Part shown: piece after piece, positions 1 through 64,000 of the stretch
Position numbering within the stretch: the first letter of the stretch is position 1
How the letters are laid out: each line of letters opens with the position of its first letter
Source: Bacteroidetes bacterium B1(2017)
GTDB lineage: Bacteria; Bacteroidota; Bacteroidia; UKL13-3
Assembly (NCBI GenBank): GCA_002256395.1
Contig: NKJG01000008.1
Coordinates: 62,001 to 126,000, forward strand
Direction of reading: 5' to 3'
Length of the DNA stretch: 64,000 nucleotides
Program-made: the position numbers and the translations under genes
The notes under the pieces: generated by a model
The model's database searches: none
What the model was told of the DNA's origin: nothing
Seen by the model: the letters and a program-made list of their open reading frames with translations, nothing else

Positions 1-915
1 CAATATTAGTACAAATAACCCAACAATAGCAAAAAGCCAAACAAAGGTTATTCGTCCTTCAGATGGGTATCCATCTTTGAAATCAGCGTATAGATACCAG
101 TTTTTCATTGGATTTAAGTAAAGAATTGCCTGATATTCTTTTGCTAGTTTTTTGTAATCATCAGGGGCATCTTTAAAATAAAAATTCTTTATTGCAGCAT
201 TAGCTTGTTCCACATTTACGTTGTCGGCGGTCTGCACAAAAAGCCTTTGTGAGCTGTTATGCCAGTTGGTTTCGTTTGCTTTTACTTCTGGAAAAGTTGC
301 CTTTGTATTCTCAAAATTGCCTATGAATTGAACATCTCCTAAAAATGAGTTTTTGGCAATGTCTTCATATACACCTGTGATTTTGCAGTTTATCTTATTA
401 TTTAGTTTAATAATTTGGCCAATAGGTTCTTTTTCTGCAAACAGAGATTTTGAGGTCGATTCTGAGATAACGATCGCTTGCGGGTCATTTAGGCTTTCTT
501 TGCTGCCTTTTAGCATTTTTATAGAAAACATATCAATCACTCCATTATCAAAAAATTGGCCTTTTTTTACATAGTTATTTTCTCCAATTCTCATCGAATA
601 ATCACCGGCCCATTGTATTAAGATCACATGCTTGAAGAGATGACCATATTTTTCACGTAGAACCTTCGCCATTGGTTGTGGCAAAGTAGTTGCGTAATCT
701 GCTTTTTTTTCTAATGGCTCAATTATATGATTATGAACTTGAGCAATTCGGTCATAGTTTTGGTAGTTACGATTATAACTTATTTCGTCATAAACCCAGA
801 GACCAATAAGCATAGCCACTGCCATACCAACAGCCAGCCCACCAATATTGATGAAAGAATAAACCTTATTTTTTTGGAGGTTTCTCAAGGCGATTTTGAA
901 ATAATTTTTAAGCAT
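1..915 (-). CDS. ABC transporter permease, MacB/FtsX type (C-terminus cut by window edge)
   Basis: The reading frame opens at an ATG at 913-915 and stays open for 305 codons to the left edge, so the C-terminus is missing. The protein begins MLKNYFKIALRNLQKNKVYS, the usual opening of Bacteroidota MacB/FtsX-like permeases. A first membrane helix follows at about residues 20-40 (NIGGLAVGMAVAMLIGLWVY), then a large periplasmic MacB_PCD-type domain, and a second helix begins near the edge. Such permeases couple with LolD/MacB ATPases and move substrates out of the periplasm by mechanotransmission rather than by classical transport. The ATPase at 1477-2154 and the adaptor at 2644-3891 are its likely partners. 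The family call is firm; the substrate is unknown. Confidence 0.88.
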   Translation of the reverse strand, partial: MLKNYFKIALRNLQKNKVYSFINIGGLAVGMAVAMLIGLWVYDEISYNRNYQNYDRIAQVHNHIIEPLEKKADYATTLPQPMAKVLREKYGHLFKHVILIQWAGDYSMRIGENNYVKKGQFFDNGVIDMFSIKMLKGSKESLNDPQAIVISESTSKSLFAEKEPIGQIIKLNNKINCKITGVYEDIAKNSFLGDVQFIGNFENTKATFPEVKANETNWHNSSQRLFVQTADNVNVEQANAAIKNFYFKDAPDDYKKLAKEYQAILYLNPMKNWYLYADFKDGYPSEGRITFVWLFAIVGLFVLIL

Positions 916-991
916 TTGTCTTGTTTTATTTATTCAAAAAAGAAACTAATTCTAGAATACAAAATGCATTCATATCCTAAATATCAGTGTT

Positions 992-1333
992 TTATGATTT
1001 AGAATTTTGCTTTAAACTCTTTTCTTTTTTCACGATTTCTTTCAACCTATTGTCTGGAAATATAATGGTAGTGCCATATTGGTTGGACTTAAATTGAGCG
1101 TTTTGTAATTGGAGATTTTTCATCACAAATCCTTCTTTCGATATGTGAATAACAGCCAAGTCTTCGACATTAAAAACCAAAGTATCAGAAGATTTTGAAA
1201 CGAATTTCAGAATGTTATTTTCAAGATTAATGGCCTCACCTTGTTCGTAGGTTCCGTCAGATTTTTTGACAAAATCTTGGCAGTAAACTTGTCCAAAAAC
1301 AAGTAGAAATGTAAGTGTTAATAGCTTTTTCAT
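992..1333 (-). CDS. small secreted protein of unknown function
   Basis: This is a 113-residue protein with a clear signal peptide (MKKLLTLTFLLVFGQVYC, then QDF). The mature part is about 95 residues with alternating polar and hydrophobic stretches and a basic lysine-rich tail. I do not recognise a family. It lies between the ABC ATPase and the permease on the same strand, so it is probably carried in the efflux operon, although a 143-bp gap containing a heptamer repeat array separates it from the ATPase. It may be a small periplasmic accessory protein; that is inference from position only. Confidence 0.65.
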   Translation of the reverse strand: MKKLLTLTFLLVFGQVYCQDFVKKSDGTYEQGEAINLENNILKFVSKSSDTLVFNVEDLAVIHISKEGFVMKNLQLQNAQFKSNQYGTTIIFPDNRLKEIVKKEKSLKQNSKS

Positions 1334-1345
1334 AATTTATTTTTT

Positions 1346-1394
1346 AGCTTTTAGCTTTTAGCTTTTAGCTTTTAGCTTTTAGCTTTTAGCTTTT
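1346..1394. repeat. heptamer tandem array, seven AGCTTTT units
   Basis: Seven consecutive perfect copies of AGCTTTT run from 1346 to 1394, between the small secreted protein and the ABC ATPase. Diverged arrays of the same heptamer lie at 2161-2195 and 2609-2643. The length is that of a slippage-prone simple repeat within an operon leader. Confidence 0.95.
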
Positions 1395-1476
1395 AGGTAA
1401 TGTTTCTTTGCTTTACTTGGTTCATTCTATCTATTTAAATTCCAAAGCGAAGAGCTTATCACTAATAGCTTTAGCT

Positions 1477-2154
1477 TTATACGTGAAAATTCTCCGTCAC
1501 GATTTTACCATCAAAAAGGTTCACTTTACGGTGTGCAAAACTGGCATCGTAAGGTGAGTGTGTTACCATGGCTATCGTGGTGCCTTCCGCATTGAGTTCC
1601 ATCAAAAGTTTCATTACTTCCTCGCCATTTGTAGAGTCTAAGTTACCAGTTGGCTCATCAGCCAATATCAATTTGGGCTTGGCTACGACTGCTCTAGCAA
1701 TGGCCACACGTTGCTGCTGTCCACCAGACAATTGCTGCGGAAAGTGATTGCGGCGGTGCATCATGTTCATGCGGGTCAGGGCGTTTTCTACCAAAGTTTT
1801 ACGTTCGTCAGTAGGTGTTTTCAAATACAAAAGCGGTAACTCCACGTTTTCGAAAACTGTCAACTCATCGATAAGATTGAAGCTCTGAAACACAAAGCCA
1901 ATATTGCCTTTTCTTAAGTTTGCCCGCTCTCTTTCGGTCATTTTGGCCACTTCATTACCATGAAAATCATAGCTTCCCTCAGATGGATTGTCGAGTAAAC
2001 CGATGATGTTTAACAACGTGGATTTACCACAGCCCGACGGCCCCATGATAGCTACAAATTCGCCATCTTTGATTTCTAAATCAATGCCATTTAAGGCGGT
2101 AGTTTCAATTTCTTCGGTACTAAATACCTTCTTTAGATTTGTTGTTTTGAGCAT
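1477..2154 (-). CDS. ABC transporter ATP-binding protein, LolD/MacB type
   Basis: This 225-residue ATPase carries a Walker A motif (GPSGCGKST, about residues 39-47), a Q-loop ([14 protein letters not shown]), the signature LSGGQQQR (about 143-150) and Walker B with catalytic glutamate (LILADEPTG, about 161-169), followed by an H-loop (VTHSP). Length and motifs match the LolD/MacB/FtsE class that partners MacB-like permeases. It is read toward the permease at 1-915 and follows the adaptor gene, although a plus-strand four-helix-bundle gene is inserted between adaptor and ATPase. It presumably powers the efflux complex from the cytoplasmic face. Confidence 0.93.
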
Positions 2155-2160
2155 ATTGTT

Positions 2161-2195
2161 AGCTTTTAGTTTGTAGCCTATAGCTTTTAGCTTTT
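2161..2195. repeat. degenerate heptamer array left of the four-helix gene
   Basis: Five consecutive heptamers fit the AGCTTTT pattern: AGCTTTT, AGTTTGT, AGCCTAT, AGCTTTT, AGCTTTT. They lie between the ABC ATPase start and the plus-strand four-helix-bundle gene. Confidence 0.8.
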
Positions 2196-2242
2196 TTCTC
2201 GAAGCTTGCTATATTTGCTATTATAATATAAATCTATTCTTT

Positions 2243-2596
2243 ATGAAAAATTTTAAAAATCTATCCGTTTGGGAAAAATCCCATCAACTAACTTTAAAGG
2301 TTTATAAACACACGGTTAGTTTCCCTTCAAATGAACTTTATGGACTAACCAGCCAAATTCGTCGTTCCGCTGTTTCTATCCCTTCAAATATTGCCGAAGG
2401 AAGTGGTCGCAATACAGACCCAGAATTAGCAAGGTTTTTAACCATTGCACATGGCTCAGCTTCAGAACTGTCTTATCAATTGTTTCTTTCTTTTGAACTA
2501 GGTTATTTTTCTATTGAAAACTATAATAATTTAGAGTCTTCAGTAACTGAGGTCTTGAAAATGTTAAATTCATTTATCCAAAAACTAAGTAAATAA
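2243..2596 (+). CDS. four-helix-bundle protein (23S rRNA intervening-sequence / S23 family)
   Basis: This 117-residue protein contains the family hallmarks: NLSVWEKSHQLTLKVY near the N-terminus, FPSNELYGLTSQIRRSAVSIPSN in the middle, and IAEGSGR followed by FLTIAHGSASELSYQL. It belongs to the small four-helix-bundle family first described from 23S rRNA intervening sequences and structurally related to the Avd accessory protein of diversity-generating retroelements. Its molecular role is not established. It is the only plus-strand gene within a minus-strand efflux operon, and heptamer arrays flank it on both sides (2161-2195 and 2609-2643). That suggests a small inserted module. No reverse transcriptase or rRNA is nearby. 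Confidence 0.9.
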   Translation: MKNFKNLSVWEKSHQLTLKVYKHTVSFPSNELYGLTSQIRRSAVSIPSNIAEGSGRNTDPELARFLTIAHGSASELSYQLFLSFELGYFSIENYNNLESSVTEVLKMLNSFIQKLSK

Positions 2597-2608
2597 CCCA
2601 AAACTAGG

Positions 2609-2643
2609 AGCTAATGGCTATTTGCTAAAAGCTATTAGCTCTT
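2609..2643. repeat. degenerate heptamer array right of the four-helix gene, forming a hairpin
   Basis: Five in-register heptamers (AGCTAAT, GGCTATT, TGCTAAA, AGCTATT, AGCTCTT) end directly against the stop codon of the adaptor gene at 2644. Bases 2608-2619 and 2630-2641 are inverted repeats with one mismatch, so this stretch could fold and may act as a bidirectional terminator between the two convergent genes. Confidence 0.75.
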
Positions 2644-3891
2644 CTAAAACACCAACACTTCCTTATCTCCAAAGTTTTCATAACCGCTAGTTATCACTTT
2701 CTCCCCAGACTTCAGGCCACTCAGTACTTCGAAATATTCAGGATTTTTACGCCCTAAAGAAATATTCCTTTTTACAGCTTTTTTGCCAGAGGCATCTACT
2801 ACATAAATCCAGTTGCCTCCAGTGTCAGAGAAAAATCCGCCAACAGGTATTAAAACTGCTTTTTCAGCTTTGCCAAGCTCTAATCTCACCGGAGAGGATT
2901 GTCCACGTCTGATTCCGTCTGGCGAGTTTCCAGTGAAAGTCATATCAACTGCAAAACGACCGTTTTTCACTTCGGGATATACCTTTATGATTTCTATTTC
3001 GTGCGATTTACCGTTGAATTCAAAAGAACCCCTAAGCCCAGGAAAAATTCTAGAGATATAATGTTCGTCGATGTCAGAACGCATTTTAAAGCCATCCAAA
3101 TCATCAATCTGCCCGATATTTTGACCCTGACTGATGTTAGAACCAACTTCCACATCAATAGAAGAAAGTAAGCCCGAAACTGGGGCTTTAACTACCAAAT
3201 TTTCAAGCGTTTCACGCCATAGATCCACGTTTCTTTGAGTTCTTTGTAATGTACCTTCTAGTTGTTTTATTTGGAGATTCGAATTTTCTTCTTGGTATTT
3301 TTGAGATTCTACCTCAATATTTCTTTGGTTTACTTGTCTCTCATATTCTCTTTTAGATTTTTGAAATTCAGCCTCAGAAATTACATTGTCTTTAATCAAT
3401 TTCTTGTTTCTTTCAAAAGCATCTTTGGCTTGATCAATCTGAAAATCCAATTCGGCAAGTGTTTTTCGTAGAGTAAATTTCTCTACTCTCAATCTCTGGC
3501 GAGTGTTTTGAAGATCGTTTACCAACCTATTAGCCTCGGTTTCTGACTGCAGAAAGTTCAGTTTCAGTTGTTGATTTTCTAGTCTCAAAATAATATCGCC
3601 TCTTCCCACTTTGGTACCACCTTCTACCAATTTTTGTGTAACATATCCACCAACGATAGCGTCTAACCTAATGGTTTTTAGTGGTTGCACTGCTCCCTGA
3701 ACGATTATGAATTCATCAAAATTTCCTTCCTTTACATCACTGATGGTTATCTTTTCTGCATCCACATTTAGTTTCGATCTTTTATCAGAAAAGAACGTCA
3801 GATATATGATAAATGCGACCAAAGCCACGCCCAATCCAGTAAGAGCAATTTTCTGTTTTGTCCAGAATTTTTTCGGTTTTATTACGTCCAT
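2644..3891 (-). CDS. HlyD/MacA-type periplasmic adaptor of an efflux complex
   Basis: This is a 415-residue membrane-fusion protein. A single N-terminal membrane anchor lies at about residues 13-33 (IALTGLGVALVAFIIYLTFF). It is followed by a split biotinyl-lipoyl domain (QGAVQPLKTIRLDAIVGGYV and APVSGLLSSIDVEVGSNISQGQ), a long alpha-hairpin coiled coil (about 105-225), a beta-barrel and a membrane-proximal domain ending KSGEKVITSGYENFGDKEVLVF. Such adaptors link an inner-membrane ABC permease to a TolC channel. The gene is preceded by a promoter and twin operator at 3934-4028, just behind the kinase gene, so it can be transcribed independently of the regulators. Confidence 0.92.
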   Translation of the reverse strand: MDVIKPKKFWTKQKIALTGLGVALVAFIIYLTFFSDKRSKLNVDAEKITISDVKEGNFDEFIIVQGAVQPLKTIRLDAIVGGYVTQKLVEGGTKVGRGDIILRLENQQLKLNFLQSETEANRLVNDLQNTRQRLRVEKFTLRKTLAELDFQIDQAKDAFERNKKLIKDNVISEAEFQKSKREYERQVNQRNIEVESQKYQEENSNLQIKQLEGTLQRTQRNVDLWRETLENLVVKAPVSGLLSSIDVEVGSNISQGQNIGQIDDLDGFKMRSDIDEHYISRIFPGLRGSFEFNGKSHEIEIIKVYPEVKNGRFAVDMTFTGNSPDGIRRGQSSPVRLELGKAEKAVLIPVGGFFSDTGGNWIYVVDASGKKAVKRNISLGRKNPEYFEVLSGLKSGEKVITSGYENFGDKEVLVF

Positions 3892-3933
3892 TATTATTTA
3901 TTAGTTCAATACTCTTATTAATATTCCTATTTC

Positions 3934-3948
3934 GTGCCAAAAATACAA
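3934..3948 (-). promoter_or_regulatory. promoter core of the adaptor gene, shared with the ATPase at 8941
   Basis: On the minus strand these 15 bases read TTGTATTTTTGGCAC and are identical to 8982-8996 upstream of the second ABC ATPase. They contain a TATTTTTG box (Bacteroidota -7 consensus TAnnTTTG) overlapping TGGCAC, which resembles the -24 element of sigma-54 promoters. The -12 GC is absent: both copies have GG-N10-GA. The 42-bp leader to the start codon is plausible for either reading. Confidence 0.6.
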
Positions 3949-3993
3949 AGCACTGATAATATGTATTTTATAAAGTAAATACCAGATTTATTT

Positions 3994-4028
3994 GTCCATT
4001 TTCGGACGTTAATTGTCCGTTTGCGTTT
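3994..4028 (-). promoter_or_regulatory. twin operator (UAS) of the NtrC-like regulator
   Basis: A 14-base dyad, GTCC-N6-GGAC, occupies 3994-4007, and a weaker copy (GTCCGTTTGCGTTT) starts exactly 21 bp further at 4015. The first is the exact reverse complement of 9042-9055. In both promoters the dyad lies 54 bp from the TGGCAC hexamer. The arrangement resembles an upstream activating sequence for the sigma-54-type activator encoded at 5350-6678. Confidence 0.65.
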
Positions 4029-5353
4029 TATGCAAACTGCAACACAAATACGGCACCACTAGGTTGGTTTTCGTAAAAATTAATGTTGCCGTCGTTGAGC
4101 TGCATAATTTGGCGAGATAGACTAAGTCCTATGCCTGATCCCGTCTTTTTGGTTGTGTAAAACGGAATGAAAATTTTCTCTTGTAAAGTTTTGTCAATTC
4201 CAATTCCATTGTCAGCGATTTCAATAGTTTTAGTGCCATTTTCGGTGTGGGCTGTAATGGATATTATTTTATTTTCTGATTCGTTTTCTACTTCAAAAGC
4301 ATTTTTGACGATATTGATCAGAACCTGTTCAATTTGCTCAATGTCGATAAAAGTCTCAAAATCACTTTCCACTTCATAACTAATTTTTAGCTTACTTTCG
4401 AGAGCTTTTTGAGCAAAAATACCTTCCAATGTTTTTAATAATTGGCTCGCTGTGGCATAATATTTATTTGGAGTTGGAATAGACGTAAACTCGCGATAAG
4501 CATTTACAAATTTCATGATTCCGCTTCCTCGCCTTTGAACAGTTTGTAAGGCATCTTTCAAGTCATCAATAGATTCCTGTTCTTTTGGGTTATTGGCTTT
4601 GATCTCGTTTTCTACTATATCTTTCATCGTTTCTGCCAATGAAACAATAGGCGTAACTGAGTTCATAATTTCATGACGAAGCACTTTAGTTAGGTTCTGC
4701 CAAGCTTCTAACTCTTTAATTTGCAACTCTGAACGAATATTATGAATAGCCACTAATCTAATTTTTCTACCACGCATTTGAATTTCTGTAACAGAAAAAG
4801 AAAGATCATTTTCAGGCAAACTCAGCAATTTTGGTTCACCTGATTTTAGTGAGGCGATACATTCAAAAATAGATGGATTCTGCTTTTCAATGTCTGAAAT
4901 GTGCTTGAGCCGGTAGACTTTCAAGAGTTTATTGGCCGCTTGGTTATTGATTTCAATTTTGCCTTCGGTATCATAAGAAAGTATGCCTACGTTGATTTGC
5001 TGAATGATTGCATTGATAAAGTGTAAAGTCGCTTCTCGCTCAGCCCTAACTTGATTGAAACTATTAATTACAGCATTGAGGTCGTTGTTGAGGTCTCTAA
5101 AACTCTCACCAAGCTTGTTGTCGGCTTTGAAAGTAATCGCAAAATCTTGGTACTGAATCGACTCAAATAACCGCTTCATTTTTCGGTTAAGTGAGGTTAC
5201 GTATTTATAGAGATTGGCAACACTAATTATTTGCAAAAAACCAAAAATTATGGCAACTGGAACGTTTTTCTGAAAAAATGACCATGAAAAACCCGATGAT
5301 AAGCCTAGAATTATAAGAATACGAAGCAGAATACCTAGGCTAAAATTTTTCAT
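4028..5353 (-). CDS. sensor histidine kinase, NtrY-like
   Basis: This 441-residue kinase has two N-terminal membrane helices (about residues 8-25 and 29-50), a HAMP-like linker, a PAS-like segment (about 105-200), a HisKA domain with phosphoacceptor His227 in VLRHEIMNSVTP, and a HATPase domain with N box (NIVKNAFEVE), G1 box (DNGIGID) and G2 (GSGIGLSL). The HEIMNSVTP box differs from the HEIQNPLNF box of the large array downstream, so it is a separate lineage. Its start overlaps the stop of the NtrC-like regulator by 4 bp (ATGA), which indicates translational coupling with its cognate partner. Confidence 0.93.
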   Translation of the reverse strand: MKNFSLGILLRILIILGLSSGFSWSFFQKNVPVAIIFGFLQIISVANLYKYVTSLNRKMKRLFESIQYQDFAITFKADNKLGESFRDLNNDLNAVINSFNQVRAEREATLHFINAIIQQINVGILSYDTEGKIEINNQAANKLLKVYRLKHISDIEKQNPSIFECIASLKSGEPKLLSLPENDLSFSVTEIQMRGRKIRLVAIHNIRSELQIKELEAWQNLTKVLRHEIMNSVTPIVSLAETMKDIVENEIKANNPKEQESIDDLKDALQTVQRRGSGIMKFVNAYREFTSIPTPNKYYATASQLLKTLEGIFAQKALESKLKISYEVESDFETFIDIEQIEQVLINIVKNAFEVENESENKIISITAHTENGTKTIEIADNGIGIDKTLQEKIFIPFYTTKKTGSGIGLSLSRQIMQLNDGNINFYENQPSGAVFVLQFA

Positions 5354-6678
5354 AAATTAAACTTTTCAATTCTCCTATAAAGTGCTTGGCGACTTATGCC
5401 CATTTCTTTGGATGCATCCGTGATATTGCCATTGTGTTTTTTGAGTGTTTTTATAATCAACTGTTTTTCAAGGTCTTCCAAATAATAGGTTTCTACCAAA
5501 GGATTATTGTTATTGCTTGTTTTTCTTACCACAAAGTCGTCTGGGCTGAGGGTGGTATTTTGCGTTACTATGACAGCCCTTTCTATTACGTGTTGCAATT
5601 CTCGCACATTTCCTGGCCAATGATAGGCCATCAATTTCTTTTGCAGCGGCACGCTTATACCTTTGATTTTCCGATTGTATTTTTTAGTGTAAATACTCAA
5701 AAAGTGCTCAGCCAAAATCAAAATATCTTGACCTCTCTCTCTGAGTGGCGGTAAATTTATCTCAATCGTATTGATTCTAAAAAGCAAATCTTGGCGGAAC
5801 GTTTTTTCTTCCACTCGCTCATAAATAGCCTCGTTGGTAGCACAAATTAAACGTGCGTCGAATGGAATTTGTACATTTGACCCTACTTTTACGATGTTTC
5901 TGTTTTGAAGTGCAAACAGAAGTTTGTTTTGCAAAACCATTGGGACATTACCTATTTCATCCAAGAAAATAGTACCTTTGTCGGCTTCTTGAAATCTCCC
6001 AATTCTTTCTTCCCTGGCATCTGTAAATGCACCTTTTACATGGCCAAAAAGTTCACTCTCGAAAAGATTTTCACTCACTGAACCTAGGTCGGCATGGACA
6101 AACTTCTTTTCTTTTCGTTTTGAAAATTGATGAATTTCTCTGGCTACAAGGTCTTTGCCAGTTCCGTTTTCTCCCAAAATCAATATATTGGCATCGGTGG
6201 CAGCCACTTGCTTGATGAGGTCAGCCACTTTTTTCATTTCATCAGATTCTCCAATGATACTTTGTGTAGTCTGATTTTCTTTAATTTCAAGGGTATCTTT
6301 TTTAGAGAAAACACCACTTAGGGTTTCTAGCAGTTTATCATTTATCCAAGGTTTCAGAATAAAATCAGAAGCTCCATTTTTTATGGCTCTTACTGCCATT
6401 TCTATTCCGCCAAAAGCTGTAAAGAGAATTACTTTTTGATCTTTCTTCTTATCTAAAATGAAATCCAACCAAAAGAATCCTTCATTTCCTGTGTTTACAT
6501 CTCTGCTAAAATTCATGTCGAGCAGAATGATGTCAAACGTAAAGTTATTAAGTAGATAGGGTATTTTATCCGGATTTTTCTCAATTTCCACTTTTTGAAA
6601 ATGACGCTTCAGCAGCAGTTTAGCCGCGTTTAGAATATCCACATCGTCGTCAATTATCAATATGCTTTTTTCGTGCAT
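5350..6678 (-). CDS. sigma-54-dependent response regulator, NtrC family
   Basis: This 442-residue regulator has a receiver domain with phosphoacceptor Asp54 (ILLDMNF), an AAA+ domain with Walker A GENGTGKD (about 170-177) and Walker B TIFLDEIG, and a C-terminal Fis-type helix-turn-helix (DASKEMGISRQALYRRIEKF). The sigma-54 contact loop reads GAFTDA instead of the canonical GAFTGA. Length matches the NtrC/AtoC class. It probably binds the twin dyads at 3994-4028 and 9042-9076 and activates the adaptor and ATPase genes when phosphorylated by the adjacent kinase. It lies between the TolC gene and the kinase on the same strand. Confidence 0.94.
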   Translation of the reverse strand: MHEKSILIIDDDVDILNAAKLLLKRHFQKVEIEKNPDKIPYLLNNFTFDIILLDMNFSRDVNTGNEGFFWLDFILDKKKDQKVILFTAFGGIEMAVRAIKNGASDFILKPWINDKLLETLSGVFSKKDTLEIKENQTTQSIIGESDEMKKVADLIKQVAATDANILILGENGTGKDLVAREIHQFSKRKEKKFVHADLGSVSENLFESELFGHVKGAFTDAREERIGRFQEADKGTIFLDEIGNVPMVLQNKLLFALQNRNIVKVGSNVQIPFDARLICATNEAIYERVEEKTFRQDLLFRINTIEINLPPLRERGQDILILAEHFLSIYTKKYNRKIKGISVPLQKKLMAYHWPGNVRELQHVIERAVIVTQNTTLSPDDFVVRKTSNNNNPLVETYYLEDLEKQLIIKTLKKHNGNITDASKEMGISRQALYRRIEKFNL

Positions 6679-6740
6679 CTAAAAATGAAATTTATGTAAA
6701 TCTAAGAAAGCTTTATCTGAAAATCTCCAAATTTTTGTTT

Positions 6741-8042
6741 TTAAAGAAAGTCAAATTCACCAGTTTGATAATATGCTAGCAATTTTTTCTGCAAAACCCA
6801 CCTGAATTTGGCCTGAATTTGATTGGAAATTGCCCTTTCGAGATTGGCCTGAGCTAATGAAAACTCAATTGGATTTATGGTCCCTGCTTCAATTCTAAGT
6901 TCAACAAGATTTAGATTTTCTCTACTGATTTCAACTTGCTGACTGGCATTTTTATATCTTTCTCCAAAAGCGTTCAACATCAGTTTTACAGATTCCAAAT
7001 CTTGCTGGAGCGTATTTTCTCTCACTTTACGTGTGTTATCAAGCATTTTTTTCTGAATCTTTAGCTGCTGAGTTTTGGGAGAAGTTTGAAATTTCGAAAA
7101 TATAGGAATGGCCAAATTCAAAGAAAATGAACCGTTTCTGGTATCATTGACTTGTTGAAAAAAAGACCGCTCGGGATTTGAAGACGCATAAAAAGTACTG
7201 TAATTGCCACTCAAGCTTAATTCAGGCAAATTTTCTGCCTGATTAGCTTTTATTCTTCTATCAAAACTTTGACCTTGTAAATCAAAACTTTTATACTCTG
7301 GCAAAAACTCTACAGGATTTACGGCTATTTCAATTATTGATTCCTGTCCAATTTCATAAGGAATTATAGATTCAAACTCAATAGCGTCATTTGGTTTAAT
7401 ATTCATCAATTGAAAAAGCGTGAGTCTCGCAATCTGGAGATTGTATTGGGCATCAATCAAACCACCTTTATCAGATGCGGCTTGATTGCTAAATTGCAGA
7501 GCTTCCAGTTTTCCAGAAGTACCTGCGGCCATCATTTTTTGTTGCCTGGCAAGCTGAATTTCAGAGTTTTCCAACTGCTTTTTTGCAGCAGCTGACAATT
7601 CCTTTGCAGCTAAAACATCTAAATATGCTTTGAGTAAATTTACTGATAATTGATTTTTATCTGCTTCAACGTTCTGGGTTTCGGCCTCTTGAAGTAGCTT
7701 GGCACTCTCTATTAAATTTCTTGTTTGAAAACCTTTGTAAATGGGAATACCCAACTGAATATTTCCATACGTAGAATTATAGAGTTGGTTGATATAATCG
7801 TTCGAAAACCTGTCTATAGAACGTCCGAAGTTCATTCCTTGGGCAAAAAACGCTTGAATTTGTGGTAGATTTCTAGCCTTGGCATCGGCCGTATTGGCGT
7901 TGGATAGCTCAGCATTTAAGTAGGCTCTTTGAAAAGTTGGATTGTTTTTTAAAGCCAAATCCACACACTTTTTCAAAGTGTATGTCTGCCCAAAAACATT
8001 GCTTGTAAACACAAGACTTAAAATTATAAATAGCTTTTTCAT
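6741..8042 (-). CDS. TolC-family outer-membrane channel
   Basis: This 433-residue protein has a signal peptide (MKKLFIILSLVFTSNVFGQ) and the two-fold repeated outer-membrane efflux protein fold. Each half starts with a long helix (LKKCVDLALKNNPTFQRAYLNAELSNANT and its counterpart around residue 225) and ends in coiled-coil segments such as ISRENLNLVELRIEAGTINPIEFSLAQANLERA. TolC channels form trimers that pass through the outer membrane and extend into the periplasm to meet HlyD-type adaptors. The gene precedes the regulator pair by 62 bp and completes the tripartite complex with the adaptor and ABC components. Confidence 0.93.
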   Translation of the reverse strand: MKKLFIILSLVFTSNVFGQTYTLKKCVDLALKNNPTFQRAYLNAELSNANTADAKARNLPQIQAFFAQGMNFGRSIDRFSNDYINQLYNSTYGNIQLGIPIYKGFQTRNLIESAKLLQEAETQNVEADKNQLSVNLLKAYLDVLAAKELSAAAKKQLENSEIQLARQQKMMAAGTSGKLEALQFSNQAASDKGGLIDAQYNLQIARLTLFQLMNIKPNDAIEFESIIPYEIGQESIIEIAVNPVEFLPEYKSFDLQGQSFDRRIKANQAENLPELSLSGNYSTFYASSNPERSFFQQVNDTRNGSFSLNLAIPIFSKFQTSPKTQQLKIQKKMLDNTRKVRENTLQQDLESVKLMLNAFGERYKNASQQVEISRENLNLVELRIEAGTINPIEFSLAQANLERAISNQIQAKFRWVLQKKLLAYYQTGEFDFL

Positions 8043-8145
8043 AATCGTTTTTGTCTATTAGAATGCTAATTATCAAGCATCCAATGTTTTAAATTTTGAG
8101 TGGTTAGAAATTATCCTTTGTTTCGTAGATTGAGATTGATGGAAA

Positions 8146-8264
8146 CGGTCACTTGGCACAATGAAATTCGAATTATCATTTGAATAAAATTGCGACCGCA
8201 GGTAGGCGGTCACTGAGCACAATGAAATTCAAATGATAATTTGAATAAAATTGCGACTGCAGGT
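8146..8264. repeat. two tandem ~58-bp repeats with an inverted core
   Basis: Copy 1 (8146-8203) and copy 2 (8207-8264) are offset by 61 bp and share the flanks CGGTCACT, ACAATGAAATTC, TTTGAATAAAATTGCGAC and GCAGGT. The central bases read TTATCA in copy 1 and TGATAA in copy 2, so the palindromic core is flipped between otherwise direct repeats. They occupy the gap between the second ABC ATPase and the TolC gene. Confidence 0.85.
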
Positions 8265-8278
8265 CTGAAGTGCCGTTT

Positions 8279-8941
8279 TTACACCAACCATCCGTCTTTC
8301 AAATTCACTACTCTATTTCCATATTCCGCATTGGTTTTAGAGTGCGTAACTTGGACCACAGTAACCCCATCTTTTTGATTCAATTCTTTGAAAACTTGCA
8401 TGATATAATCTGCTTGGTCGGAGTGTAAGTTCCCTGTTGGTTCGTCCGCAAAAATGATTTTTGGCGAAGCCACCAAGGCCCGGGCTATACCTACCAATTG
8501 TTGTTGTCCACCCGAAAGCTGGCTCGGGAACAAGTCTTTTTTTGCTACAATTTGGAACCTATCCAATATGTCCGCCACCCTACTTTTCCGTTCTGCGGAA
8601 GACACATTTTGATACAAAAGAGGCGTTTCTATGTTTTCATAAACCGTTAGTTCGTCTATCAAATGATAAGCTTGAAAAACAAATCCAATTGTATTTCTAT
8701 GTATTTCGGTCTTCTTTTTTTCTGAAAGTGAAGTGACGTTTTCATCCAAAAGCTTATATGTGCCTTCTGAAGCTTCCTCCAATAGCCCAAGAATGTGTAA
8801 TAAAGTAGATTTTCCAGAACCCGATGGTCCCATAATAGACACAAACTCTCCTTGTTCTATTTTCAAACTTATGTTTTTTAAAATATAAACCTTCCCAAAA
8901 CCTTGTTTGAAATATTTTCCTATGCCCTGAAGCTCAATCAT
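8279..8941 (-). CDS. second ABC transporter ATP-binding protein, LolD/MacB type
   Basis: This 220-residue ATPase has Walker A GPSGSGKST (about 37-45), Q-loop FVFQAYHLIDELTV, signature LSGGQQQL (about 141-148) and Walker B IIFADEPTG. It is a diverged paralog of the ATPase at 1477-2154; the signature ends QQQL rather than QQQR. No permease gene is adjacent in the window, so it may serve the permease at the left edge, serve another outside the window, or substitute for the other ATPase. It has its own promoter with the twin operator, which places it in the same regulon as the adaptor. Confidence 0.92.
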   Translation of the reverse strand: MIELQGIGKYFKQGFGKVYILKNISLKIEQGEFVSIMGPSGSGKSTLLHILGLLEEASEGTYKLLDENVTSLSEKKKTEIHRNTIGFVFQAYHLIDELTVYENIETPLLYQNVSSAERKSRVADILDRFQIVAKKDLFPSQLSGGQQQLVGIARALVASPKIIFADEPTGNLHSDQADYIMQVFKELNQKDGVTVVQVTHSKTNAEYGNRVVNLKDGWLV

Positions 8942-8981
8942 TCCTCTAAATGCTTATTTAAGCCATAAAGATTCGAATTTT

Positions 8982-8996
8982 GTGCCAAAAATACAA
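8982..8996 (-). promoter_or_regulatory. promoter core of the second ABC ATPase
   Basis: This is the same 15-base core (minus strand TTGTATTTTTGGCAC) as at 3934-3948, with TATTTTTG overlapping TGGCAC, 40 bp ahead of the start codon. The identity of two promoters 5 kb apart in otherwise unrelated intergenic DNA supports function. Confidence 0.6.
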
Positions 8997-9041
8997 GTAT
9001 CTCATATTCTGATACTTAAAAAATAACAGTACGGTCTTTTC

Positions 9042-9076
9042 GTCCGAAAATGGACAAAAAAAGTACGGTGGTGGAC
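9042..9076 (-). promoter_or_regulatory. twin operator (UAS) upstream of the second ABC ATPase
   Basis: GTCCGAAAATGGAC at 9042-9055 is followed by a related 14-mer, GTACGGTGGTGGAC, at 9063-9076. The start-to-start distance is 21 bp, two helical turns. The proximal copy lies 54 bp from TGGCAC, exactly as at the adaptor promoter. The remaining bases to 9332 contain no gene that I can support. Confidence 0.65.
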
Positions 9077-9332
9077 AATGCAATTCGCTAAAAAGTTGAC
9101 CTAAATAGTGTTATTTATTATTAAGATGGATGTGATAACTTTAATTAAATGACTTAAAGTTGAATGAAATTTATAGCAATGAGGAAGAAAATAAAAACCG
9201 AATAAATAAGAATGAATAGATTTTTTCAATCTTAAAAAAATATAGATTATCAATTCTTCAGAAATACATATTGCAAAAAATCCATAAAAGAAACTGGAAT
9301 GATTACACTTATTTAAAATAAAAACGTTGCTT

Positions 9333-9539
9333 TCATACAAAGCCTTTGATACTTAAAGTACCATTTTCTCTCTGAAAAATAGGCATCAAGGTTTGATTAC
9401 CCTGCTTTATAGTACCGAAATAATAATGACTATATGATTTAATTTTCATCGGTAACAAATCTGGAAACTGGGTCTTTAATAGTGCTGGTATTTCACCATT
9501 TGACTTCACAACGTGTTTCGGTACAATTATTCTGGCCAT
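9333..9539 (-). CDS. unknown small protein, MARIIVPKH family, copy 1
   Basis: This is a 68-residue protein beginning MARIIVPKHVVKSNGEIP and ending NGTLSIKGFV. It lacks a signal peptide or membrane segment. It aligns along its full length with the neighbour at 9603-9815: shared MARIIVPKH, LL, FPDL, SYSH, GT, QTL, P-F-R, GTLSIKGF. Conservation between the two copies, with different nucleotides between them, argues that both are real genes. I do not recognise the family and assign no function. Confidence 0.7.
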   Translation of the reverse strand: MARIIVPKHVVKSNGEIPALLKTQFPDLLPMKIKSYSHYYFGTIKQGNQTLMPIFQRENGTLSIKGFV

Positions 9540-9602
9540 GATTATGATATATTTGTTATAATTATCCTAAATCTTAAACTATCTGACTTATATAGAATTA
9601 GC

Positions 9603-9815
9603 TCAATAACTAGCGAATCCCTTAATGCTTAATGTTCCTCCAATGCGTCTAAAAACTGGCGTCAAGGTTTGATCATCATCCTTGTGCGTTCCGCAAAAAT
9701 TATGACTATACGAACATGATCTTTCATAGGATAAATCCGGAAAATGATTTCTTAATAAAGAGATAATCTCAAGATTTGAGTTTACTAAATGCTTCGGAAC
9801 AATGATTCTGGCCAT
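9603..9815 (-). CDS. unknown small protein, MARIIVPKH family, copy 2
   Basis: This 70-residue paralog of 9333-9539 is upstream of it on the same strand with a 63-bp gap. It has roughly half identical residues, including the N-terminal MARIIVPKH and the C-terminal GTLSIKGF. Two cysteines (SCSYSHNFCGT) are absent from copy 1. A TACATTTG box on the minus strand at 9881-9888 could drive both genes. Function is unknown; a small cytoplasmic, possibly nucleic-acid-binding or toxin-like protein is possible but unsupported. Confidence 0.7.
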   Translation of the reverse strand: MARIIVPKHLVNSNLEIISLLRNHFPDLSYERSCSYSHNFCGTHKDDDQTLTPVFRRIGGTLSIKGFASY

Positions 9816-9880
9816 GATATTTTTTGTTTATAATGTTTGAAAAGCTTGAAATTGAACGACTTACGCCTTCTTTTATAAAT

Positions 9881-9888
9881 CAAATGTA
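9881..9888 (-). promoter_or_regulatory. possible -7 box for the small-protein pair
   Basis: The minus strand reads TACATTTG, matching TAnnTTTG, 65 bp ahead of the start at 9815. No convincing -33 TTG was found, so this is tentative. Confidence 0.3.
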
Positions 9889-10015
9889 TGGGTATTTTTT
9901 TATGCTAAAAAATTTTGCTATGTTTTGCTAATATTTTAAGCAATTGATTTTTAATATTACAGGGCTAGCTTGGGAGCTTGATCAGTGTGGTTAAACATTT
10001 CTCAGAAAAATATGC

Positions 10016-10023
10016 TAAATTTG
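10016..10023 (+). promoter_or_regulatory. probable -7 box of metG
   Basis: TAAATTTG matches TAnnTTTG and lies 24 bp upstream of the metG ATG. This position also argues against the longer reading that would begin at 9985, which would place the box inside the gene. The -33 region has only a weak TTAA match. Confidence 0.4.
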
Positions 10024-10047
10024 CACCTCAATTTTCTACGATATACG

Positions 10048-12114
10048 ATGAACAATAATCCGAAAAGATATACTGTTACTGCTGCTTTGATTTATGCCAA
10101 TGGCCCAATACACATTGGACACTTGGCTGGCTGCTACTTGCCCGCTGATATTTATGTGCGTTATTTAAGACTGAAAGGCAAGGATGTGGCTTTTATCAGC
10201 GGAACTGATGAACATGGGGTGCCGATTACCATAAAAGCAAAAAAAGAAGGCACTACACCGCAGGCGGTCGTTGACAAATATTATGAAATTATCAAGGATT
10301 CTTTTGAGCAATTCGGGATTTCATTTGACATTTATTCTCGTACTTCGAATGCCATTCACCACGAAACTTCACAGGAGTTTTTTACGACACTGAACAACAA
10401 AGGGTATTTTGACGAAGTGATAACAGAGCAATATTTTGACGAAACGGCACAGCAATTTTTGGCCGACCGTTACATTGTGGGTGAGTGTCCAGTTTGTCAC
10501 AACGAAGGAGCCTATGGCGACCAATGTGAAAAATGCGGTTCGTCACTTTCTCCTACCGAATTGATTAATCCCAAATCGACGATATCGGGAGATAAACCAG
10601 TCATGAAGGCTACCAAAAACTGGTATTTACCTTTAGACAGAATGCAGCCCAAAATAGAAAAATATGTAAATAGCCACCCCGAATGGAAGCCCAATGTGTT
10701 TGGCCAATGTCAGTCGTGGTTGAAACAAGGTTTGCAGCCACGTGCGATGACCCGCGACTTGGACTGGGGCGTAAAAGTGCCGTTGGAAGATGCGGAAGGC
10801 AAAGTACTATATGTGTGGTTTGATGCTCCGATTGGCTATATCTCGATGACCAAAGAATGGGCAGCTGCCACAGGAAAAAACTGGGAAAATTATTGGAAAT
10901 CAGAAGACACGAAACTAGTTCACTTCATCGGAAAAGACAATATCGTGTTTCACTGTATCATATTCCCTGCTATGTTGATGGCCGAAGGAAGCTTTATTTT
11001 GGCAGATAATGTGCCTGCCAATGAGTTTATGAATCTCGAAAACGACAAGATTTCGACTTCAAGAAACTGGGCAGTTTGGTTGCATGAATATTTGGAAGAA
11101 TTTCCAGGCAAACAAGACGTGTTGCGATATGCTTTGGCGGCAAACGCACCTGAAAGTAAAGACAACGACTTTACTTGGAAGGATTTCCAGACCAAAAACA
11201 ACTCAGAGTTGGTAGGCATATTCGGCAATTTTGTAAACCGAACCGTGGTGCTTACACAGAAGTTTTATGATGGAAAAGTGCCGGCAAGAGGTAAACTTCA
11301 AGAAGTTGACAAACAAGCCCTTGAAACCTTGAAACAACTGCCGTGTGATGTATCTGATGCCATGAAAAATTACAAATTTCGAGATGCATTGGCCAGTATG
11401 ATGGAGATTGCCCGATTAGGGAATAAATATTTGGCTGAAACCGAACCTTGGAAAGCCATAAAAGAAGATCCTGAGCGTGTAAAAACGATTATGAATATAG
11501 CGATGCAAATTACAGCCACTTTGGCGATAGTTGCGGAGCCGTTTTTGCCGTTTACTTCTCAAAAATTATATGACCAGCTTAAACTCTCTGGCTGGAATCT
11601 GAATGGCCCTAAACACGAATGGATAGATGCTGGAAATGCAAATTTGGTACCTGTTGGACTAGAAATAGGTTCTGGAGCATTGCTTTTTGAGAAAATAGAA
11701 GACGAAACCATAGACAAACAAGTACAAAAACTACTCGACGCCAAACGCATGAATGAACTGGAAGGAAAGACCGTAGCCCCGCTGAAAGAGAACATTCAAT
11801 TTGATGATTTTGCAAAATTGGACATCAGAATTGGAACTATACTGGAAGCCGAAGCAGTGAAAAAAAGCAAGAAATTATTGAAATTCTTGATTGATGACGG
11901 CCTAGAAAAACGCACAATTTTGAGTGGTATAGCCGAACATTTCTCTCCCGAAGAAATGGTAGGCCGCCAAGTAACTTTCATAGCCAACCTAGCCCCAAGA
12001 ATGATGATGGGCATAGAGTCCCAAGGCATGATTTTAATGGCCGAAGACAAAGATGGTTCTCTCAGCCTTTTACAGCCTCATAAGGAGGTTTGGAATGGTG
12101 CTGGGGTGAGTTAA
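10048..12114 (+). CDS. metG: methionine--tRNA ligase
   Basis: This 688-residue enzyme charges tRNA-Met with methionine at the cost of ATP in the cytoplasm. It has the class I signature HIGH in [14 protein letters not shown] (about residue 21), a zinc knuckle ([17 protein letters not shown]) and the KMSKS-equivalent KISTS in [15 protein letters not shown]. An anticodon-binding helical domain follows, and the last ~110 residues form a Trbp111/EMAP-type tRNA-binding OB fold ([24 protein letters not shown]). The start at 10048 gives [19 protein letters not shown], the usual N-terminus; an in-frame upstream start at 9985 adds 21 atypical residues. The gene is probably monocistronic. Confidence 0.97.
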
Positions 12115-12147
12115 TTGCGGTGGCAAAATTGAATCGGTATAATTTTA

Positions 12148-12732
12148 ATGAAATATAGTTTGAATAAATTAAGAGTTATTTTCTCAATAATAATTTTCTT
12201 ACCGCAGATTGGTTTCTCAAAAATTATAAATTTTGAGGTTAAGAATTTATTTTCCTTAACTGACACTACAAGGAAAAATAATAGTTATGTTTTTTCTGTT
12301 ATTCCAATTTTCATAGACGGACTTTACAATGGCTCTGGAACCGGCCTAGGTGCTTCAATTGAAAAAAAGAAATCAGAGAAATTAGGTATTTATTTTCCAT
12401 TACATATTATAGTAAATACAAAGTTTGGAATTTCAACTTCACCCACATTAAAATTTTATCCATTTGGGCAAAAAAAAATATTAAACTGGAGCGTTGGACC
12501 TGGTATTAGGTTCAGCAATGTTCGAGAAAAGTACTACGAATGGAATCCACAGATAAGTGATTTGACACTTACCCAGGGTACTTCAAATTATTTTGGTTTA
12601 GAAGTCCATAATGGGATTAATGTTTCTGTTGATAACTTTTCATTGTCTATTAATAATTCGATGGGTATATCGATAAAACCTCATTTTGATTACATTAGAT
12701 TTTTAAGTTTAGGCGTAGGCTATAAATTTTAA
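12148..12732 (+). CDS. secreted barrel-like protein of unknown function, copy 1
   Basis: This 194-residue protein has an N-terminal hydrophobic export signal (VIFSIIIFLPQIGFS). The rest is rich in alternating aromatic and polar beta-strand segments, for example TLKFYPFGQKKILNWSVGPGIRFSNVREKYYEWN, and ends in a phenylalanine-terminated strand (LGVGYKF), as in outer-membrane beta-barrels. It is a diverged paralog of the next gene, with which it shares the GSGTGLG, LKFYPFG-KKI-W-S-G and GV-Y-F features. It starts 33 bp after metG. A small outer-membrane protein is the best guess. Confidence 0.7.
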   Translation: MKYSLNKLRVIFSIIIFLPQIGFSKIINFEVKNLFSLTDTTRKNNSYVFSVIPIFIDGLYNGSGTGLGASIEKKKSEKLGIYFPLHIIVNTKFGISTSPTLKFYPFGQKKILNWSVGPGIRFSNVREKYYEWNPQISDLTLTQGTSNYFGLEVHNGINVSVDNFSLSINNSMGISIKPHFDYIRFLSLGVGYKF

Positions 12733-12743
12733 ACATATTCGAA

Positions 12744-13334
12744 TTGAAACTCTATATTTTTACTTTTTATTTAGCTATTCAGCTGTTAACAATTAACAAT
12801 CATGTTTTTTGTCAGGATAGTTTATCCAGCAAAATAAATTCATTCTCCAAATGGGACTCGATTAAGACTAATGATTTAAGGTTTTCTATTTTCACACAAC
12901 CTTATAATCACATTCTAATGTATGAAGAAATAGGTACTGGTTATGGACTGGGGTTTGAATATTTTTTTGGCAAGAATTCAGCTGTACAAATACCTGTTAT
13001 TTACTTTTCTGAAGGAGGTATTAAAGGACTAGTAAGCTCTTTAGGCCTTAAATTATACCCCTATGGATATAAAAAAATATTTTCATGGTCAATTGGTAGT
13101 AATGTTAAATTTGGAAGGATTAGGGTAGCTAACTTTCATGAATATAATTACAATAAAATAACTTACAAAGGAAATGTTGTAACAAATATTTTGGGCTTTG
13201 ATTTGCAAAATACTTTAAAAGTAAGAATGAAAAGGTTATACTTTGAATTCGGAAATTCGTTCGGAATGACTCATGCAAAAGAAAATTCACTTTTTATAAA
13301 TTCAAATTTTGGAATTGGATTTAATTTTCGTTAA
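12744..13334 (+). CDS. secreted barrel-like protein of unknown function, copy 2 (TTG start)
   Basis: This 196-residue protein starts at a TTG codon at 12744. The choice is supported by the signal peptide it creates (MKLYIFTFYLAIQLLTINNHVFCQ); the next in-frame ATG is near residue 59 and would remove the signal. Beta-strand-like segments such as GLKLYPYGYKKIFSWSIGSNVKFGRI and the terminal NFGIGFNFR resemble small outer-membrane barrels and align with the preceding gene. The gap between the two genes is 11 bp, so they are probably co-transcribed. Confidence 0.65.
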   Translation: MKLYIFTFYLAIQLLTINNHVFCQDSLSSKINSFSKWDSIKTNDLRFSIFTQPYNHILMYEEIGTGYGLGFEYFFGKNSAVQIPVIYFSEGGIKGLVSSLGLKLYPYGYKKIFSWSIGSNVKFGRIRVANFHEYNYNKITYKGNVVTNILGFDLQNTLKVRMKRLYFEFGNSFGMTHAKENSLFINSNFGIGFNFR

Positions 13335-13504
13335 AATTAAATTATGCAAAAGTTAAAATTAATTACTTACTATGATGGTTGGTTTGATGTATCGGTAAAT
13401 AATTGAAACCTAATCTTTAGTTTAATAATTAGAGTTAAACAATCTTTAAAATTAAACAAATTACCTTCACATCTAACTTGACCAAAGAATGATAAAAGTG
13501 CTGA

Positions 13505-13612
13505 GTCCAAAGAGTAATCGTGCTTGCTGAAGACAAAAAAAAGATGGTTAATGCCACTTTAGTAATCTCAAAAGAAGGTGTTTTGAATGGTATTAGGATA
13601 AGAAAAGGTTAA
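13505..13612 (+). other. short open frame, possible gene relic, in a 314-bp intergenic region
   Basis: The intergenic stretch 13335-13648 contains one coding-like piece: 35 codons without an upstream ATG reading AEDKKKMVNATLVISKEG then GVLNGIRIRKG and a stop. The composition looks like a real protein tail rather than random AT-rich DNA. I do not recognise the parent protein. The remainder of the gap has no gene that I can support. Confidence 0.25.
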
Positions 13613-13648
13613 TTGAATATTAAATTCAAGCTATTCCGTTTTTTTTTT

Positions 13649-13680
13649 AAAAGCCGAACCCCATCCAAGATTCGGCTTTT
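13649..13680. terminator. bidirectional intrinsic terminator
   Basis: AAAAGCCGAA (13649-13658) pairs perfectly with TTCGGCTTTT (13671-13680) across a 12-base loop, with T-runs on both outer sides. It ends the minus-strand gene at 13699 and anything arriving from the plus strand. Confidence 0.85.
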
Positions 13681-13698
13681 TCAAAGAAATCTAGAATC

Positions 13699-14334
13699 TT
13701 ATTTTATCTGCGAAAGAAAATAATCTGAAGCTTCTTTTCCCCAATTTGGAGCATAAGTAGTAGTCAATTTGAAAGTGCTGAATTTGGCTAAAGCTTTCTC
13801 AAAATATGGTTTTGCTTTTGCCTGACCTCCGCCAAATCCTTCGGGGGTGTAAAAAACATTGGTACCCATCACATAAGGAACTCTCGGATTTTCTGGATTA
13901 ATTTCTTCCGCTCTTTTGAGTGCAGTCTGGAAATCTGCTCCGTATTTCTGCCATCTGCTCATCGGATCAACAGAAAGTTTGGCCATGGCGTATTGGGCTT
14001 TCAAAACCTCTATTTCATCATTGTTTGGTGATAACATTTCGGCCTTTTCTATGAAAACCGCTGCCTTTTCCAAAAGTAAATCTTTTTCGCCGGCTTCTTT
14101 CAGTTTAAAAGTCTCATTGATAAGACAATATGCCGACCAATATTGTGGTGTCCACTCTTTGGCCTCCGCTCCTGCAATTCGCTCCATTTTGTTGGCCATG
14201 GGCATGTACGAACCTTCATAATTGGCCTGAATGGCGGCCGCTTGTTCGGTCATTATGGCTTCAAATTTCTCTTTTTGGGCAAAAACCGCTACTGAACTAA
14301 TTGCTAACGTGATACTTAATACTAACTTTTTCAT
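13699..14334 (-). CDS. secreted TPR-like protein paired with the TonB-dependent receptor
   Basis: This 211-residue protein has a signal peptide (MKKLVLSITLAISSVAVFAQ) and a helical body with TPR-like spacing (LLLEKAAVFIEKAEMLSPNNDEIEVLKAQYAMAKL and FQTALKRAEEINPENPRVPYVMG). It ends in a conserved-looking PYFEKALAKF...APNWGKEASDYFLSQI. It is probably periplasmic. It directly follows the TonB-dependent receptor on the same strand with a 59-bp gap, so it may assist that receptor; the ligand is unknown. Confidence 0.75.
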   Translation of the reverse strand: MKKLVLSITLAISSVAVFAQKEKFEAIMTEQAAAIQANYEGSYMPMANKMERIAGAEAKEWTPQYWSAYCLINETFKLKEAGEKDLLLEKAAVFIEKAEMLSPNNDEIEVLKAQYAMAKLSVDPMSRWQKYGADFQTALKRAEEINPENPRVPYVMGTNVFYTPEGFGGGQAKAKPYFEKALAKFSTFKLTTTYAPNWGKEASDYFLSQIK

Positions 14335-14393
14335 AATAATTTGCTTTGTTTAATTTACTGTTTTGTTTTATTTATTGCTCTGTTTAATATTTT

Positions 14394-16565
14394 CTAAAAA
14401 TTTAAATCTGCTTCTTTTGACCTTCCATTGAGTTTGCCAAATGTCCAACTTACTCCAAAGAAAATCATACGTTTCATGGGTGGATTTACCTCGTATCGCT
14501 TGCTTCCGTCAACCGAATATCTGTAGCCAAACACGTTGTTCCTACCCAAAACATTATCAACAATGGCATAGAATACCAAGAAACTATTGGCTGTTTGTTT
14601 TATTTTGCTGGCCATAAAACTCACGTTTTGATACGGTTTTGTCATTTCCACTTTCCCAAAATTTTCATTTATACCATACACTGGTCGGCCCGAAGCGTGT
14701 GAAAAAGTGAGACCTACATTGGTGGCTATTTTAGTAAAAAACTGCTTGTAAACCACACTCATATTATGTTTTGAAGCAAAATATGGCATGACTGACTTTG
14801 GGTAATTTCTGAAATATCTTTCGGTGTCAAGAAAAGAATAAGTCACCCACACATCTCCATTTTTTAGACTTTTTTGATCTCTAAAAAACATGTCAAATCC
14901 TTGAGCGAAGCCATTGCCGCTGTTGTCTGTTTGTCCTGTTGGAAATCTATATGGATTTGGATCAAAAGCTTGGCCCTTTTCTACTACCAAATTGTCATAT
15001 TTTTTATAGAAAACCTCTGTTCTGAATGTCCTGCCCAACTTCATAATCTGATAGTTGGCTATAATATGATCCGACGACTCAAAACCAAGATTTTTGTTGA
15101 GATACAAATACTCTTTGTCAGGGTTTTGATAAAATCTACCGCCCGCCAATGATACTTGCGAGTACTTTCCAGTTTTATAAGCCATGGATATTCTGGGCAC
15201 TGCATTGTATTTACCAATAGCTGAGGAATATTCAGCTCTGGCACCTAGTCTAATGGCTAATTGTGGCGATGCAAACATCTCTGATTCAGCAAAAATAGCA
15301 GTGTAATGATCTTTCAAAGTGGCAAGGTTCTGTTCAAATTGGTTTGAAACATTTATCCAATGCGTCTCCGCTCCAAAGTTGAAAGTTGAACTGCGATTGT
15401 TTCCATATAGTCGGCTCATAACTACTCTAAATTGCGTTCTTTCATCTTCTCTGTCCGCTTTCATGTTACCGATTTTTAGATTATCCAAATTTTTGCTGTA
15501 AGAAACCCCAGAGTTTAAAACCCAAAGTCCGTCTTTGTAAGATTGGCGGTAAGAAGCATTGGTGAATGCATTCTTATTGGTATTGGCAAATAGATATTTG
15601 GTGTTTTCTACGTCATAATTTGGCAAATTTATGGCCGAGCGGTTATCTGCAAATGTCCCGTAAATTTTTAAAGAGCTGTTGTTCTTAAAGTTTTCGTTTA
15701 CACTTACCGACGCTCCAACACCTTCTGGCACTTTTTCAAAATCATAGTTGTTTTTTACCAATTTTATCAATGGTGTGATATTACTGTAATATAAAGTTCC
15801 TGTCAACCAACCTTTGTGCGTATGCGTAACCGCCGCACTGGCCAGATTCAAACTTGCAGTGGTTGAGGTATTTTCCCCTAGTTTATCTTGGGTATTGAGC
15901 AACAAAACCGATGATAAAGCTTGTCCGTACAATGCCGAATATCCACCTGTGCTAAAAGCTGTACCTTTAAACATAAACGGATCAAACCTGCCTCGCTGAG
16001 GTACATCTGGCGTGCTGCTGAAAAACGGATTCTGAACAATCATGCCGTCTATTACGGTCTTGGTTTCGTTGGCCGAGCCACCTCTCACAAACAAACCTTC
16101 TCGCTCCCCTACTCTGTTTGAACCTGGCAAAAGCTGCATTACAGACACGATATCAGCGTTTCCACCAGCTGTAGTGACGATATCCAGCGGCTTCAGCATC
16201 ACCATTTTCTTTTCATCAGAGGCTTCAAACATACCCGCTGTAACTACCACCGCATTGAGCGAATTTATGGTCTCTTCCAATTTGACTTCAACCTCCACCT
16301 TTTGTCCATTAAGTTGAATTTCCTTTTGTGCGTTTAGAAAACCAACCATGGTTACCAGTAGTTTCTTTGTGCCTTTTTCGTCAGTAGAAAAACTAAATTT
16401 GCCGTTTTCGTCCGCCGATGCACCGTCATAAGTTCCTTCAAGTGCAATATTAGCAAATGGAAGAATCTCACCTTTTTTGTCGGTTATTTTGCCCGAAACG
16501 ACGGTTTGGGCTTGCGTAGAGATGATAGTGAGAATTGTAATTAAAAATGTAAATAGCTTTTTCAT
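14394..16565 (-). CDS. TonB-dependent receptor with N-terminal CarboxypepD_reg-like domain
   Basis: This 723-residue outer-membrane protein has a signal peptide (to about residue 19), a CarboxypepD_reg-like domain (VVSGKITDKKGEILPFANIALEGTYDGASADENGKFSF), a plug domain (VMQLLPGSNRVGEREGLFVRGGSANETKTVIDGM) and a 22-strand-type barrel ending in an aromatic strand (FFGVSWTFGKLNGRSKEADLNF). It would take up a ligand across the outer membrane using TonB energy. No SusD partner is adjacent, so it is not a classical SusCD glycan pair; iron-chelate, vitamin or peptide uptake are all possible. Confidence 0.92.
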   Translation of the reverse strand: MKKLFTFLITILTIISTQAQTVVSGKITDKKGEILPFANIALEGTYDGASADENGKFSFSTDEKGTKKLLVTMVGFLNAQKEIQLNGQKVEVEVKLEETINSLNAVVVTAGMFEASDEKKMVMLKPLDIVTTAGGNADIVSVMQLLPGSNRVGEREGLFVRGGSANETKTVIDGMIVQNPFFSSTPDVPQRGRFDPFMFKGTAFSTGGYSALYGQALSSVLLLNTQDKLGENTSTTASLNLASAAVTHTHKGWLTGTLYYSNITPLIKLVKNNYDFEKVPEGVGASVSVNENFKNNSSLKIYGTFADNRSAINLPNYDVENTKYLFANTNKNAFTNASYRQSYKDGLWVLNSGVSYSKNLDNLKIGNMKADREDERTQFRVVMSRLYGNNRSSTFNFGAETHWINVSNQFEQNLATLKDHYTAIFAESEMFASPQLAIRLGARAEYSSAIGKYNAVPRISMAYKTGKYSQVSLAGGRFYQNPDKEYLYLNKNLGFESSDHIIANYQIMKLGRTFRTEVFYKKYDNLVVEKGQAFDPNPYRFPTGQTDNSGNGFAQGFDMFFRDQKSLKNGDVWVTYSFLDTERYFRNYPKSVMPYFASKHNMSVVYKQFFTKIATNVGLTFSHASGRPVYGINENFGKVEMTKPYQNVSFMASKIKQTANSFLVFYAIVDNVLGRNNVFGYRYSVDGSKRYEVNPPMKRMIFFGVSWTFGKLNGRSKEADLNF

Positions 16566-16609
16566 AATTGTTTTTTGCGTTTCGATGAGTCAAAATTGAT
16601 GGATTATGT

Positions 16610-16617
16610 CAAAAATA
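16610..16617 (-). promoter_or_regulatory. probable -7 box of the TonB-dependent receptor
   Basis: The minus strand reads TATTTTTG, 44 bp ahead of the start at 16565. No clear -33 element was identified. Confidence 0.4.
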
Positions 16618-16789
16618 AAAATGAGTATTCGATGAGTGATATGAAAATTACCGATGAATGGATTTTTCGAACCGATTAAATTAAATTCTTAACATAAAAA
16701 TATCCAAATGAAAGCTTTAAGACATCAAAATGAATATCTCAAATAAAAAGGGAAAATTAATTCGTACAAATTAAATTACTACCCAAAAA

Positions 16790-16797
16790 TATTTTTG
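16790..16797 (+). promoter_or_regulatory. probable -7 box of the fused esterase gene
   Basis: TATTTTTG lies 37 bp upstream of the ATG at 16835 and fits the TAnnTTTG consensus. The -33 region is weak (TTCG at 16761). Confidence 0.45.
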
Positions 16798-16834
16798 CAC
16801 TAAATTGCCTTTCAATAATCAACCTTAATATATT

Positions 16835-18412
16835 ATGTTAAAAAAGCTTTGCCTTCTATTGCTAATCTGCTCATTAGCTTTTTCTCAAAAAACCATAAAA
16901 CTCTACCCAAATACTGCCCCCGGCTCTGAAAACTGGACCTGGAAAGAGTCTGAAATAAAAACACCAGACGGCAATACGATAGCCTACAATGTGGTGGAAC
17001 CTACGCTAACCATCTATTTACCCGAGAAAAACAAAGCCACTGGTACCGCCATGTTAGTAGCACCAGGTGGTGCATTTCATATACTTTCGATGGATAGCGA
17101 AGGACACCAAGTGGCCAAAATGCTCCAAGCAAAAGGCGTGGCTGCGTTTGTGCTGAAATATAGAGTAGTGCAACTCAAATCCGATAATCCATTTGGAGAA
17201 CTTATGGGCAAAATGAAGGACTTCAAAAAGCTGGATGAAGAAAACGCCCCAGTAATAGAATTAGCCATAAAAGACGCCCAATCCGCTCTGAAACATATCA
17301 GAGATAATGCCACAGGGTATGACATTAATATCGACAAAGTGGGCATGATGGGATTTTCAGCAGGTGGAACGCTCACACTTGGAACTTTCTATGCATCTTC
17401 AAAAGAAACGAAGCCAAACTTCATTGCACCGATTTACCCTTATGTGCCAGCAGTAGATTATCTTAAAAATATCCCGAAAGAAAAATATCCGATTTTTATA
17501 GCCCTTGCCGATAATGACAACCTTGGTTTTGCTCCTGCAAATGCCCAACTGTATCTCGACTGGCACAATGCAGGTCAAGCTGCCGAAATGCACATTTACG
17601 AAAAAGGTCTACATGGATTTGGAATGAACAAAAATAAAATTCCGACAGACACTTGGCACGAAAGACTTACCGATTGGATGAAACTCCAAGGCTACCTGAA
17701 AAAGAAATATCCAAATCAATGGGAAGTGGGCAAAACTGATGAACAACTAGAAGCAGAAGCCAAGAAAAATGCCGAAAGAGAACGGAGAGATTGGACTAAT
17801 CTGGGTAGATATAAAGACGCAAATGCAAAAATAGGCCCTCCAAAAGCAGGAAAAACTAGGGTAGTTCTTACTGGTGATTCCATAACAGATGGCTGGGCAT
17901 ATGCAAGCACAGATTTCTTCGAAAACAACAATTATGTAGGAAGAGGAATAAGCGGACAAACCTCCCCGCAAACGCTTTTGAGATTTCGTCAGGATGTGAT
18001 AGACTTAAAACCAAAATTGGTTGTAATCAACATCGGCATCAACGACATAGCTGAAAACACCGGCGATTATAATCCAGAATTCACATTGGGCAACTACCGC
18101 TCCATGATAGAAATAGCAAAGACCAACAAAATAAAAGTGGTTTTAGCATCTGTATTACCTGCATACTCTTTTCCATGGAGACCAGAAATCAAAGATATTC
18201 CTGCAAAAGTAATTGCTCTAAACGAAGGTATCAAAAAACTGGCCACTGAGTATGGAGTGAGCTATTTAGACTATTTCAACACCTTAAAAGACGAAAGAAA
18301 TGGCCTAAGCAAAGAAATGGCAGAAGACGGTGTGCATCCAACCAAAGCTTGCTACGCCATAATGGAGAAAATGGTAAAAGCTGCCATAGACAAGGAATTG
18401 GCCAAGAAGTAA
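16835..18412 (+). CDS. fused alpha/beta-hydrolase and SGNH/GDSL esterase
   Basis: This 525-residue secreted enzyme (signal peptide MLKKLCLLLLICSLAFSQ) joins two esterase folds. The N-terminal half (about 25-285) is an alpha/beta hydrolase with oxyanion motif APGGAF, nucleophile elbow GFSAGG and catalytic His in KGLHGFGM, like acetyl-xylan esterase-type proteins. A lysine/glutamate-rich linker (about 290-330) leads to an SGNH hydrolase (about 340-525) with block I GDSITDGW, block III GINDI and block V DGVHPT. Both halves retain their catalytic residues. A role in deacylating plant or microbial polysaccharides is a reasonable inference; no CAZyme cluster is beside it. Confidence 0.9.
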   Translation: MLKKLCLLLLICSLAFSQKTIKLYPNTAPGSENWTWKESEIKTPDGNTIAYNVVEPTLTIYLPEKNKATGTAMLVAPGGAFHILSMDSEGHQVAKMLQAKGVAAFVLKYRVVQLKSDNPFGELMGKMKDFKKLDEENAPVIELAIKDAQSALKHIRDNATGYDINIDKVGMMGFSAGGTLTLGTFYASSKETKPNFIAPIYPYVPAVDYLKNIPKEKYPIFIALADNDNLGFAPANAQLYLDWHNAGQAAEMHIYEKGLHGFGMNKNKIPTDTWHERLTDWMKLQGYLKKKYPNQWEVGKTDEQLEAEAKKNAERERRDWTNLGRYKDANAKIGPPKAGKTRVVLTGDSITDGWAYASTDFFENNNYVGRGISGQTSPQTLLRFRQDVIDLKPKLVVINIGINDIAENTGDYNPEFTLGNYRSMIEIAKTNKIKVVLASVLPAYSFPWRPEIKDIPAKVIALNEGIKKLATEYGVSYLDYFNTLKDERNGLSKEMAEDGVHPTKACYAIMEKMVKAAIDKELAKK

Positions 18413-18429
18413 ACAAAAACCAGCCAGAA

Positions 18430-18460
18430 CGGTCAGACGATAGTCGGACCTGAAAATTGA
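18430..18460 (+). repeat. hairpin repeat, GGTCAGAC type, copy 1
   Basis: GGTCAGAC-GATA-GTCGGACC forms an eight-base stem with one mismatch, followed by CTGAAAATT (spacing given by the copy at 18430-18460). It lies just after the fused esterase gene. Confidence 0.75.
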
Positions 18461-18563
18461 CGACCCATATCTATTATCAATTTAGAGGTTTAATAAAACA
18501 AAAAATATATAATCATTTACAATATAAATCAACTCTTAACATTTAAAATATTCTAAAATTCTA

Positions 18564-18571
18564 TATTTTTG
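18564..18571 (+). promoter_or_regulatory. probable -7 box of the toxin-antitoxin operon
   Basis: TATTTTTG ends 22 bp before the ATG at 18594. The -33 region is AT-rich without a clean TTG. Confidence 0.4.
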
Positions 18572-18593
18572 TTTTACAAAACGCATCTAAACA

Positions 18594-18848
18594 ATGGAAG
18601 CTACTTTAAAATACAGTATTCCTCAGTCTGTCATGGAATTGGCCGAACTTATAAAAAGTAAGTTTACGGCGAAGGAACAATTGAAATTGGTGCAAATTCT
18701 TCAAAAAGAACCTGAAGAAGATGAGTATGAAGAACCTACCAAAGAACAACTCCTTCAAGAAATTAGAGAAGCTGCTGAGGAAGTCAAATTAGCAAGACAG
18801 GGTAAAATTAAACTTAAAACTCTGGAAGAACTTTTGAATGAACTTTAG
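18594..18848 (+). CDS. putative antitoxin of a RelE/ParE-type pair
   Basis: This 84-residue acidic protein has no signal peptide. It begins MEATLKYSIPQSVMELAELIKSKFTAKEQLKLVQIL and has a charged tail (EPEEDEYEEPTKEQLLQEIREAAEEVKLARQGKIKLKTLEELLNEL). The last segment resembles C-terminal toxin-binding tails of short antitoxins found beside RelE/ParE toxins in Bacteroidota. Its end overlaps the toxin start by 11 bp, which indicates translational coupling in the usual antitoxin-first order. No recognised DNA-binding fold is evident, so autoregulation cannot be judged. Confidence 0.75.
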   Translation: MEATLKYSIPQSVMELAELIKSKFTAKEQLKLVQILQKEPEEDEYEEPTKEQLLQEIREAAEEVKLARQGKIKLKTLEELLNEL

Positions 18849-19167
18849 AATTGAACTTTCCAACAACTTTAGAAGACAATTTAAAAAACTTCAAAAAAAG
18901 TATCCATCATTAAAAATTGATATTGCCAAACTGGGTACAGAGTTAAGAGAAAACCCACACAAAGGAACTCCACTTGGCAAAAACTGCTTCAAAGTCAGGC
19001 TTTCCATAACAAGTAAAGGAAAAGGAAAATCTGGTGGAGCTAGAGTCATCACTTATGTACAAATAATTGACGAAACCATTTATTTACTCACCATCTACGA
19101 TAAAAGCGAAAAAGAGAATCTTATTGAGGGTGAAATAGATACACTACTCGACGAGATTTTAGACTAA
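18838..19167 (+). CDS. RelE/ParE-family toxin
   Basis: This 109-residue basic protein starts MNFRIELSNNFRRQFKKLQKKYPSLK and continues LRENPHKGTPLGKNCFKVRLSI, then a central GARVITYVQIIDETIYLLTIYDKSEKENL, the strand pattern of RelE/HigB/ParE toxins. Members of the superfamily either cut mRNA at the ribosome or inhibit gyrase; the sequence alone does not separate these. It overlaps the antitoxin gene by 11 bp. Hairpin repeats of the same type lie on both sides of the pair. Confidence 0.85.
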   Translation: MNFRIELSNNFRRQFKKLQKKYPSLKIDIAKLGTELRENPHKGTPLGKNCFKVRLSITSKGKGKSGGARVITYVQIIDETIYLLTIYDKSEKENLIEGEIDTLLDEILD

Positions 19168-19190
19168 TTTTTACAAATGTCTTAAAGTAG

Positions 19191-19220
19191 CGGTCAGACT
19201 ATAGACAGGCCTGAAAATTA
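19191..19220 (+). repeat. hairpin repeat, GGTCAGAC type, copy 2
   Basis: CGGTCAGACTATAGACAGG-CCTGAAAATT is a diverged copy in which the stem is imperfect. It lies 24 bp after the toxin gene. Confidence 0.65.
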
Positions 19221-19250
19221 AAACTTACAAGTTGAACAAAAAACCTAATG

Positions 19251-19280
19251 CGGTCAGACGACAGTCGGACCTAAAACAGG
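19251..19280 (+). repeat. hairpin repeat, GGTCAGAC type, copy 3
   Basis: GGTCAGAC-GACA-GTCGGACC again forms an eight-base stem with one mismatch. The rest of the gap to 19485 holds no gene that I can support. Confidence 0.75.
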
Positions 19281-19485
19281 AATTCTAAGAAATATCATTT
19301 AGAAATAACGTAGATTTCTCCCTGAGACCTACGCTATATTTTTTGATAAAAAACGCCAAATAAATCTCTCTAAAATATTATTGTATCATTTTGCGACAAT
19401 AATCTTTTTTATTAAAACTATTTGCCTTATTTTCGTACGAAATATAATAATTTTCAAGTTCAACCTTTTTAATCATTTAGCATTT

Positions 19486-21081
19486 ATGAAATTAAAACTA
19501 TTAGCAATAGCTACGGCGATGCTACTTTCGCAAAACACCATGGCACAGTTGCAAACTGGTGAAAACATAGCCGTAACTTCTACCGACGTAGGAAAAGTAC
19601 GAGGCTTTATCAATAACGGTATTTATAATTACAAGGGCATTCCTTATGCCGAAGCAAAGCGTTTTGAGTCTCCTCAAAAACCAAAACCTTGGACAAACGT
19701 ACGTAGCTCCATGTCGTATGGCCCAGTGGCTCCGCTCGAAAACCCAACCACCAGCATAATGGACGAAAGCGAGTTTGTATTTGACCACAATTGGGGTTTT
19801 ACAAATGAAGACTGCATGCGTATTAATGTCTGGACTCCTGGTATCAACGATGGCAAAAAACGACCTGTAATGTTCTGGATACATGGTGGCGGTTTTACAG
19901 CTGGCTCATCTATTGAGTTGCCTTCTTATGACGGCGAAAACTTGGCAAAAAAAGGCGATGTGGTGGTAGTTTCAATCAATCATCGATTAAACATTTTAGG
20001 CTATTTAGATCTTTCAGCTTATGGAGATAAATACAAACAATCGGCTAATCTAAGTGTTTTGGACATGAAGGCAGCTTTGGAATGGGTAAAAACTAATATT
20101 ACAAATTTTGGAGGTGACCCCAACAATGTGACGATTTTCGGACAGTCGGGTGGAGGTACAAAGGTAAATACACTTATGGCTATGCCCTCAGCTAAAGGTC
20201 TTTTCCACAAAGCCATCAATCAGAGCGGTGCATTCCGATCAGCAATGTTGGATAAAGCTACTACCCAAGCTATTGGAGCTGAAGTGGTGAAAGAATTAGG
20301 ACTTGGAGTCAAAGTGGACGAGATTCAAAACGTTCCTTATCAAACTTTAGTAAATGCTGGAAAAAAAGCCTTAAAAACTGTGGCTGACAAAATGAAAGCC
20401 GAAGGCAAACCAGTTATAGGTTTTGGATTAGGCTGGGGACCAAGTGCAGATGGAGAGATTCTTCCTTACCAATTGTTCTCTAACGAAGCTTTTGAACTTT
20501 CAAAAAACATTCCTCTTATGATAGGTACAACTATCAATGAATTTGCCGTATTCAGAGGAGGAATTCCAGCAAACTCAACAGACGAACAAGCCAAGGAAGC
20601 TATCAAAAAAGTACATGGCGATAAAACAGATGCTTACATAGCTGCAGTAAAAAAAGCTTATCCAAATGGCAAAATGACAGATATGTTGAGCTATGACGTA
20701 ATGTTTCGTCCTGGTGCTGTGGTACAAGCCAACATGAAATCGGCTTTGGCTGGTGGAGCACCAACTTACATGTATTTGTTTGATTGGCAGTCGCCAGTAA
20801 TGGACGGAAAATACAAGGCGGTTCACTGTATGGAAATCGCTTTCTGTTTTGATAACATTCAACGCACCAAAAACATGACGGGTGGTACAAAAGAAGCCCA
20901 AGCGTTGGCTAACAAAATGAGTCAATCTTGGATAAATTTTGCAAAAGTTGGAGATCCAAACCACAAAGGTTTACCAAAATGGCCTGTATATAATTCATCA
21001 AATACAGCTACCATGCACTTTGATAATATTTCAACTGTTAAGCCTCAAATGGACAAAGAATTGTTTGAATTGATGAAGTAA
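19486..21081 (+). CDS. type-B carboxylesterase, secreted
   Basis: This 531-residue enzyme has a signal peptide when started at the ATG at 19486 (MKLKLLAIATAMLLSQNTMAQ); a longer frame from a TTG at 19381 would put hydrophobic residues ahead of the signal and is less likely. Motifs of the type-B carboxylesterase/cholinesterase family are complete: oxyanion-hole WIHGGGF, nucleophile Ser in FGQSGGG, and catalytic His in KAVHCMEIAFCF. It hydrolyses carboxylic esters in the periplasm or outside the cell. It is monocistronic, followed by a long hairpin. Confidence 0.93.
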   Translation: MKLKLLAIATAMLLSQNTMAQLQTGENIAVTSTDVGKVRGFINNGIYNYKGIPYAEAKRFESPQKPKPWTNVRSSMSYGPVAPLENPTTSIMDESEFVFDHNWGFTNEDCMRINVWTPGINDGKKRPVMFWIHGGGFTAGSSIELPSYDGENLAKKGDVVVVSINHRLNILGYLDLSAYGDKYKQSANLSVLDMKAALEWVKTNITNFGGDPNNVTIFGQSGGGTKVNTLMAMPSAKGLFHKAINQSGAFRSAMLDKATTQAIGAEVVKELGLGVKVDEIQNVPYQTLVNAGKKALKTVADKMKAEGKPVIGFGLGWGPSADGEILPYQLFSNEAFELSKNIPLMIGTTINEFAVFRGGIPANSTDEQAKEAIKKVHGDKTDAYIAAVKKAYPNGKMTDMLSYDVMFRPGAVVQANMKSALAGGAPTYMYLFDWQSPVMDGKYKAVHCMEIAFCFDNIQRTKNMTGGTKEAQALANKMSQSWINFAKVGDPNHKGLPKWPVYNSSNTATMHFDNISTVKPQMDKELFELMK

Positions 21082-21097
21082 TCTAAAGATTTCTTTT

Positions 21098-21147
21098 TTG
21101 CCACGAATGCACGAATAAAATTGAAAAAAATCGCGTATTCGTGGCAA
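21098..21147. terminator. long hairpin between convergent genes; palindromic intergenic repeat
   Basis: TTGCCACGAAT (21098-21108) pairs perfectly with ATTCGTGGCAA (21137-21147) around a 28-base loop that holds further complementary CG pieces. The CCACGAAT...ATTCGTGG form resembles repeated palindromes common in Bacteroidota intergenic DNA. It separates the carboxylesterase from the convergent transporter gene and probably terminates both. Confidence 0.7.
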
Positions 21148-21153
21148 TATTAT

Positions 21154-22071
21154 TTAAACCAAATGTAACAACCACACCAAAAGCCAAATCAACACAAAAC
21201 TTATTAAAAGCGAAATATTAACCATGGTACCAGCAATTCGGGAATCAAAGCCAAATTCATCTGAAAAAGGTAGAATAGTCATACCCAATGGAAGTATAAC
21301 TAAAACAATTAAAACACTTTGCATAAGTGATGGTGGAACCAAAAAATAAATACCAACCACACAAATACCACCAAGCAAATATCTCAAAAACAACACTTTA
21401 CTTATATATTTCATTTGAGACCTATTAAGCTCAAAACTCAAATAAATACCCATCAATAGGAGAACCAAAGGCTTATTGGCTTTTGCCAAAATCCCTAAAA
21501 AATCAAAGGCGATATCTGGCAATGGAATACTAAATATATTTACGCTCAATCCAATAACCATTCCTGTAACAGGTGGCAAGGTAAAAACCCGAAGCATCAA
21601 TTTTGAAATGGGAAATTTTCCATCCCCGCGTTTGGCAAAATACGAACCCACTGGATATACACCTCCGAAAGTCATGATGGTATTGCCGATATCAAACATG
21701 ACAGCAAAAACCAAGGCTTCGGTACCCCAAATCCCTTCAATCAATGGAAATCCAAAAAGACCAACATTAAGCCCACCTGCACCCATAGTAAGTACGCCTC
21801 TGAGCTTGGTTTCTAAACCTTTGAATAAGTAAAATGCCGCGGAAATCATGATTACACCCATGCCAATACATAAAAAAGGCAATAAAAAGAGCGTTGGCTC
21901 AAGTTTGATTTTAGCGGTAGAAATAATCATCAAAGCGGGAAAAGTAGTGTGCATCAAAAACTTCGAAAGCACTTTCCCTTCTTTTTCAGAAATAAAATTA
22001 TACTTTTTTATCAGAAAGCCCATTAAAATAAAGGCCAACGTAATGATAAAAGTGGCATTCGCTTGAGCCAT
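21154..22071 (-). CDS. AEC-family (auxin efflux carrier-like) transporter
   Basis: This 305-residue membrane protein has about ten hydrophobic segments in the two five-helix halves typical of AEC transporters. Characteristic stretches are AFILMGFLIKKYNFISEKEGKVLSKFLMHTTFPALM at the N-terminus and GAGGLNVGLFGFPLIEGIWG in the fourth helix. Bacterial members transport malate, malonate or related organic anions, but the substrate cannot be inferred. It is a single gene with its own promoter. Confidence 0.88.
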   Translation of the reverse strand: MAQANATFIITLAFILMGFLIKKYNFISEKEGKVLSKFLMHTTFPALMIISTAKIKLEPTLFLLPFLCIGMGVIMISAAFYLFKGLETKLRGVLTMGAGGLNVGLFGFPLIEGIWGTEALVFAVMFDIGNTIMTFGGVYPVGSYFAKRGDGKFPISKLMLRVFTLPPVTGMVIGLSVNIFSIPLPDIAFDFLGILAKANKPLVLLLMGIYLSFELNRSQMKYISKVLFLRYLLGGICVVGIYFLVPPSLMQSVLIVLVILPLGMTILPFSDEFGFDSRIAGTMVNISLLISFVLIWLLVWLLHLV

Positions 22072-22087
22072 TTAAATTCTTTTTTTA

Positions 22088-22120
22088 CAAAGATAAAGTC
22101 TATAAATAAGAAGAGTACAA
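22088..22120 (-). promoter_or_regulatory. promoter of the AEC transporter
   Basis: The minus strand has TATCTTTG at 22088-22095 (matching TAnnTTTG) and TTG at 22118-22120, with a 22-base spacer. The box lies 16 bp before the start codon. This is the best-formed -33/-7 pair found in the window. Confidence 0.5.
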
Positions 22121-22170
22121 TTATGTCAAGTCAGAACAATTAATCAGAAAATAAATACCATTTCTGTATT

Positions 22171-23637
22171 TTAATGATGCTGTTTTCTGCTGATTATTCC
22201 ACCGGAAGCTTCTTTGATCGTATTTGCAAAAACAAAAGCATTTGGGTCAACTTCGTAAATCAAATTCTTTAACTTCCTTAACTCAAACCGCGTAATAACT
22301 GTAAAAATAATATCACAATCGGCACTGACTTCAAAGGTTTCTGGCAAAAAGCCCCGCTCTCCTTTATAGATGGTGATTCCACGTTTCAGATTGTTAACCA
22401 ACTCATATTTAATAAGTTCGCTTTCAGAAGAAATAATAGTCACGCCCGTAAACGCCTGCAAACCTTCTACCACATAATCGATGGTTCGGGATGCTGCAAA
22501 ATAAGTTAGACATGAATAAAGGGCTGTTTCGACACCAAACTTAAAGGCCGCAATCGAAAATATGATAATATTTATCCCTAAAATGATTTCTGTAATGGTA
22601 AAAGAAGTCCTTTTGAGTGTATACAAGGCCAAAACCTCGATACCATCAAGTGCGGCACCAGCACGCATATTAAGTCCAACACCCAAGCCAAGAAAAACAC
22701 CGCCAAAAATTGAAATTAGTAGTTTGTCATGCGTGAGGTCAAATACGGGTAAAGTCTGCAAAACAATTCCTAACAACACCACAGCTACAAAAGTCTTTAT
22801 TGCAAAAGTCTTTCCTACAGTAAAATAGCCCGTGGCAATAAGGGGAATATTCATCAAAACTATAACCAAGGCCAAGTTTACATGATACAGCTCATGAATC
22901 AAAAGTGAAAGACCTGTTACGCCTCCGTCAAAAAAATGATTGGGTACTAAAAAACCTTTCAAAGCTATGGCGGCAATTAGAACTCCAAAAGCTATCATCA
23001 AGTATTCTTGAATATACCCTTGAAGTTTAGAGGTTTCGCCCTGTTTTTTCAAATTCTTCATCTTTTGCTCAATCTTTTTTAAATTCTTCCTTTTTTTTGC
23101 TTCAAGTTCTTTTTTGGCTGTGTCGGTAAAAAATTGATGCTTTGTAAGAAAATCTACCTGAATTTCACACCAATTTGCTTCAGAAACTTGACGTCCTTCA
23201 GCTCTAAATTCAGCCACCAACTTATCGGAATTTTTTGTATAATTATCAGTACCTAGATAATACAAATCTGCATCACAAATAATTTCCTGTAATTTATTCT
23301 GCGGATTCTGCGGAAGCTTCGTGGCCATGATTAGTTCACCAATTACCTCAATATCTGCTTCTGAAAATCCGTATTCTGGCAAAATTTCTTGGGCAAAATT
23401 ACGAGATCGTAGTTCATGCCCCTCACTTTTGGGCTCAAAGATAAAACCGGTATCGTGAAATAAAGCTGCCGTTTTTAATAGTTCAACCGAAGATTTTGCT
23501 ATTTGCTCATTTTCAGCCAAATAAACCGTATGTTCCAAAACATTTATCGTGTGTTGATAATTGTGATAGGAAATAGAAGTGGGGATTTCAATCTTTAGTT
23601 TCTCGATAACTAAATCATAAATCTTGTCGAATCTCAT
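22171..23637 (-). CDS. HD-domain / YitT-type membrane protein fusion
   Basis: This 488-residue protein joins two families. Residues 1-190 form a cytoplasmic HD domain with metal ligands visible as YHNYQHT (H25, H29), the doublet FHD (H61, D62) and CDADLYYLG (about D127). A basic coiled segment (KELEAKKRKNLKKIEQKMKNLKKQ) leads to a YitT/DUF161 membrane domain of about five or six helices (KGFLVPNHFFDGGVTGLSLLIHELYHVNLALV onward), and then a cytoplasmic DUF2179-like domain (IISSESELIKYELVNNLKRGITIYKGERGF). HD proteins often cleave nucleotides. It is the last gene of a minus-strand operon with a receiver-cyclase 22 bp upstream, so a link to cyclic-nucleotide signalling is possible. Confidence 0.85.
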   Translation of the reverse strand: MRFDKIYDLVIEKLKIEIPTSISYHNYQHTINVLEHTVYLAENEQIAKSSVELLKTAALFHDTGFIFEPKSEGHELRSRNFAQEILPEYGFSEADIEVIGELIMATKLPQNPQNKLQEIICDADLYYLGTDNYTKNSDKLVAEFRAEGRQVSEANWCEIQVDFLTKHQFFTDTAKKELEAKKRKNLKKIEQKMKNLKKQGETSKLQGYIQEYLMIAFGVLIAAIALKGFLVPNHFFDGGVTGLSLLIHELYHVNLALVIVLMNIPLIATGYFTVGKTFAIKTFVAVVLLGIVLQTLPVFDLTHDKLLISIFGGVFLGLGVGLNMRAGAALDGIEVLALYTLKRTSFTITEIILGINIIIFSIAAFKFGVETALYSCLTYFAASRTIDYVVEGLQAFTGVTIISSESELIKYELVNNLKRGITIYKGERGFLPETFEVSADCDIIFTVITRFELRKLKNLIYEVDPNAFVFANTIKEASGGIISRKQHH

Positions 23638-23659
23638 AATATATTTTCGAAAATTTAAA

Positions 23660-24700
23660 TCAATTTAGTACTTCATAAACTATGACCTCAATAGATTTAT
23701 TTTTGAGTGCCTTGGAACCCAAAAGCTGACAATTAAATGATTGTTTTACTTTATTATAGGCCTCATCATTTATTAAAATCTGACCGTTTTGTGCTAAACT
23801 CTGTAGCCTTTGAGCAGTATTTACAGTATCGCCTATAACGGTATAATCGAGTCTTTTAAGCGTTTTTGAACCGATATTTCCCGAAATCATTTCTCCTGAA
23901 TTAATACCAATTGAAACCTTGGGATGAAACTCAATTTTAGAGGCCGCCTGAGGCAATGCCTCTATGTGATTACGAATAGCCAGTGAAGCCTCAATGGCAC
24001 GGTCAAGGTGAAATTCTCCTTTGAAAACAGCCATGACACAGTCGCCGATAAACTTATCGATCAGCCCTCCTTGGGCAATAATTTCTTTTACGATTAGGTC
24101 AAAATATTGATTCAGCAGCATCACTACATTATCAGGACTTTCGGTCTCACTGATAGATGTAAAACTACAAATATCAATAAAAGCCACACTGGCCTCTACT
24201 GTTTCGTTGGCCGAAAGTGATGCCTCATACTCACGTCCCGACATAAAATTCAGCACATTGTGGTCTACATACATTTTCAAGATATTGTTCTCCTTAATGG
24301 CTTGAATGGTCTCCTTGAGCTGATTTACGTGATGAATGGTCTTCTCAATAGTAGTTTCAAGGTCGGCAAAATTTACGGGTTTGGTCACAAAATCAAAGGC
24401 TCCGCGGTTCATTGCTGTTCGGATATTGTCCATGTCTCCATAAGCCGAAACCATGACAGATTTTACCAAGGGATGTGCTTCACTTAACTTGGTCAAAAGT
24501 GTAAGTCCATCCATCTCTGGCATATTAATATCGCTCAAGACGATGTCCACATCAGGATTTTCCTCTAAAACCCTCAAAGCCTCTGAACCATTGGTCGCAA
24601 ACACAAAGGCATAGTGATGCTCCCGGATTTTTTGCCTATACTTCTGCTTTATAAGTATTTCTAAGTCAGTTTCGTCGTCGGCTATTAATATCTTGGTCAT
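23660..24700 (-). CDS. response regulator with class III adenylate/guanylate cyclase output
   Basis: This 346-residue protein has a receiver domain (residues 1-125; acidic pair DDE, phosphoacceptor Asp in VLSDINMPEMDG at about 57, Lys in KPVNFADLE) and a coiled linker of about 25 residues. A class III nucleotidyl cyclase follows, with metal-binding FIDICSFTSISE and DKFIGDCVMAVF, and GDTVNTAQRLQSLAQNGQILI near the end. Phosphorylation would presumably control cAMP or cGMP synthesis; the substrate cannot be read with certainty. It begins 4 bp after the lone receiver gene. Confidence 0.93.
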   Translation of the reverse strand: MTKILIADDETDLEILIKQKYRQKIREHHYAFVFATNGSEALRVLEENPDVDIVLSDINMPEMDGLTLLTKLSEAHPLVKSVMVSAYGDMDNIRTAMNRGAFDFVTKPVNFADLETTIEKTIHHVNQLKETIQAIKENNILKMYVDHNVLNFMSGREYEASLSANETVEASVAFIDICSFTSISETESPDNVVMLLNQYFDLIVKEIIAQGGLIDKFIGDCVMAVFKGEFHLDRAIEASLAIRNHIEALPQAASKIEFHPKVSIGINSGEMISGNIGSKTLKRLDYTVIGDTVNTAQRLQSLAQNGQILINDEAYNKVKQSFNCQLLGSKALKNKSIEVIVYEVLN

Positions 24701-24704
24701 TTAT

Positions 24705-25076
24705 CTAACGTTTAAAAAGTCTTTCTTTCAAATCACCAAAATCTAAAGGTTTATTCAGGAAATCGTCGGCTCCTAAACTCAAAGCCTTATTGCGTGTTTC
24801 ATCGTCGCCATAGGCCGTTATCATCATTACGATAGGCTTTGGTTTTGTGTTTTTTTCTACTATTTCTCTCAAAAGCTCAATGCCACTCATTCCAGGCATA
24901 TTGATGTCAGACAAAATCAAAATCGCCTCAGATTCATGTTCATGCAAATACACCAAAGCGTTTTCGCCCGAAATTGCAAATGAAAATTCAATTTCACCAT
25001 TCCTGATTTCTTTTCTAAATTTCTGCAAGAAAAGATCCTGAATATCTACTTCGTCATCAACAACAAGAACTTTCAT
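24705..25076 (-). CDS. single-domain response regulator
   Basis: This 123-residue receiver has the acidic pair (VVDDEVD), phosphoacceptor Asp in ILSDINMPGMSG, a Thr in MMITAYG and the conserved Lys in LNKPLDFGDL. It has no output domain, so it would work as a phosphate shuttle or through protein contacts. Its sequence resembles the receiver of the downstream cyclase. A decayed kinase of the 27-61 kb array family ends 37 bp upstream, so the ancestral operon was kinase, receiver, receiver-cyclase, HD-YitT. Confidence 0.92.
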   Translation of the reverse strand: MKVLVVDDEVDIQDLFLQKFRKEIRNGEIEFSFAISGENALVYLHEHESEAILILSDINMPGMSGIELLREIVEKNTKPKPIVMMITAYGDDETRNKALSLGADDFLNKPLDFGDLKERLFKR

Positions 25077-25113
25077 GGTTTTGGGTTTAATGTTGGTAAA
25101 AATAATAAATGTT

Positions 25114-25445
25114 TTAGCTAATTGGTAATTTTATCATAAATGTTGTTCCAAAGCCCTCCTTACTTTCCACTTCTACATTCACATCATGCCCTTTCAAAAC
25201 AATATCATAATGGTGGAGAATGCCCTAAATCTATGCCCATGCCCCACCAGTTTAATAGTGAAAAAAGGTTGGAAGATTTTGGCTTTTAATTCTTCCGACA
25301 TGCCAATTCTGTTTACTTTTCCTGAAATAAAAATTTGATTATCAATTATCTTTGTTGATATTAGAACTAAGTACTTTTCAATAGATTTTAAAGCATAATT
25401 AAATAAGTTCAAAAACACCCACCCGAAGTCTTCTTGGGATCACCT
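25114..25445 (-). pseudogene. relic of an array-type histidine kinase (ATPase domain)
   Basis: Reading the minus strand with frame changes recovers the last ~110 residues of the array kinase family: FLNLFNYALKS (N box), [29 protein letters not shown] (G1 and F boxes), a broken G2 region, and YDIVLKGHDVNVEVESKEG then FGTTFMIKLPIS and a stop at 25114. The DNG and GTGLGL motifs are destroyed and the DHp half is gone, so it cannot be functional. It lies immediately upstream of the receiver gene. Confidence 0.85.
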
Positions 25446-25547
25446 TCTAATCCTTAGCACATAACCTTAGTAACAAAGACCAGACAGTACTCATTTTTAA
25501 GGGCCTTAAGTTTGGTGGATTCTTTCAGATAGGCTCATAGACTAAAG

Positions 25548-25580
25548 AAAAAAATTGCCAGGGCAACCTGGCAATTTTTT
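25548..25580. terminator. intrinsic terminator of the beta-helix lipoprotein gene
   Basis: AAAAAATTGCCAGG pairs perfectly with CCTGGCAATTTTTT across a GCAA loop, giving a 14-bp stem with poly-A/poly-T flanks. It lies 60 bp after the stop of the minus-strand gene at 25640. Confidence 0.9.
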
Positions 25581-25639
25581 TAAATATAAGATTTCGGACT
25601 GCTTTTTTGATTCATTGGATTAATTCAAACAACGTCTTT

Positions 25640-26887
25640 TTACAAACCCGTACAACTGGTTCCAAATGTATTATCTGTAATTGTGTTTCCAGTGCAATTT
25701 GTTTGATTGAAATCACAGATGGAATTGTTAACCGCTTTATTCTTAGTAATAACATTATTATTAACCCCGAATAAATAGATGCCCAACCCCCCGTTATTAT
25801 TAAAAGTGCTTTTTTCAATAAGGACACTGGTATTGATTATTAGTGCACCTAATCTCTGATTTGTGTTAGCGGTGCATTTAGATACGGTACTGGATCCGCC
25901 TAAAATGAAAAAACCATTCACGCTGCCGCTGGCTGTACAATTTTCAAGATTAAGATTGCTTTGGGTAGGCAAAAAGAATACAAACCCAGAATCATTAATA
26001 CTGTTGTTGGCAACACATCCTTTAAATTGGTTGTTTATGCAAGCATTTCCAAATGAACTAAACCCTCGGCTAAAATTTAATGCGGTGCAGTTTGTAATGC
26101 TATTGTCAGCTCCATCTATTCTAAACGCAGAGGAAGCTGAAATGCCAAGAGGACCGAAGGTGTTTTTTGCAATGCAATTTTCCACTTTATTTTTATTTGA
26201 CAAATTATCCGTAAAAAGTCCATACTCGTAAGAACTACCCGCATAAGCTCCATCAATGGTGCAATTCTTTATCTCATTATTACTGGAATTAATGACCATC
26301 AATACCCCGATTGCCCCAGTATTATTCTTGGCAGATATGGTACTGTTCATCAGTTTTGCTTTGGTGGTGCCCGAAATAACCGTCGCCATATTCAACTTGA
26401 GGTTTTGTACTGTAACGCCAGTTGCTGTAATCATTAGCATATTTCCGTTGATGGTTGGCGATGAGCCCTGTCCTTGAATTGTAAGTTCAGGAACATCTAC
26501 TATCACATTGGAAGGCTCGGACAACGTTCCCTTAATAAAAATTTTTCCTCCAGGCTGTGAATTATTAACCGCTAATTGCAAGGTTGGATAATCTGCTGGA
26601 ACATTAATAACAGTACTCCCTACCCTTGCCGATTTGCCGTAATTGTGAAAACGTTGACTGCGTTCAGCTCTTAGTTTTTCTATTTCCGTGGCTAAAATAA
26701 GAAGTTCAGCATCCGCTTTTTGCTGATTTTTTTCTAGTAAAGCTTTGTACTGTAAGGCATTGACATTAATGTTTTCCTGACTTTTTAGTTCATTCTGAAC
26801 CATTTCCGGCGATGTAACATTTTCCTTTTGGCAACTGGCAAAAACCAACAATAAAAAAGCAAGAGAACAAATCAAAAGTTTTTTCAT
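25640..26887 (-). CDS. right-handed parallel beta-helix lipoprotein
   Basis: The 415-residue protein starts at the ATG at 26887 with a lipoprotein signal (MKKLLICSLAFLLLVFASCQ, lipobox F-A-S-C). After a coiled stretch (about 25-70) a parallel beta-helix covers the rest. It begins with a periplasmic copper-binding/pectate-lyase-like entry (INVPADYPTLQLAVNNSQPGGKIFIKG) and continues with NosD-type repeats such as GVTVQNLKLN, NEIKNCTID, NKVENCIAKN and NSITNCTALN. It ends in two cysteines (NQTNCTGN and FGTSCTGL). No catalytic residues are evident, so it may be a surface adhesin or carbohydrate-binding protein. Confidence 0.82.
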   Translation of the reverse strand: MKKLLICSLAFLLLVFASCQKENVTSPEMVQNELKSQENINVNALQYKALLEKNQQKADAELLILATEIEKLRAERSQRFHNYGKSARVGSTVINVPADYPTLQLAVNNSQPGGKIFIKGTLSEPSNVIVDVPELTIQGQGSSPTINGNMLMITATGVTVQNLKLNMATVISGTTKAKLMNSTISAKNNTGAIGVLMVINSSNNEIKNCTIDGAYAGSSYEYGLFTDNLSNKNKVENCIAKNTFGPLGISASSAFRIDGADNSITNCTALNFSRGFSSFGNACINNQFKGCVANNSINDSGFVFFLPTQSNLNLENCTASGSVNGFFILGGSSTVSKCTANTNQRLGALIINTSVLIEKSTFNNNGGLGIYLFGVNNNVITKNKAVNNSICDFNQTNCTGNTITDNTFGTSCTGL

Positions 26888-27161
26888 GATTAACAAGTTT
26901 TAAAATGATAAAAAAATAATTATTGGATATTGATTTTTAACACGTCTTGTGGCAATCTCACATCTAATGGTTTAGTAATTGGATATTTGAATGTTTGGCA
27001 TTTTAATACCAAACCCAACAGTGATTTTGATTTTATTGATTAGCAAAAAACGATGAGGCAAAGATGTGGTGCTTATGTAAAAAACTATTGGACAGAGAGA
27101 CCATAAACAGGACTGAAATTGTATTTCGGCCAAATTCTTTTTAGGTAAACCAAAAAGAAAT
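26888..27161. other. intergenic region upstream of the beta-helix gene
   Basis: No gene is supported here. Around 27092-27120 there is a diverged piece, GAGACCATAAACAGGACTGAAATT, resembling the tail of the GGTCAGAC-type hairpin repeats near 19.2 kb. The promoter of the lipoprotein gene should lie here, but I could not identify it. Confidence 0.4.
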
Positions 27162-27192
27162 GCCGCTTCTCACTTATAATAGGAGAAACGGC
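27162..27192 (-). terminator. terminator of the hybrid sensor/regulator operon
   Basis: GCCGCTTCTC (27162-27171) and GAGAAACGGC (27183-27192) form a 10-bp stem with one mismatch. On the minus strand it is followed by ATTTCTTTTT. It lies 60 bp past the stop at 27253 and closes the four-gene block 27253-39427. Confidence 0.75.
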
Positions 27193-27252
27193 GTTCAATT
27201 GAGTGGGTAGTTTAAATTACCCGAACTTTGAAAATCTAATTTTTAATCTACA

Positions 27253-30200
27253 CTAAATGGCGTTTTGCTCTCGCCATCTTTGCGGTGTCATCCCAAACTC
27301 TTGCTTAAATATACGGCTGAAATAAGCAGGGTCATGAAACCCACAGTCCATTGCTATTGCCGCAATGCTGTAGCCTGAACTCTTTATCATCTCTTTGGCT
27401 TTTACCAATCTGACATAGCGAATAAAATGGGTGGCGGAAAGTCCAGTTAAAGCGGAAAGTTTACGGTGGAATTGGGAGTGGCTCAAGGCCATGTGGCGGC
27501 AGAGTTTTTCTACATCGAAATCAGTGGAATCCAAGTGGGCTTCGATTGCTTTTCTGACTTTAATTACGAATGCATTTTCCAAACTATCAGCAAAAGGAAT
27601 ACTTGGGCTTTTGCTTCCCTTTTCATCACCATTCAAAATACTACCAGAAGTTGGCAATGTGTTTTGAACATGGAGGGCATTTTCTTTAGACATAGTAGTA
27701 TCTAAAGTATACCTATAGTATTTTTGCAATTGCCGACGCAAATCAAGCAAGTTCTTGATACGCAACAAAAGTTCTTTTTTGTTAAACGGTTTTGTTAGGT
27801 AGTCGTCTGCACCTAGCTCAAGGCCCTCCAATCTGCTGTCTAAATCGGCTTTGGCAGTGAGCATGATGATGGGTATATGGCTAGTGCGTTCATCGGCTTT
27901 CAATGCTTTACACACTTCAAATCCATCTTTGAACGGCATCATCACATCTAATACAATCAGATCAGGTACACTATTTAAAGCAAGGGCTTCACATTCCTGT
28001 CCGTTTTTCGCAACCTCTATAACATAGTCATTGTTCAAACAGGATGCAAGATAGGATCGGACATCTTCGTTGTCGTCCGCAACTAATATGCGGGGTCTAT
28101 CAAACGTGCTATCTTTGTCTGTAAGATCTTGCGAAGTCAAAAAAGGCAAGGAATTGTCAATTGTCTTGATAACTATCGGGTCAGGTACTTCGTCATTAAT
28201 AATAGTTTTAAAAAGTGGTGTTTTTGGGCCCGTTTCTTCAAAATTCTTAATTTGCCAAAAAGGGAAGTTTATTTCAAATTCAGCACCTTTGCCTTGATTG
28301 CTTTTGACAGAAATGGTACCTTTCATTATTTTTACTAGCTCACGGGTAAGTGCCAAACCAATACCCGTACCTTCTCCTTGCCTCGTATGTGTACCGTCCG
28401 ATTGGTAAAAGCGATCAAAAATAAGTGGCAAGTCAGCTTCGGTTATACCAATGCCTGTGTCTTTTATTTTTAGGACGATCCTATCATTATTGATGTAGGA
28501 GGATACATATACATGGCCTCCCTTGGGTGTAAATTTAATCGCATTGGATAGAACATTGGAAACAATTTGCTGCAACCGTACTTCATCAAAATCCATGATT
28601 ATTGTTTCAGAATCTGGCATAAAGTGAAGCTGAACTCCCTTGTTTTCGGCTAAAGAATGGAAGCTTTCCACAATATACCTGAGAAATGAAACAATATCTG
28701 CCCGCTGATAATGCAAAGTTAATTTGCCACTTTCTAATTTGTTTAGGTCGAGCATTTGATTGACGAGCGTAAGCAGATTTTGTCCATTGCGGATAATCAT
28801 GGTCAGACCTTCCCTTAAATGTCGTTTTGGGTCGTCGAAAACTTGTTGTGCCATGCCCAAGATAACAGTCAACGGAGTACGGAATTCGTGGGTAATATTG
28901 GTGTATAATCTCGTTTTTACCTCATCCAATTCTTTTAATCGCAAGGTTTCCGCTTGCTGCAAACGTTGCTTGAGTTCATATTGATATAATGCGTATATAC
29001 TCCCCCCAATTAACACAAAATAGCAAATATATGCCCACCAAGTAAACCACCAGGGTGGACGAATAGTAAATGTATAACGTAGTTCTTTGCTCCAACCGCC
29101 CTCCTTGTTAATGGCTTTTGCTTTGAATGTATAGGTACCAGGTGACAAATTGCTATACGTTGCTTCGTTTTGATCGGTCAAGGCAGTCCAGTTGTCTTCA
29201 ACGCCTTCCAGTTGATGTTGGTATTTCATCATCCCGGGCGATTGCACGGTGATTCCTGTAAAATGAAAACTGAGGTAGTTGTTGTTGTATGCCAAACCTA
29301 AACCTTGTGGAGTGTTGTGCCATTTAGAAATTCCTTCCAGCTGATATCGAGCCAATTTTATGCCGTTTCTAAGGATAATACTGGAATCTTTTTTATGTAC
29401 TAAATCAGCCCATGGAATGTTTTCACTAAACAATGCCACATTGGTTAATTGCAGGTTAGGTGAGGAAGTGTCTGCCTTTAATCCCTTAGATTGAAATACA
29501 GAGAGTTTGTCTCCTGTACCGACCCAGATAGCTCCATTTTCATCTTCAAATATAGATTTATCAGTGTCTTTAAACCCATCTTCTGCGGTATAGTTTATAA
29601 AAAAAGCATCATTTTCAATAACAATCCCACGTTTGGTTTTTTCAGCAATTTCAGCTTGTTTTTCGTGCGTAAGTTTGGAAAGCCCTGCACCCGTTCCAAA
29701 CCAAAGGTTGCCAAATTTATCCTCCAAAATGCTCCCTACAGAATTATTGCTCAATCCATCTTTTTCTGTAAAATAGGTAAAGGTTTTGCCATCGTATTTC
29801 ACGAGGCCACTGCCAAGGGTACCGAACCACAGATTGCCTTTTTTATCCACTAAAATGCTCAAAATATCATTACTCAACCCTTGTTTTTCTGTAAAATGCG
29901 TAAACGACTTACCATCATATTTTGTAACGCCACCACCTCTCGTGCCGAACCATAAATTCTCGTTTTTGTCTTCTGCGATACAGTTAACAATATTATGGCT
30001 CAATCCTTCCTTTGTAGTATAATGCATGAACGTTTTTCCATCGTATTTAGAAACACCTCCAAAATCAGTGCCTATCCAAATGTTTCCGCTTTTATCTTTG
30101 GCAAGACATGTAACTCTGTTAATACTTAGTCCTTCATTTTCTTTAAAAATTGAAAAAGATTTTCCATCATATTTAGTAAGGCCGCCATCCCATGCACCAT

Positions 30201-31707
30201 ACCATAAGTTTCCAGAGTAATCTGTGATGATACTGGTAACAAGGCGAGAATAGGTAGAACCTTTTACTTCAAACTTAGAAAAATTTTGTCCATCGAATTC
30301 TAAAATACCTCCACCATAGGTACCAATCCAAATGTTCCCATTTTTACCTTCTGTAATGCTCGAGGCGGGATAGCTTAGCCCTTCCTTTTTAGTAAAATGC
30401 TTTACTTTTGGATTATAATATTTAGAAATACCATCGCCATTAGTACCAAACCACAGGCTCCCACTTTTATCTTCTACTATACTTTGGATATTACTGGAAG
30501 GAAGTCCTTTTAAAACAGTAAAAAATGTCAAATTTTGACCGTCGAATTTTGAAACTCCACCGCCCCAGTTGCTGAACCAAATGTTTCCATCTTTGTCATC
30601 TTGAATACTCAAAACGAAATCATTGGGTAGCCCTCCTTTTTGGGTAAAATGTTCGAAGTTTTGCCCATCGTATTTTGAAATTCCTCCCCCTTGCGTGCCA
30701 AACCATAGATTACCTTTTTGATCCTCAGAAATACAAGTAACGATATTATGGCTAAGCCCTTCCTTTATTGTGAAATTACTAAAAGATTTTCCGTCATATT
30801 TTGACACACCGCCACCATCCGTACCCATCCATAAATTGCCACTTTTATCTTTGATAATATGAAGGATACTGTTAAAACAAAGCCCTTCTTTCTTTGTAAA
30901 ATGCGTAAAATATTTGCCATCATATTTTGAAACTCCACCTTCAAGTGTACCAATCCATATATCTCCATTTCTGTCCCCCATGATGCTAAAGATGTAATCG
31001 TTGCAGAGTCCTTCTTTTGTCGTAAAACGGGTAAAGTTTTGCCCATCGTATTTCGTAACTCCACCACCCCAAGTGCCAAACCAAAGATTCCCGTTTTTAT
31101 CTTCAAATTGGCATGAAACACTATTATTGCTAAGCCCTTCATTTTTGGTAAAAATGCTTAGATTTTGCCCATCATACTTTGCTGTACCTCCGCCATTTGT
31201 GCCAAACCATAGATTCCCGCTTCTATCTTTTATAATTGATTGAATATTGGTGTTTTGTAAACCTTGCAACTTATTAAAAGAACTGAAATTTTCTGAATTT
31301 TGGTCAACGCTTGCAAGCTCTTTTGCTGGAATAACCTCGGGTAATCCAGCCAATACTGGGTGTTCCATTGCAAGAACTTTTTTGGGGAGTGAGAATCCGC
31401 CAAAACCAGGTGTATTTGTTGATGGCAAGCCAGCTTCAACTACTTTCGGTTTCAAAGTTGCATTGGTTGTTGATTGGAAGCCGGTAATTTTTTGCTTTTC
31501 TACAGGTACTACGGTTGGATTGCCAACAGTTACTATTTTGGGAGATGCCATGCTATCATTGGGAACTACATAACCCTTAGCATCCACTATTTTAAGCTGA
31601 TGATTTCTCGGAAGGCCATCTTGGTTTTGTTTGCAGGAAAACAAAATACATCCAAATATCATCAATAAGCCCAAAATATACATTCTACAATAAAATTGGA
31701 CCATCAT
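27253..31707 (-). CDS. hybrid two-component sensor with AraC-type output (HTCS) and 14-blade propeller
   Basis: This 1484-residue protein starts with a lipoprotein-like signal (GLLMIFGCILFSCKQ) and a proline-rich stalk to about residue 150. Fourteen two-component-propeller repeats (WFGT-GGG-SKYDG type) form two seven-bladed propellers. A Y_Y_Y domain, a membrane helix (about 905-925), HisKA with His940 in NITHEFRTPLTV, HATPase, a receiver with Asp near 1252 (VLDVMMPF) and a C-terminal AraC-type HTH (about 1380-1484) follow. Bacteroidetes HTCS proteins of this architecture bind oligosaccharides and activate nearby genes. It is the last gene of its operon, overlaps the previous stop by 4 bp, and is the only array member with its own receiver and DNA-binding domain. 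Confidence 0.93.
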   Translation of the reverse strand: MMVQFYCRMYILGLLMIFGCILFSCKQNQDGLPRNHQLKIVDAKGYVVPNDSMASPKIVTVGNPTVVPVEKQKITGFQSTTNATLKPKVVEAGLPSTNTPGFGGFSLPKKVLAMEHPVLAGLPEVIPAKELASVDQNSENFSSFNKLQGLQNTNIQSIIKDRSGNLWFGTNGGGTAKYDGQNLSIFTKNEGLSNNSVSCQFEDKNGNLWFGTWGGGVTKYDGQNFTRFTTKEGLCNDYIFSIMGDRNGDIWIGTLEGGVSKYDGKYFTHFTKKEGLCFNSILHIIKDKSGNLWMGTDGGGVSKYDGKSFSNFTIKEGLSHNIVTCISEDQKGNLWFGTQGGGISKYDGQNFEHFTQKGGLPNDFVLSIQDDKDGNIWFSNWGGGVSKFDGQNLTFFTVLKGLPSSNIQSIVEDKSGSLWFGTNGDGISKYYNPKVKHFTKKEGLSYPASSITEGKNGNIWIGTYGGGILEFDGQNFSKFEVKGSTYSRLVTSIITDYSGNLWYGAWDGGLTKYDGKSFSIFKENEGLSINRVTCLAKDKSGNIWIGTDFGGVSKYDGKTFMHYTTKEGLSHNIVNCIAEDKNENLWFGTRGGGVTKYDGKSFTHFTEKQGLSNDILSILVDKKGNLWFGTLGSGLVKYDGKTFTYFTEKDGLSNNSVGSILEDKFGNLWFGTGAGLSKLTHEKQAEIAEKTKRGIVIENDAFFINYTAEDGFKDTDKSIFEDENGAIWVGTGDKLSVFQSKGLKADTSSPNLQLTNVALFSENIPWADLVHKKDSSIILRNGIKLARYQLEGISKWHNTPQGLGLAYNNNYLSFHFTGITVQSPGMMKYQHQLEGVEDNWTALTDQNEATYSNLSPGTYTFKAKAINKEGGWSKELRYTFTIRPPWWFTWWAYICYFVLIGGSIYALYQYELKQRLQQAETLRLKELDEVKTRLYTNITHEFRTPLTVILGMAQQVFDDPKRHLREGLTMIIRNGQNLLTLVNQMLDLNKLESGKLTLHYQRADIVSFLRYIVESFHSLAENKGVQLHFMPDSETIIMDFDEVRLQQIVSNVLSNAIKFTPKGGHVYVSSYINNDRIVLKIKDTGIGITEADLPLIFDRFYQSDGTHTRQGEGTGIGLALTRELVKIMKGTISVKSNQGKGAEFEINFPFWQIKNFEETGPKTPLFKTIINDEVPDPIVIKTIDNSLPFLTSQDLTDKDSTFDRPRILVADDNEDVRSYLASCLNNDYVIEVAKNGQECEALALNSVPDLIVLDVMMPFKDGFEVCKALKADERTSHIPIIMLTAKADLDSRLEGLELGADDYLTKPFNKKELLLRIKNLLDLRRQLQKYYRYTLDTTMSKENALHVQNTLPTSGSILNGDEKGSKSPSIPFADSLENAFVIKVRKAIEAHLDSTDFDVEKLCRHMALSHSQFHRKLSALTGLSATHFIRYVRLVKAKEMIKSSGYSIAAIAMDCGFHDPAYFSRIFKQEFGMTPQRWREQNAI

Positions 31708-33704
31708 TTTGTTAGATAAGGTAATTGAATTATGAATGTAGTTCCTACGCCTTCTTTCGTTTCTACCTCAATCGTGCCACCATGCCCTTTTGTAATAATA
31801 TCATAAGCCAAACTAAGCCCTAAACCTGTACCATCACCAGTTGGTTTGGTAGTGAAGAAGGGTTGAAATATTTTAATTTTGATTTCTTCAGACATTCCTT
31901 TGCCATTGTCTTTTACGCTTATTATTATTCCATTTTTAACACATGCCGTTTTGATTTCAACAAGCGGATTTTTGACACCTTTTGTGGCATAAAAAGCATT
32001 ATTAATCAAGTTCAACAATACCCTTCCAAAATCTTGAGGAATAACTTTGATTTTAGGTAAATTTTCATCAAATTCTGTCTTGAAATCGCTATTAAATGAA
32101 CTATCCTTTGCTCTCAAACCATGATAAGCCAATCTTAAATATTCATCTGCCAAAGCATTAATATCGGTTAATTCTTTTTCACCCGTGCTTGTTCTTGAAT
32201 GCTCGAGCATACCTTTTACGATGCTGCTGGCTCGTTTTCCGTGTACCGTTATTTTCTCCAGGTTTTGAGAAATGTCATTAAAAATTTCATCTACTAATGA
32301 TTCATCTTGATTTTCTTTGGGCTTTTGTCTTTCCTCTTTTATCTCTTGAACTAGCTCAGCACTTACTTCCGAGAAGTTATTGACAAAATTCAAAGGGTTC
32401 TGAATCTCGTGGGCAATTCCTGCAGTGAGTTCTCCGAGGCTGGCGAGTTTCTCGGATTGGATGAGTTGGGCTTGGGTGGATTTGAGGGTTTCCAGTGTTT
32501 GTTGGAGTTGGGTACGTTGTTGGTGGATTTCGTCGCGTTGGCGTTGAAGTAGGGCATTGGCTTTTTGCTTTTGGCGGTTGTTGCGATAAAGAAAGAGACT
32601 AAAAACAGATACAAGGAATAACCCACCAAGCAATGCATAAAACCGAATGGAATTGGTGTATTCTGCTTTGGCTTTTTCTACCTCCTGCATTCGTTCTTTT
32701 TCCTGATATTCTAAGTCAATCAGGCGTTGGGTATCGCCTTGTTCTTCAAATTCTTTAAAGCCTGCGATGGCTATTTTATAATACTTGTTGGCTTCCCAAT
32801 GTTTGTTGAGCTTCTCATAAACGGTAGCGACTCTAAAGCTATAATTTTTTTTTGCCGTCAACGAATCAGCACTTATAGAACCCATCTGATAGGCTAATTG
32901 GTAATAGTGAAGGGCAGAGTCAAGTTGATTAAAGCGGAGGTAAAAACCGCCAATTAATGAGGTTTGTTCCCTAATTTTTTTTTGATCGTTGAATTTTTTA
33001 TAAAGTGCCAACGCTTGTCTACCGTAGTCCCGTGATTTTGAATAGGATTTCTCCATAAATAATATTATCGATTTGAACTGTAAGGCGTCTGCTCTTCTTA
33101 GATTATTTTCAGGATTAAGTTGGAGCGATTGATCAATGTAGTATTTGGCAGAGTCTAACTGATTTATTTCGGGGTTGTAGTAGGTACTCCCTATGCTATT
33201 TAAAACACTTATTAATTCTTCCTTGTTGTTGATTTTTCGGGCCAGTTGTTCTACTTTCAAGTAGTTGGAGAGTTCTTTGCGATAATCTTTCTTAAAAAAG
33301 TGAATACGTGAGAAACTGCGTAAGCTTCTGATTATGCCCAGGGTATCGTTTAGCTCCTCGTAAATTTTAAGGCTCTTTTGATAATTTTCAATCGCTGTCA
33401 CACGAATAGAACTGGCGTAATTTATATTGCCCAATATTAATAACGCCTCTGCCTCCCCGATTCGATAATTAATCTTTTGGCTTAATTCAAGTGCTTGATT
33501 GGTGTAGCGTGTTGCAATGTCTGCGTTACGGATAGGCGAAGGGAGTCCCAAGGCTTTGCCCAGTTTTAGGAGCACATTTATTCGGCTCGTGTCGGGCTTC
33601 GTCTTAGTCAATTGGATTTTTAGGCTATCAATAGTTTGTCGGCTTTGAGCAAAACCAAGGCTGCAAGTGACGGCAATCAAGAGTAAAAACAGTAATCTCT
33701 TCAT
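31704..33704 (-). CDS. TPR-type histidine kinase, array member A
   Basis: This 666-residue kinase has a signal peptide (MKRLLFLLLIAVTCSLGFAQ), a periplasmic domain of about six TPR-like helical repeats (40-330), one membrane helix (SIRFYALLGGLFLVSVFSLFLY, about 350-372) and a coiled coil. The DHp domain carries His432 in [15 protein letters not shown]. The ATPase domain has N box [10 protein letters not shown]1 DNGKGMS and G2 GTGLGLS. Its DHp hairpin loop is the KEERQKPKENQDESLVDEIF type. The N-terminal ~400 residues are almost identical to those of 43561-45540, but the DHp loop and C-terminus differ, so the two are duplicates with exchanged catalytic parts. It has no cognate receiver of its own. 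Confidence 0.95.
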   Translation of the reverse strand: MKRLLFLLLIAVTCSLGFAQSRQTIDSLKIQLTKTKPDTSRINVLLKLGKALGLPSPIRNADIATRYTNQALELSQKINYRIGEAEALLILGNINYASSIRVTAIENYQKSLKIYEELNDTLGIIRSLRSFSRIHFFKKDYRKELSNYLKVEQLARKINNKEELISVLNSIGSTYYNPEINQLDSAKYYIDQSLQLNPENNLRRADALQFKSIILFMEKSYSKSRDYGRQALALYKKFNDQKKIREQTSLIGGFYLRFNQLDSALHYYQLAYQMGSISADSLTAKKNYSFRVATVYEKLNKHWEANKYYKIAIAGFKEFEEQGDTQRLIDLEYQEKERMQEVEKAKAEYTNSIRFYALLGGLFLVSVFSLFLYRNNRQKQKANALLQRQRDEIHQQRTQLQQTLETLKSTQAQLIQSEKLASLGELTAGIAHEIQNPLNFVNNFSEVSAELVQEIKEERQKPKENQDESLVDEIFNDISQNLEKITVHGKRASSIVKGMLEHSRTSTGEKELTDINALADEYLRLAYHGLRAKDSSFNSDFKTEFDENLPKIKVIPQDFGRVLLNLINNAFYATKGVKNPLVEIKTACVKNGIIISVKDNGKGMSEEIKIKIFQPFFTTKPTGDGTGLGLSLAYDIITKGHGGTIEVETKEGVGTTFIIQLPYLTK

Positions 33705-33706
33705 TT

Positions 33707-35725
33707 TCAGTTATTTTGAATCGGTAGTTTTACAATAAACGTTGTACCTTCTTTTTCCACACTTTCCACCTCAATAGTTCCGCCATGTCCTTTGGTCACA
33801 ATATCATACGCCAAACTCAGTCCTAAGCCCGTGCCTTGTCCAGTGGGTTTGGTGGTAAAGAAAGGTTGTAAAATTTTGGCTTTTATGTCGTCACTCATTC
33901 CTGTGCCGTTATCGCTTACTTTGATAATGAGTTGATTTTCAGTTTGTTCAGTTTTTACCATCACCAAAGGTTTTTCAACGGTTTTGACTGCCCAGAAGGC
34001 ATTGTTTATCAAATTCAATAAAACTCGACCCATGTCTTGGGAAATGACTTCTATTTTGGGGAGGTTTTCATCAAAGTCAGTCTGATAATCAGATTCAAAC
34101 GAATTGTCCTTCGCCTTAATACCATGATAGGAAAGCCGTAAATATTCATCTGCCAAAGCATTAATATCTGTTAATTCTTTTTCGCCTGAGCTTGTTCGTG
34201 AGTGTTCTAACATTCCTTTTACAATTGAGCTCGCACGTTTGCCATGGTGGTTGATTTTTTCTAAATTCTGCTTTAAATCGCTCGCTATCTCTAAGGCAAT
34301 GTCAGTATTCCCCTCTTTCATTTCTTCTTCCATTTCCGCCACTAACTCTCCGCTGACCTCCGAAAAGTTATTGACAAAATTCAAGGGGTTTTGTATTTCG
34401 TGGGCAATTCCTGCGGTGAGTTCACCGAGAGAAGCGAGTTTTTCTGATTGGATGAGTTGGGTTTGGGTGGCTTTGAGCTGAGATAAGGTGCTTTCCACTT
34501 TATCTTTCTGTTCCTGTAAGACCTGATTCGCTTTTTGTTTTTGCCGATTGTTGCGGTAAAGAATAAAACCTATGATGGAAAGAACAGCAAGTACTGCCAG
34601 AAAACCATAGGTCCTGATTTTTGATTGTGTTTCAATTTGCTGCTTTTCCAATTCCCTCAAACGGGTGGCTTCGCTTAGTAACAAACTCTGAAAGTTGGCC
34701 AGGTTCTTGTATTTTTCTTTATTCCACGCCTCTTTTGTAGTGAGGGTAAGCCTCAGATATTTAAAAGCACTATCTGGTTGATTGTTGAGCAAATACGCTT
34801 TGTATAATACCTCGTAAACTCCTCCGTCCCTAAACCATTTAGAATTTATTAATCCTGGCTCAGAACCTACTTCGTATGCTTTTTTGGCATAGTAAAGGGA
34901 AGAATCTTTAACCCCACTATTCTGATGTACCGAGGACAGAGTTCTATATACGAGTAACAACATACGCCTGTTAGTTTCCTTATATTCGATAGCGATTTGC
35001 AATGCCTTATAGATGTATTCTCTACCCAATTCGTCATTTTTCGCCTTAAAGTTCTTACGAGCCAGGGAAAGGATAGGTTGGGTCTTCCATCCACTATTGA
35101 TCTGTTCGAAAAGCTTTACGGACTTCTGTGCATATACTTCCACAGAATCAAGTTGGTCTTCATCATAGTACTGACTTGCAATTGCAGCCGAAGCACTGGC
35201 TATTCTAAAATAATCTTTGATTAATGACGCTATCCTTACACTTTCTTTATAATAAAAAATGGCCTGTTCAGTATTACCTGTTTCTTCCATTAATGCCCCA
35301 TACAACTGATGGGCAAAAGCCAATCTATTTAATCTATATTCAGCAGGTATTTCTTTTCCTAAACCATACGCATTTTTTTCGGAAGCGGGGTTTTGTAAAA
35401 TTTCAAATGCTTGTAATAAACTTTTCAGTGTTGCTGCATATTCTCCTTTTTCCCTTAATGCGAATGCCTGCCAAGTCAAAAAACGTCCTTCGTGTAATGA
35501 CTGCTTGCTTTTTCGTGAAATAAATAGGCCCTTCGTCGCATACAATAGCACAGAGTCATAATTAGATGCCTGATAGTAATTTGCAATCCTATCAATTGAC
35601 CTTAACCTAATAGAGTCGTGTGTAGCGGTATTGAGTGCATTCCTTAGGCTGTCAATTTTGGATTGTTGGGCAAAGGATGCGGCCGTAATAAACAGAGTTA
35701 GCAATAGTGTTGTAAATAATTTCAT
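33707..35725 (-). CDS. TPR-type histidine kinase, array member B
   Basis: With the ATG at 35725 the product has 672 residues and a normal signal peptide (MKLFTTLLLTLFITAASFAQ); an in-frame ATG at 35734 would add three residues. The periplasmic part has TPR-like helices beginning QSKIDSLRNALNTATHDSIR, followed by one membrane helix (YGFLAVLAVLSIIGFILYRNN), a coiled coil, DHp with His442, the EMEEEMKEGNTDIALEIASD hairpin loop and a complete ATPase domain. It is closest to 45543-47588 and to 51698-53710. The stop lies 2 bp from the start of member A. Confidence 0.95.
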   Translation of the reverse strand: MKLFTTLLLTLFITAASFAQQSKIDSLRNALNTATHDSIRLRSIDRIANYYQASNYDSVLLYATKGLFISRKSKQSLHEGRFLTWQAFALREKGEYAATLKSLLQAFEILQNPASEKNAYGLGKEIPAEYRLNRLAFAHQLYGALMEETGNTEQAIFYYKESVRIASLIKDYFRIASASAAIASQYYDEDQLDSVEVYAQKSVKLFEQINSGWKTQPILSLARKNFKAKNDELGREYIYKALQIAIEYKETNRRMLLLVYRTLSSVHQNSGVKDSSLYYAKKAYEVGSEPGLINSKWFRDGGVYEVLYKAYLLNNQPDSAFKYLRLTLTTKEAWNKEKYKNLANFQSLLLSEATRLRELEKQQIETQSKIRTYGFLAVLAVLSIIGFILYRNNRQKQKANQVLQEQKDKVESTLSQLKATQTQLIQSEKLASLGELTAGIAHEIQNPLNFVNNFSEVSGELVAEMEEEMKEGNTDIALEIASDLKQNLEKINHHGKRASSIVKGMLEHSRTSSGEKELTDINALADEYLRLSYHGIKAKDNSFESDYQTDFDENLPKIEVISQDMGRVLLNLINNAFWAVKTVEKPLVMVKTEQTENQLIIKVSDNGTGMSDDIKAKILQPFFTTKPTGQGTGLGLSLAYDIVTKGHGGTIEVESVEKEGTTFIVKLPIQNN

Positions 35726-35740
35726 ATACGTCATGGTATT

Positions 35741-38700
35741 TTATGCAATTGTTATTGGTAATTGAATGACGAATGTTGTTCCTTCTGCCTCCGTACTTTC
35801 GACTTCCAAAGTCCCTCCATGCCCTTTGGTCACAATATCATAAGCCAATGAGAGCCCCAAGCCAGTACCTTCACCAGTTGGTTTAGTAGTGAAAAAAGGT
35901 TGAAATATTTTGGCTTTTACTTCTTCAGACATTCCAGTTCCATTGTCTCTTACACTTACAAGTATTCCATTTTCAACACTTGCCGTTTTGATTTCAACAA
36001 GCGGATTTTTGACACCTTTTGTGGCATAAAAAGCATTATTAATCAAGTTCAACAATACCCTCCCAATATCCTGCGGAATCACTTCAATTTTTGGCAAGTT
36101 TTCATCAAAATCAGTCTTGAAATCAGCGTTAAACGAACTGTCTTTGGCACGAAGTCCATGATAAGCCAATCTTAAATATTCATCTGCCAAGGCATTGATA
36201 TCTATTAATTCCTTTTCGCCTGAGCTAGTACGAGAGTGCTCAAGCATACCTTTTACGATTGAGCTTGCACGTTTGCCATGATGGTTGATTTTTTCTAAAT
36301 TCTGCTTTAAATCGCTCGCTATCTCTAAGGCAATGTCAGTATTCCCCTCTTTCATTTCTTCTTCCATTTCCGCTACTAATTCTCCGCTGACCTCCGAGAA
36401 GTTATTGACGAAATTCAAAGGGTTCTGAATCTCATGGGCTATGCCTGCGGTGAGTTCACCGAGAGAAGCGAGTTTTTCAGATTGGATGAGTTGGGCTTGG
36501 GTGGATTTAAGATCTGAATAGGCCTTTTCAATTTCTTTGGCTTGTGCAAGTTCCCTCTCTCTCGTTCTTTCTCTTTCTATCGTCAAAAGTCGGCGACGCA
36601 TAAAAATATTGGTAGCATACCCTAAGGCTACTACACAAAGACCATAAAAAATATATGCCCAAATAGATAACCACCATGGCGGATTGATTTCGAACTCGAA
36701 TTCAACAGGCTTACTCCACTTTCCGTTAAATCCTCGACTACTTACTTTAAAGGTATATTTTCCATGAAGGAGATTTCGATATTCAGCATTAGCCTTTTCA
36801 GTTATCTCACTCCATGATTTATCAACACCTTCCAGTATGTACCGATATCTTGTTTTATCCATATTGTCCAAATACATTCCAGTAAAATGAAAATCAACTT
36901 GATTCTGATTATAAGGTAGCTTGAGTTGAACTGGCAAATTAAATGGCCCTGTAATTCCCTGCCAAGTAATATTGTTTTCGTGCAAATATTCGACTATTTT
37001 AGGCAAGTTTGTTTTTAAGTAAAAAGTATCTTCTTTCATACTCCAAATTGTATCTGTTTTCTGCAAGCTTGATTGAATGAGCTTATTGCTTAGAAAATTC
37101 TGTGGCTTTCCCATTATATCAACATTACTTATAAATGTAGGAGGTAAAATCGTATCGTATTGAGGCTTATCCATTAAAGTAAGTACATCTGATATACCAA
37201 ACCAAAGTTTGCCATCCTGAGCCAGCGATGATCGAGGATTATGATCTAATCGTAAAAAACCTTGTGGCTTGCCATAATTTTTTATATTCCATGCAATGTT
37301 TTCTCCAGGATTTGCTTTTGTACTATTAGGTGTTATCACACAGAGCCCTTTACCAGTACCTACCCAGATAGAACCATCTCTTTCATTGATACTATATATT
37401 ACATCATTAGGTAAGCCATTGGCAATAGTGAATCTGGTAATTGTACCTGTATTAAGATTGGCCATAATTAATCCATGACCATTGGTACCTATCCAAATAT
37501 TACCATTATTATCTTTATTTATATCTGAATATTCGATGCTAGTTAAACCATCCATAAGAAGATGTTTTATTGTACCTTCTTTCTCATTGATTACTTGTAA
37601 TCCATTTTCAGTTGTCACCCATATTTGACCTTCATTGTCCTCTGCAAATGAAAGAACAGTTGCTCTGAGTCCATTGCTTTTCGGTAGCCTTTTTAAAGTT
37701 TTATTTTTTTCATTAATTACATATAAACCGTCTCTACTAAGCCATATTTGCCCTTTACTATCTTCAAATAGGGTAGTAGTAAATTTTCTGTCAATGCCTT
37801 GAGCAGAGTCTATATGACTTATGATGCCCGCCATTGGATCAATGACATCCACAGCTGAAGCACCTCCTACGATCCAAACTCTGCCTTTGGAATCTGTCAT
37901 TAAATCATTCGCAGAGTTACCTGACAATCCATGTTCTTTTGTAATTGTTTTAAATGTTCCATTTTTTTCATCAATGATATCAATTCCGGTCTTAGCTAAA
38001 GAACTTACCCAAACGCGAGACAAACTATCCTGAGCGAACCCATAGTAAAATGATGTTTCATTGCTTAATCCATCATTGCTACTTAAATGATGGATGCCTC
38101 CTCCTGCTACATTGTAAATATTGGCTTCACCTCCATTTAAGCCTATCCATATTTGATGCTGGTTGTCCGCAAAAATAGAAGTTACTTTATCATTGCTTAG
38201 GCCATTGGCTGTACTAAAATGCTGATAGGTCTGTTCCCTGACATTGAAAACATAAACGCCATCATTAATGGTAGGTATCCATAATCTATCCTTTTCATCA
38301 AATGTAAGTCCACCAAAGGGAATTTCATTGCTAAGGCCCTGCTCTTTACCAACTTGTTTTAAAACACCTGCTTTTTCATCAAGCATGAGAACCCCCATAC
38401 TATAAACACCAAACCAAATGTGGCCACCTTTGTCTTCTACTATGGTATTGAAGTAACCCGGAATATGTTTTATTATTCCCGCTTTTACATCTATCATGTC
38501 AATGTATTTACCACTTACCCAAATTCTTTCCTTACTATCTTGAAAAATTTTACCATAACTATTGCCACTTAATGGGTGGTCTTTAGTAAGGAGTTTTATA
38601 GTCCCATCTTTTGGGTTTATAACATTTATTCCTTTATCAGTTGTTATCCATATCCTGCCTTTTTTATCTTCCATAATCCCTCGGACGCTGTTACTACTTA

Positions 38701-39427
38701 GCCCTTCTGATGTGGTGATATGTTTTATGATGCCAGTTTTTTTGTTGATTACACTCACACCATTATTTAGTTGGTACCTGACCCAGATTTGATCTTGTTT
38801 GTCTATAAGAATTCGTATTATCCAAGGGGAAAGGAGTCCTTGACCAAGGGAAAAGGTCTCACAGTATTCTCCATCAAAACTATTAAGCCCATCATCAGAT
38901 GCAATCCATATAATTCCGTTTTTATCTTGCTTAATGTCGGAATAAACAGTGCCTGATAAACCCTGATCCAATCCAAATTTCAAAAGGTTGTCAGAAGCTC
39001 CATCTTTCAGGCGAGGCAAGCTTGATTTAGTTCTCTTGGGTTGGCCCAGTAGAGCCATTTTATATCTTAGCTTTTTAGTTGGAGCAGCATCAAGATTAAA
39101 TAATGTATCCTTAAAACTATTTAAATCAAATTTAGAATCCTTCATTGGCTTGAGTAACTGAATGGGATTACCTAGTACTATTGGCTTGGAAGGGATTTTG
39201 TCTAAGTCAAATTTTTCTGACTTAATAGGTTGAAAACTATCTTGGTTTATATTTACCCATTCAAGCTTTTGGGGTTTGCTGAAGATTAATTTTTCGGTTA
39301 TTGGTTCAGAAAATTCCGATTCTTGTAAAGGAAAAGGAACATTACGAGGTGAGTTATTACAAGCACTTACCGTCAATAAAATTAAACAACAATATGTTAT
39401 AAATGTTAGATTTTGGTTCTTTGTCAT
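35741..39427 (-). CDS. propeller-type histidine kinase (two-component propeller, Y_Y_Y), array member C
   Basis: This 1228-residue kinase has a lipoprotein-like signal (YCCLILLTVSACNN) and a ~110-residue stalk containing the phrase PIVLGNPIQL, similar to IVTVGNPTVV in the hybrid sensor. About 14 propeller repeats (D-G-IWIGT type) follow, then a Y_Y_Y domain (about 800-880), a membrane helix (IWAYIFYGLCVVALGYATNIF), DHp with His998 and the ATPase domain ending FVIQLPITIA. The catalytic half is of the array type, unlike that of the hybrid sensor. It heads the four-gene block, and its C-terminus and downstream junction match those of 47604-49580, whose sensor is unrelated. Confidence 0.95.
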   Translation of the reverse strand: MTKNQNLTFITYCCLILLTVSACNNSPRNVPFPLQESEFSEPITEKLIFSKPQKLEWVNINQDSFQPIKSEKFDLDKIPSKPIVLGNPIQLLKPMKDSKFDLNSFKDTLFNLDAAPTKKLRYKMALLGQPKRTKSSLPRLKDGASDNLLKFGLDQGLSGTVYSDIKQDKNGIIWIASDDGLNSFDGEYCETFSLGQGLLSPWIIRILIDKQDQIWVRYQLNNGVSVINKKTGIIKHITTSEGLSSNSVRGIMEDKKGRIWITTDKGINVINPKDGTIKLLTKDHPLSGNSYGKIFQDSKERIWVSGKYIDMIDVKAGIIKHIPGYFNTIVEDKGGHIWFGVYSMGVLMLDEKAGVLKQVGKEQGLSNEIPFGGLTFDEKDRLWIPTINDGVYVFNVREQTYQHFSTANGLSNDKVTSIFADNQHQIWIGLNGGEANIYNVAGGGIHHLSSNDGLSNETSFYYGFAQDSLSRVWVSSLAKTGIDIIDEKNGTFKTITKEHGLSGNSANDLMTDSKGRVWIVGGASAVDVIDPMAGIISHIDSAQGIDRKFTTTLFEDSKGQIWLSRDGLYVINEKNKTLKRLPKSNGLRATVLSFAEDNEGQIWVTTENGLQVINEKEGTIKHLLMDGLTSIEYSDINKDNNGNIWIGTNGHGLIMANLNTGTITRFTIANGLPNDVIYSINERDGSIWVGTGKGLCVITPNSTKANPGENIAWNIKNYGKPQGFLRLDHNPRSSLAQDGKLWFGISDVLTLMDKPQYDTILPPTFISNVDIMGKPQNFLSNKLIQSSLQKTDTIWSMKEDTFYLKTNLPKIVEYLHENNITWQGITGPFNLPVQLKLPYNQNQVDFHFTGMYLDNMDKTRYRYILEGVDKSWSEITEKANAEYRNLLHGKYTFKVSSRGFNGKWSKPVEFEFEINPPWWLSIWAYIFYGLCVVALGYATNIFMRRRLLTIERERTRERELAQAKEIEKAYSDLKSTQAQLIQSEKLASLGELTAGIAHEIQNPLNFVNNFSEVSGELVAEMEEEMKEGNTDIALEIASDLKQNLEKINHHGKRASSIVKGMLEHSRTSSGEKELIDINALADEYLRLAYHGLRAKDSSFNADFKTDFDENLPKIEVIPQDIGRVLLNLINNAFYATKGVKNPLVEIKTASVENGILVSVRDNGTGMSEEVKAKIFQPFFTTKPTGEGTGLGLSLAYDIVTKGHGGTLEVESTEAEGTTFVIQLPITIA

Positions 39428-39655
39428 AATGGAAAAATAATTTTGAATACGAAGCTTCTATCGATTCTGATTTTATATTTTTATTAAATGTAGTTTTCTT
39501 ATTACTATTATTTGTACTGTCCTTAATCGTTATGCCATGATCCTTCACCATATCATAAATTGTCTAAATCACCGATTTGCACAGATGAATGGGTGGCACG
39601 GATTTGATTTTTATGTTATTCAACCGTGCAATCTTTTAATCATTTCAATTGTGGT

Positions 39656-39960
39656 TCAGACAACTGGTAACTGAACAATAAACTCACTGCCCTCTCCCTC
39701 TTTCGTCTCCACTTTCAACTCCCCACCATGTGCTTTTACGATGTCATAACTCAATCCTACTCATTCTCTAATAGGCTATATAGTAAAATAGGGTTGAAAG
39801 TATTATCCAGTGTTTTTTGAAGGAAGTCGTTACCGTTGTTTCTCACTCTAATCAAAATTTTGCCACTATCTTTCTTTGTGCTCACCTCAATAATTGGCTT
39901 ATATGCTTTGCCTTCTACATTCAGTTTTTGCTTTTTTATTCACTATTGTAAAAGCACTCG
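39656..39960 (-). pseudogene. relic of an array-type histidine kinase (ATPase domain)
   Basis: The minus strand, with frame changes and stops, reads PIIEVSTKKDSGKILIRVRNNGNDF, then FNPILLYS in place of FQPFFTTK, a broken G2 box, and YDIVKAHGGELKVETKEGEG followed by SEFIVQLPVV and a stop at 39656. The KAHGGELKVE tail resembles KANGGELKVE of 43561-45540 rather than the KGHGGT tail of the other members. The relic lies between the Tricorn-like protease and member C. The DNA at 39428-39655 contains only AT-rich sequence and a stretch (about 39570-39615) resembling Bacteroidota intergenic repeats. Confidence 0.85.
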
Positions 39961-40018
39961 TATCGTAAATTTTCATTTTCATACGAATCCAAAATCAATC
40001 AGCTATTTTATCCTTACA

Positions 40019-40059
40019 AAAAAGGTTAAGCATAAAGACTTCCTATGCTTAACCTTTTT
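40019..40059. terminator. intrinsic terminator of the Tricorn-like protease gene
   Basis: AAAAAGGTTAAGCATA (40019-40034) pairs perfectly over 16 bp with TATGCTTAACCTTTTT (40044-40059) around a 9-base loop. It lies 19 bp past the stop of the minus-strand gene at 40078. Confidence 0.92.
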
Positions 40060-40077
40060 GAAGGAAAGTATCGCTTT

Positions 40078-43000
40078 TTATTTACGAACCCTTACTGGGT
40101 ATGATGGTGTTTTCATTTGTTTTGGCGGATTGGCCTTTAATTGCTCCATTACAATCTCAATTGCCTTCTCCAATTGCGGGTCTCTTCCTTTCATAACATC
40201 AGCTGGCCACTGTTCTACTTCTATATCTGGCGGTGTACCCACGTTTTCTATGCCAAATCCCTTTTCATCATAAAAAGCAAGATTGGGTGCGGTAACGGAG
40301 CCGCCATCGACAAACTCAGGAAAACCAAGAACGCCGACTAAACCACCCCATGTAGTTTTACCCACAAGTGTTCCAAGTTTTGCCTGCCGAAAGAGGTAAG
40401 GCAAATAATCACCGCCTGAACCTGCGGTTTCATCGATTAGCATTACTTTGGGGCCTTGTATCGATGCATTGGGTGCTTTTTGATCCTTGCCATGACGATA
40501 GTTCCAGTAAGATTGCACGGGGCGTTTTAGTATATCAATATAATAATCGGCTAATTGACCACCACCATTAAACCGTTCATCGATAATGATACCTGCCTTA
40601 TTGGCCTGCGGAAAGAAATAGCGTTTGAAATATTCGTGACCTGAAGCAGCAGTATTGGGCACATATACATAAGCCACTTGCCCGTTGGTAGCTTCATGCA
40701 CTTTTTTCATATTGCCTTCTACCCAATCGCGGTTACGCAGTGCACTTTCGCTGGCAATTGGGGTCACTTTAACGGTTCTTGGATTGGAACCATCTGCCGC
40801 AGTCGAAAGGGTCAAGGTTACTATTTTTTCTGACGTGTTTTCAAAAAAACTATAAAAGTTATTTTCAGTGCTTACATTTTGACCATTAACCGCAATGATG
40901 TAATCGCCCACACTCACATCCACACCAGGTTCGGTAAGTGGCGAACGCAAATCAGGTGTCCAGTTTAATCCACCATAAATTTTCTTAATACGATATCGGT
41001 TGTTGTTTACTTCGTAATCAGCACCAAGGAGGCCACCAGAAACAATCTCAGGATTTGCCCGGCGGTCACCTACTGAAAACCTGTGATGACCCACCGCCAA
41101 TTCGCTACACATCCATTGCATTACCCTGTACAAATCATTGCTACTTGAAAGATCGGGCAATAATACCTCATATTTTTTCTTCATAGCTCCCCAATCAGCA
41201 CCGTGCATGCCAGGATCATAGAAATAATCACGATTGACACGCCATGCTTCATTGAAAATATTCTGCCATTCATCCTTGGGCGAAATTTTCACCTGCAACA
41301 AAGAGGTATTTATCATTGCATCAGGACCAGGTTTTTGACCCACCGAAGTGATACCCCACTTGCCTTTGCTGTTAAACAACATTTTTTCGCCCTTGCCTGC
41401 AATCAAGAAACCATCCGCAGGCATAATAGGCTCTTCTTTACGTTTCTTTAAGCTGTAATTATGCAACATGGTTCCTGCTGTATTGGCAGGCGTAGATGAT
41501 AAATAATATAATTCACCTTCTTTACCAATGGCTAATGAACTATACATGCCTTTTGATAGAGGAAATGGAACAATACGGTTTGCCAAACCATCCCAATCAA
41601 TTTTCATGGCAGGTTTTGGTGTTGTGGCTTTTGTACTATCTGGCTTTGCTGCTAGTTTATCAGTGGAAGCCTCTTTTACTTCCTCCATATCATTCTCTTT
41701 GGCAAAAGGCGACTTAACTGATTTTTGCAAGGTTACCAAGTATATTGTATTAGATAACCTCATGTCCTGCCTGGATTGGTCAAACCAGTTGACAACTGGC
41801 CCTGCATCGGTACTTGCCAGCATGTAAAGGTATTTTCCTGAAGGGTCAAACTTGGGATTAGAAACATTGCTTAGCCCATCCGAAACAGGGTAAGATTTGT
41901 TTTCAGCCACCGAATAAATAAAAGCCTTTTCAAAGTTGGTTTCGGTAATAATGGTATAAGCCACAAAATTTCCATCGGCTGACCAACTGCCAAATAGGTC
42001 ACGGAATGGACCTGGTATATAATGCACATCTTCTCCAATCTTTTCGATTTTACCCGATGCAATATCCAATACATAAAGGCGACGTCCGTTGTCTACAAAA
42101 CAAAGTTTTTTGCTATCGGGCGACCAATATATATGGGCATAAAAACCAGAACCGCTCAATTTGAAAACTTTTGGTTCTCCGCTTCCGTCTTGATTTTTAA
42201 TATGCAATGCATATTCGCCACTTGCATCAGAGAAATAGGCAATTGATTTTCCATCGTTTGACCATGCTGGATATTTTTCATGGGTACCCGATGTGTTAGT
42301 TAAGTTCAGTTGATCACCCTTTTGGCCAGGTAGTGTAATTATTTCGCCACGGAAATCAACTACTATCCTTGCACCCGAAGGTGAAATATGACCTGAACGG
42401 ATGTAGTTATCGCCTTTTACAAACCGCGGACGGAGATCAAGCAAATCGGCAGAAATACCAATCTTTAATTTAGTTATGGCATTGGTGGCGGTATTGTAAG
42501 TATGCAGATAGCCAGCCTGTGCAAAAATGATATCTCCAGCAACGCCTTCAAGACTTGAAACTGGAAAATCATTGAACTTAGTCAACTGGGCAACCGCCTT
42601 GGTATCGAGGTCGTAGCTATATAAATTAAATTCGCCGTTGCGGTCGCTCCGGAAATATACTTTTTTGCCTTTCCAAACAGGTTTAGAGTCGTTGCTTCCG
42701 CCTTTCGGTTTAGGTATTTCGGTAACAGCATTCGTCTTCGTATCATACAGCCATATTCGGCTCATAGTGCCACCACGATAGTTTTTCCATTGCTCAAAAG
42801 CATCGAAAAGTGTGGTGTAGGCAATCTTGCTTCCATCTGGGCTATAGGATGCCCATTTTGCATTGGGAATGGGTAGTTGCAGTTCGCTGCCATTACTAAT
42901 ATCTACCGTAAACAATTGGGTGTAGCTTGTAGTAAAACTGTTACGCTGCGATGCAAACAAAACCTTTTTGCCATCGGTTGAGAAATCGCGAACCAAATCA

Positions 43001-43338
43001 GCACTAGGATGCCAAGTAAGTCTTTTGGGAATACCGCCTGCTACAGGCACTATAAATACATCGCTATTGCCATCATATTGACCAGTAAAAGCAATCATGC
43101 TGCCATCGGGCGAAAAAACGGGGTTGGATTCCAGTCCTTCGCTTACGGTAATGCGTCGCGGATAAGAACCATCACGATTAGCCACCCAAAGGTCTTCGGC
43201 ATAAATAAAGGCAATATGTGTTTTACTGATAGCAGGCTGCCATAACAGGCGGGTGTCGCTTGTATCAATGGCAAATGTTAGCTGTAAAAAGCTGGTCATG
43301 AATACTATGATTAGCAGTACCCGGAAAGAGATTTTCAT
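40078..43338 (-). CDS. Tricorn-like S41 family protease
   Basis: This 1086-residue secreted protein (signal to about residue 23) has an N-terminal Tricorn-type beta-propeller region built from WD40-like/PD40 repeats (SPDGSMIAFTGQYDGNSDVF, SPDGSKIAYTT, SNDGKSIAYFSDASGEY). A C1 domain, a PDZ domain (LTEPGVDVSVGDYIIAVNGQNV) and an S41 peptidase domain follow. The nucleophile Ser (about residue 975) sits in ETAGSGGDYLPYLFR, with downstream GKTTWGGLVG. Tricorn proteases degrade oligopeptides; this one would act in the periplasm. It has its own terminator, interrupts the kinase array and may be an unrelated neighbour. Confidence 0.93.
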   Translation of the reverse strand: MKISFRVLLIIVFMTSFLQLTFAIDTSDTRLLWQPAISKTHIAFIYAEDLWVANRDGSYPRRITVSEGLESNPVFSPDGSMIAFTGQYDGNSDVFIVPVAGGIPKRLTWHPSADLVRDFSTDGKKVLFASQRNSFTTSYTQLFTVDISNGSELQLPIPNAKWASYSPDGSKIAYTTLFDAFEQWKNYRGGTMSRIWLYDTKTNAVTEIPKPKGGSNDSKPVWKGKKVYFRSDRNGEFNLYSYDLDTKAVAQLTKFNDFPVSSLEGVAGDIIFAQAGYLHTYNTATNAITKLKIGISADLLDLRPRFVKGDNYIRSGHISPSGARIVVDFRGEIITLPGQKGDQLNLTNTSGTHEKYPAWSNDGKSIAYFSDASGEYALHIKNQDGSGEPKVFKLSGSGFYAHIYWSPDSKKLCFVDNGRRLYVLDIASGKIEKIGEDVHYIPGPFRDLFGSWSADGNFVAYTIITETNFEKAFIYSVAENKSYPVSDGLSNVSNPKFDPSGKYLYMLASTDAGPVVNWFDQSRQDMRLSNTIYLVTLQKSVKSPFAKENDMEEVKEASTDKLAAKPDSTKATTPKPAMKIDWDGLANRIVPFPLSKGMYSSLAIGKEGELYYLSSTPANTAGTMLHNYSLKKRKEEPIMPADGFLIAGKGEKMLFNSKGKWGITSVGQKPGPDAMINTSLLQVKISPKDEWQNIFNEAWRVNRDYFYDPGMHGADWGAMKKKYEVLLPDLSSSNDLYRVMQWMCSELAVGHHRFSVGDRRANPEIVSGGLLGADYEVNNNRYRIKKIYGGLNWTPDLRSPLTEPGVDVSVGDYIIAVNGQNVSTENNFYSFFENTSEKIVTLTLSTAADGSNPRTVKVTPIASESALRNRDWVEGNMKKVHEATNGQVAYVYVPNTAASGHEYFKRYFFPQANKAGIIIDERFNGGGQLADYYIDILKRPVQSYWNYRHGKDQKAPNASIQGPKVMLIDETAGSGGDYLPYLFRQAKLGTLVGKTTWGGLVGVLGFPEFVDGGSVTAPNLAFYDEKGFGIENVGTPPDIEVEQWPADVMKGRDPQLEKAIEIVMEQLKANPPKQMKTPSYPVRVRK

Positions 43339-43560
43339 ACGGAGTTTTGTTTAAAAGTTATTATTAAAAATTGTTCTAACAAATCAAGAAGGAATTCTTT
43401 TACCCTTCATGCGACTTACAATAAATGATGGTTAGCAAGATAGGAAATAATCAGTTATGATGGTTGATATCATAATTTTTTTCAGCTGACTTAGGACCCG
43501 AATTATTCACAGTGGGCACATGATATTCCTAACTGATGGTATTGATTTCAGCAGGTATTC

Positions 43561-45540
43561 TTACACTATTGGCAATTGAACAATAAATATTGAGCCATCG
43601 CCTTCATTCGTTTCAACCTTCAATTCCCCACCATTTGCTTTCACAATATCAAAAGCCAAACTTAGCCCCAAACCAGTCCCTTGCCCTGTTGGTTTTGTGG
43701 TGAAAAATGGTTGGAAGATTTTGGATTTTACATCGTCAGACATTCCAGTTCCATTGTCTCTTACACTTACAAGTATTCCATTTTCAACACTTGCCGTTTT
43801 GATTTCAACAAGCGGATTTTTGACACCTTTCGTTGCATAAAACGCGTTATTAATCAAATTCAAAAGTACCCTCCCAATATCCTGCGGAATCACTTCAATT
43901 TTTGGCAAGTTTTCATCAAAATCAGTTTTGAAATCGCTATTAAAATCTTTATCCTTTGCTCTCAAACCATGATAAGCCAATCTTAAATATTCATCAGACA
44001 AGGCATTGATATCTGTAAGTTCTTTTTCTCCAGAACTGGTTTTTGAGTGTTCCAGCATACCTTTAACGATGTTGCTGGCTCTTTTACCGTGGAGAGTAAT
44101 TTTTTCTAGGTTTTGTTTTAAATCATTTGAAATAGCTTTGGCTTCTGTAATATCTCCTTTATCCAATTCCTGATTCATTTCGCCAACCAATTCTGCTGAA
44201 ACCTCCGAAAAGTTATTGACAAAATTCAAGGGGTTTTGTATTTCGTGGGCAATTCCTGCAGTGAGTTCTCCGAGGCTGGCGAGTTTCTCGGATTGGATGA
44301 GTTGGGCTTGGGTGGATTTGAGGGTTTCCAGTGTTTGTTGGAGTTGGGTACGTTGTTGGTGAATTTCGTCGCGTTGGCGTTGGAGTAAGGCGTTGGCTTT
44401 TTGCTTTTGGCGGTTGTTGCGATAAAGAAAGAGACTAAAAACAGATACAAGGAATAACCCACCAAGCAATGCATAAAACCGAATGGAATTGGTGTATTCT
44501 GCTTTGGCTTTTTCTACCTCCTGCATTCGTTCTTTTTCCTGATATTCTAAGTCAATCAAGCGTTGCGTATCGCCTTGTTCTTCAAATTCTTTAAAGCCTG
44601 CGATGGCTATTTTAAAATACTTGTTGGCTTCCCGATGTTTGTTGAGCTTCTCATAAACGGTAGCGATTCCAAGACTGTAATTTTTTTTTGCCGTTAACGA
44701 ATCACCACTTGTAGAACCCATCTGATAGGCTAATTGGTAATAGTGAAGGGCAGAGTCAAGTTGATTAAAGTGGAGGTAAAAACCGCCAAATCCTGAGGTT
44801 TGTTCAATAATTCTTTTTTGATCGTTGAATTTTTTATAAAGTGCCAACGCTTGTCTACCGTAGTCCCGTGCTTTTGAATAGGATTTCTCCATAAAAAATA
44901 TTGTCGCTTTGAACTGTAAGGCGTCTGCTCTTCTTAAATTATTTTCTGGATTAAGTTGGAGCGATTGATCAAGGTAGTATTTGGCAGAGTCTAACTGATT
45001 TATTTCGGGTCTTTGGTAGATATTCCCAATGCCATTTAAAGCACTTATTAATTCTTCCTTGTTGTTGATTTTTCGGGCCAGTTGTTCTACTTTTAAGTAG
45101 TTGGAGAGTTCTTTGCGAGAATCTTTCTTTAGCCAGTGAATAAGTGAGAAACCGCGTAAGCTTCTGATTATGCCCAGGGTATCGTTTAGCTCCTCGTAAA
45201 TTTTAAGGCTTTTTTGATAATTTTCAATCGCTGTCACACGAATAGAACTGGCTTTATTTATATTGCCTAATATTAACAAAGCCTCTGCCTCCCCGATTCG
45301 ATAATTAATCTTTTGGCTTAATTCAAGTGCTTGATTGGTGTAGCGGGTTGCAATGTCTGCGTTACGGATGGGCGAAGGGAGTCCCAAGGCTTGGCCCAGT
45401 TTTAGGAGCACATTTATTCGGCTCGTGTCGGGCTTCGTCTTAGTCAATTGGATTTTTAGGCTATCAATAGTTTGTCGGCTTTGAGCAAAACCAAGGCTGC
45501 AAGTGACGGCAATCAAGAGTAAAAACAGTAATCTCTTCAT
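43561..45540 (-). CDS. TPR-type histidine kinase, array member A'
   Basis: This 659-residue kinase has a signal peptide and TPR-type sensor nearly identical to those of 31704-33704. The membrane helix and coiled coil are also shared (QRQRDEIHQQRTQLQQTLETLKS). The DHp domain carries His432 but a different hairpin loop (EMNQELDKGDITEAKAISND), and the C-terminus is KANGGELKVETNEGDG then SIFIVQLPIV. It is the last gene of the block that starts near 59.7 kb. The 222-bp gap between it and the Tricorn-like gene has no supported feature beyond short A/T-rich inverted repeats. Confidence 0.95.
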   Translation of the reverse strand: MKRLLFLLLIAVTCSLGFAQSRQTIDSLKIQLTKTKPDTSRINVLLKLGQALGLPSPIRNADIATRYTNQALELSQKINYRIGEAEALLILGNINKASSIRVTAIENYQKSLKIYEELNDTLGIIRSLRGFSLIHWLKKDSRKELSNYLKVEQLARKINNKEELISALNGIGNIYQRPEINQLDSAKYYLDQSLQLNPENNLRRADALQFKATIFFMEKSYSKARDYGRQALALYKKFNDQKRIIEQTSGFGGFYLHFNQLDSALHYYQLAYQMGSTSGDSLTAKKNYSLGIATVYEKLNKHREANKYFKIAIAGFKEFEEQGDTQRLIDLEYQEKERMQEVEKAKAEYTNSIRFYALLGGLFLVSVFSLFLYRNNRQKQKANALLQRQRDEIHQQRTQLQQTLETLKSTQAQLIQSEKLASLGELTAGIAHEIQNPLNFVNNFSEVSAELVGEMNQELDKGDITEAKAISNDLKQNLEKITLHGKRASNIVKGMLEHSKTSSGEKELTDINALSDEYLRLAYHGLRAKDKDFNSDFKTDFDENLPKIEVIPQDIGRVLLNLINNAFYATKGVKNPLVEIKTASVENGILVSVRDNGTGMSDDVKSKIFQPFFTTKPTGQGTGLGLSLAFDIVKANGGELKVETNEGDGSIFIVQLPIV

Positions 45541-45542
45541 TT

Positions 45543-47588
45543 TCAGTTATTTTGAATCAGTAGTTTTACAATAAACGTTGTACCTTCTTTTTCCACACTT
45601 TCCACCTCAATCGTTCCGCCATGTCCTTTGGTAACAATATCATACGCTAAACTCAACCCCAAGCCAGTTCCTTGGCCCGTTGGTTTGGTGGTAAAAAAGG
45701 GTTGGAAGATTTTGGCTTTTACTTCGTCGCTTATGCCAATCCCATTGTCTTTTACCGAAATAATTATTTGATTATCAACCTTCTTGGTTGAAACTACGAC
45801 TAATGGCTTATCTGAGGCTTTCACCGTACTTCGGCTTCGCTCAGCACAGGCATAAAACGCATTATTAATCAAATTCAAAAGGATCCTCCCGATATCTTGA
45901 GGTATTACTTCAATTTTTGGCAAGTTTTCATCAAAATCAGTCTTGAAATCAGCGTTAAACGAACTGTCTTTGGCACGAAGGCCATGATAAGCCAATCTTA
46001 AATATTCATCTGCCAAGGCATTGATATCTATTAATTCCTTTTCGCCTGAGCTAGTACGAGAGTGCTCAAGCATACCTTTTACGATTGAGCTTGCACGTTT
46101 GCCATGGTGGTTGATTTTTTCTAAATTCTGCTTTAAATCGCTCGCTATCTCTAAGGCAATGTCAGTATTCCCCTCTTTCATTTCTTCTTCCATTTCCGCT
46201 ACTAACTCTCCGCTGACCTCCGAAAAATTATTGACAAAATTCAAGGGGTTTTGTATTTCGTGGGCAATGCCTGCGGTGAGTTCACCGAGAGAAGCGAGTT
46301 TTTCTGATTGGATGAGTTGGGTTTGGGTGGCTTTGAGCTGAGATAAGGTGCTTTCCACTTTATCTTTCTGTTCCTGTAAGACCTGATTCGCTTTTTGTTT
46401 TTGCCGATTGTTGCGGTAAAGAATTAAACCGATGATAGAAAGAACAGCAAGCACTGCAAGAAAACCATAAGTCCTGATTTTTGATTGTGTTTCAATTTGC
46501 TGCTTTTCCAATTCCCGCAAACGAGTGGCTTCGCTTAGTAACAAACTCTGAAAGGCGGCAAGATTCTTGTATTTTTCTTTATTCCACGCATCTCTTGTAG
46601 CGAGGGTAAGCCCTTGGTATTTTAAAACACTATCTGGTTGATTGTTGAGCAAATACGCTTTGTATAAGTTCTCGTAAACTACTCCGTCCCTAAACCATTT
46701 AGTATTTATCAATCCTGGCTCTGAACCTACTTGGTATGCTTTTTGGGCATAGTAAAGAGAAGAATCTTTATCTCCACTATTTTGATGTACTGAGGACCAC
46801 GTTTTATACACCAATAACAAGTTAAGCTTGTCTTGTTCCTTATTTTCGGTAGCAAATTGTAGAGCCTGATAGAGATACTTTGTCCCCAGTTTATCATTCT
46901 TCGCCTTAAAGTTTTTATTTGCCAGCAATAAAAGAGGGCGGCTTTTATTTATTTTAATATTTATCTGGTCAAAAAAATTCACGGACTTCTGTGCATACAC
47001 TTCCACAGAATCAAGCTGGTCTGCATCATAATACTGACTTGCAATAGATGCCGAAACATTTGCTGATCTAAAATAATTTTTATTTAATGACGCTATCTTT
47101 AAACTTTCTTTATAATGAGAAATGGCCTGTTCTGTATTTCCTGTTTCATTCATTAAATCCCCATAAATCTGATGGGCCCAAGCCAATCTATTTAATCTAA
47201 ATTCGCTAGGTGACATATTTCCAAAAACATAGGCATTTTGTTCAGAAGTGGGGTTTTGCAAAATTTCAACTGATAGTAAAATACTTTTCAGTGCTGAAGC
47301 ATATTCTCCTTTTTGGAGTAGTGCTCGAGCCTGAGGCACCAAAAAATGTCCTTCGCATAAAGACTGCTTGCTTTTTCGGGCAATAGATAAACCCTTCGTT
47401 GCATAAAATAGCAAAGAGTCATAATTTGATTGCTGATAGTATACCGAAAGGCCAGCAATTGATCTAAACCTAATAGAGTCGTGGGTAGCAGTATTGAGTG
47501 CATTCCTTAGGCTGTCAATTTTGGATTGTTGGGCGTAGGATGTGGCCATAATAAACAGCGTTAGCAATAGTGTTGTAAATAATTTCAT
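45543..47588 (-). CDS. TPR-type histidine kinase, array member B'
   Basis: Starting at the ATG at 47588, the 681-residue product is a paralog of 33707-35725: signal peptide MKLFTTLLLTLFIMATSYAQ, TPR-like helices, one membrane helix, the EMEEEMKEGNTDIALEIASD hairpin loop and His443. The ATPase domain has an in-frame insertion, CAERSRSTVKASD, directly after NLINNAFYA, encoded by a small genomic repeat at 45826-45850. All nucleotide-binding motifs remain (DNGIGIS, GTGLGLS). The gap to member A' is 2 bp. Confidence 0.95.
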   Translation of the reverse strand: MKLFTTLLLTLFIMATSYAQQSKIDSLRNALNTATHDSIRFRSIAGLSVYYQQSNYDSLLFYATKGLSIARKSKQSLCEGHFLVPQARALLQKGEYASALKSILLSVEILQNPTSEQNAYVFGNMSPSEFRLNRLAWAHQIYGDLMNETGNTEQAISHYKESLKIASLNKNYFRSANVSASIASQYYDADQLDSVEVYAQKSVNFFDQINIKINKSRPLLLLANKNFKAKNDKLGTKYLYQALQFATENKEQDKLNLLLVYKTWSSVHQNSGDKDSSLYYAQKAYQVGSEPGLINTKWFRDGVVYENLYKAYLLNNQPDSVLKYQGLTLATRDAWNKEKYKNLAAFQSLLLSEATRLRELEKQQIETQSKIRTYGFLAVLAVLSIIGLILYRNNRQKQKANQVLQEQKDKVESTLSQLKATQTQLIQSEKLASLGELTAGIAHEIQNPLNFVNNFSEVSGELVAEMEEEMKEGNTDIALEIASDLKQNLEKINHHGKRASSIVKGMLEHSRTSSGEKELIDINALADEYLRLAYHGLRAKDSSFNADFKTDFDENLPKIEVIPQDIGRILLNLINNAFYACAERSRSTVKASDKPLVVVSTKKVDNQIIISVKDNGIGISDEVKAKIFQPFFTTKPTGQGTGLGLSLAYDIVTKGHGGTIEVESVEKEGTTFIVKLLIQNN
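45826..45850. repeat. small interspersed repeat inserted in frame in a kinase gene
   Basis: The bases GTACTTCGGCTTCGCTCAGC then ACAGG resemble the TTCGGCTTCGCTCAG-type repeats seen in Bacteroidota genomes. A related copy is at 60335-60359 at the homologous position of another kinase. Both encode CAERSR in the kinase frame. Confidence 0.7.
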
Positions 47589-47603
47589 ATACGTCATGGT
47601 ATT

Positions 47604-49580
47604 TTATGCAATTGTTATTGGTAATTGGATGATAAACGTTGTTCCTTCGGCCTCCGTACTTTCGACTTCCAAAGTCCCTCCATGCCCTTTGGTCACAATA
47701 TCATAAGCCAATGAGAGCCCCAAGCCAGTACCTTCACCAGTTGGTTTAGTAGTGAAAAAAGGTTGAAATATTTTGGCTTTGGTGGCTTCTGACATTCCTT
47801 TGCCATTGTCTTTTACACGTACAATTATTCCATTTTCAACACATGCCGTTTTGATTTCAACAAGTGGATTTTTGACACCTTTCGTTGCATAAAAGGCATT
47901 ATTAATCAAATTCAATAACACTCGTCCAATATCTTGTGGAATGGCTTCAATTTTTGGCAATTTTTCGTCAAAATCAGTTTTAAAATCACTATTGAAAGTG
48001 CTATCTTTTGCTCTTAAACCATGATAAGCAAGCCTTAAATATTCATCTGCCAAAGCGTTGATATCGGTTAATTCCTTTTCACCTGTGCTAGTGCGTGCGT
48101 GTTCTAACATCCCTTTTACGATACTACTAGCTCTTTTGCCGTGAAGCGTGATTTTCTCTAGGTTTTGAGAAATGTCATTAAAAATTTCATCTACCAATGA
48201 TTCATCCTGATTTTCTTTTGGCTTTTGCCTCTCCTCTTTTATTTCCTGAACTAGCTCAACACTCACTTCTGAGAAATTATTCACAAAATTCAAAGGGTTT
48301 TGTATCTCATGTGCGATGCCTGCGGTGAGTTCTCCGAGCGAGGCAAGTTTTTCGGATTGGATGAGTTGAGCTTGGGTGGATTTGAGTTTTTGTAAGGTGC
48401 TTTCTACTTTGTCTTTCTGTTCCTGTAAAACTTTATTTGCCTTTTGTTTTTGCCGATTGGTCCAAAAAAGAAATACCGCCAACAGCAAAAAAAAACCGAT
48501 AGCCGTAAATTGCAAATTCCGTATTCTTTTTGCTTCAGTTTCCTTTTTTAGTTCTTCTATTTTATCCAATGCGTCTTTCTTTTCCTGGGCTATTTGCATC
48601 CTCGCCCTTTCTACTTTTAGTAGTCCTTTGCGATTATACGTTTTTTTTGTAAGAGAATCGAAGATAACTTTGTAATCATACGCCTTTTTATAATCTCCAA
48701 ATTTATAATGAGATATATAAAGTGAACGATAAGCATCCCATAACTCCTTTTTAAGCGAGTGTTTTTTTGAAAAAAGCAGACCCTTGTTTGCATATAAATA
48801 AGCACTATCTTTCTTATTTATATTAGTGTATAAGTTGCCCAAAACTGAATATGTATAAGCTTCAAAGTCTAAACTTTTTATCCCCTGATAATACGGTAAT
48901 AACTGTTTATTAATAGTGATGGCTCCATTGTAGTCTTTTTGTATTTCTAATCTTTCTGCTTTGCAACTTAAAACTTCGTATTTTAAATCATCATCCTTTT
49001 GTTCTTTTGCTATTTGAAGTGCTTTGTTATAATATGCATCAGCCTTATCATATTCTTTATGAGCATCGAAATAGCTACCAACTTGCAACAATGAAAGTTT
49101 TTGTTGAGCACTATCTTTTATAGCGGTAGCAACCTTAAGCGATTTTTGAACATGAAATAGTCTAAGGCTGTCCATACTAAAAAGACGATAGGATATGCTA
49201 AGCCGATAATGTGTATATGCCTCTTGTTTCTTATTTCCTGTAGCCTCCGAAAGTTTAAGTGCATCTAAATAATAAGGGATGCTTTCATCAATTTTATTTT
49301 GAATAAGTGCTATTAGTCCTAAATTTTGTAAAATTAGTATTTGCCTTTTTGCATCACGTAATTCTTTAGAAATTTTGAGAGCGTCTTTGAGCAATGGCAT
49401 TTCTTTTTCTAAGCCCTGGGCGTTTAGACTACTAATGTAATCAAGGATTTTATTGATTTTAATCGTATCGTTTTTAACATAACGATTCATCTCCATTTTC
49501 AGGCGGTCAGTTTTATTACTTTGTGAATAGCAAATTGTGCTTGAAATGAAGAGAAATAGGGTAAGGCTTAGTTTTTTCAT
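47604..49580 (-). CDS. TPR-type histidine kinase, array member C'
   Basis: This 658-residue kinase has a signal peptide (MKKLSLTLFLFISSTICYSQ) and a tetratricopeptide sensor different from members A and B (LKDALKISKELRDAKRQILILQNLGLIALIQNKIDESIPYYLDALKLSEATGNKK). A membrane helix (LQFTAIGFFLLLAVFLFW), coiled coil, DHp with His424 and the KEERQKPKENQDESLVDEIF loop follow. Its C-terminal half and the 15-bp junction to member B' match those of 35741-39427, while its DHp region over 48006-48364 matches 54939-56921 almost exactly. Its catalytic domain therefore looks mosaic. Confidence 0.95.
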   Translation of the reverse strand: MKKLSLTLFLFISSTICYSQSNKTDRLKMEMNRYVKNDTIKINKILDYISSLNAQGLEKEMPLLKDALKISKELRDAKRQILILQNLGLIALIQNKIDESIPYYLDALKLSEATGNKKQEAYTHYRLSISYRLFSMDSLRLFHVQKSLKVATAIKDSAQQKLSLLQVGSYFDAHKEYDKADAYYNKALQIAKEQKDDDLKYEVLSCKAERLEIQKDYNGAITINKQLLPYYQGIKSLDFEAYTYSVLGNLYTNINKKDSAYLYANKGLLFSKKHSLKKELWDAYRSLYISHYKFGDYKKAYDYKVIFDSLTKKTYNRKGLLKVERARMQIAQEKKDALDKIEELKKETEAKRIRNLQFTAIGFFLLLAVFLFWTNRQKQKANKVLQEQKDKVESTLQKLKSTQAQLIQSEKLASLGELTAGIAHEIQNPLNFVNNFSEVSVELVQEIKEERQKPKENQDESLVDEIFNDISQNLEKITLHGKRASSIVKGMLEHARTSTGEKELTDINALADEYLRLAYHGLRAKDSTFNSDFKTDFDEKLPKIEAIPQDIGRVLLNLINNAFYATKGVKNPLVEIKTACVENGIIVRVKDNGKGMSEATKAKIFQPFFTTKPTGEGTGLGLSLAYDIVTKGHGGTLEVESTEAEGTTFIIQLPITIA

Positions 49581-49583
49581 GGG

Positions 49584-51695
49584 TTATTTATTCTGAATAG
49601 GTAATTTTATAGTAAAAGTAGTTCCTTCTCCTTCTTTAGTTTCCACCTCAATCGTCCCCCCATGCCCTTTGGTTACAATATCATAGGCTAAACTCAAGCC
49701 CAAACCTGTGCCTTGGTCTGTCGGTTTTGTGGTAAAGAAGGGTTGAAAGATTTTAGTTTTCGTGACTTCCGACATTCCTTTGCCATTGTCTTTTATATCA
49801 ATTAGCATTTGGCTATTAGCTGTTAGATGGGTTGTGACGTTTACTTTGGGTTCAAATCCCGTTTCTCCTTTTTTGCTTCGCTCGTTTACTGCCCAAAAAG
49901 CATTGTTTATCAAATTCAACAAAACCCGCCCCATGTCTTGGGGGATGACTTCGATTTTGGGGAGATTTTCATCGAAATCTGTCTTGAAATCAGCATTGAA
50001 TGAACTATCTTTTGCTCTCAAGCCATGATAAGCCAACCGTAAATAATCATCGGCCAATTCATTAATATCGGTCAATTCTTTTTCGCCTGTGCTGTTTCGT
50101 GAATGTTCCAACATTCCTTTTACGATGCTGCTGGCTCGTTTGCCATGGAGTGTGATTTTTTCTAAGTTTTGTTTTAAATCATTTGAAATAACTTTGGCTT
50201 CATTGATATCTCCTTTGTTCATCTCCTGATTCATTTCATCAATCAATTCTGAAGAGACCTCAGAAAAGTTATTTACAAAATTCAAAGGATTTTGTATCTC
50301 ATGGGCAATTCCTGCGGTGAGTTCGCCTAAAGAAGCTAACTTTTCAGATTGGATGAGTTGGGCTTGGGAAGCTTTCAGTTCGGCAGTACGGGCTTCAACT
50401 TTACGTTCGAGGGTTTCGTTTTGGGTAGCCAGTATATTGTTTTTCTCTTCAGTAATTTTTAAAACTTTCTGGGCCTCTTTAGCCACTTCTTGCAAAATCT
50501 CTCTAAAACGAAATGATACATAAAATAGTAATGCTAAAGGCGACGAAAGCAACAACGGGGTGCTAATGATTTTTTCGTATACGTTGTACAAATCAACGTT
50601 GTATTTATGCAGACTTACATAAATTACTCCACAAACCGTAGTAAGTATCATGCTTAATATCACCACCCATTTAGTAGCAGTCAGCGACTTTCGAGAACTA
50701 AATACCAAATAGGCCAAATACACACTATTGATGGTATTGACAATACCAAAAGGCCAAGAAATGCTAAATAGATGGGCAAAAACACTCGTTATAGGCAAAA
50801 AAATTGTTATAAAAAGGGAAACACGGGACATCTTTTCTTTAAGTATCAACTCGACAATTACCAAGTTGAGAGCGGGGACAAAAGCACTTAATGCATAAAA
50901 AACAAATCTGATTTTTTCAGCAGTATACGAAAGCTCAATTAAGGAATTTATTGAGTAGGTAAGAGCCATTATCAAAACAAAAAACGAGTAATTGGCAATA
51001 GTTCGTAGAATTTTTTGGGTAGGATTGAGCAGTGATAGAAGCCAAAAAAGCAATAGTAGCAATACTGCCGCAGTAAGCCACATAGACCCATATACGTAAG
51101 ACTCTTTGATTTTATACGCAACAAAGGTGTGGTAATCAGGTCCCGTAAGGCTAATAAAATCAACGAGATTGTGGGGTTTAAGGCGTATTTCTCGCTGTGT
51201 AAAAGTGGTTTCATAATCTACTACGTGCAAGGCGATGGTATGAATTTCGCCTATCGTTAGGTTGACAGGAATGGGGTGTTTTAGAGTTGGATTAAAAGCT
51301 TGGTAAGGATTAGTGTTGCCAAACGAATGAACCAACTCACCGTCAATATACAAATCAGATGCTGCCCAGAGGTTTCGCCCAAATCCCAACGGCATGTCTA
51401 AGAAAGCAGAATCCAGTTTGATTTTGAGTCTAAACCACCCTTCTATTTTTCCTTTGGTGTCGGCCATTTTGGCATTGAGTTCAGTGGGCTTCATTTTTTT
51501 CCAACCTGCCAATTTGGTGTTTGGAAGGGCATAGTTGGGATTGGTTCCCGCCTTAAAAACCCAGCCATCCAGTGGTGCCAGTAATAGCTGCTGATGAGTT
51601 CCAAACATTTCTGGAGATAGGATCGCCGTAACATCTTGAGCAAAGCCAACATGCTTAATAAGTGAGAGCAGGAGAATTGTTATTAATCTCTTCAT
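49584..51695 (-). CDS. 7TMR-DISM histidine kinase, array member D
   Basis: This 703-residue kinase has a signal peptide and a periplasmic jelly-roll, galactose-binding-like domain (about 35-185; WFRLKIKLDSAFLDMPLGFG...LYIDGELVHSFG). Seven membrane helices (about 205-395) form a 7TMR-DISM module. A coiled coil (VEARTAELKASQ) precedes DHp with His465 and loop EMNQEMNKGDINEAKVISND. The ATPase domain has an insertion NERSKKGETGFEPKVNVTTH after NLINNAFWAV. It is the only 7TMR-DISM member and probably senses a carbohydrate-like or other small ligand. Confidence 0.95.
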   Translation of the reverse strand: MKRLITILLLSLIKHVGFAQDVTAILSPEMFGTHQQLLLAPLDGWVFKAGTNPNYALPNTKLAGWKKMKPTELNAKMADTKGKIEGWFRLKIKLDSAFLDMPLGFGRNLWAASDLYIDGELVHSFGNTNPYQAFNPTLKHPIPVNLTIGEIHTIALHVVDYETTFTQREIRLKPHNLVDFISLTGPDYHTFVAYKIKESYVYGSMWLTAAVLLLLLFWLLSLLNPTQKILRTIANYSFFVLIMALTYSINSLIELSYTAEKIRFVFYALSAFVPALNLVIVELILKEKMSRVSLFITIFLPITSVFAHLFSISWPFGIVNTINSVYLAYLVFSSRKSLTATKWVVILSMILTTVCGVIYVSLHKYNVDLYNVYEKIISTPLLLSSPLALLFYVSFRFREILQEVAKEAQKVLKITEEKNNILATQNETLERKVEARTAELKASQAQLIQSEKLASLGELTAGIAHEIQNPLNFVNNFSEVSSELIDEMNQEMNKGDINEAKVISNDLKQNLEKITLHGKRASSIVKGMLEHSRNSTGEKELTDINELADDYLRLAYHGLRAKDSSFNADFKTDFDENLPKIEVIPQDMGRVLLNLINNAFWAVNERSKKGETGFEPKVNVTTHLTANSQMLIDIKDNGKGMSEVTKTKIFQPFFTTKPTDQGTGLGLSLAYDIVTKGHGGTIEVETKEGEGTTFTIKLPIQNK

Positions 51696-51697
51696 AT

Positions 51698-53710
51698 TTA
51701 ATTGGTTTTCATAGGTAAAGTAATAATAAACTCCGAGCCAACTCCCTCAGTTGAATTCACTTCCAAAGTCCCTCCATGCCCTTTGGTCACAATATCATAA
51801 GCCAATGAGAGCCCCAATCCAGTTCCTTCTCCAGTTGGTTTAGTAGTGAAAAATGGTTGGAAGATTTTGGCTTTTACTTCTTCAGACATTCCAGTTCCAT
51901 TGTCTCTTACACTTACAATTATTCCATTTTCAACACTTGCCGTTTTGATTTCAACAAGCGGATTTTTGACACCTTTTGTGGCATAAAAAGCATTATTAAT
52001 CAAGTTCAACAATACCCTCCCAATATCTTGAGGAATAACTTTGATTTTAGGCAAGTTTTCATCAAAATCAGTTTTGAAATCGCTATTGAAATCTTTATCC
52101 TTTGCCCTTAAACCATGATAAGCCAGACGCAAATATTCATCAGCCAAAGCATTAATATCTGTTAGTTCTTTTTCACCCTTGCTTGTACGAGAGTGCTCTA
52201 ACATTCCTTTTACAATTGAGCTCGCTCGTTTGCCGTGGTAGTTGATTTTTTCTTGGTTTTGAATCAAATCTGACACCAATTCTCCTTCCTCACTATTGCT
52301 CTCAATGCCTCGTTGCCTCAGTGCCTCACTCAATTCATTGGCTAATTCTACACTTACCTCACTAAAATTATTCACAAAATTCAAAGGATTTTGTATTTCG
52401 TGGGCAATGCCTGCGGTGAGTTCGCCGAGGCTGGCGAGTTTTTCGGATTGGATGAGTTGGGTTTGGGTAGATTTTAAATTGGTCAATGTTGAAGCTAAAA
52501 CTGCATTTGCTTTTTGTTTTTGCCGATTATTGCGGTAAAGAATAAAACCAATGATGGAAAGTACAGCAAATACTGCAAGAAAACTGTAGGTCCTGTTTTT
52601 TGATTGTGTTTCTATTTGCTGCTTTTCCAATTCCCGCAAACGAGTGGCCTGGGTGAGTAACAAACTCTGAAAGTTGGCCAGGTTCTTGTATTTTTCTTTA
52701 TTCCATGCATCTCTTGTTGTGAGGGTAAGCCTAAGGTATTTAAAAGCACTATCCGTTTGATTCTTGAGCAAATACGCTTTGTATAAGCCTTCGTAAAATC
52801 CTCCGTTCCTAAACAAATTAGTATTTATCAATCCTGGCTCAGAAGCTATTTCGTATGCTTTTTTGGCATAGTAAAGCGTAGAGTCCTTAACCCCACCCTC
52901 TTTATGCATCTCGGACAGCCTTCTATATACGGTTGCCAACATAGTCCTGTTAACTTCCTTATATTTAGTAGCGACTTGCAGTGCCTGATAAAGATATTTT
53001 CTCCCTAATTTATCATTCTTCGCCTTAAAGTTCTTACGTGCCAAAGTCAACATAGGTAGGCTCTTCCAATCTAATCTAATATTAGTCTGCTCGAAAAACT
53101 TTAAGGAATTCTGTGCGTAAACTTCCACAGAGTCAAGCTGGTCTGCATCATAATGCAGCTTTGCAATTGTAGCCGAAACTAAGGCTATTCTAAAATAATT
53201 TTTGGTTAATGAAGCTATCCTTGCACTTTCTTTATAATGAAAAATGGCCTGTTCGGTATTACCTGTTTCTTCCATTAATCCCCCATAAGTATTATGGGCC
53301 AAATCCAATCTATTTAATCTTAATTCGGAAGGTGACATATTTCCCAAAGCATACGCATTTTTTTCGGAAGCGGGGTTCTGCAAAATATCAAATGCACGTA
53401 ATAAATTTTGTAGTGCTGCAGCATAATCTCCTTTTTGCCTTAATGTTAACGCCTGAGCTGTCAAAAAAAATCCTTCGTATAATGACTGCTTGCTTTTTCG
53501 GGCAATAGATAAACCCTTCGACGCATAAATTAGCGAAGAGTCATAATTTGATTGCTCAAAGTCTCGAAAAATGCCATTAATTGACCTTAACCTAATGGAG
53601 TCGTGGGTAGCAGTATGGAGTGCATTCCTTAGGCTGTCAATTTTGGATTGTTGGGCAAAGGATGTGGCCGTTATAAACAGCGTAAGCAATAGTGTTATAA
53701 ATATTTTCAT
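51698..53710 (-). CDS. TPR-type histidine kinase, array member B''
   Basis: This 670-residue kinase has a sensor related to members B and B' (QSKIDSLRNALHTATHDSIR), one membrane helix (YSFLAVFAVLSIIGFILYRNN) and a shortened coiled coil (ANAVLASTLTNLKSTQ). DHp has His437 and a unique hairpin loop (LSEALRQRGIESNSEEGELV) encoded partly by repeat-like sequence near 52290-52325. The ATPase domain is complete and ends GSEFIITLPMKTN. It is read 2 bp after the AAA_14 gene and 2 bp before member D. Confidence 0.95.
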   Translation of the reverse strand: MKIFITLLLTLFITATSFAQQSKIDSLRNALHTATHDSIRLRSINGIFRDFEQSNYDSSLIYASKGLSIARKSKQSLYEGFFLTAQALTLRQKGDYAAALQNLLRAFDILQNPASEKNAYALGNMSPSELRLNRLDLAHNTYGGLMEETGNTEQAIFHYKESARIASLTKNYFRIALVSATIAKLHYDADQLDSVEVYAQNSLKFFEQTNIRLDWKSLPMLTLARKNFKAKNDKLGRKYLYQALQVATKYKEVNRTMLATVYRRLSEMHKEGGVKDSTLYYAKKAYEIASEPGLINTNLFRNGGFYEGLYKAYLLKNQTDSAFKYLRLTLTTRDAWNKEKYKNLANFQSLLLTQATRLRELEKQQIETQSKNRTYSFLAVFAVLSIIGFILYRNNRQKQKANAVLASTLTNLKSTQTQLIQSEKLASLGELTAGIAHEIQNPLNFVNNFSEVSVELANELSEALRQRGIESNSEEGELVSDLIQNQEKINYHGKRASSIVKGMLEHSRTSKGEKELTDINALADEYLRLAYHGLRAKDKDFNSDFKTDFDENLPKIKVIPQDIGRVLLNLINNAFYATKGVKNPLVEIKTASVENGIIVSVRDNGTGMSEEVKAKIFQPFFTTKPTGEGTGLGLSLAYDIVTKGHGGTLEVNSTEGVGSEFIITLPMKTN

Positions 53711-53712
53711 GG

Positions 53713-54873
53713 TTATTCAATAAAATTATTCCAAGGTTTAACAGTAATGTTGTTACTTCTATTTTGGGTCTGATTACCTCCATAAACCACTATCTTTTCT
53801 GTATTGGGCGTTTCTAATGTCGAAAAATAATTAAGCCCTTTAAAAAAATCATTGCTAATCGTTTCTCCTGCTTTTAGCTCAATTGCTGTCAAATTACCTT
53901 CATTTTCTGTAATAATATCCACCTCATTGCCTGTTTTATCTCGCCAATAAAAAAGATTGTCGTTTTCGCCAACGTTAAATCTGTTTTTGAGTAACTCGCT
54001 CACTATCAGATTTTCAAATAAAGATCCTTTGGCAGCATGAATGGTTATTTGTTCAGCACTTTTGATGCCCAACAGCGAACAAGCCACTCCAGTATCATAA
54101 AAATAGAGTTTGGGTGTTTTCGTAATCCGTTTATTGTAATTGTTGAAATAGGGTTTCAAAAGGTAAATAATGTAGCTACTTTGCAAAATACCGAGCCATG
54201 CAGCCACCGTTTTTTGGTCAATACCGCAATCATTTGCCAACGAACTCATGTTTAATATTTGCCCTGTTCGCCCTGCACACATTCTCAAAAGCTTCATAAA
54301 TAGCGAAAGATTATTGATGTTTTTGAGTTGCCTCACATCTCTTTCTATATAAGTGCTGATGTAATTGGGAAACCAATCGGTAGGTTTTATGTCTTCCGAA
54401 ATCACTTCTGGATACCCGCCTGTAATGATGTGCCAAGCGTAATTGTTTTTGAGAAAATTGCCTGTTTTCATTTCCTCCAACGACAAAGGCAAAAGTTGTA
54501 AATAAGCAATACGCCCCGAAAGCGTTTGGGTAATATTTTCTTGTAACAAAAAATTATTTGAACCGGTCAGGATAAACAAGCCTTTCGTTTTTGTTTCGTC
54601 CAAAATCTGTTGCAAGTAAGAAAATAGGTGTGGTGCTTTCTGAATTTCATCAAGAATTGCCCCATTTTCGTTATTGAATTGCGATAAAAACCCTCGTGGG
54701 TCAATTGTTGCAAATTCCAAAACATCTGGATTTTCTAAGGAAACGTAAGGTTTTTCGGGAAAAACGGCACGGCAAAGTGTAGTTTTTCCACTTTGCCGAG
54801 GTCCGACAACAGCTACACTACGAAATGTTTTTGATAGATGAATTAGCCTTTCGGTTGCTGTTCTATAAATCAT
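53713..54873 (-). CDS. AAA_14 / DUF4143 ATPase
   Basis: This 386-residue protein has an AAA_14 domain with Walker A GPRQSGKTT (about 24-32), Walker B GAILDEIQKAP and sensor ILTGSNNFLL. A helical region contains YIERDVRQLKNI, and the C-terminal DUF4143 domain has a PD-(D/E)XK-like core (ENLIVSELLKN, FYWRDKTGNEVDII, LTAIELKAG). The family is widespread in bacteria, often duplicated and sporadic, with no firmly established role. It sits inside the kinase array, 2 bp before the next kinase but 65 bp after the previous one, and has no sequence relation to the kinases, so it looks inserted. Confidence 0.92.
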   Translation of the reverse strand: MIYRTATERLIHLSKTFRSVAVVGPRQSGKTTLCRAVFPEKPYVSLENPDVLEFATIDPRGFLSQFNNENGAILDEIQKAPHLFSYLQQILDETKTKGLFILTGSNNFLLQENITQTLSGRIAYLQLLPLSLEEMKTGNFLKNNYAWHIITGGYPEVISEDIKPTDWFPNYISTYIERDVRQLKNINNLSLFMKLLRMCAGRTGQILNMSSLANDCGIDQKTVAAWLGILQSSYIIYLLKPYFNNYNKRITKTPKLYFYDTGVACSLLGIKSAEQITIHAAKGSLFENLIVSELLKNRFNVGENDNLFYWRDKTGNEVDIITENEGNLTAIELKAGETISNDFFKGLNYFSTLETPNTEKIVVYGGNQTQNRSNNITVKPWNNFIE

Positions 54874-54938
54874 ATTTGAATATTATCTTTGGACAAATAT
54901 AGAATTTAATTCCGAATTTGTCCAAAATATTTCCTAAA

Positions 54939-56921
54939 CTAAATCGGCAATTTTACAATAAACTCCGTCCCCTCTCCTTCCACACTATCCACTTCAATCG
55001 TGCCACCATGCCCTTTAGTAATAATATCATAAGCCAAACTCAGCCCCAAACCAGTGCCCTGCCCTGTCGGTTTTGTGGTAAAAAACGGTTGAAATATTTT
55101 GGCTTTGGTTTCTTCTGACATCCCTATGCCGTTATCTTTTATAGTGATGAATATTTCATTTCCCAATATATCAGTCTTGACCTCAACAAGCGATTTTTTG
55201 GCACCTTTCGTGGCATAAAAGGCATTATTGAATAAATTCAATAAAACTCGACCTATATCTTGTGGAATGACTTTAATTTTTGGTAATTTTTCGTCAAAAT
55301 CAGTTTTGAAGTCAGCATTGAAAGAGCTGTCCTTTGCTCTTAAACCATGATAAGCAAGCCTTAAATATTCATCTGCCAAAGCGTTGATATCGGTTAATTC
55401 CTTTTCACCTCTGCTAGTGCGTGCGTGTTCTAACATCCCTTTTACGATACTACTAGCTCTTTTGCCGTGAAGCGTGATTTTCTTTAGGTTTTGAGAAATG
55501 TCATTAAAAATTTCATCTACCAATGATTCATCCTGATTTTCTTTTGGCTTTTGCCTCTCCTCTTTTATTTCCTGAACTAGCTCAACACTCACTTCTGAGA
55601 AATTATTCACAAAATTCAAAGGGTTTTGTATCTCATGTGCGATGCCTGCGGTGAGTTCTCCGAGCGAGGCAAGTTTTTCGGATTGGATGAGCTGGGCTTG
55701 GGTAGATTTGAGTTTTTCTAGGGTGGATTCAATTTGTTCTTTTTGTGATGCCAGCAAAACATTAGCCTTTCTCTTTTGATGATAACTGTAAAGCAACACT
55801 GCCCCAAACACAAGAAACACGAATAAAGCAATGAGTAAAGAATACATCCGAACTTTCCCCTGTTTTTCTACTTCTTCACGCTGCAAATCTTTCAGCTTTA
55901 GTTGTCTATCTAATAATACTTGTTGAAATTCTGCAAGGTTTGAAATTGTTTTTTTAGTAAAAAATGCTCTTTCTTTATTGGCAAATTGTAAGTATTTAAA
56001 AGCACTATCTCGTTGAGCAAACTGCTGAAAGTGCTGATACATGTTTTCATATGCGGATGCTAAATCCACTTTTACAAGTTGAACTTCTCTGATTTGCTTT
56101 AATAGATTCAATGATTTGATGCCATAATAGTAGCTTGAATCTCTTCTATTTAAGTGTTGATAGGCTTTGGATAAGCCCAGATAATTAATAGACAAGCCAA
56201 TTTCCAAATCAAAATTATTTTTCAAAACATTCTCAATTCCTTTTGAGAATAAACTCTTTGCTTGCTCATAATTACCTGCTTCTAATCTTATATCACCAGC
56301 CTGGTAAAAAATGTAAAACAAATATACCCCGAACTTATCGACAGGATTTGCGAAAATTCTATCTATATAAAATTGGGCTGAGTCTAGTCTATTATTATGT
56401 TGGAAAGAAAAAGCTATATTACTCAGAATGGAAGTTTGTTGCCAAAGCCTATTCCTTTCCTTTGCCATCTGATATGCTTTTTTATAATATTGCAATTGCT
56501 CTTCGGTGTTTGCCGTTACACCCATCAGCATTCCATAATTAAACAATTCGTTGTTATATCCTCCCCAGAATCTATCATAGTAGTTCCCTTTTTTGTCCAG
56601 TCTATTAAACAAAAGCTGATTTTCAGGATTTTCGTAAACATCAAGCTTGTTACTATAGGCATCATACACTGGAGCATAGTGTCCATTATTCAAGTTTTCT
56701 AATAAATTACCCCTACCCCGTCCAACATTATCTATGATTTCCAATATTATTTTGGCTTTTGTAGTGTCATTATTAGCATTTCTAAGTTGCTTTTCTAAAG
56801 AATCGTTAGTAGCATTTCGACTTTGTGTTTGTAAAGAATCGTATTTAAAAGATACTATTTTTTGAGCAAAACCAAGGCTACAAATAATTACGAGTAGAAG
56901 GGTGAGGCTAAGTGTTTTCAT
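54939..56921 (-). CDS. TPR-type histidine kinase, array member E
   Basis: This 660-residue kinase has a signal peptide (MKTLSLTLLLVIICSLGFAQ) and a diverged helical, TPR-like sensor (HYAPVYDAYSNKLDVYENPENQ onward). One membrane helix (YSLLIALFVFLVFGAVLLYSY) and a coiled coil (LLASQKEQIESTLEKLKS) precede DHp with His429 and the KEERQKPKENQDESLVDEIF loop. Its ATPase N box reads NLFNNAFYA. The DHp segment (55332-55690) is nearly identical at DNA level to that of 47604-49580, 7.3 kb away, although the sensors are unrelated. Confidence 0.95.
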   Translation of the reverse strand: MKTLSLTLLLVIICSLGFAQKIVSFKYDSLQTQSRNATNDSLEKQLRNANNDTTKAKIILEIIDNVGRGRGNLLENLNNGHYAPVYDAYSNKLDVYENPENQLLFNRLDKKGNYYDRFWGGYNNELFNYGMLMGVTANTEEQLQYYKKAYQMAKERNRLWQQTSILSNIAFSFQHNNRLDSAQFYIDRIFANPVDKFGVYLFYIFYQAGDIRLEAGNYEQAKSLFSKGIENVLKNNFDLEIGLSINYLGLSKAYQHLNRRDSSYYYGIKSLNLLKQIREVQLVKVDLASAYENMYQHFQQFAQRDSAFKYLQFANKERAFFTKKTISNLAEFQQVLLDRQLKLKDLQREEVEKQGKVRMYSLLIALFVFLVFGAVLLYSYHQKRKANVLLASQKEQIESTLEKLKSTQAQLIQSEKLASLGELTAGIAHEIQNPLNFVNNFSEVSVELVQEIKEERQKPKENQDESLVDEIFNDISQNLKKITLHGKRASSIVKGMLEHARTSRGEKELTDINALADEYLRLAYHGLRAKDSSFNADFKTDFDEKLPKIKVIPQDIGRVLLNLFNNAFYATKGAKKSLVEVKTDILGNEIFITIKDNGIGMSEETKAKIFQPFFTTKPTGQGTGLGLSLAYDIITKGHGGTIEVDSVEGEGTEFIVKLPI

Positions 56922-56923
56922 GG

Positions 56924-58207
56924 TTATATATGCTGAATAGGTAATTTTATAGTAAATGTAGTTTCTTCACCTTCCACGCTTTCGCATTCAATCATTCCAC
57001 CGTGACCTTTAGTTACAATATCATAAGCCAAACTTAGTCCCAAACCTGTGCCCTCGCCAGTAGGTTTTGTGGTGAAAAATGGTTGGAATATTTTGGCTTT
57101 TGTGGCCTCGGACATTCCTGTACCATTGTCTTTAATGGTTATTAACAATTGGCTATTAGCTAATATATGGGTGCTTACAATTACTTTTGGTTCATAACCC
57201 ATTTCTGCTTTTTTACTTCTTTCGTTGGCTGCATAAAAGGCATTATTAATTAAATTCAATAATACTCTCCCAAAATCTTGCGGTACAACCATCATTTTTG
57301 GGAGGTTTCCGTCAAAATCAGTTTTGAAATCAGAATTAAAAGTGGGATCCTTGGCCCTCAGCCCATGATAAGAAAGATTTAAATACTCCTCTGCTAATTT
57401 GTTTATGTCGGTCAATTCTTTTACGCCAGAGCTGGTTCTTGAATGCTCTAGCATGCCTTTTACAATAGAACTGGCTCTCTTACCGTGGTAGTTGATTTTT
57501 TCAAGGTTTTGTGAAATATCAGAAAGTAATTCCTGTTCTTCAATTCCTCCTTTGGGGCTTAAGGGGCTTTTAAGTTCTTCCAACAACTCCAAACTCACTT
57601 CAGAAAAATTATTGACAAAGTTTAAAGGGTTCTGGATTTCATGAGCTATACCTGCCGTAAGCTCGGCCATAGAGGTCATTTTCTCTTGGTGAATAAGCCT
57701 TTGCTGCACCAATTTTTGCCTGAACCTAAATAAGATATAGAAATAAACTAAAATGCCTAAAAAAATCAAAGCGTAGGTAAAAAGCATTGGAATAAACCAC
57801 CATTTGTTCACAATATTGCCCGCCACTTTAAACTTAAACTTGGCTGGAACATCCCCCTTCTCGCCAGTTTTTACTAAAAATGTGTACTCCCCAGCATTTA
57901 GATGTGCATATTGCACCTGATTGCAGTCTTCGCATTTGATCCAGGTATAATCTAAGCCATCCATCCAATAATAAAAAACTCTATTTTTTGGATTCTTTTT
58001 ATTCTCAAAAACAAAATGGAGATAATTCTGACTATACTGCAATCTAACAGCCTCATTTTTAGATATTTTAAGGCCTGAATCTTTAAATCCTTCATAGTTG
58101 TTACCAAGTTTCACAGCTGTAATTTGAGCCAAAGGTTCCTTTTTCTGGCCAAAAACCACAGAATTTGACAATAACATCAGAAATAAAAATGACTTAATGA
58201 TTTTCAT
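56924..58207 (-). CDS. Y_Y_Y-domain histidine kinase without propeller, array member F
   Basis: This 427-residue kinase has a signal peptide (MKIIKSFLFLMLLSNSVVFGQ) and a single Y_Y_Y-type beta-sandwich (about 30-130; YYWMDGLDYTWIKCEDCNQVQYAHLNAGEYTFLVK). A membrane helix (WWFIPMLFTYALIFLGILVYFYILF), DHp with His189 and a full ATPase domain follow. It looks like a propeller kinase that has lost all propeller blades. The hairpin loop ELKSPLSPKGGIEEQELLSD and the ATPase insertion ANERSKKAEMGYEPKVIVST are both repeat-derived-looking. The linker differs from other members (HQEKMTSMAELTAG). Confidence 0.94.
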   Translation of the reverse strand: MKIIKSFLFLMLLSNSVVFGQKKEPLAQITAVKLGNNYEGFKDSGLKISKNEAVRLQYSQNYLHFVFENKKNPKNRVFYYWMDGLDYTWIKCEDCNQVQYAHLNAGEYTFLVKTGEKGDVPAKFKFKVAGNIVNKWWFIPMLFTYALIFLGILVYFYILFRFRQKLVQQRLIHQEKMTSMAELTAGIAHEIQNPLNFVNNFSEVSLELLEELKSPLSPKGGIEEQELLSDISQNLEKINYHGKRASSIVKGMLEHSRTSSGVKELTDINKLAEEYLNLSYHGLRAKDPTFNSDFKTDFDGNLPKMMVVPQDFGRVLLNLINNAFYAANERSKKAEMGYEPKVIVSTHILANSQLLITIKDNGTGMSEATKAKIFQPFFTTKPTGEGTGLGLSLAYDIVTKGHGGMIECESVEGEETTFTIKLPIQHI

Positions 58208-58208
58208 A

Positions 58209-58874
58209 TTATAAGGTCCGTTTGCTTGACAGAATCAAGGAATATGCAAAAAACGAATACATGACCATCTTGATGAGCGACCACAAGACGTAATACTGAA
58301 GAATGAGGTTTTGAGAATAATTCATAACCGCTAAGCTGAAGAAATCAAACGACCCAAAAAGATTGTAAATAATAAGGCCGCTACAAATCCAAACTACGGG
58401 TTGTTGAAATACTTCGACCTCTAAGTTGTCTTTAAATTGGTGATTTAAAACAAACAATGAAAGCACTACTAAAAAGATTTTTTCGACTAAAATTGAGATC
58501 GCAAAATCTTTGAATTTAGTAATGAATAATGCGTCGATGATTATAAAAATCAATACCGATGCCCCAGCTAATAACCAAAACCACCTTTTGGTTTTAGATG
58601 AATAAACTTTGTGGAGTAGATAAGTATAAACTATAAGATCTAAACTGCCCAAAAAACAACTGGAAATAAATGCTGAACTAGAATTAAATAAAGCAAATAA
58701 TTGAAAAAACATCAAACTGAGTCCAATAGTCAAGCCTTTCAACAGATGGTCGAGCTTCTTAAAATAATACAAGCCAACGCCTATAGGAATCAATATATAA
58801 TAATTAGCCAAATCGTTCAAAAATGTAGCTAAATCCATCAATTCCATAAAATCATAGCAATTTATTCCATTCAA
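58209..58874 (-). CDS. polytopic membrane protein of unknown function heading the kinase block
   Basis: This 221-residue protein has about seven hydrophobic helices and short loops, with no motif that I recognise. Starts at 58874 and at 58847 (MELMDLATFLND) are both possible; the second gives a more usual N-terminus. The stop is 1 bp from the start of kinase member F, so the two are almost certainly co-translated. It could serve as a separate membrane sensor subunit for that kinase, which has only a small periplasmic domain. This role is inference. Confidence 0.75.
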   Translation of the reverse strand: MNGINCYDFMELMDLATFLNDLANYYILIPIGVGLYYFKKLDHLLKGLTIGLSLMFFQLFALFNSSSAFISSCFLGSLDLIVYTYLLHKVYSSKTKRWFWLLAGASVLIFIIIDALFITKFKDFAISILVEKIFLVVLSLFVLNHQFKDNLEVEVFQQPVVWICSGLIIYNLFGSFDFFSLAVMNYSQNLILQYYVLWSLIKMVMYSFFAYSLILSSKRTL

Positions 58875-58908
58875 AAAAAATGTTCACCTAATTTCAAATG
58901 TTGATTAT

Positions 58909-59667
58909 TTACTCCATACATCTGAATGGTGGGCAGGATCTGGCATTAGCAGCGTACAAAGTCCGATTAAAATCAAAGGTGGTATAGACTTTATCAGAAA
59001 CTGTTTTCTTAGCAGGTGATACGCCTCTAAGCATTAGGTGAATGCAATTCCAATCGTTTGCATTAAATCCTTTCAACAAGCCATACTTGACCTCAATATG
59101 CGTAAATCCTTCATTTTTAAAGTCGTTTGCTAAGGTATTAAGCCCGACAAAATCTAGATAATAACCATTAACAAAGCCCATACCTCCAGGAACCAAATTA
59201 GTTATTTTGTTTGCAAAAAAATCTTTTTGTGTTTTAAAAAATGCTTTCTTATTAGTTGCCGTATTCAAAACTTGGCTTGTAAATTCGTGCTTTGAATATT
59301 TAGTTGGAGGCAATAACAAATTTTCAGACTCAAATAAATTGACAGCCCCAGCAATAAAAAACATCCTGTTTGAATTGCTCGATGCCAAGGCATAATAAAT
59401 ACATAAATGGGAGAGATTTTCAGATTTGTATTTATCCAAATTATTAAGGAGAGATTTAATAGAAATTAATTCAGGACTGGCATCGTTTTGTTGAAAACCC
59501 AATTGATCAAATGATTTCTCCATAGCCACTAGTTTGGCCTTACCGGCATAATCCGAAACCACAAAAATATCAGGATCATTTAAACTACTTTTCAATGAAA
59601 TATGAGTTTGGGCAAAAGAACTAACAGCCAACATAAAAAAGAAAAAGAAGAAATTAATTGTTTTCAT
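58909..59667 (-). CDS. secreted protein of unknown function heading the kinase block
   Basis: This 252-residue protein has a signal peptide (INFFFFFFMLAVSSFAQ) and a mixed alpha/beta mature part (LVAMEKSFDQLGFQQNDASPELISIKSLLNNLDKYKSENLSHLCIYYALASSNSNRMFFIAGAV). It ends in a two-cysteine tail (SCPPFRCME). I do not recognise the family. It is the first gene of the block 43561-59667, with a 34-bp gap to the membrane protein, and may be a periplasmic ligand-binding component. Confidence 0.7.
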   Translation of the reverse strand: MKTINFFFFFFMLAVSSFAQTHISLKSSLNDPDIFVVSDYAGKAKLVAMEKSFDQLGFQQNDASPELISIKSLLNNLDKYKSENLSHLCIYYALASSNSNRMFFIAGAVNLFESENLLLPPTKYSKHEFTSQVLNTATNKKAFFKTQKDFFANKITNLVPGGMGFVNGYYLDFVGLNTLANDFKNEGFTHIEVKYGLLKGFNANDWNCIHLMLRGVSPAKKTVSDKVYTTFDFNRTLYAANARSCPPFRCME

Positions 59668-60047
59668 GGTATATATGGTTTGGTTTAAGGTTTAATAAAA
59701 CTATAGGGAAAATTCTAAACAGAAAGAACTCAGTTCTCTAATAAAGCACAACATAGTAAATTTAAAAAAAATAAAATTAATTACAACTATACGGATTATA
59801 AATAATTGAAATATAATTATTTATCAGTTTTTTGTACCTGTGCTAGAAAGCTTAAATACAATACCTATAAAAACATGCTAAAGAGTAAATTGGAAGAATA
59901 AAAATTGGTATATATTTATAGTTCTGAAAATTAAATGCTCGATAAGTGTTTCAAACTCAGTGCTTCCAAAGTGAAATTTAGATAGCAATATTAGGATCGA
60001 TTACGAGCCTAGATGAGTCAATTTTCATTCAAAATATACTTTGATTT
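59668..60047. other. 380-bp intergenic region ahead of the kinase block
   Basis: This AT-rich stretch contains no open frame that I can support. It must hold the promoter for the 59667-43561 block and the end of the 61391-60048 transcript. No convincing TAnnTTTG/TTG pair on the minus strand and no strong terminator hairpin were found. Confidence 0.5.
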
Positions 60048-61391
60048 CTAAGTAGATAATTTTATCACGAACGTGGTGCCGACTCCTTCGATACTTTCTA
60101 CTTCTAAAGTACCTCCATGCCCCTTCGTCACAATATCATAAGCTAAGCTTAAACCTAAGCCCGTACCCTTTCCTGTAGGTTTGGTGGTGAAAAACGGTTG
60201 GAAAATCTTCTCCATATTATCTTCCGAAATACCAGCTCCGTTGTCTTTCACACGTATTTCTATTGCGTTATCTATTTTAAGCGTAGAAACTGTTACTAAT
60301 GGCTTATAGGTAGTTTCCCCATTCACTTTACTTTGGGCTCGGCTACGCTCCGCACATGCATAAAAAGCATTGTTGATAAGGTTGAGAAATACCCGACCAA
60401 TATCTTGTGGCACAACCTCAATGACCGGCAAGTTTGGATCTAATTCAGTTTTAAAGTCGGCATTAAAAGTCTTGTCTTTGGCCCGTAATCCATGGTAACT
60501 GAGTCGCAGAAATTCGTCTGCAAGGGCATTAATGTCTGTGGTTTCTTTTTGTCCAGTGTTAGTTCTAGAATGCTGAAGCATTCCTTTCACTATACTTGCA
60601 GCACGCTTTCCATGGTGGTTTATTTTTTCGAGATTTTGTTTAATATCTGATAGCAATTCCTCCTCTTCAATTCCTCCTCGGGGTGTTTCTGGACTCAACA
60701 ACTCCTCAATTAGTTCCATATTGAGTTCTGAAAAATTATTCACGAAGTTTAAAGGATTCTGTATTTCATGAGCAATTCCGGCGGTAAGTTCACCCAATGA
60801 AGCCAGTTTTTCTTGTTGAACCAACTGATTTTGGGTAGCTTTTAGTTCTTCAACCGTAGATTCCAATTGTTCTTTTTGTGCCGAAATTTCAGAAGTTCGC
60901 TCTCTAACGAGAATCTCTAGTTTTTCATTTTCACCAACAACTAGCCTGTTTTTCTCTTCTTCTTTTTTTAGTGCCTTGATTTGGTTATTCGTACTTATGG
61001 CAAAAGCAATCATCCAAAACAAACTCCCTAGAAATACCAAATCTATAATCGAATCATTTTCTTTGGTAAAACTTGAAAAAAAATATTCCATGATGTCCCT
61101 CAGGCTATTCACAATAAAAAATGGTAACCCCGCTTTTAGCAATGAACTGGCCAAATTATTTTCTCTAAGCAGCCACAAAACATACATTATTGCTGAAAAG
61201 ACCACAAACCAAACGAAATTGATGGTTGGAAGAAACCGCTCAAATGAATTAAAGTTTAGAAGCAACAAAAAAGGAACAATGAACAAGTTCAGAACCTTTA
61301 AATATTGATCGTATTGAGGTAGTGACTCCTTCGTATTTAGGTGAGTGCGGATAAATCTTAGTGCAAAAAAGGCGATGAGAAAATTCTGCAT
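60048..61391 (-). CDS. membrane-helix histidine kinase, array member G
   Basis: This 447-residue kinase has no signal peptide. Its N-terminal ~130 residues are about five membrane helices ([44 protein letters not shown]) without an extracellular domain. A coiled coil ([30 protein letters not shown]) leads to DHp with His208 and the hairpin loop [20 protein letters not shown], then an ATPase domain. An insertion, [17 protein letters not shown], follows NLINNAFYA and is encoded by the repeat at 60335-60359. It is separated from the main block by 380 bp and is transcribed alone. Confidence 0.94.
60335..60359. repeat. small interspersed repeat inserted in frame in a kinase gene, second copy
   Basis: GGGCTCGGCTACGCTCCGCA then CATGC matches the repeat at 45826-45850 in the TCGGCTnCGCTCnGCACA core and occupies the same position in the ATPase domain of another array kinase, again without breaking the frame. 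Confidence 0.7.
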
Positions 61392-61639
61392 TAGCGATAA
61401 TATTAATATTTTGGATTTTAAGGGTTTTTAAAAAACAAATCAAATTAAGAAAACTATCTGTCTAATTGATAAACAGGGGAATAATAAATTTCTAAAATCA
61501 TTATTTTATGAAAATATTAATGGTGCAAAATAGGCTTTAATTTCATTAATGAAATTTTAAATAAATAATTAACATAATAATTTCGAATAGCTATTGATGG
61601 ATAAAATCAATTATCTTGTTTTATTTTGTAAAAAAAATT

Positions 61640-62029
61640 ATGAGCCAGTTTATTGCACACATTGCATTGGTTGTCAGAGATTACGATGAGGCCATCGCCT
61701 TTTACACCAAAAAACTAAATTTTGAATTGATAGAGGATACCGTACTTTCAGAAACCAAACGATGGGTTCTTGTGGCTCCAAAAGGTTCGAAAGAATGTAA
61801 ACTCCTTCTTGCAAAAGCAGTTGGAGACCAAGTTAAGGCCATTGGAAATCAATCTGGTGGAAGAGTTTTCTTGTTTTTGCATACCAATGATTTCGACAGA
61901 GACTATCAGCATTTGCTTAATCAAAATATTAAAATTTATAGAGAACCAAGTACTGAAGAATATGGCAAAGTATGTGTCTTTGAAGATCTTTATGGTAACC
62001 TGTGGGATCTGATTGAGAAAAAACCATAA
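61640..62029 (+). CDS. VOC-family (glyoxalase/bleomycin-resistance fold) protein
   Basis: This 129-residue protein (ATG at 61640; an upstream TTG at 61616 adds eight unlikely residues) starts MSQFIAHIALVVRDYDEAIAFYTKKLNFEL. It has the beta-alpha-beta-beta-beta pattern of the VOC superfamily, ending FEDLYGNLWDLIEKK. Metal ligands expected for the fold are visible as His in AHIALVV and Glu near the C-terminus. Members include glyoxalase I, dioxygenases and resistance proteins; the substrate is unknown. It is monocistronic. Confidence 0.9.
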   Translation: MSQFIAHIALVVRDYDEAIAFYTKKLNFELIEDTVLSETKRWVLVAPKGSKECKLLLAKAVGDQVKAIGNQSGGRVFLFLHTNDFDRDYQHLLNQNIKIYREPSTEEYGKVCVFEDLYGNLWDLIEKKP

Positions 62030-62032
62030 AAA

Positions 62033-62064
62033 AATGGGAATGCAAAGTAGTTTACATTCCCATT
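62033..62064. terminator. bidirectional intrinsic terminator between convergent genes
   Basis: AATGGGAATG pairs perfectly with CATTCCCATT across a 12-base loop. A run of seven A precedes it on the plus strand, giving a T-run on the minus strand. It serves the symporter gene ending at 62088 and probably the VOC gene. Confidence 0.85.
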
Positions 62065-62087
62065 CATTAATATTTCAAAATCTTTCT

Positions 62088-63368
62088 TTAATCTTTCAAT
62101 TCACCCTCCCATTTAGCTACTACTGCCGTTGCTACTGCATTACCAGCCACAGAGGTTGCTGAGCGACCCATGTCTAATAACCAGTCTACAGCCAGCACTA
62201 AACTAATGCCTTCTTGTGGAAGTCCAAACATCGTAAGTGTGCCTGCAATAACCACCAATGAGGCACGTGGTACTCCTGCTATACCTTTGCTTGTAAGCAA
62301 TAGGGTGAGGAGCATCGTAACTTGCTGTCCAATACTAAGTTCAATTCCATAAATTTGAGCGATAAAGCCAGTTGCAAAAGTCATATACATCATAGATCCG
62401 TCAAGGTTGAAAGAATAACCCAAAGGCAAAACAAAACTGATGATGCGTTCAGATATACCGAATTTTTTGAGTTGCTCGATCTGCATAGGCATGGACGCCT
62501 CAGAACTGGCCGTACTAAATGACAGAAAAATTGCATCTTTGACATATCTCAGGAGCTTCCAGTAATCTATTTTCATAAACAAACAAATAACCCACAAAAC
62601 CACAAAAATGAAAAAGGCCAAAGTAGCAAAAAAGCAAACAATCAAATACAAATATCCACCCAAAACACCCAAGCCTTTTGAAGCAATAACGGCCGCTACT
62701 GACCCAAAAACTGCATATGGTGCAAATATCATCACATAACCAACAATTTTAAACATTACCTCCGAAATAGCATCGAGAGCCTTTGTAACTGATTTGCCCT
62801 TGTCTCCAATAGCAGCCAAGGCCACTCCAAAAAACAGCGAGAAAACGACTATTTGTAGGACTTCATTGGTTGCGAGTGCTTCAAAAATACTTTTAGGAAA
62901 AACGTGGGTGATAAAATTTTCTAAGGTCATTTTCTTGGCCTCCACGCCTGTATCTGTTCCAGTTTCGGGCAAATCCAATGACATAACCTTACCCGGTTTC
63001 ATGATATTGACTGCCACAAGACCTGCAAGCAATGACAATATGGTAGCAAAATAAAAATAGCCCAGTGTTTTTAGTCCTATACGACCAACTACCTTAAAAT
63101 CGCCGAGTTTAGCTATTCCAACAGTTAAAATCGAGAACACCAAAGGCCCCAAAATCATCTGGATAAGTCGAAGAAAAATCTTAGAAAGCAACTGAAGGTA
63201 GGAACTCCATTCTTTCACGCCATCGTTGGCTTTTACTTGATCAGCAGTGAGTAAACTGGCATCTTTTATACCAAACTGCCCCAAATCAAAGTGATTGTGA
63301 ATAAAAAAACCGACGATGATACCGAGTGTCATGCCGATGAAGATTTTCCAAGTAATGTTTAATTTCAT
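62088..63368 (-). CDS. dicarboxylate/amino acid:cation symporter (DAACS family)
   Basis: This 426-residue inner-membrane protein has eight helices and two re-entrant loops of the GltP/DctA fold. Diagnostic stretches are the serine-rich loop FLSFSTASSEASMPM, the helix-7 motif LPLGYSFNLDGSMMYMT (NMDGT in many glutamate carriers, here NLDGS), and SKGIAGVPRASLVVIAGTL in re-entrant loop 2. It takes up C4-dicarboxylates or acidic amino acids with H+ or Na+. The NLDGS variant means that the substrate should not be assumed to be glutamate. Confidence 0.93.
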   Translation of the reverse strand: MKLNITWKIFIGMTLGIIVGFFIHNHFDLGQFGIKDASLLTADQVKANDGVKEWSSYLQLLSKIFLRLIQMILGPLVFSILTVGIAKLGDFKVVGRIGLKTLGYFYFATILSLLAGLVAVNIMKPGKVMSLDLPETGTDTGVEAKKMTLENFITHVFPKSIFEALATNEVLQIVVFSLFFGVALAAIGDKGKSVTKALDAISEVMFKIVGYVMIFAPYAVFGSVAAVIASKGLGVLGGYLYLIVCFFATLAFFIFVVLWVICLFMKIDYWKLLRYVKDAIFLSFSTASSEASMPMQIEQLKKFGISERIISFVLPLGYSFNLDGSMMYMTFATGFIAQIYGIELSIGQQVTMLLTLLLTSKGIAGVPRASLVVIAGTLTMFGLPQEGISLVLAVDWLLDMGRSATSVAGNAVATAVVAKWEGELKD

Positions 63369-63457
63369 TCGTTTAGGGTTAATTCTGATGTTTGATGATT
63401 AAAAATAAATATAAATCAATTCTTTGGATTTCGAAATTTTCCTGATTCAAATTTCTA

Positions 63458-63465
63458 CAAAAATA
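63458..63465 (-). promoter_or_regulatory. possible -7 box of the symporter gene
   Basis: The minus strand reads TATTTTTG, 89 bp before the start at 63368. No clear -33 TTG was found, and the leader would be long. Confidence 0.3.
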
Positions 63466-63563
63466 ACAATTTCTTCTTCATTGATTTATAATTCTGTGCT
63501 TAATCCATTCTAGACAAAAAACAATTTAAACTTTCTTATGCAAATAACTGTTAATTTTGCAAT

Positions 63564-64000
63564 ATGATAACAGTGAGAGAAAGGCCAGTAACACATTGGC
63601 TACCAATAACTAAAAAAGAAGTAGAAATGAGAGGTTGGGATGAGGTAGATGTCATCCTCATCTCAGGCGATGCCTATGTAGATCACCCTTCATTTGGAAC
63701 AGCTGTTATTGGCAGAATCATTGAGAGTGAGGGATTTAGAGTAGCAATCATTCCTCAACCCAACTGGAAAGACGACCTCAGGGACTTTAAAAAACTTGGA
63801 AAGCCTAAATATTTTTTCGGAGTAACTGCTGGCTGTATGGATTCCATGGTGAATCACTACACTGCCAACAAACGCCGCCGCTCCAATGACAGTTATACGC
63901 CAGGCGGAGAGGCTGGTTTTAGACCTGACTACGCCACAACGGTTTACAGCAAAATATTAAAAGAAATATATCCCGATGTTCCAGTTCTAATAGGAGGTAT
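63564..64000 (+). CDS. YgiQ-type radical SAM protein (C-terminus beyond window)
   Basis: This is the first 145 residues of a larger protein, MITVRERPVTHWLPITKKEV then EMRGWDEVDVILISGDAYVDHPSFGTAVIGRIIE, with PDYATTVYSKILKEIYPDVPVLIGG at the edge. This is the N-terminal region of the YgiQ family, where a B12-binding-like domain precedes a radical SAM domain with its CxxxCxxC cluster, which lies outside the window. The role of the family is unknown. The ATG at 63564 gives the standard N-terminus. Confidence 0.9.
   Translation, partial: MITVRERPVTHWLPITKKEVEMRGWDEVDVILISGDAYVDHPSFGTAVIGRIIESEGFRVAIIPQPNWKDDLRDFKKLGKPKYFFGVTAGCMDSMVNHYTANKRRRSNDSYTPGGEAGFRPDYATTVYSKILKEIYPDVPVLIGG

What the first reader, a model, noticed from the sequence alone, without database searches (positions are those of the whole stretch)
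27253..61391. A 34-kb tandem array of eleven paralogous histidine kinases and one hybrid sensor with no separate response regulators
Seen: eleven intact kinases on one strand share a near-constant DHp/ATPase half ([33 protein letters not shown]). They carry at least five sensor types: three kinds of TPR-like domain, a 14-blade propeller, 7TMR-DISM, a bare Y_Y_Y and membrane helices only. Gaps between most genes are 1 to 15 bp, so stoichiometric co-expression is likely. No separate receiver gene lies inside the array; only the hybrid sensor at 27253 has a receiver, and its own HisKA belongs to another lineage. Inference: this is a many-inputs, shared-output signalling board, possibly with heterodimers among kinases, and not a set of independent two-component systems.
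Basis: partly seen in the sequence, partly recalled or inferred. Interest (0 to 1): 0.85.

Follow-up and report, generated by a model that had tools for sequence, protein, structure and literature searches.

The report
Expandable sensor-kinase array feeding adenylate cyclase
A bacterium carries a row of eleven sensor kinases with different antennae but almost the same engine, near a shared relay protein and a cyclase that probably makes cyclic AMP; related bacteria have the same layout, and the number of kinases at this spot varies from one to eleven within one genus.

Summary
Four unrelated genes and one decayed kinase also lie inside. 'No separate response regulators' comes from where the boundary was drawn: 2.2 to 3.6 kb further on lie a CheY-like receiver (24705-25076) and a receiver-cyclase (23660-24700), with a second kinase relic beside them. 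In related Bacteroidota, kinases of this family recurrently end in this pair: 28 of 31 cyclase hits in 79 related loci are kinase-CheY-REC-cyclase, and 24 sampled genomes hold 116 kinases against 25 REC-cyclases. But 28 of 52 kinase runs with visible downstream DNA lack the pair. The contig is a contaminant of its bin; its host is Lacihabitans. At the same locus three relatives have 0, 2 and 4 kinases between a conserved first kinase and the conserved pair; the window has 10. Cores are mosaic: unrelated sensors share near-identical core stretches. Best reading: a many-sensors-to-one-output module acting on cAMP, diversified by duplication and recombination. Phosphotransfer is inferred, not shown; heterodimers are untested. 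Nine topical searches of an open-access library listed no prior description.

The parts
60048..61391 (-). Kinase K1, membrane-helix sensor (7TMR-DISM under cutoff); conserved in the four Lacihabitans loci compared (window included)
56924..58207 (-). Kinase with Y_Y_Y sensor
54939..56921 (-). Kinase with remote TPR-like sensor (no Pfam sensor hit; about 25% identity to TPR-type sensors)
51698..53710 (-). Kinase, TPR sensor type B
49584..51695 (-). Kinase, multi-helix membrane sensor, no Pfam sensor family
47604..49580 (-). Kinase, TPR sensor
45543..47597 (-). Kinase, TPR sensor type B; first gene of a duplicated two-gene block
43561..45540 (-). Kinase, TPR sensor type A; second gene of the duplicated block
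35741..39427 (-). Kinase with Reg_prop propeller + Y_Y_Y sensor
33707..35734 (-). Kinase, TPR sensor type B (other copy of the block, gene 1)
31704..33704 (-). Kinase, TPR sensor type A (other copy of the block, gene 2); overlaps the hybrid gene by 4 bp
39659..39933 (-). Decayed kinase C-terminus in the 650-bp gap
25117..25433 (-). Decayed kinase C-terminus directly upstream of the CheY gene
24705..25076 (-). CheY-like single-domain receiver (inferred shared phospho-acceptor)
23660..24700 (-). Receiver fused to a class III nucleotidyl cyclase (inferred shared output, probably adenylate cyclase)
27253..31707 (-). Hybrid two-component system (propeller, Y_Y_Y, kinase, receiver, AraC HTH); its kinase core is not among the family hits; lodged in the array
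58909..59667 (-). Protein with a signal-like N-terminus and no known family, inside the array
58209..58874 (-). Membrane-protein-like sequence without a known family, inside the array
53713..54873 (-). AAA_14/DUF4143 ATPase, passenger gene
40078..43338 (-). Tricorn-type S41 protease, passenger gene
25548..25581 (-). Terminator-like hairpin (15 pairs, T-rich tail) between array side and relic/CheY side
   Evidence: pattern match only

Best explanation
The locus is one allele of a signalling module found widely in Bacteroidota: a variable number of tandem sensor kinases with one shared core type, with a CheY-like receiver and a receiver-cyclase at their end. Each kinase senses its own signal outside or in the membrane, autophosphorylates its histidine, and passes the phosphate to the CheY-like receiver and/or the receiver of the cyclase. 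Phosphorylation sets cyclase activity and so the cell's cyclic nucleotide level (probably cAMP), read by CRP-like proteins. Kinases come and go by duplication and by recombination inside the conserved core, which joins cores to other sensors without changing the partner interface. Shown here: gene content, relics, syntenic array-size variation, recurrent linkage, mosaic cores, catalytic residues in place. Inferred: phosphotransfer, direction of control, nucleotide made, targets.
For: Linkage: 28 of 31 cyclase hits in 79 related loci are kinase-CheY-cyclase. In 24 genomes, chosen because they hold the family, there are 116 kinases (2-13 each) but one REC-cyclase in 23 and two in one; 19 of 25 cyclases have a family kinase core under 1.5 kb upstream, 21 of 25 under 2.2 kb. 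CheY abuts the cyclase in 7 of 7 further regions fetched, including 4 with no family kinase in the stretch. Relic kinase beside the window's CheY. DHp helix H to H+14 exact in 185 of 216 aligned kinases; mean majority frequency 0.984 (H-12 to H+14) against 0.729 for the rest of the core. These rows were partly chosen by motif; of 139 locus kinases other than the best per locus, with no motif filter, 110 are exact. Syntenic locus: 0, 2, 4 and 10 kinases between K1 and CheY in four Lacihabitans loci. Mosaic cores. Cyclase aligns with the photoactivated adenylyl cyclase 5x4t at its catalytic positions; it is the sole PF00211 hit in two Lacihabitans genomes, which have 13 cNMP-binding hits each, 12 over the cutoff.
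Against: Of 52 kinase runs with at least 3 kb of downstream sequence, 25 show no receiver within 1.5 kb, 2 an opposite-strand receiver and 1 a lone receiver; of single kinases only 4 of 19 have the pair. For 4 of 25 cyclases no family kinase lies within 12 kb upstream. The CheY and cyclase receivers are hardly more alike in helix alpha1 (0.47) than elsewhere (0.43), so that both are partners of the same kinases is not shown. In this window array and output are parted by a beta-helix gene, a terminator-like hairpin and a relic, with the hybrid gene at the array's end. I have no phosphotransfer data.
Confidence: 0.73

Rival explanations
1. The kinases are independent two-component sensors that merely duplicated in place; each signals to a different receiver elsewhere in the genome, and CheY/cyclase serves only the kinase next to it.
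For: 28 of 52 observable kinase runs are not followed by the pair, 25 of them by no receiver within 1.5 kb; 4 of 25 cyclases have no family kinase within 12 kb upstream.
Against: The phospho-acceptor helix, where paralogues usually diverge to avoid cross-talk (established knowledge, recalled), is nearly invariant; kinase number varies 2-13 while the REC-cyclase stays at one in 23 of 24 genomes.
Confidence: 0.14
2. The hybrid sensor at 27253 is the collector: the array kinases feed its receiver and AraC-type DNA-binding domain.
For: It overlaps the last kinase by 4 bp, so co-expression is likely.
Against: Its own kinase core is not among the family hits in the bin; no strong hybrid match in the three Lacihabitans stretches and only two above 250 bits in the 79 loci (L086, L059); linkage elsewhere is to CheY/cyclase.
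Confidence: 0.06
3. The array size is an assembly artefact of a contaminated metagenome bin.
For: The contig does not belong to its bin; arrays of similar genes are hard to assemble.
Against: Both flanks match one Lacihabitans locus at 95-97%; the sensors are mostly distinct, which collapse would not create; arrays recur in isolate genomes.
Confidence: 0.05

Closest known systems
MrrA hub of Caulobacter (PMC5964349; abstract and section list seen)
   [quoted passage not shown] bow-tie layout
   Different: The abstract does not speak of a tandem array, and the output runs through a phosphotransfer kinase to a stress regulator; here the linked output is a receiver-cyclase. Same working principle only by inference.
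Spo0F/KinA-E sporulation phosphorelay of Bacillus (recalled)
   Same: Several kinases with different sensors feed one single-domain receiver
   Different: Kinases are scattered; output is transcriptional via Spo0B and Spo0A
REC-class III cyclase response regulators and cyanobacterial CyaC-type proteins (recalled)
   Same: Receiver controls a class III nucleotidyl cyclase
   Different: Here a stand-alone response regulator beside an expandable set of separate kinases, with a constant CheY neighbour
Lineage-specific expansion of histidine kinases (recalled, Alm and colleagues 2006; paper not held)
   Same: Duplication of kinases and shuffling of sensors
   Different: Here expansion is at one syntenic locus with a constant output and exchange among cores
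HTCS hybrid two-component systems of Bacteroidota (name recalled)
   Same: Gene 27253 has that architecture
   Different: Applies to that one gene, not to the array

Membership tests
Histidine kinase (HisKA + HATPase_c) | Phospho-acceptor His, N-box, G1, G2 | tested here: met
   11 of 11; HisKA score just under the Pfam cutoff in 3 of 11
Operon-paired two-component system | One kinase with one adjacent cognate receiver | tested here: not met
   Eleven kinases and two relics against one CheY/REC-cyclase pair
Multikinase network on one receiver (MrrA/Spo0F type) | Several kinases phosphorylate one single-domain receiver | not testable with these tools
   Only linkage and near-invariant DHp helix support it
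REC-class III cyclase response regulator | REC domain plus PF00211 cyclase | tested here: met
   catalytic positions align with 5x4t
Adenylate rather than guanylate cyclase | Adenine-selecting Lys and Asp | tested here: inconclusive
   Lys of KFIGDC and Asp of LDYTVIGD align with the adenylyl cyclase 5x4t; activity not tested; role of these residues recalled
Hybrid two-component system (HTCS) | Propeller, Y_Y_Y, kinase, receiver, AraC HTH in one chain | tested here: met
   gene 27253 only
Chemosensory (Che) cluster | CheA, CheW and chemoreceptors near CheY | tested here: not met
   No such domains in the 30 window proteins scanned with Pfam; not every window ORF was scanned
Single operon | Continuous transcription | tested here: inconclusive
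   10 of 15 junctions at most 6 bp, but gaps of 222, 380, 650 bp and a terminator-like hairpin

The most novel reading that the evidence does not exclude
The locus is a sensor-diversifying device: recombination near the almost invariant phospho-acceptor helix swaps sensors among cores between a fixed first kinase and a fixed CheY/cyclase output, so that close relatives carry different sensor sets wired to one cAMP signal, comparable to antigen or receptor cassette loci.
Probability: 0.33. Interest if true: 0.8.

Novelty: new variant of a known kind. Interest (0 to 1): 0.64.

Why it matters
It offers a direct test of how bacteria gain new sensory inputs without evolving new outputs: keep the partner interface constant and recombine sensors upstream of it. 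It also names a likely partner and second messenger for a large kinase family of Bacteroidota, whose cyclic-nucleotide signalling seems little studied (my impression; the searches listed no paper that I recognised as describing this module).

Tried and rejected
Bin-wide counts of kinases and receivers were first meant as background; dropped, because the bin is mixed: two MetRS genes (59% identical) and no family kinase at E 1e-60 in 18 congeners, some of them incomplete.

Helix alpha1 of the two receivers as proof of a shared kinase interface: not supported (0.47 against 0.43).

DHp invariance: the first count (185 of 216) used rows filtered by a His-box pattern, from loci partly found through the peptide NFVNNFSE. 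Rechecked without that filter on the kinases other than the best per locus: 110 of 139 exact. Weaker, but it stands; I lowered the main confidence from 0.74 to 0.73 for this.

Bacteroidota-type promoter pattern (recalled) upstream of 19 genes: one hit, before 53713; 13 matches on the minus and 6 on the plus strand of the whole window, so uninformative. Sigma-70-type promoter scans gave no excess over shuffles (62 against 59.8; 62 against 61.2), nor did terminator-like hairpins as a class (11 against 15.7; 14 against 14.7); the hairpin at 25581-25548 is singled out by its 15-pair stem and place only.

Identity of the proteins 58909 and 58209: no Pfam or NCBIfam hit, no match among ORFs of the 79 loci or the three Lacihabitans stretches.

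The left relic as the direct allele of the third kinase of CS3-21: only about 76% DNA identity over 189 bp, so left open.

Row choices: kinases in related loci were counted above 150 bits (218 of 231 hits); genome census thresholds were E 1e-80 for kinases and 1e-50 for cyclases, so more distant members are not counted. MetRS placement used genomes of 39 of the 79 loci, the census 24 of those 39. The tree used 58 rows from chosen loci and a quick search.
Full report
OBSERVATION. The window is C88:62001-126000 of a 5.5-Mb, 225-contig assembly. On the minus strand, 61391 down to 27253, there are eleven HisKA/HATPase_c kinases and one hybrid sensor. 11 of 11 hold N-box, G1 and GTGLGLS motifs. Of 15 junctions 10 are at most 6 bp, one of them a 4-bp overlap; the rest are 34, 65, 222, 380 and 650 bp. 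Four other genes lie inside: two without any family (58909, 58209), an AAA_14/DUF4143 ATPase (53713) and a tricorn-type protease (40078).

The gap at 39428-40077 holds the C-terminal remains of a kinase (39659-39933), and a second relic lies at 25117-25433. The second relic sits 40 bp before a CheY-like receiver (24705-25076), which is followed after 4 bp by a receiver fused to a class III cyclase (23660-24700). A kinase of this family thus once stood next to the receiver pair; a beta-helix gene and the hybrid gene now stand between relic and array. A terminator-like hairpin at 25581-25548 (15 pairs) suggests that receiver and cyclase are now transcribed apart from the array here; hairpins as a class were no commoner than in shuffles (11 against 15.7).

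WHOSE DNA IT IS. None of 18 congeners of the assembly has the kinase family at E 1e-60, and the bin holds two MetRS genes that are 59% identical. The window's MetRS is 98%, 97% and 95% identical to those of Lacihabitans sp. CS3-21, Lacihabitans sp. CCS-44 and L. soyangensis, and 76% or less to the rest (37 of 39 genomes gave a hit). The REC-cyclase is 100% identical in protein to that of CS3-21. The contig is a Lacihabitans contaminant of its bin, and kinase or receiver counts of that bin say little about its own genome.

THE LOCUS IN RELATIVES. The window and CS3-21 are collinear at 95-97% DNA identity up to window 25304 and again from 60076 on. Between these points the window has 34.8 kb and CS3-21 3.9 kb. 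CCS-44 and L. soyangensis match the flanks at 83-88%. The first kinase (60048) is present in all four loci (sensor identity to the window 100%, 84% and 78%); between it and CheY lie 10 kinases in the window, 2 in CS3-21, 4 in CCS-44 (one with a shortened core; one more kinase lies upstream of the first) and none in L. soyangensis. The two extra sensors of CS3-21 are only 20-30% identical to their best window matches. The array therefore grows or shrinks mainly between two fixed ends; which direction is not known.

ACROSS THE PHYLUM. A scan of genome contigs gave 79 related loci from many Bacteroidota (the best of 585, some sharing a genome). Tandem kinases are common there, and 28 of 31 cyclase hits stand in the order kinase, CheY, REC-cyclase; one is cut by a contig edge and two are not so placed. 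Of 52 kinase runs with at least 3 kb of sequence downstream, 24 end in CheY plus REC-cyclase (20 of 33 runs of two or more, 4 of 19 single kinases); 25 have no receiver within 1.5 kb, two an opposite-strand receiver, one a lone receiver. In 24 genomes chosen from those loci there are 116 kinases (2-13 each) and 25 REC-cyclases (one in 23 genomes, two in one). A family kinase core ends under 1.5 kb upstream of 19 of 25 cyclases and under 2.2 kb of 21; 4 have none within 12 kb. In 7 further regions fetched around those cyclases CheY abuts the cyclase in 7 of 7, although in 4 of them no family kinase was found in the stretch. The constant unit is CheY plus REC-cyclase, and the kinases are the variable part.

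WHY ONE OUTPUT. In 216 aligned kinases the stretch from the phospho-acceptor His to H+14 is exact in 185, with mean majority frequency 0.984 for H-12 to H+14 against 0.729 for the rest of the core. Those rows were filtered by a His-box pattern and the loci partly found through NFVNNFSE; without the filter, of 139 kinases other than the best of each locus 110 are exact. This helix carries partner-choosing residues in well-studied kinases (established knowledge, recalled), so paralogues kept alike there should share a partner. Against this, the CheY and cyclase receivers are hardly more alike in helix alpha1 (0.47) than elsewhere (0.43; 29 pairs), so which of them is phosphorylated is open. The hybrid's receiver is less like the window's CheY (0.09 over 11 ungapped alpha1 columns, 0.29 elsewhere) than the cyclase's receiver is (0.44 and 0.39).

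THE OUTPUT. The cyclase aligns with the photoactivated adenylyl cyclase 5x4t, including both metal-binding Asp, the Lys and Asp that select adenine, and the Asn and Arg of the active site (alignment; roles recalled). It is the only PF00211 hit in CS3-21 and in CCS-44 (L. soyangensis has two), and each of those two genomes has 13 cNMP-binding hits, 12 over the cutoff. A cAMP output is the likeliest reading.

HOW THE ARRAY EVOLVES. Two genes, 45543 and 43561, form a block repeated at 33707 and 31704 (86.1% over 4048 bp). Sensors and cores have different histories. Genes 54939 and 47604 have sensors at 27-65% DNA identity per 60-nt bin, then 86-100% for nine bins beginning just before the His, then 61-85%. 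Genes 43561 and 31704 run at 85-100% through the sensor up to the His bin, then fall to 52-91%. Identical runs reach 207 nt in a pair only 84% alike overall. In a permutation test on polymorphic third codon positions 13 of 55 pairs (not independent of each other) had runs that none of 1000 permutations reached; 3 exceeded the longest run of any pair in any permutation. In a 58-row quick tree cores tend to group by genome in several genera, with many weak forks, while window cores mix with those of other Lacihabitans, as expected of repeated local expansion and exchange.

MECHANISM. Best supported: signals at TPR, propeller, Y_Y_Y or membrane sensors set autophosphorylation of kinases with one core type; phosphate passes to the CheY-like protein and/or the cyclase receiver; the cyclic nucleotide level changes. 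Co-expression within the tightly packed blocks is likely, of the whole array doubtful. Heterodimers are neither shown nor excluded; hairpins of 37, 40 and 41 residues argue for some partner choice.

KNOWN SYSTEMS. The closest working analogue is the MrrA hub of Caulobacter, in which at least six kinases phosphorylate one single-domain receiver (PMC5964349, abstract and section list seen). Spo0F with KinA-E is another (recalled). Nine topical searches and one for the genus name of an open-access library listed no paper that I recognised as describing this kinase-array/CheY/REC-cyclase module; I saw listings and beginnings of abstracts only, capped at 8 to 15 rows a search, and most subscription journals are not held.

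VERDICT. A real, recurrent and, as far as these searches go, undescribed arrangement, best called a new variant of the many-kinases-to-one-receiver kind. Its striking point is not an absence of receivers but a fixed output with a fast-changing, recombining set of sensors.

Noticed in passing
window, whole contig (C88): The contig is a Lacihabitans contaminant in a bin of another genus; the bin holds two MetRS genes.
   Followed up: yes
58209-59667: Two genes without any known family, directly upstream of the Y_Y_Y kinase (gap 1 bp), with no match in the related loci searched.
   Followed up: partly
53713-54873: An AAA_14/DUF4143 ATPase sits between two kinases with a 2-bp gap downstream; one close relative lies about 6.7 kb past the REC-cyclase in Lacihabitans CCS-44 (L015:18894-20054).
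   Followed up: partly
22171-23637: Fusion of an N-terminal HD domain with a YitT/DUF2179 membrane protein, 22 bp after the REC-cyclase.
   Followed up: no
G036, G048, G054 (Runella), G062 (Spirosoma luteum): Genomes with 4 to 13 family kinases but none found near the CheY/REC-cyclase pair: the module is split there.
   Followed up: partly
G060, G043 (Lutimonas): Eight and eleven class III cyclase hits in genomes of 3.6 and 4.0 Mb, unlike Lacihabitans with one or two.
   Followed up: no
25640-26896: Beta-helix gene between hybrid sensor and relic, with no match in the loci compared.
   Followed up: partly
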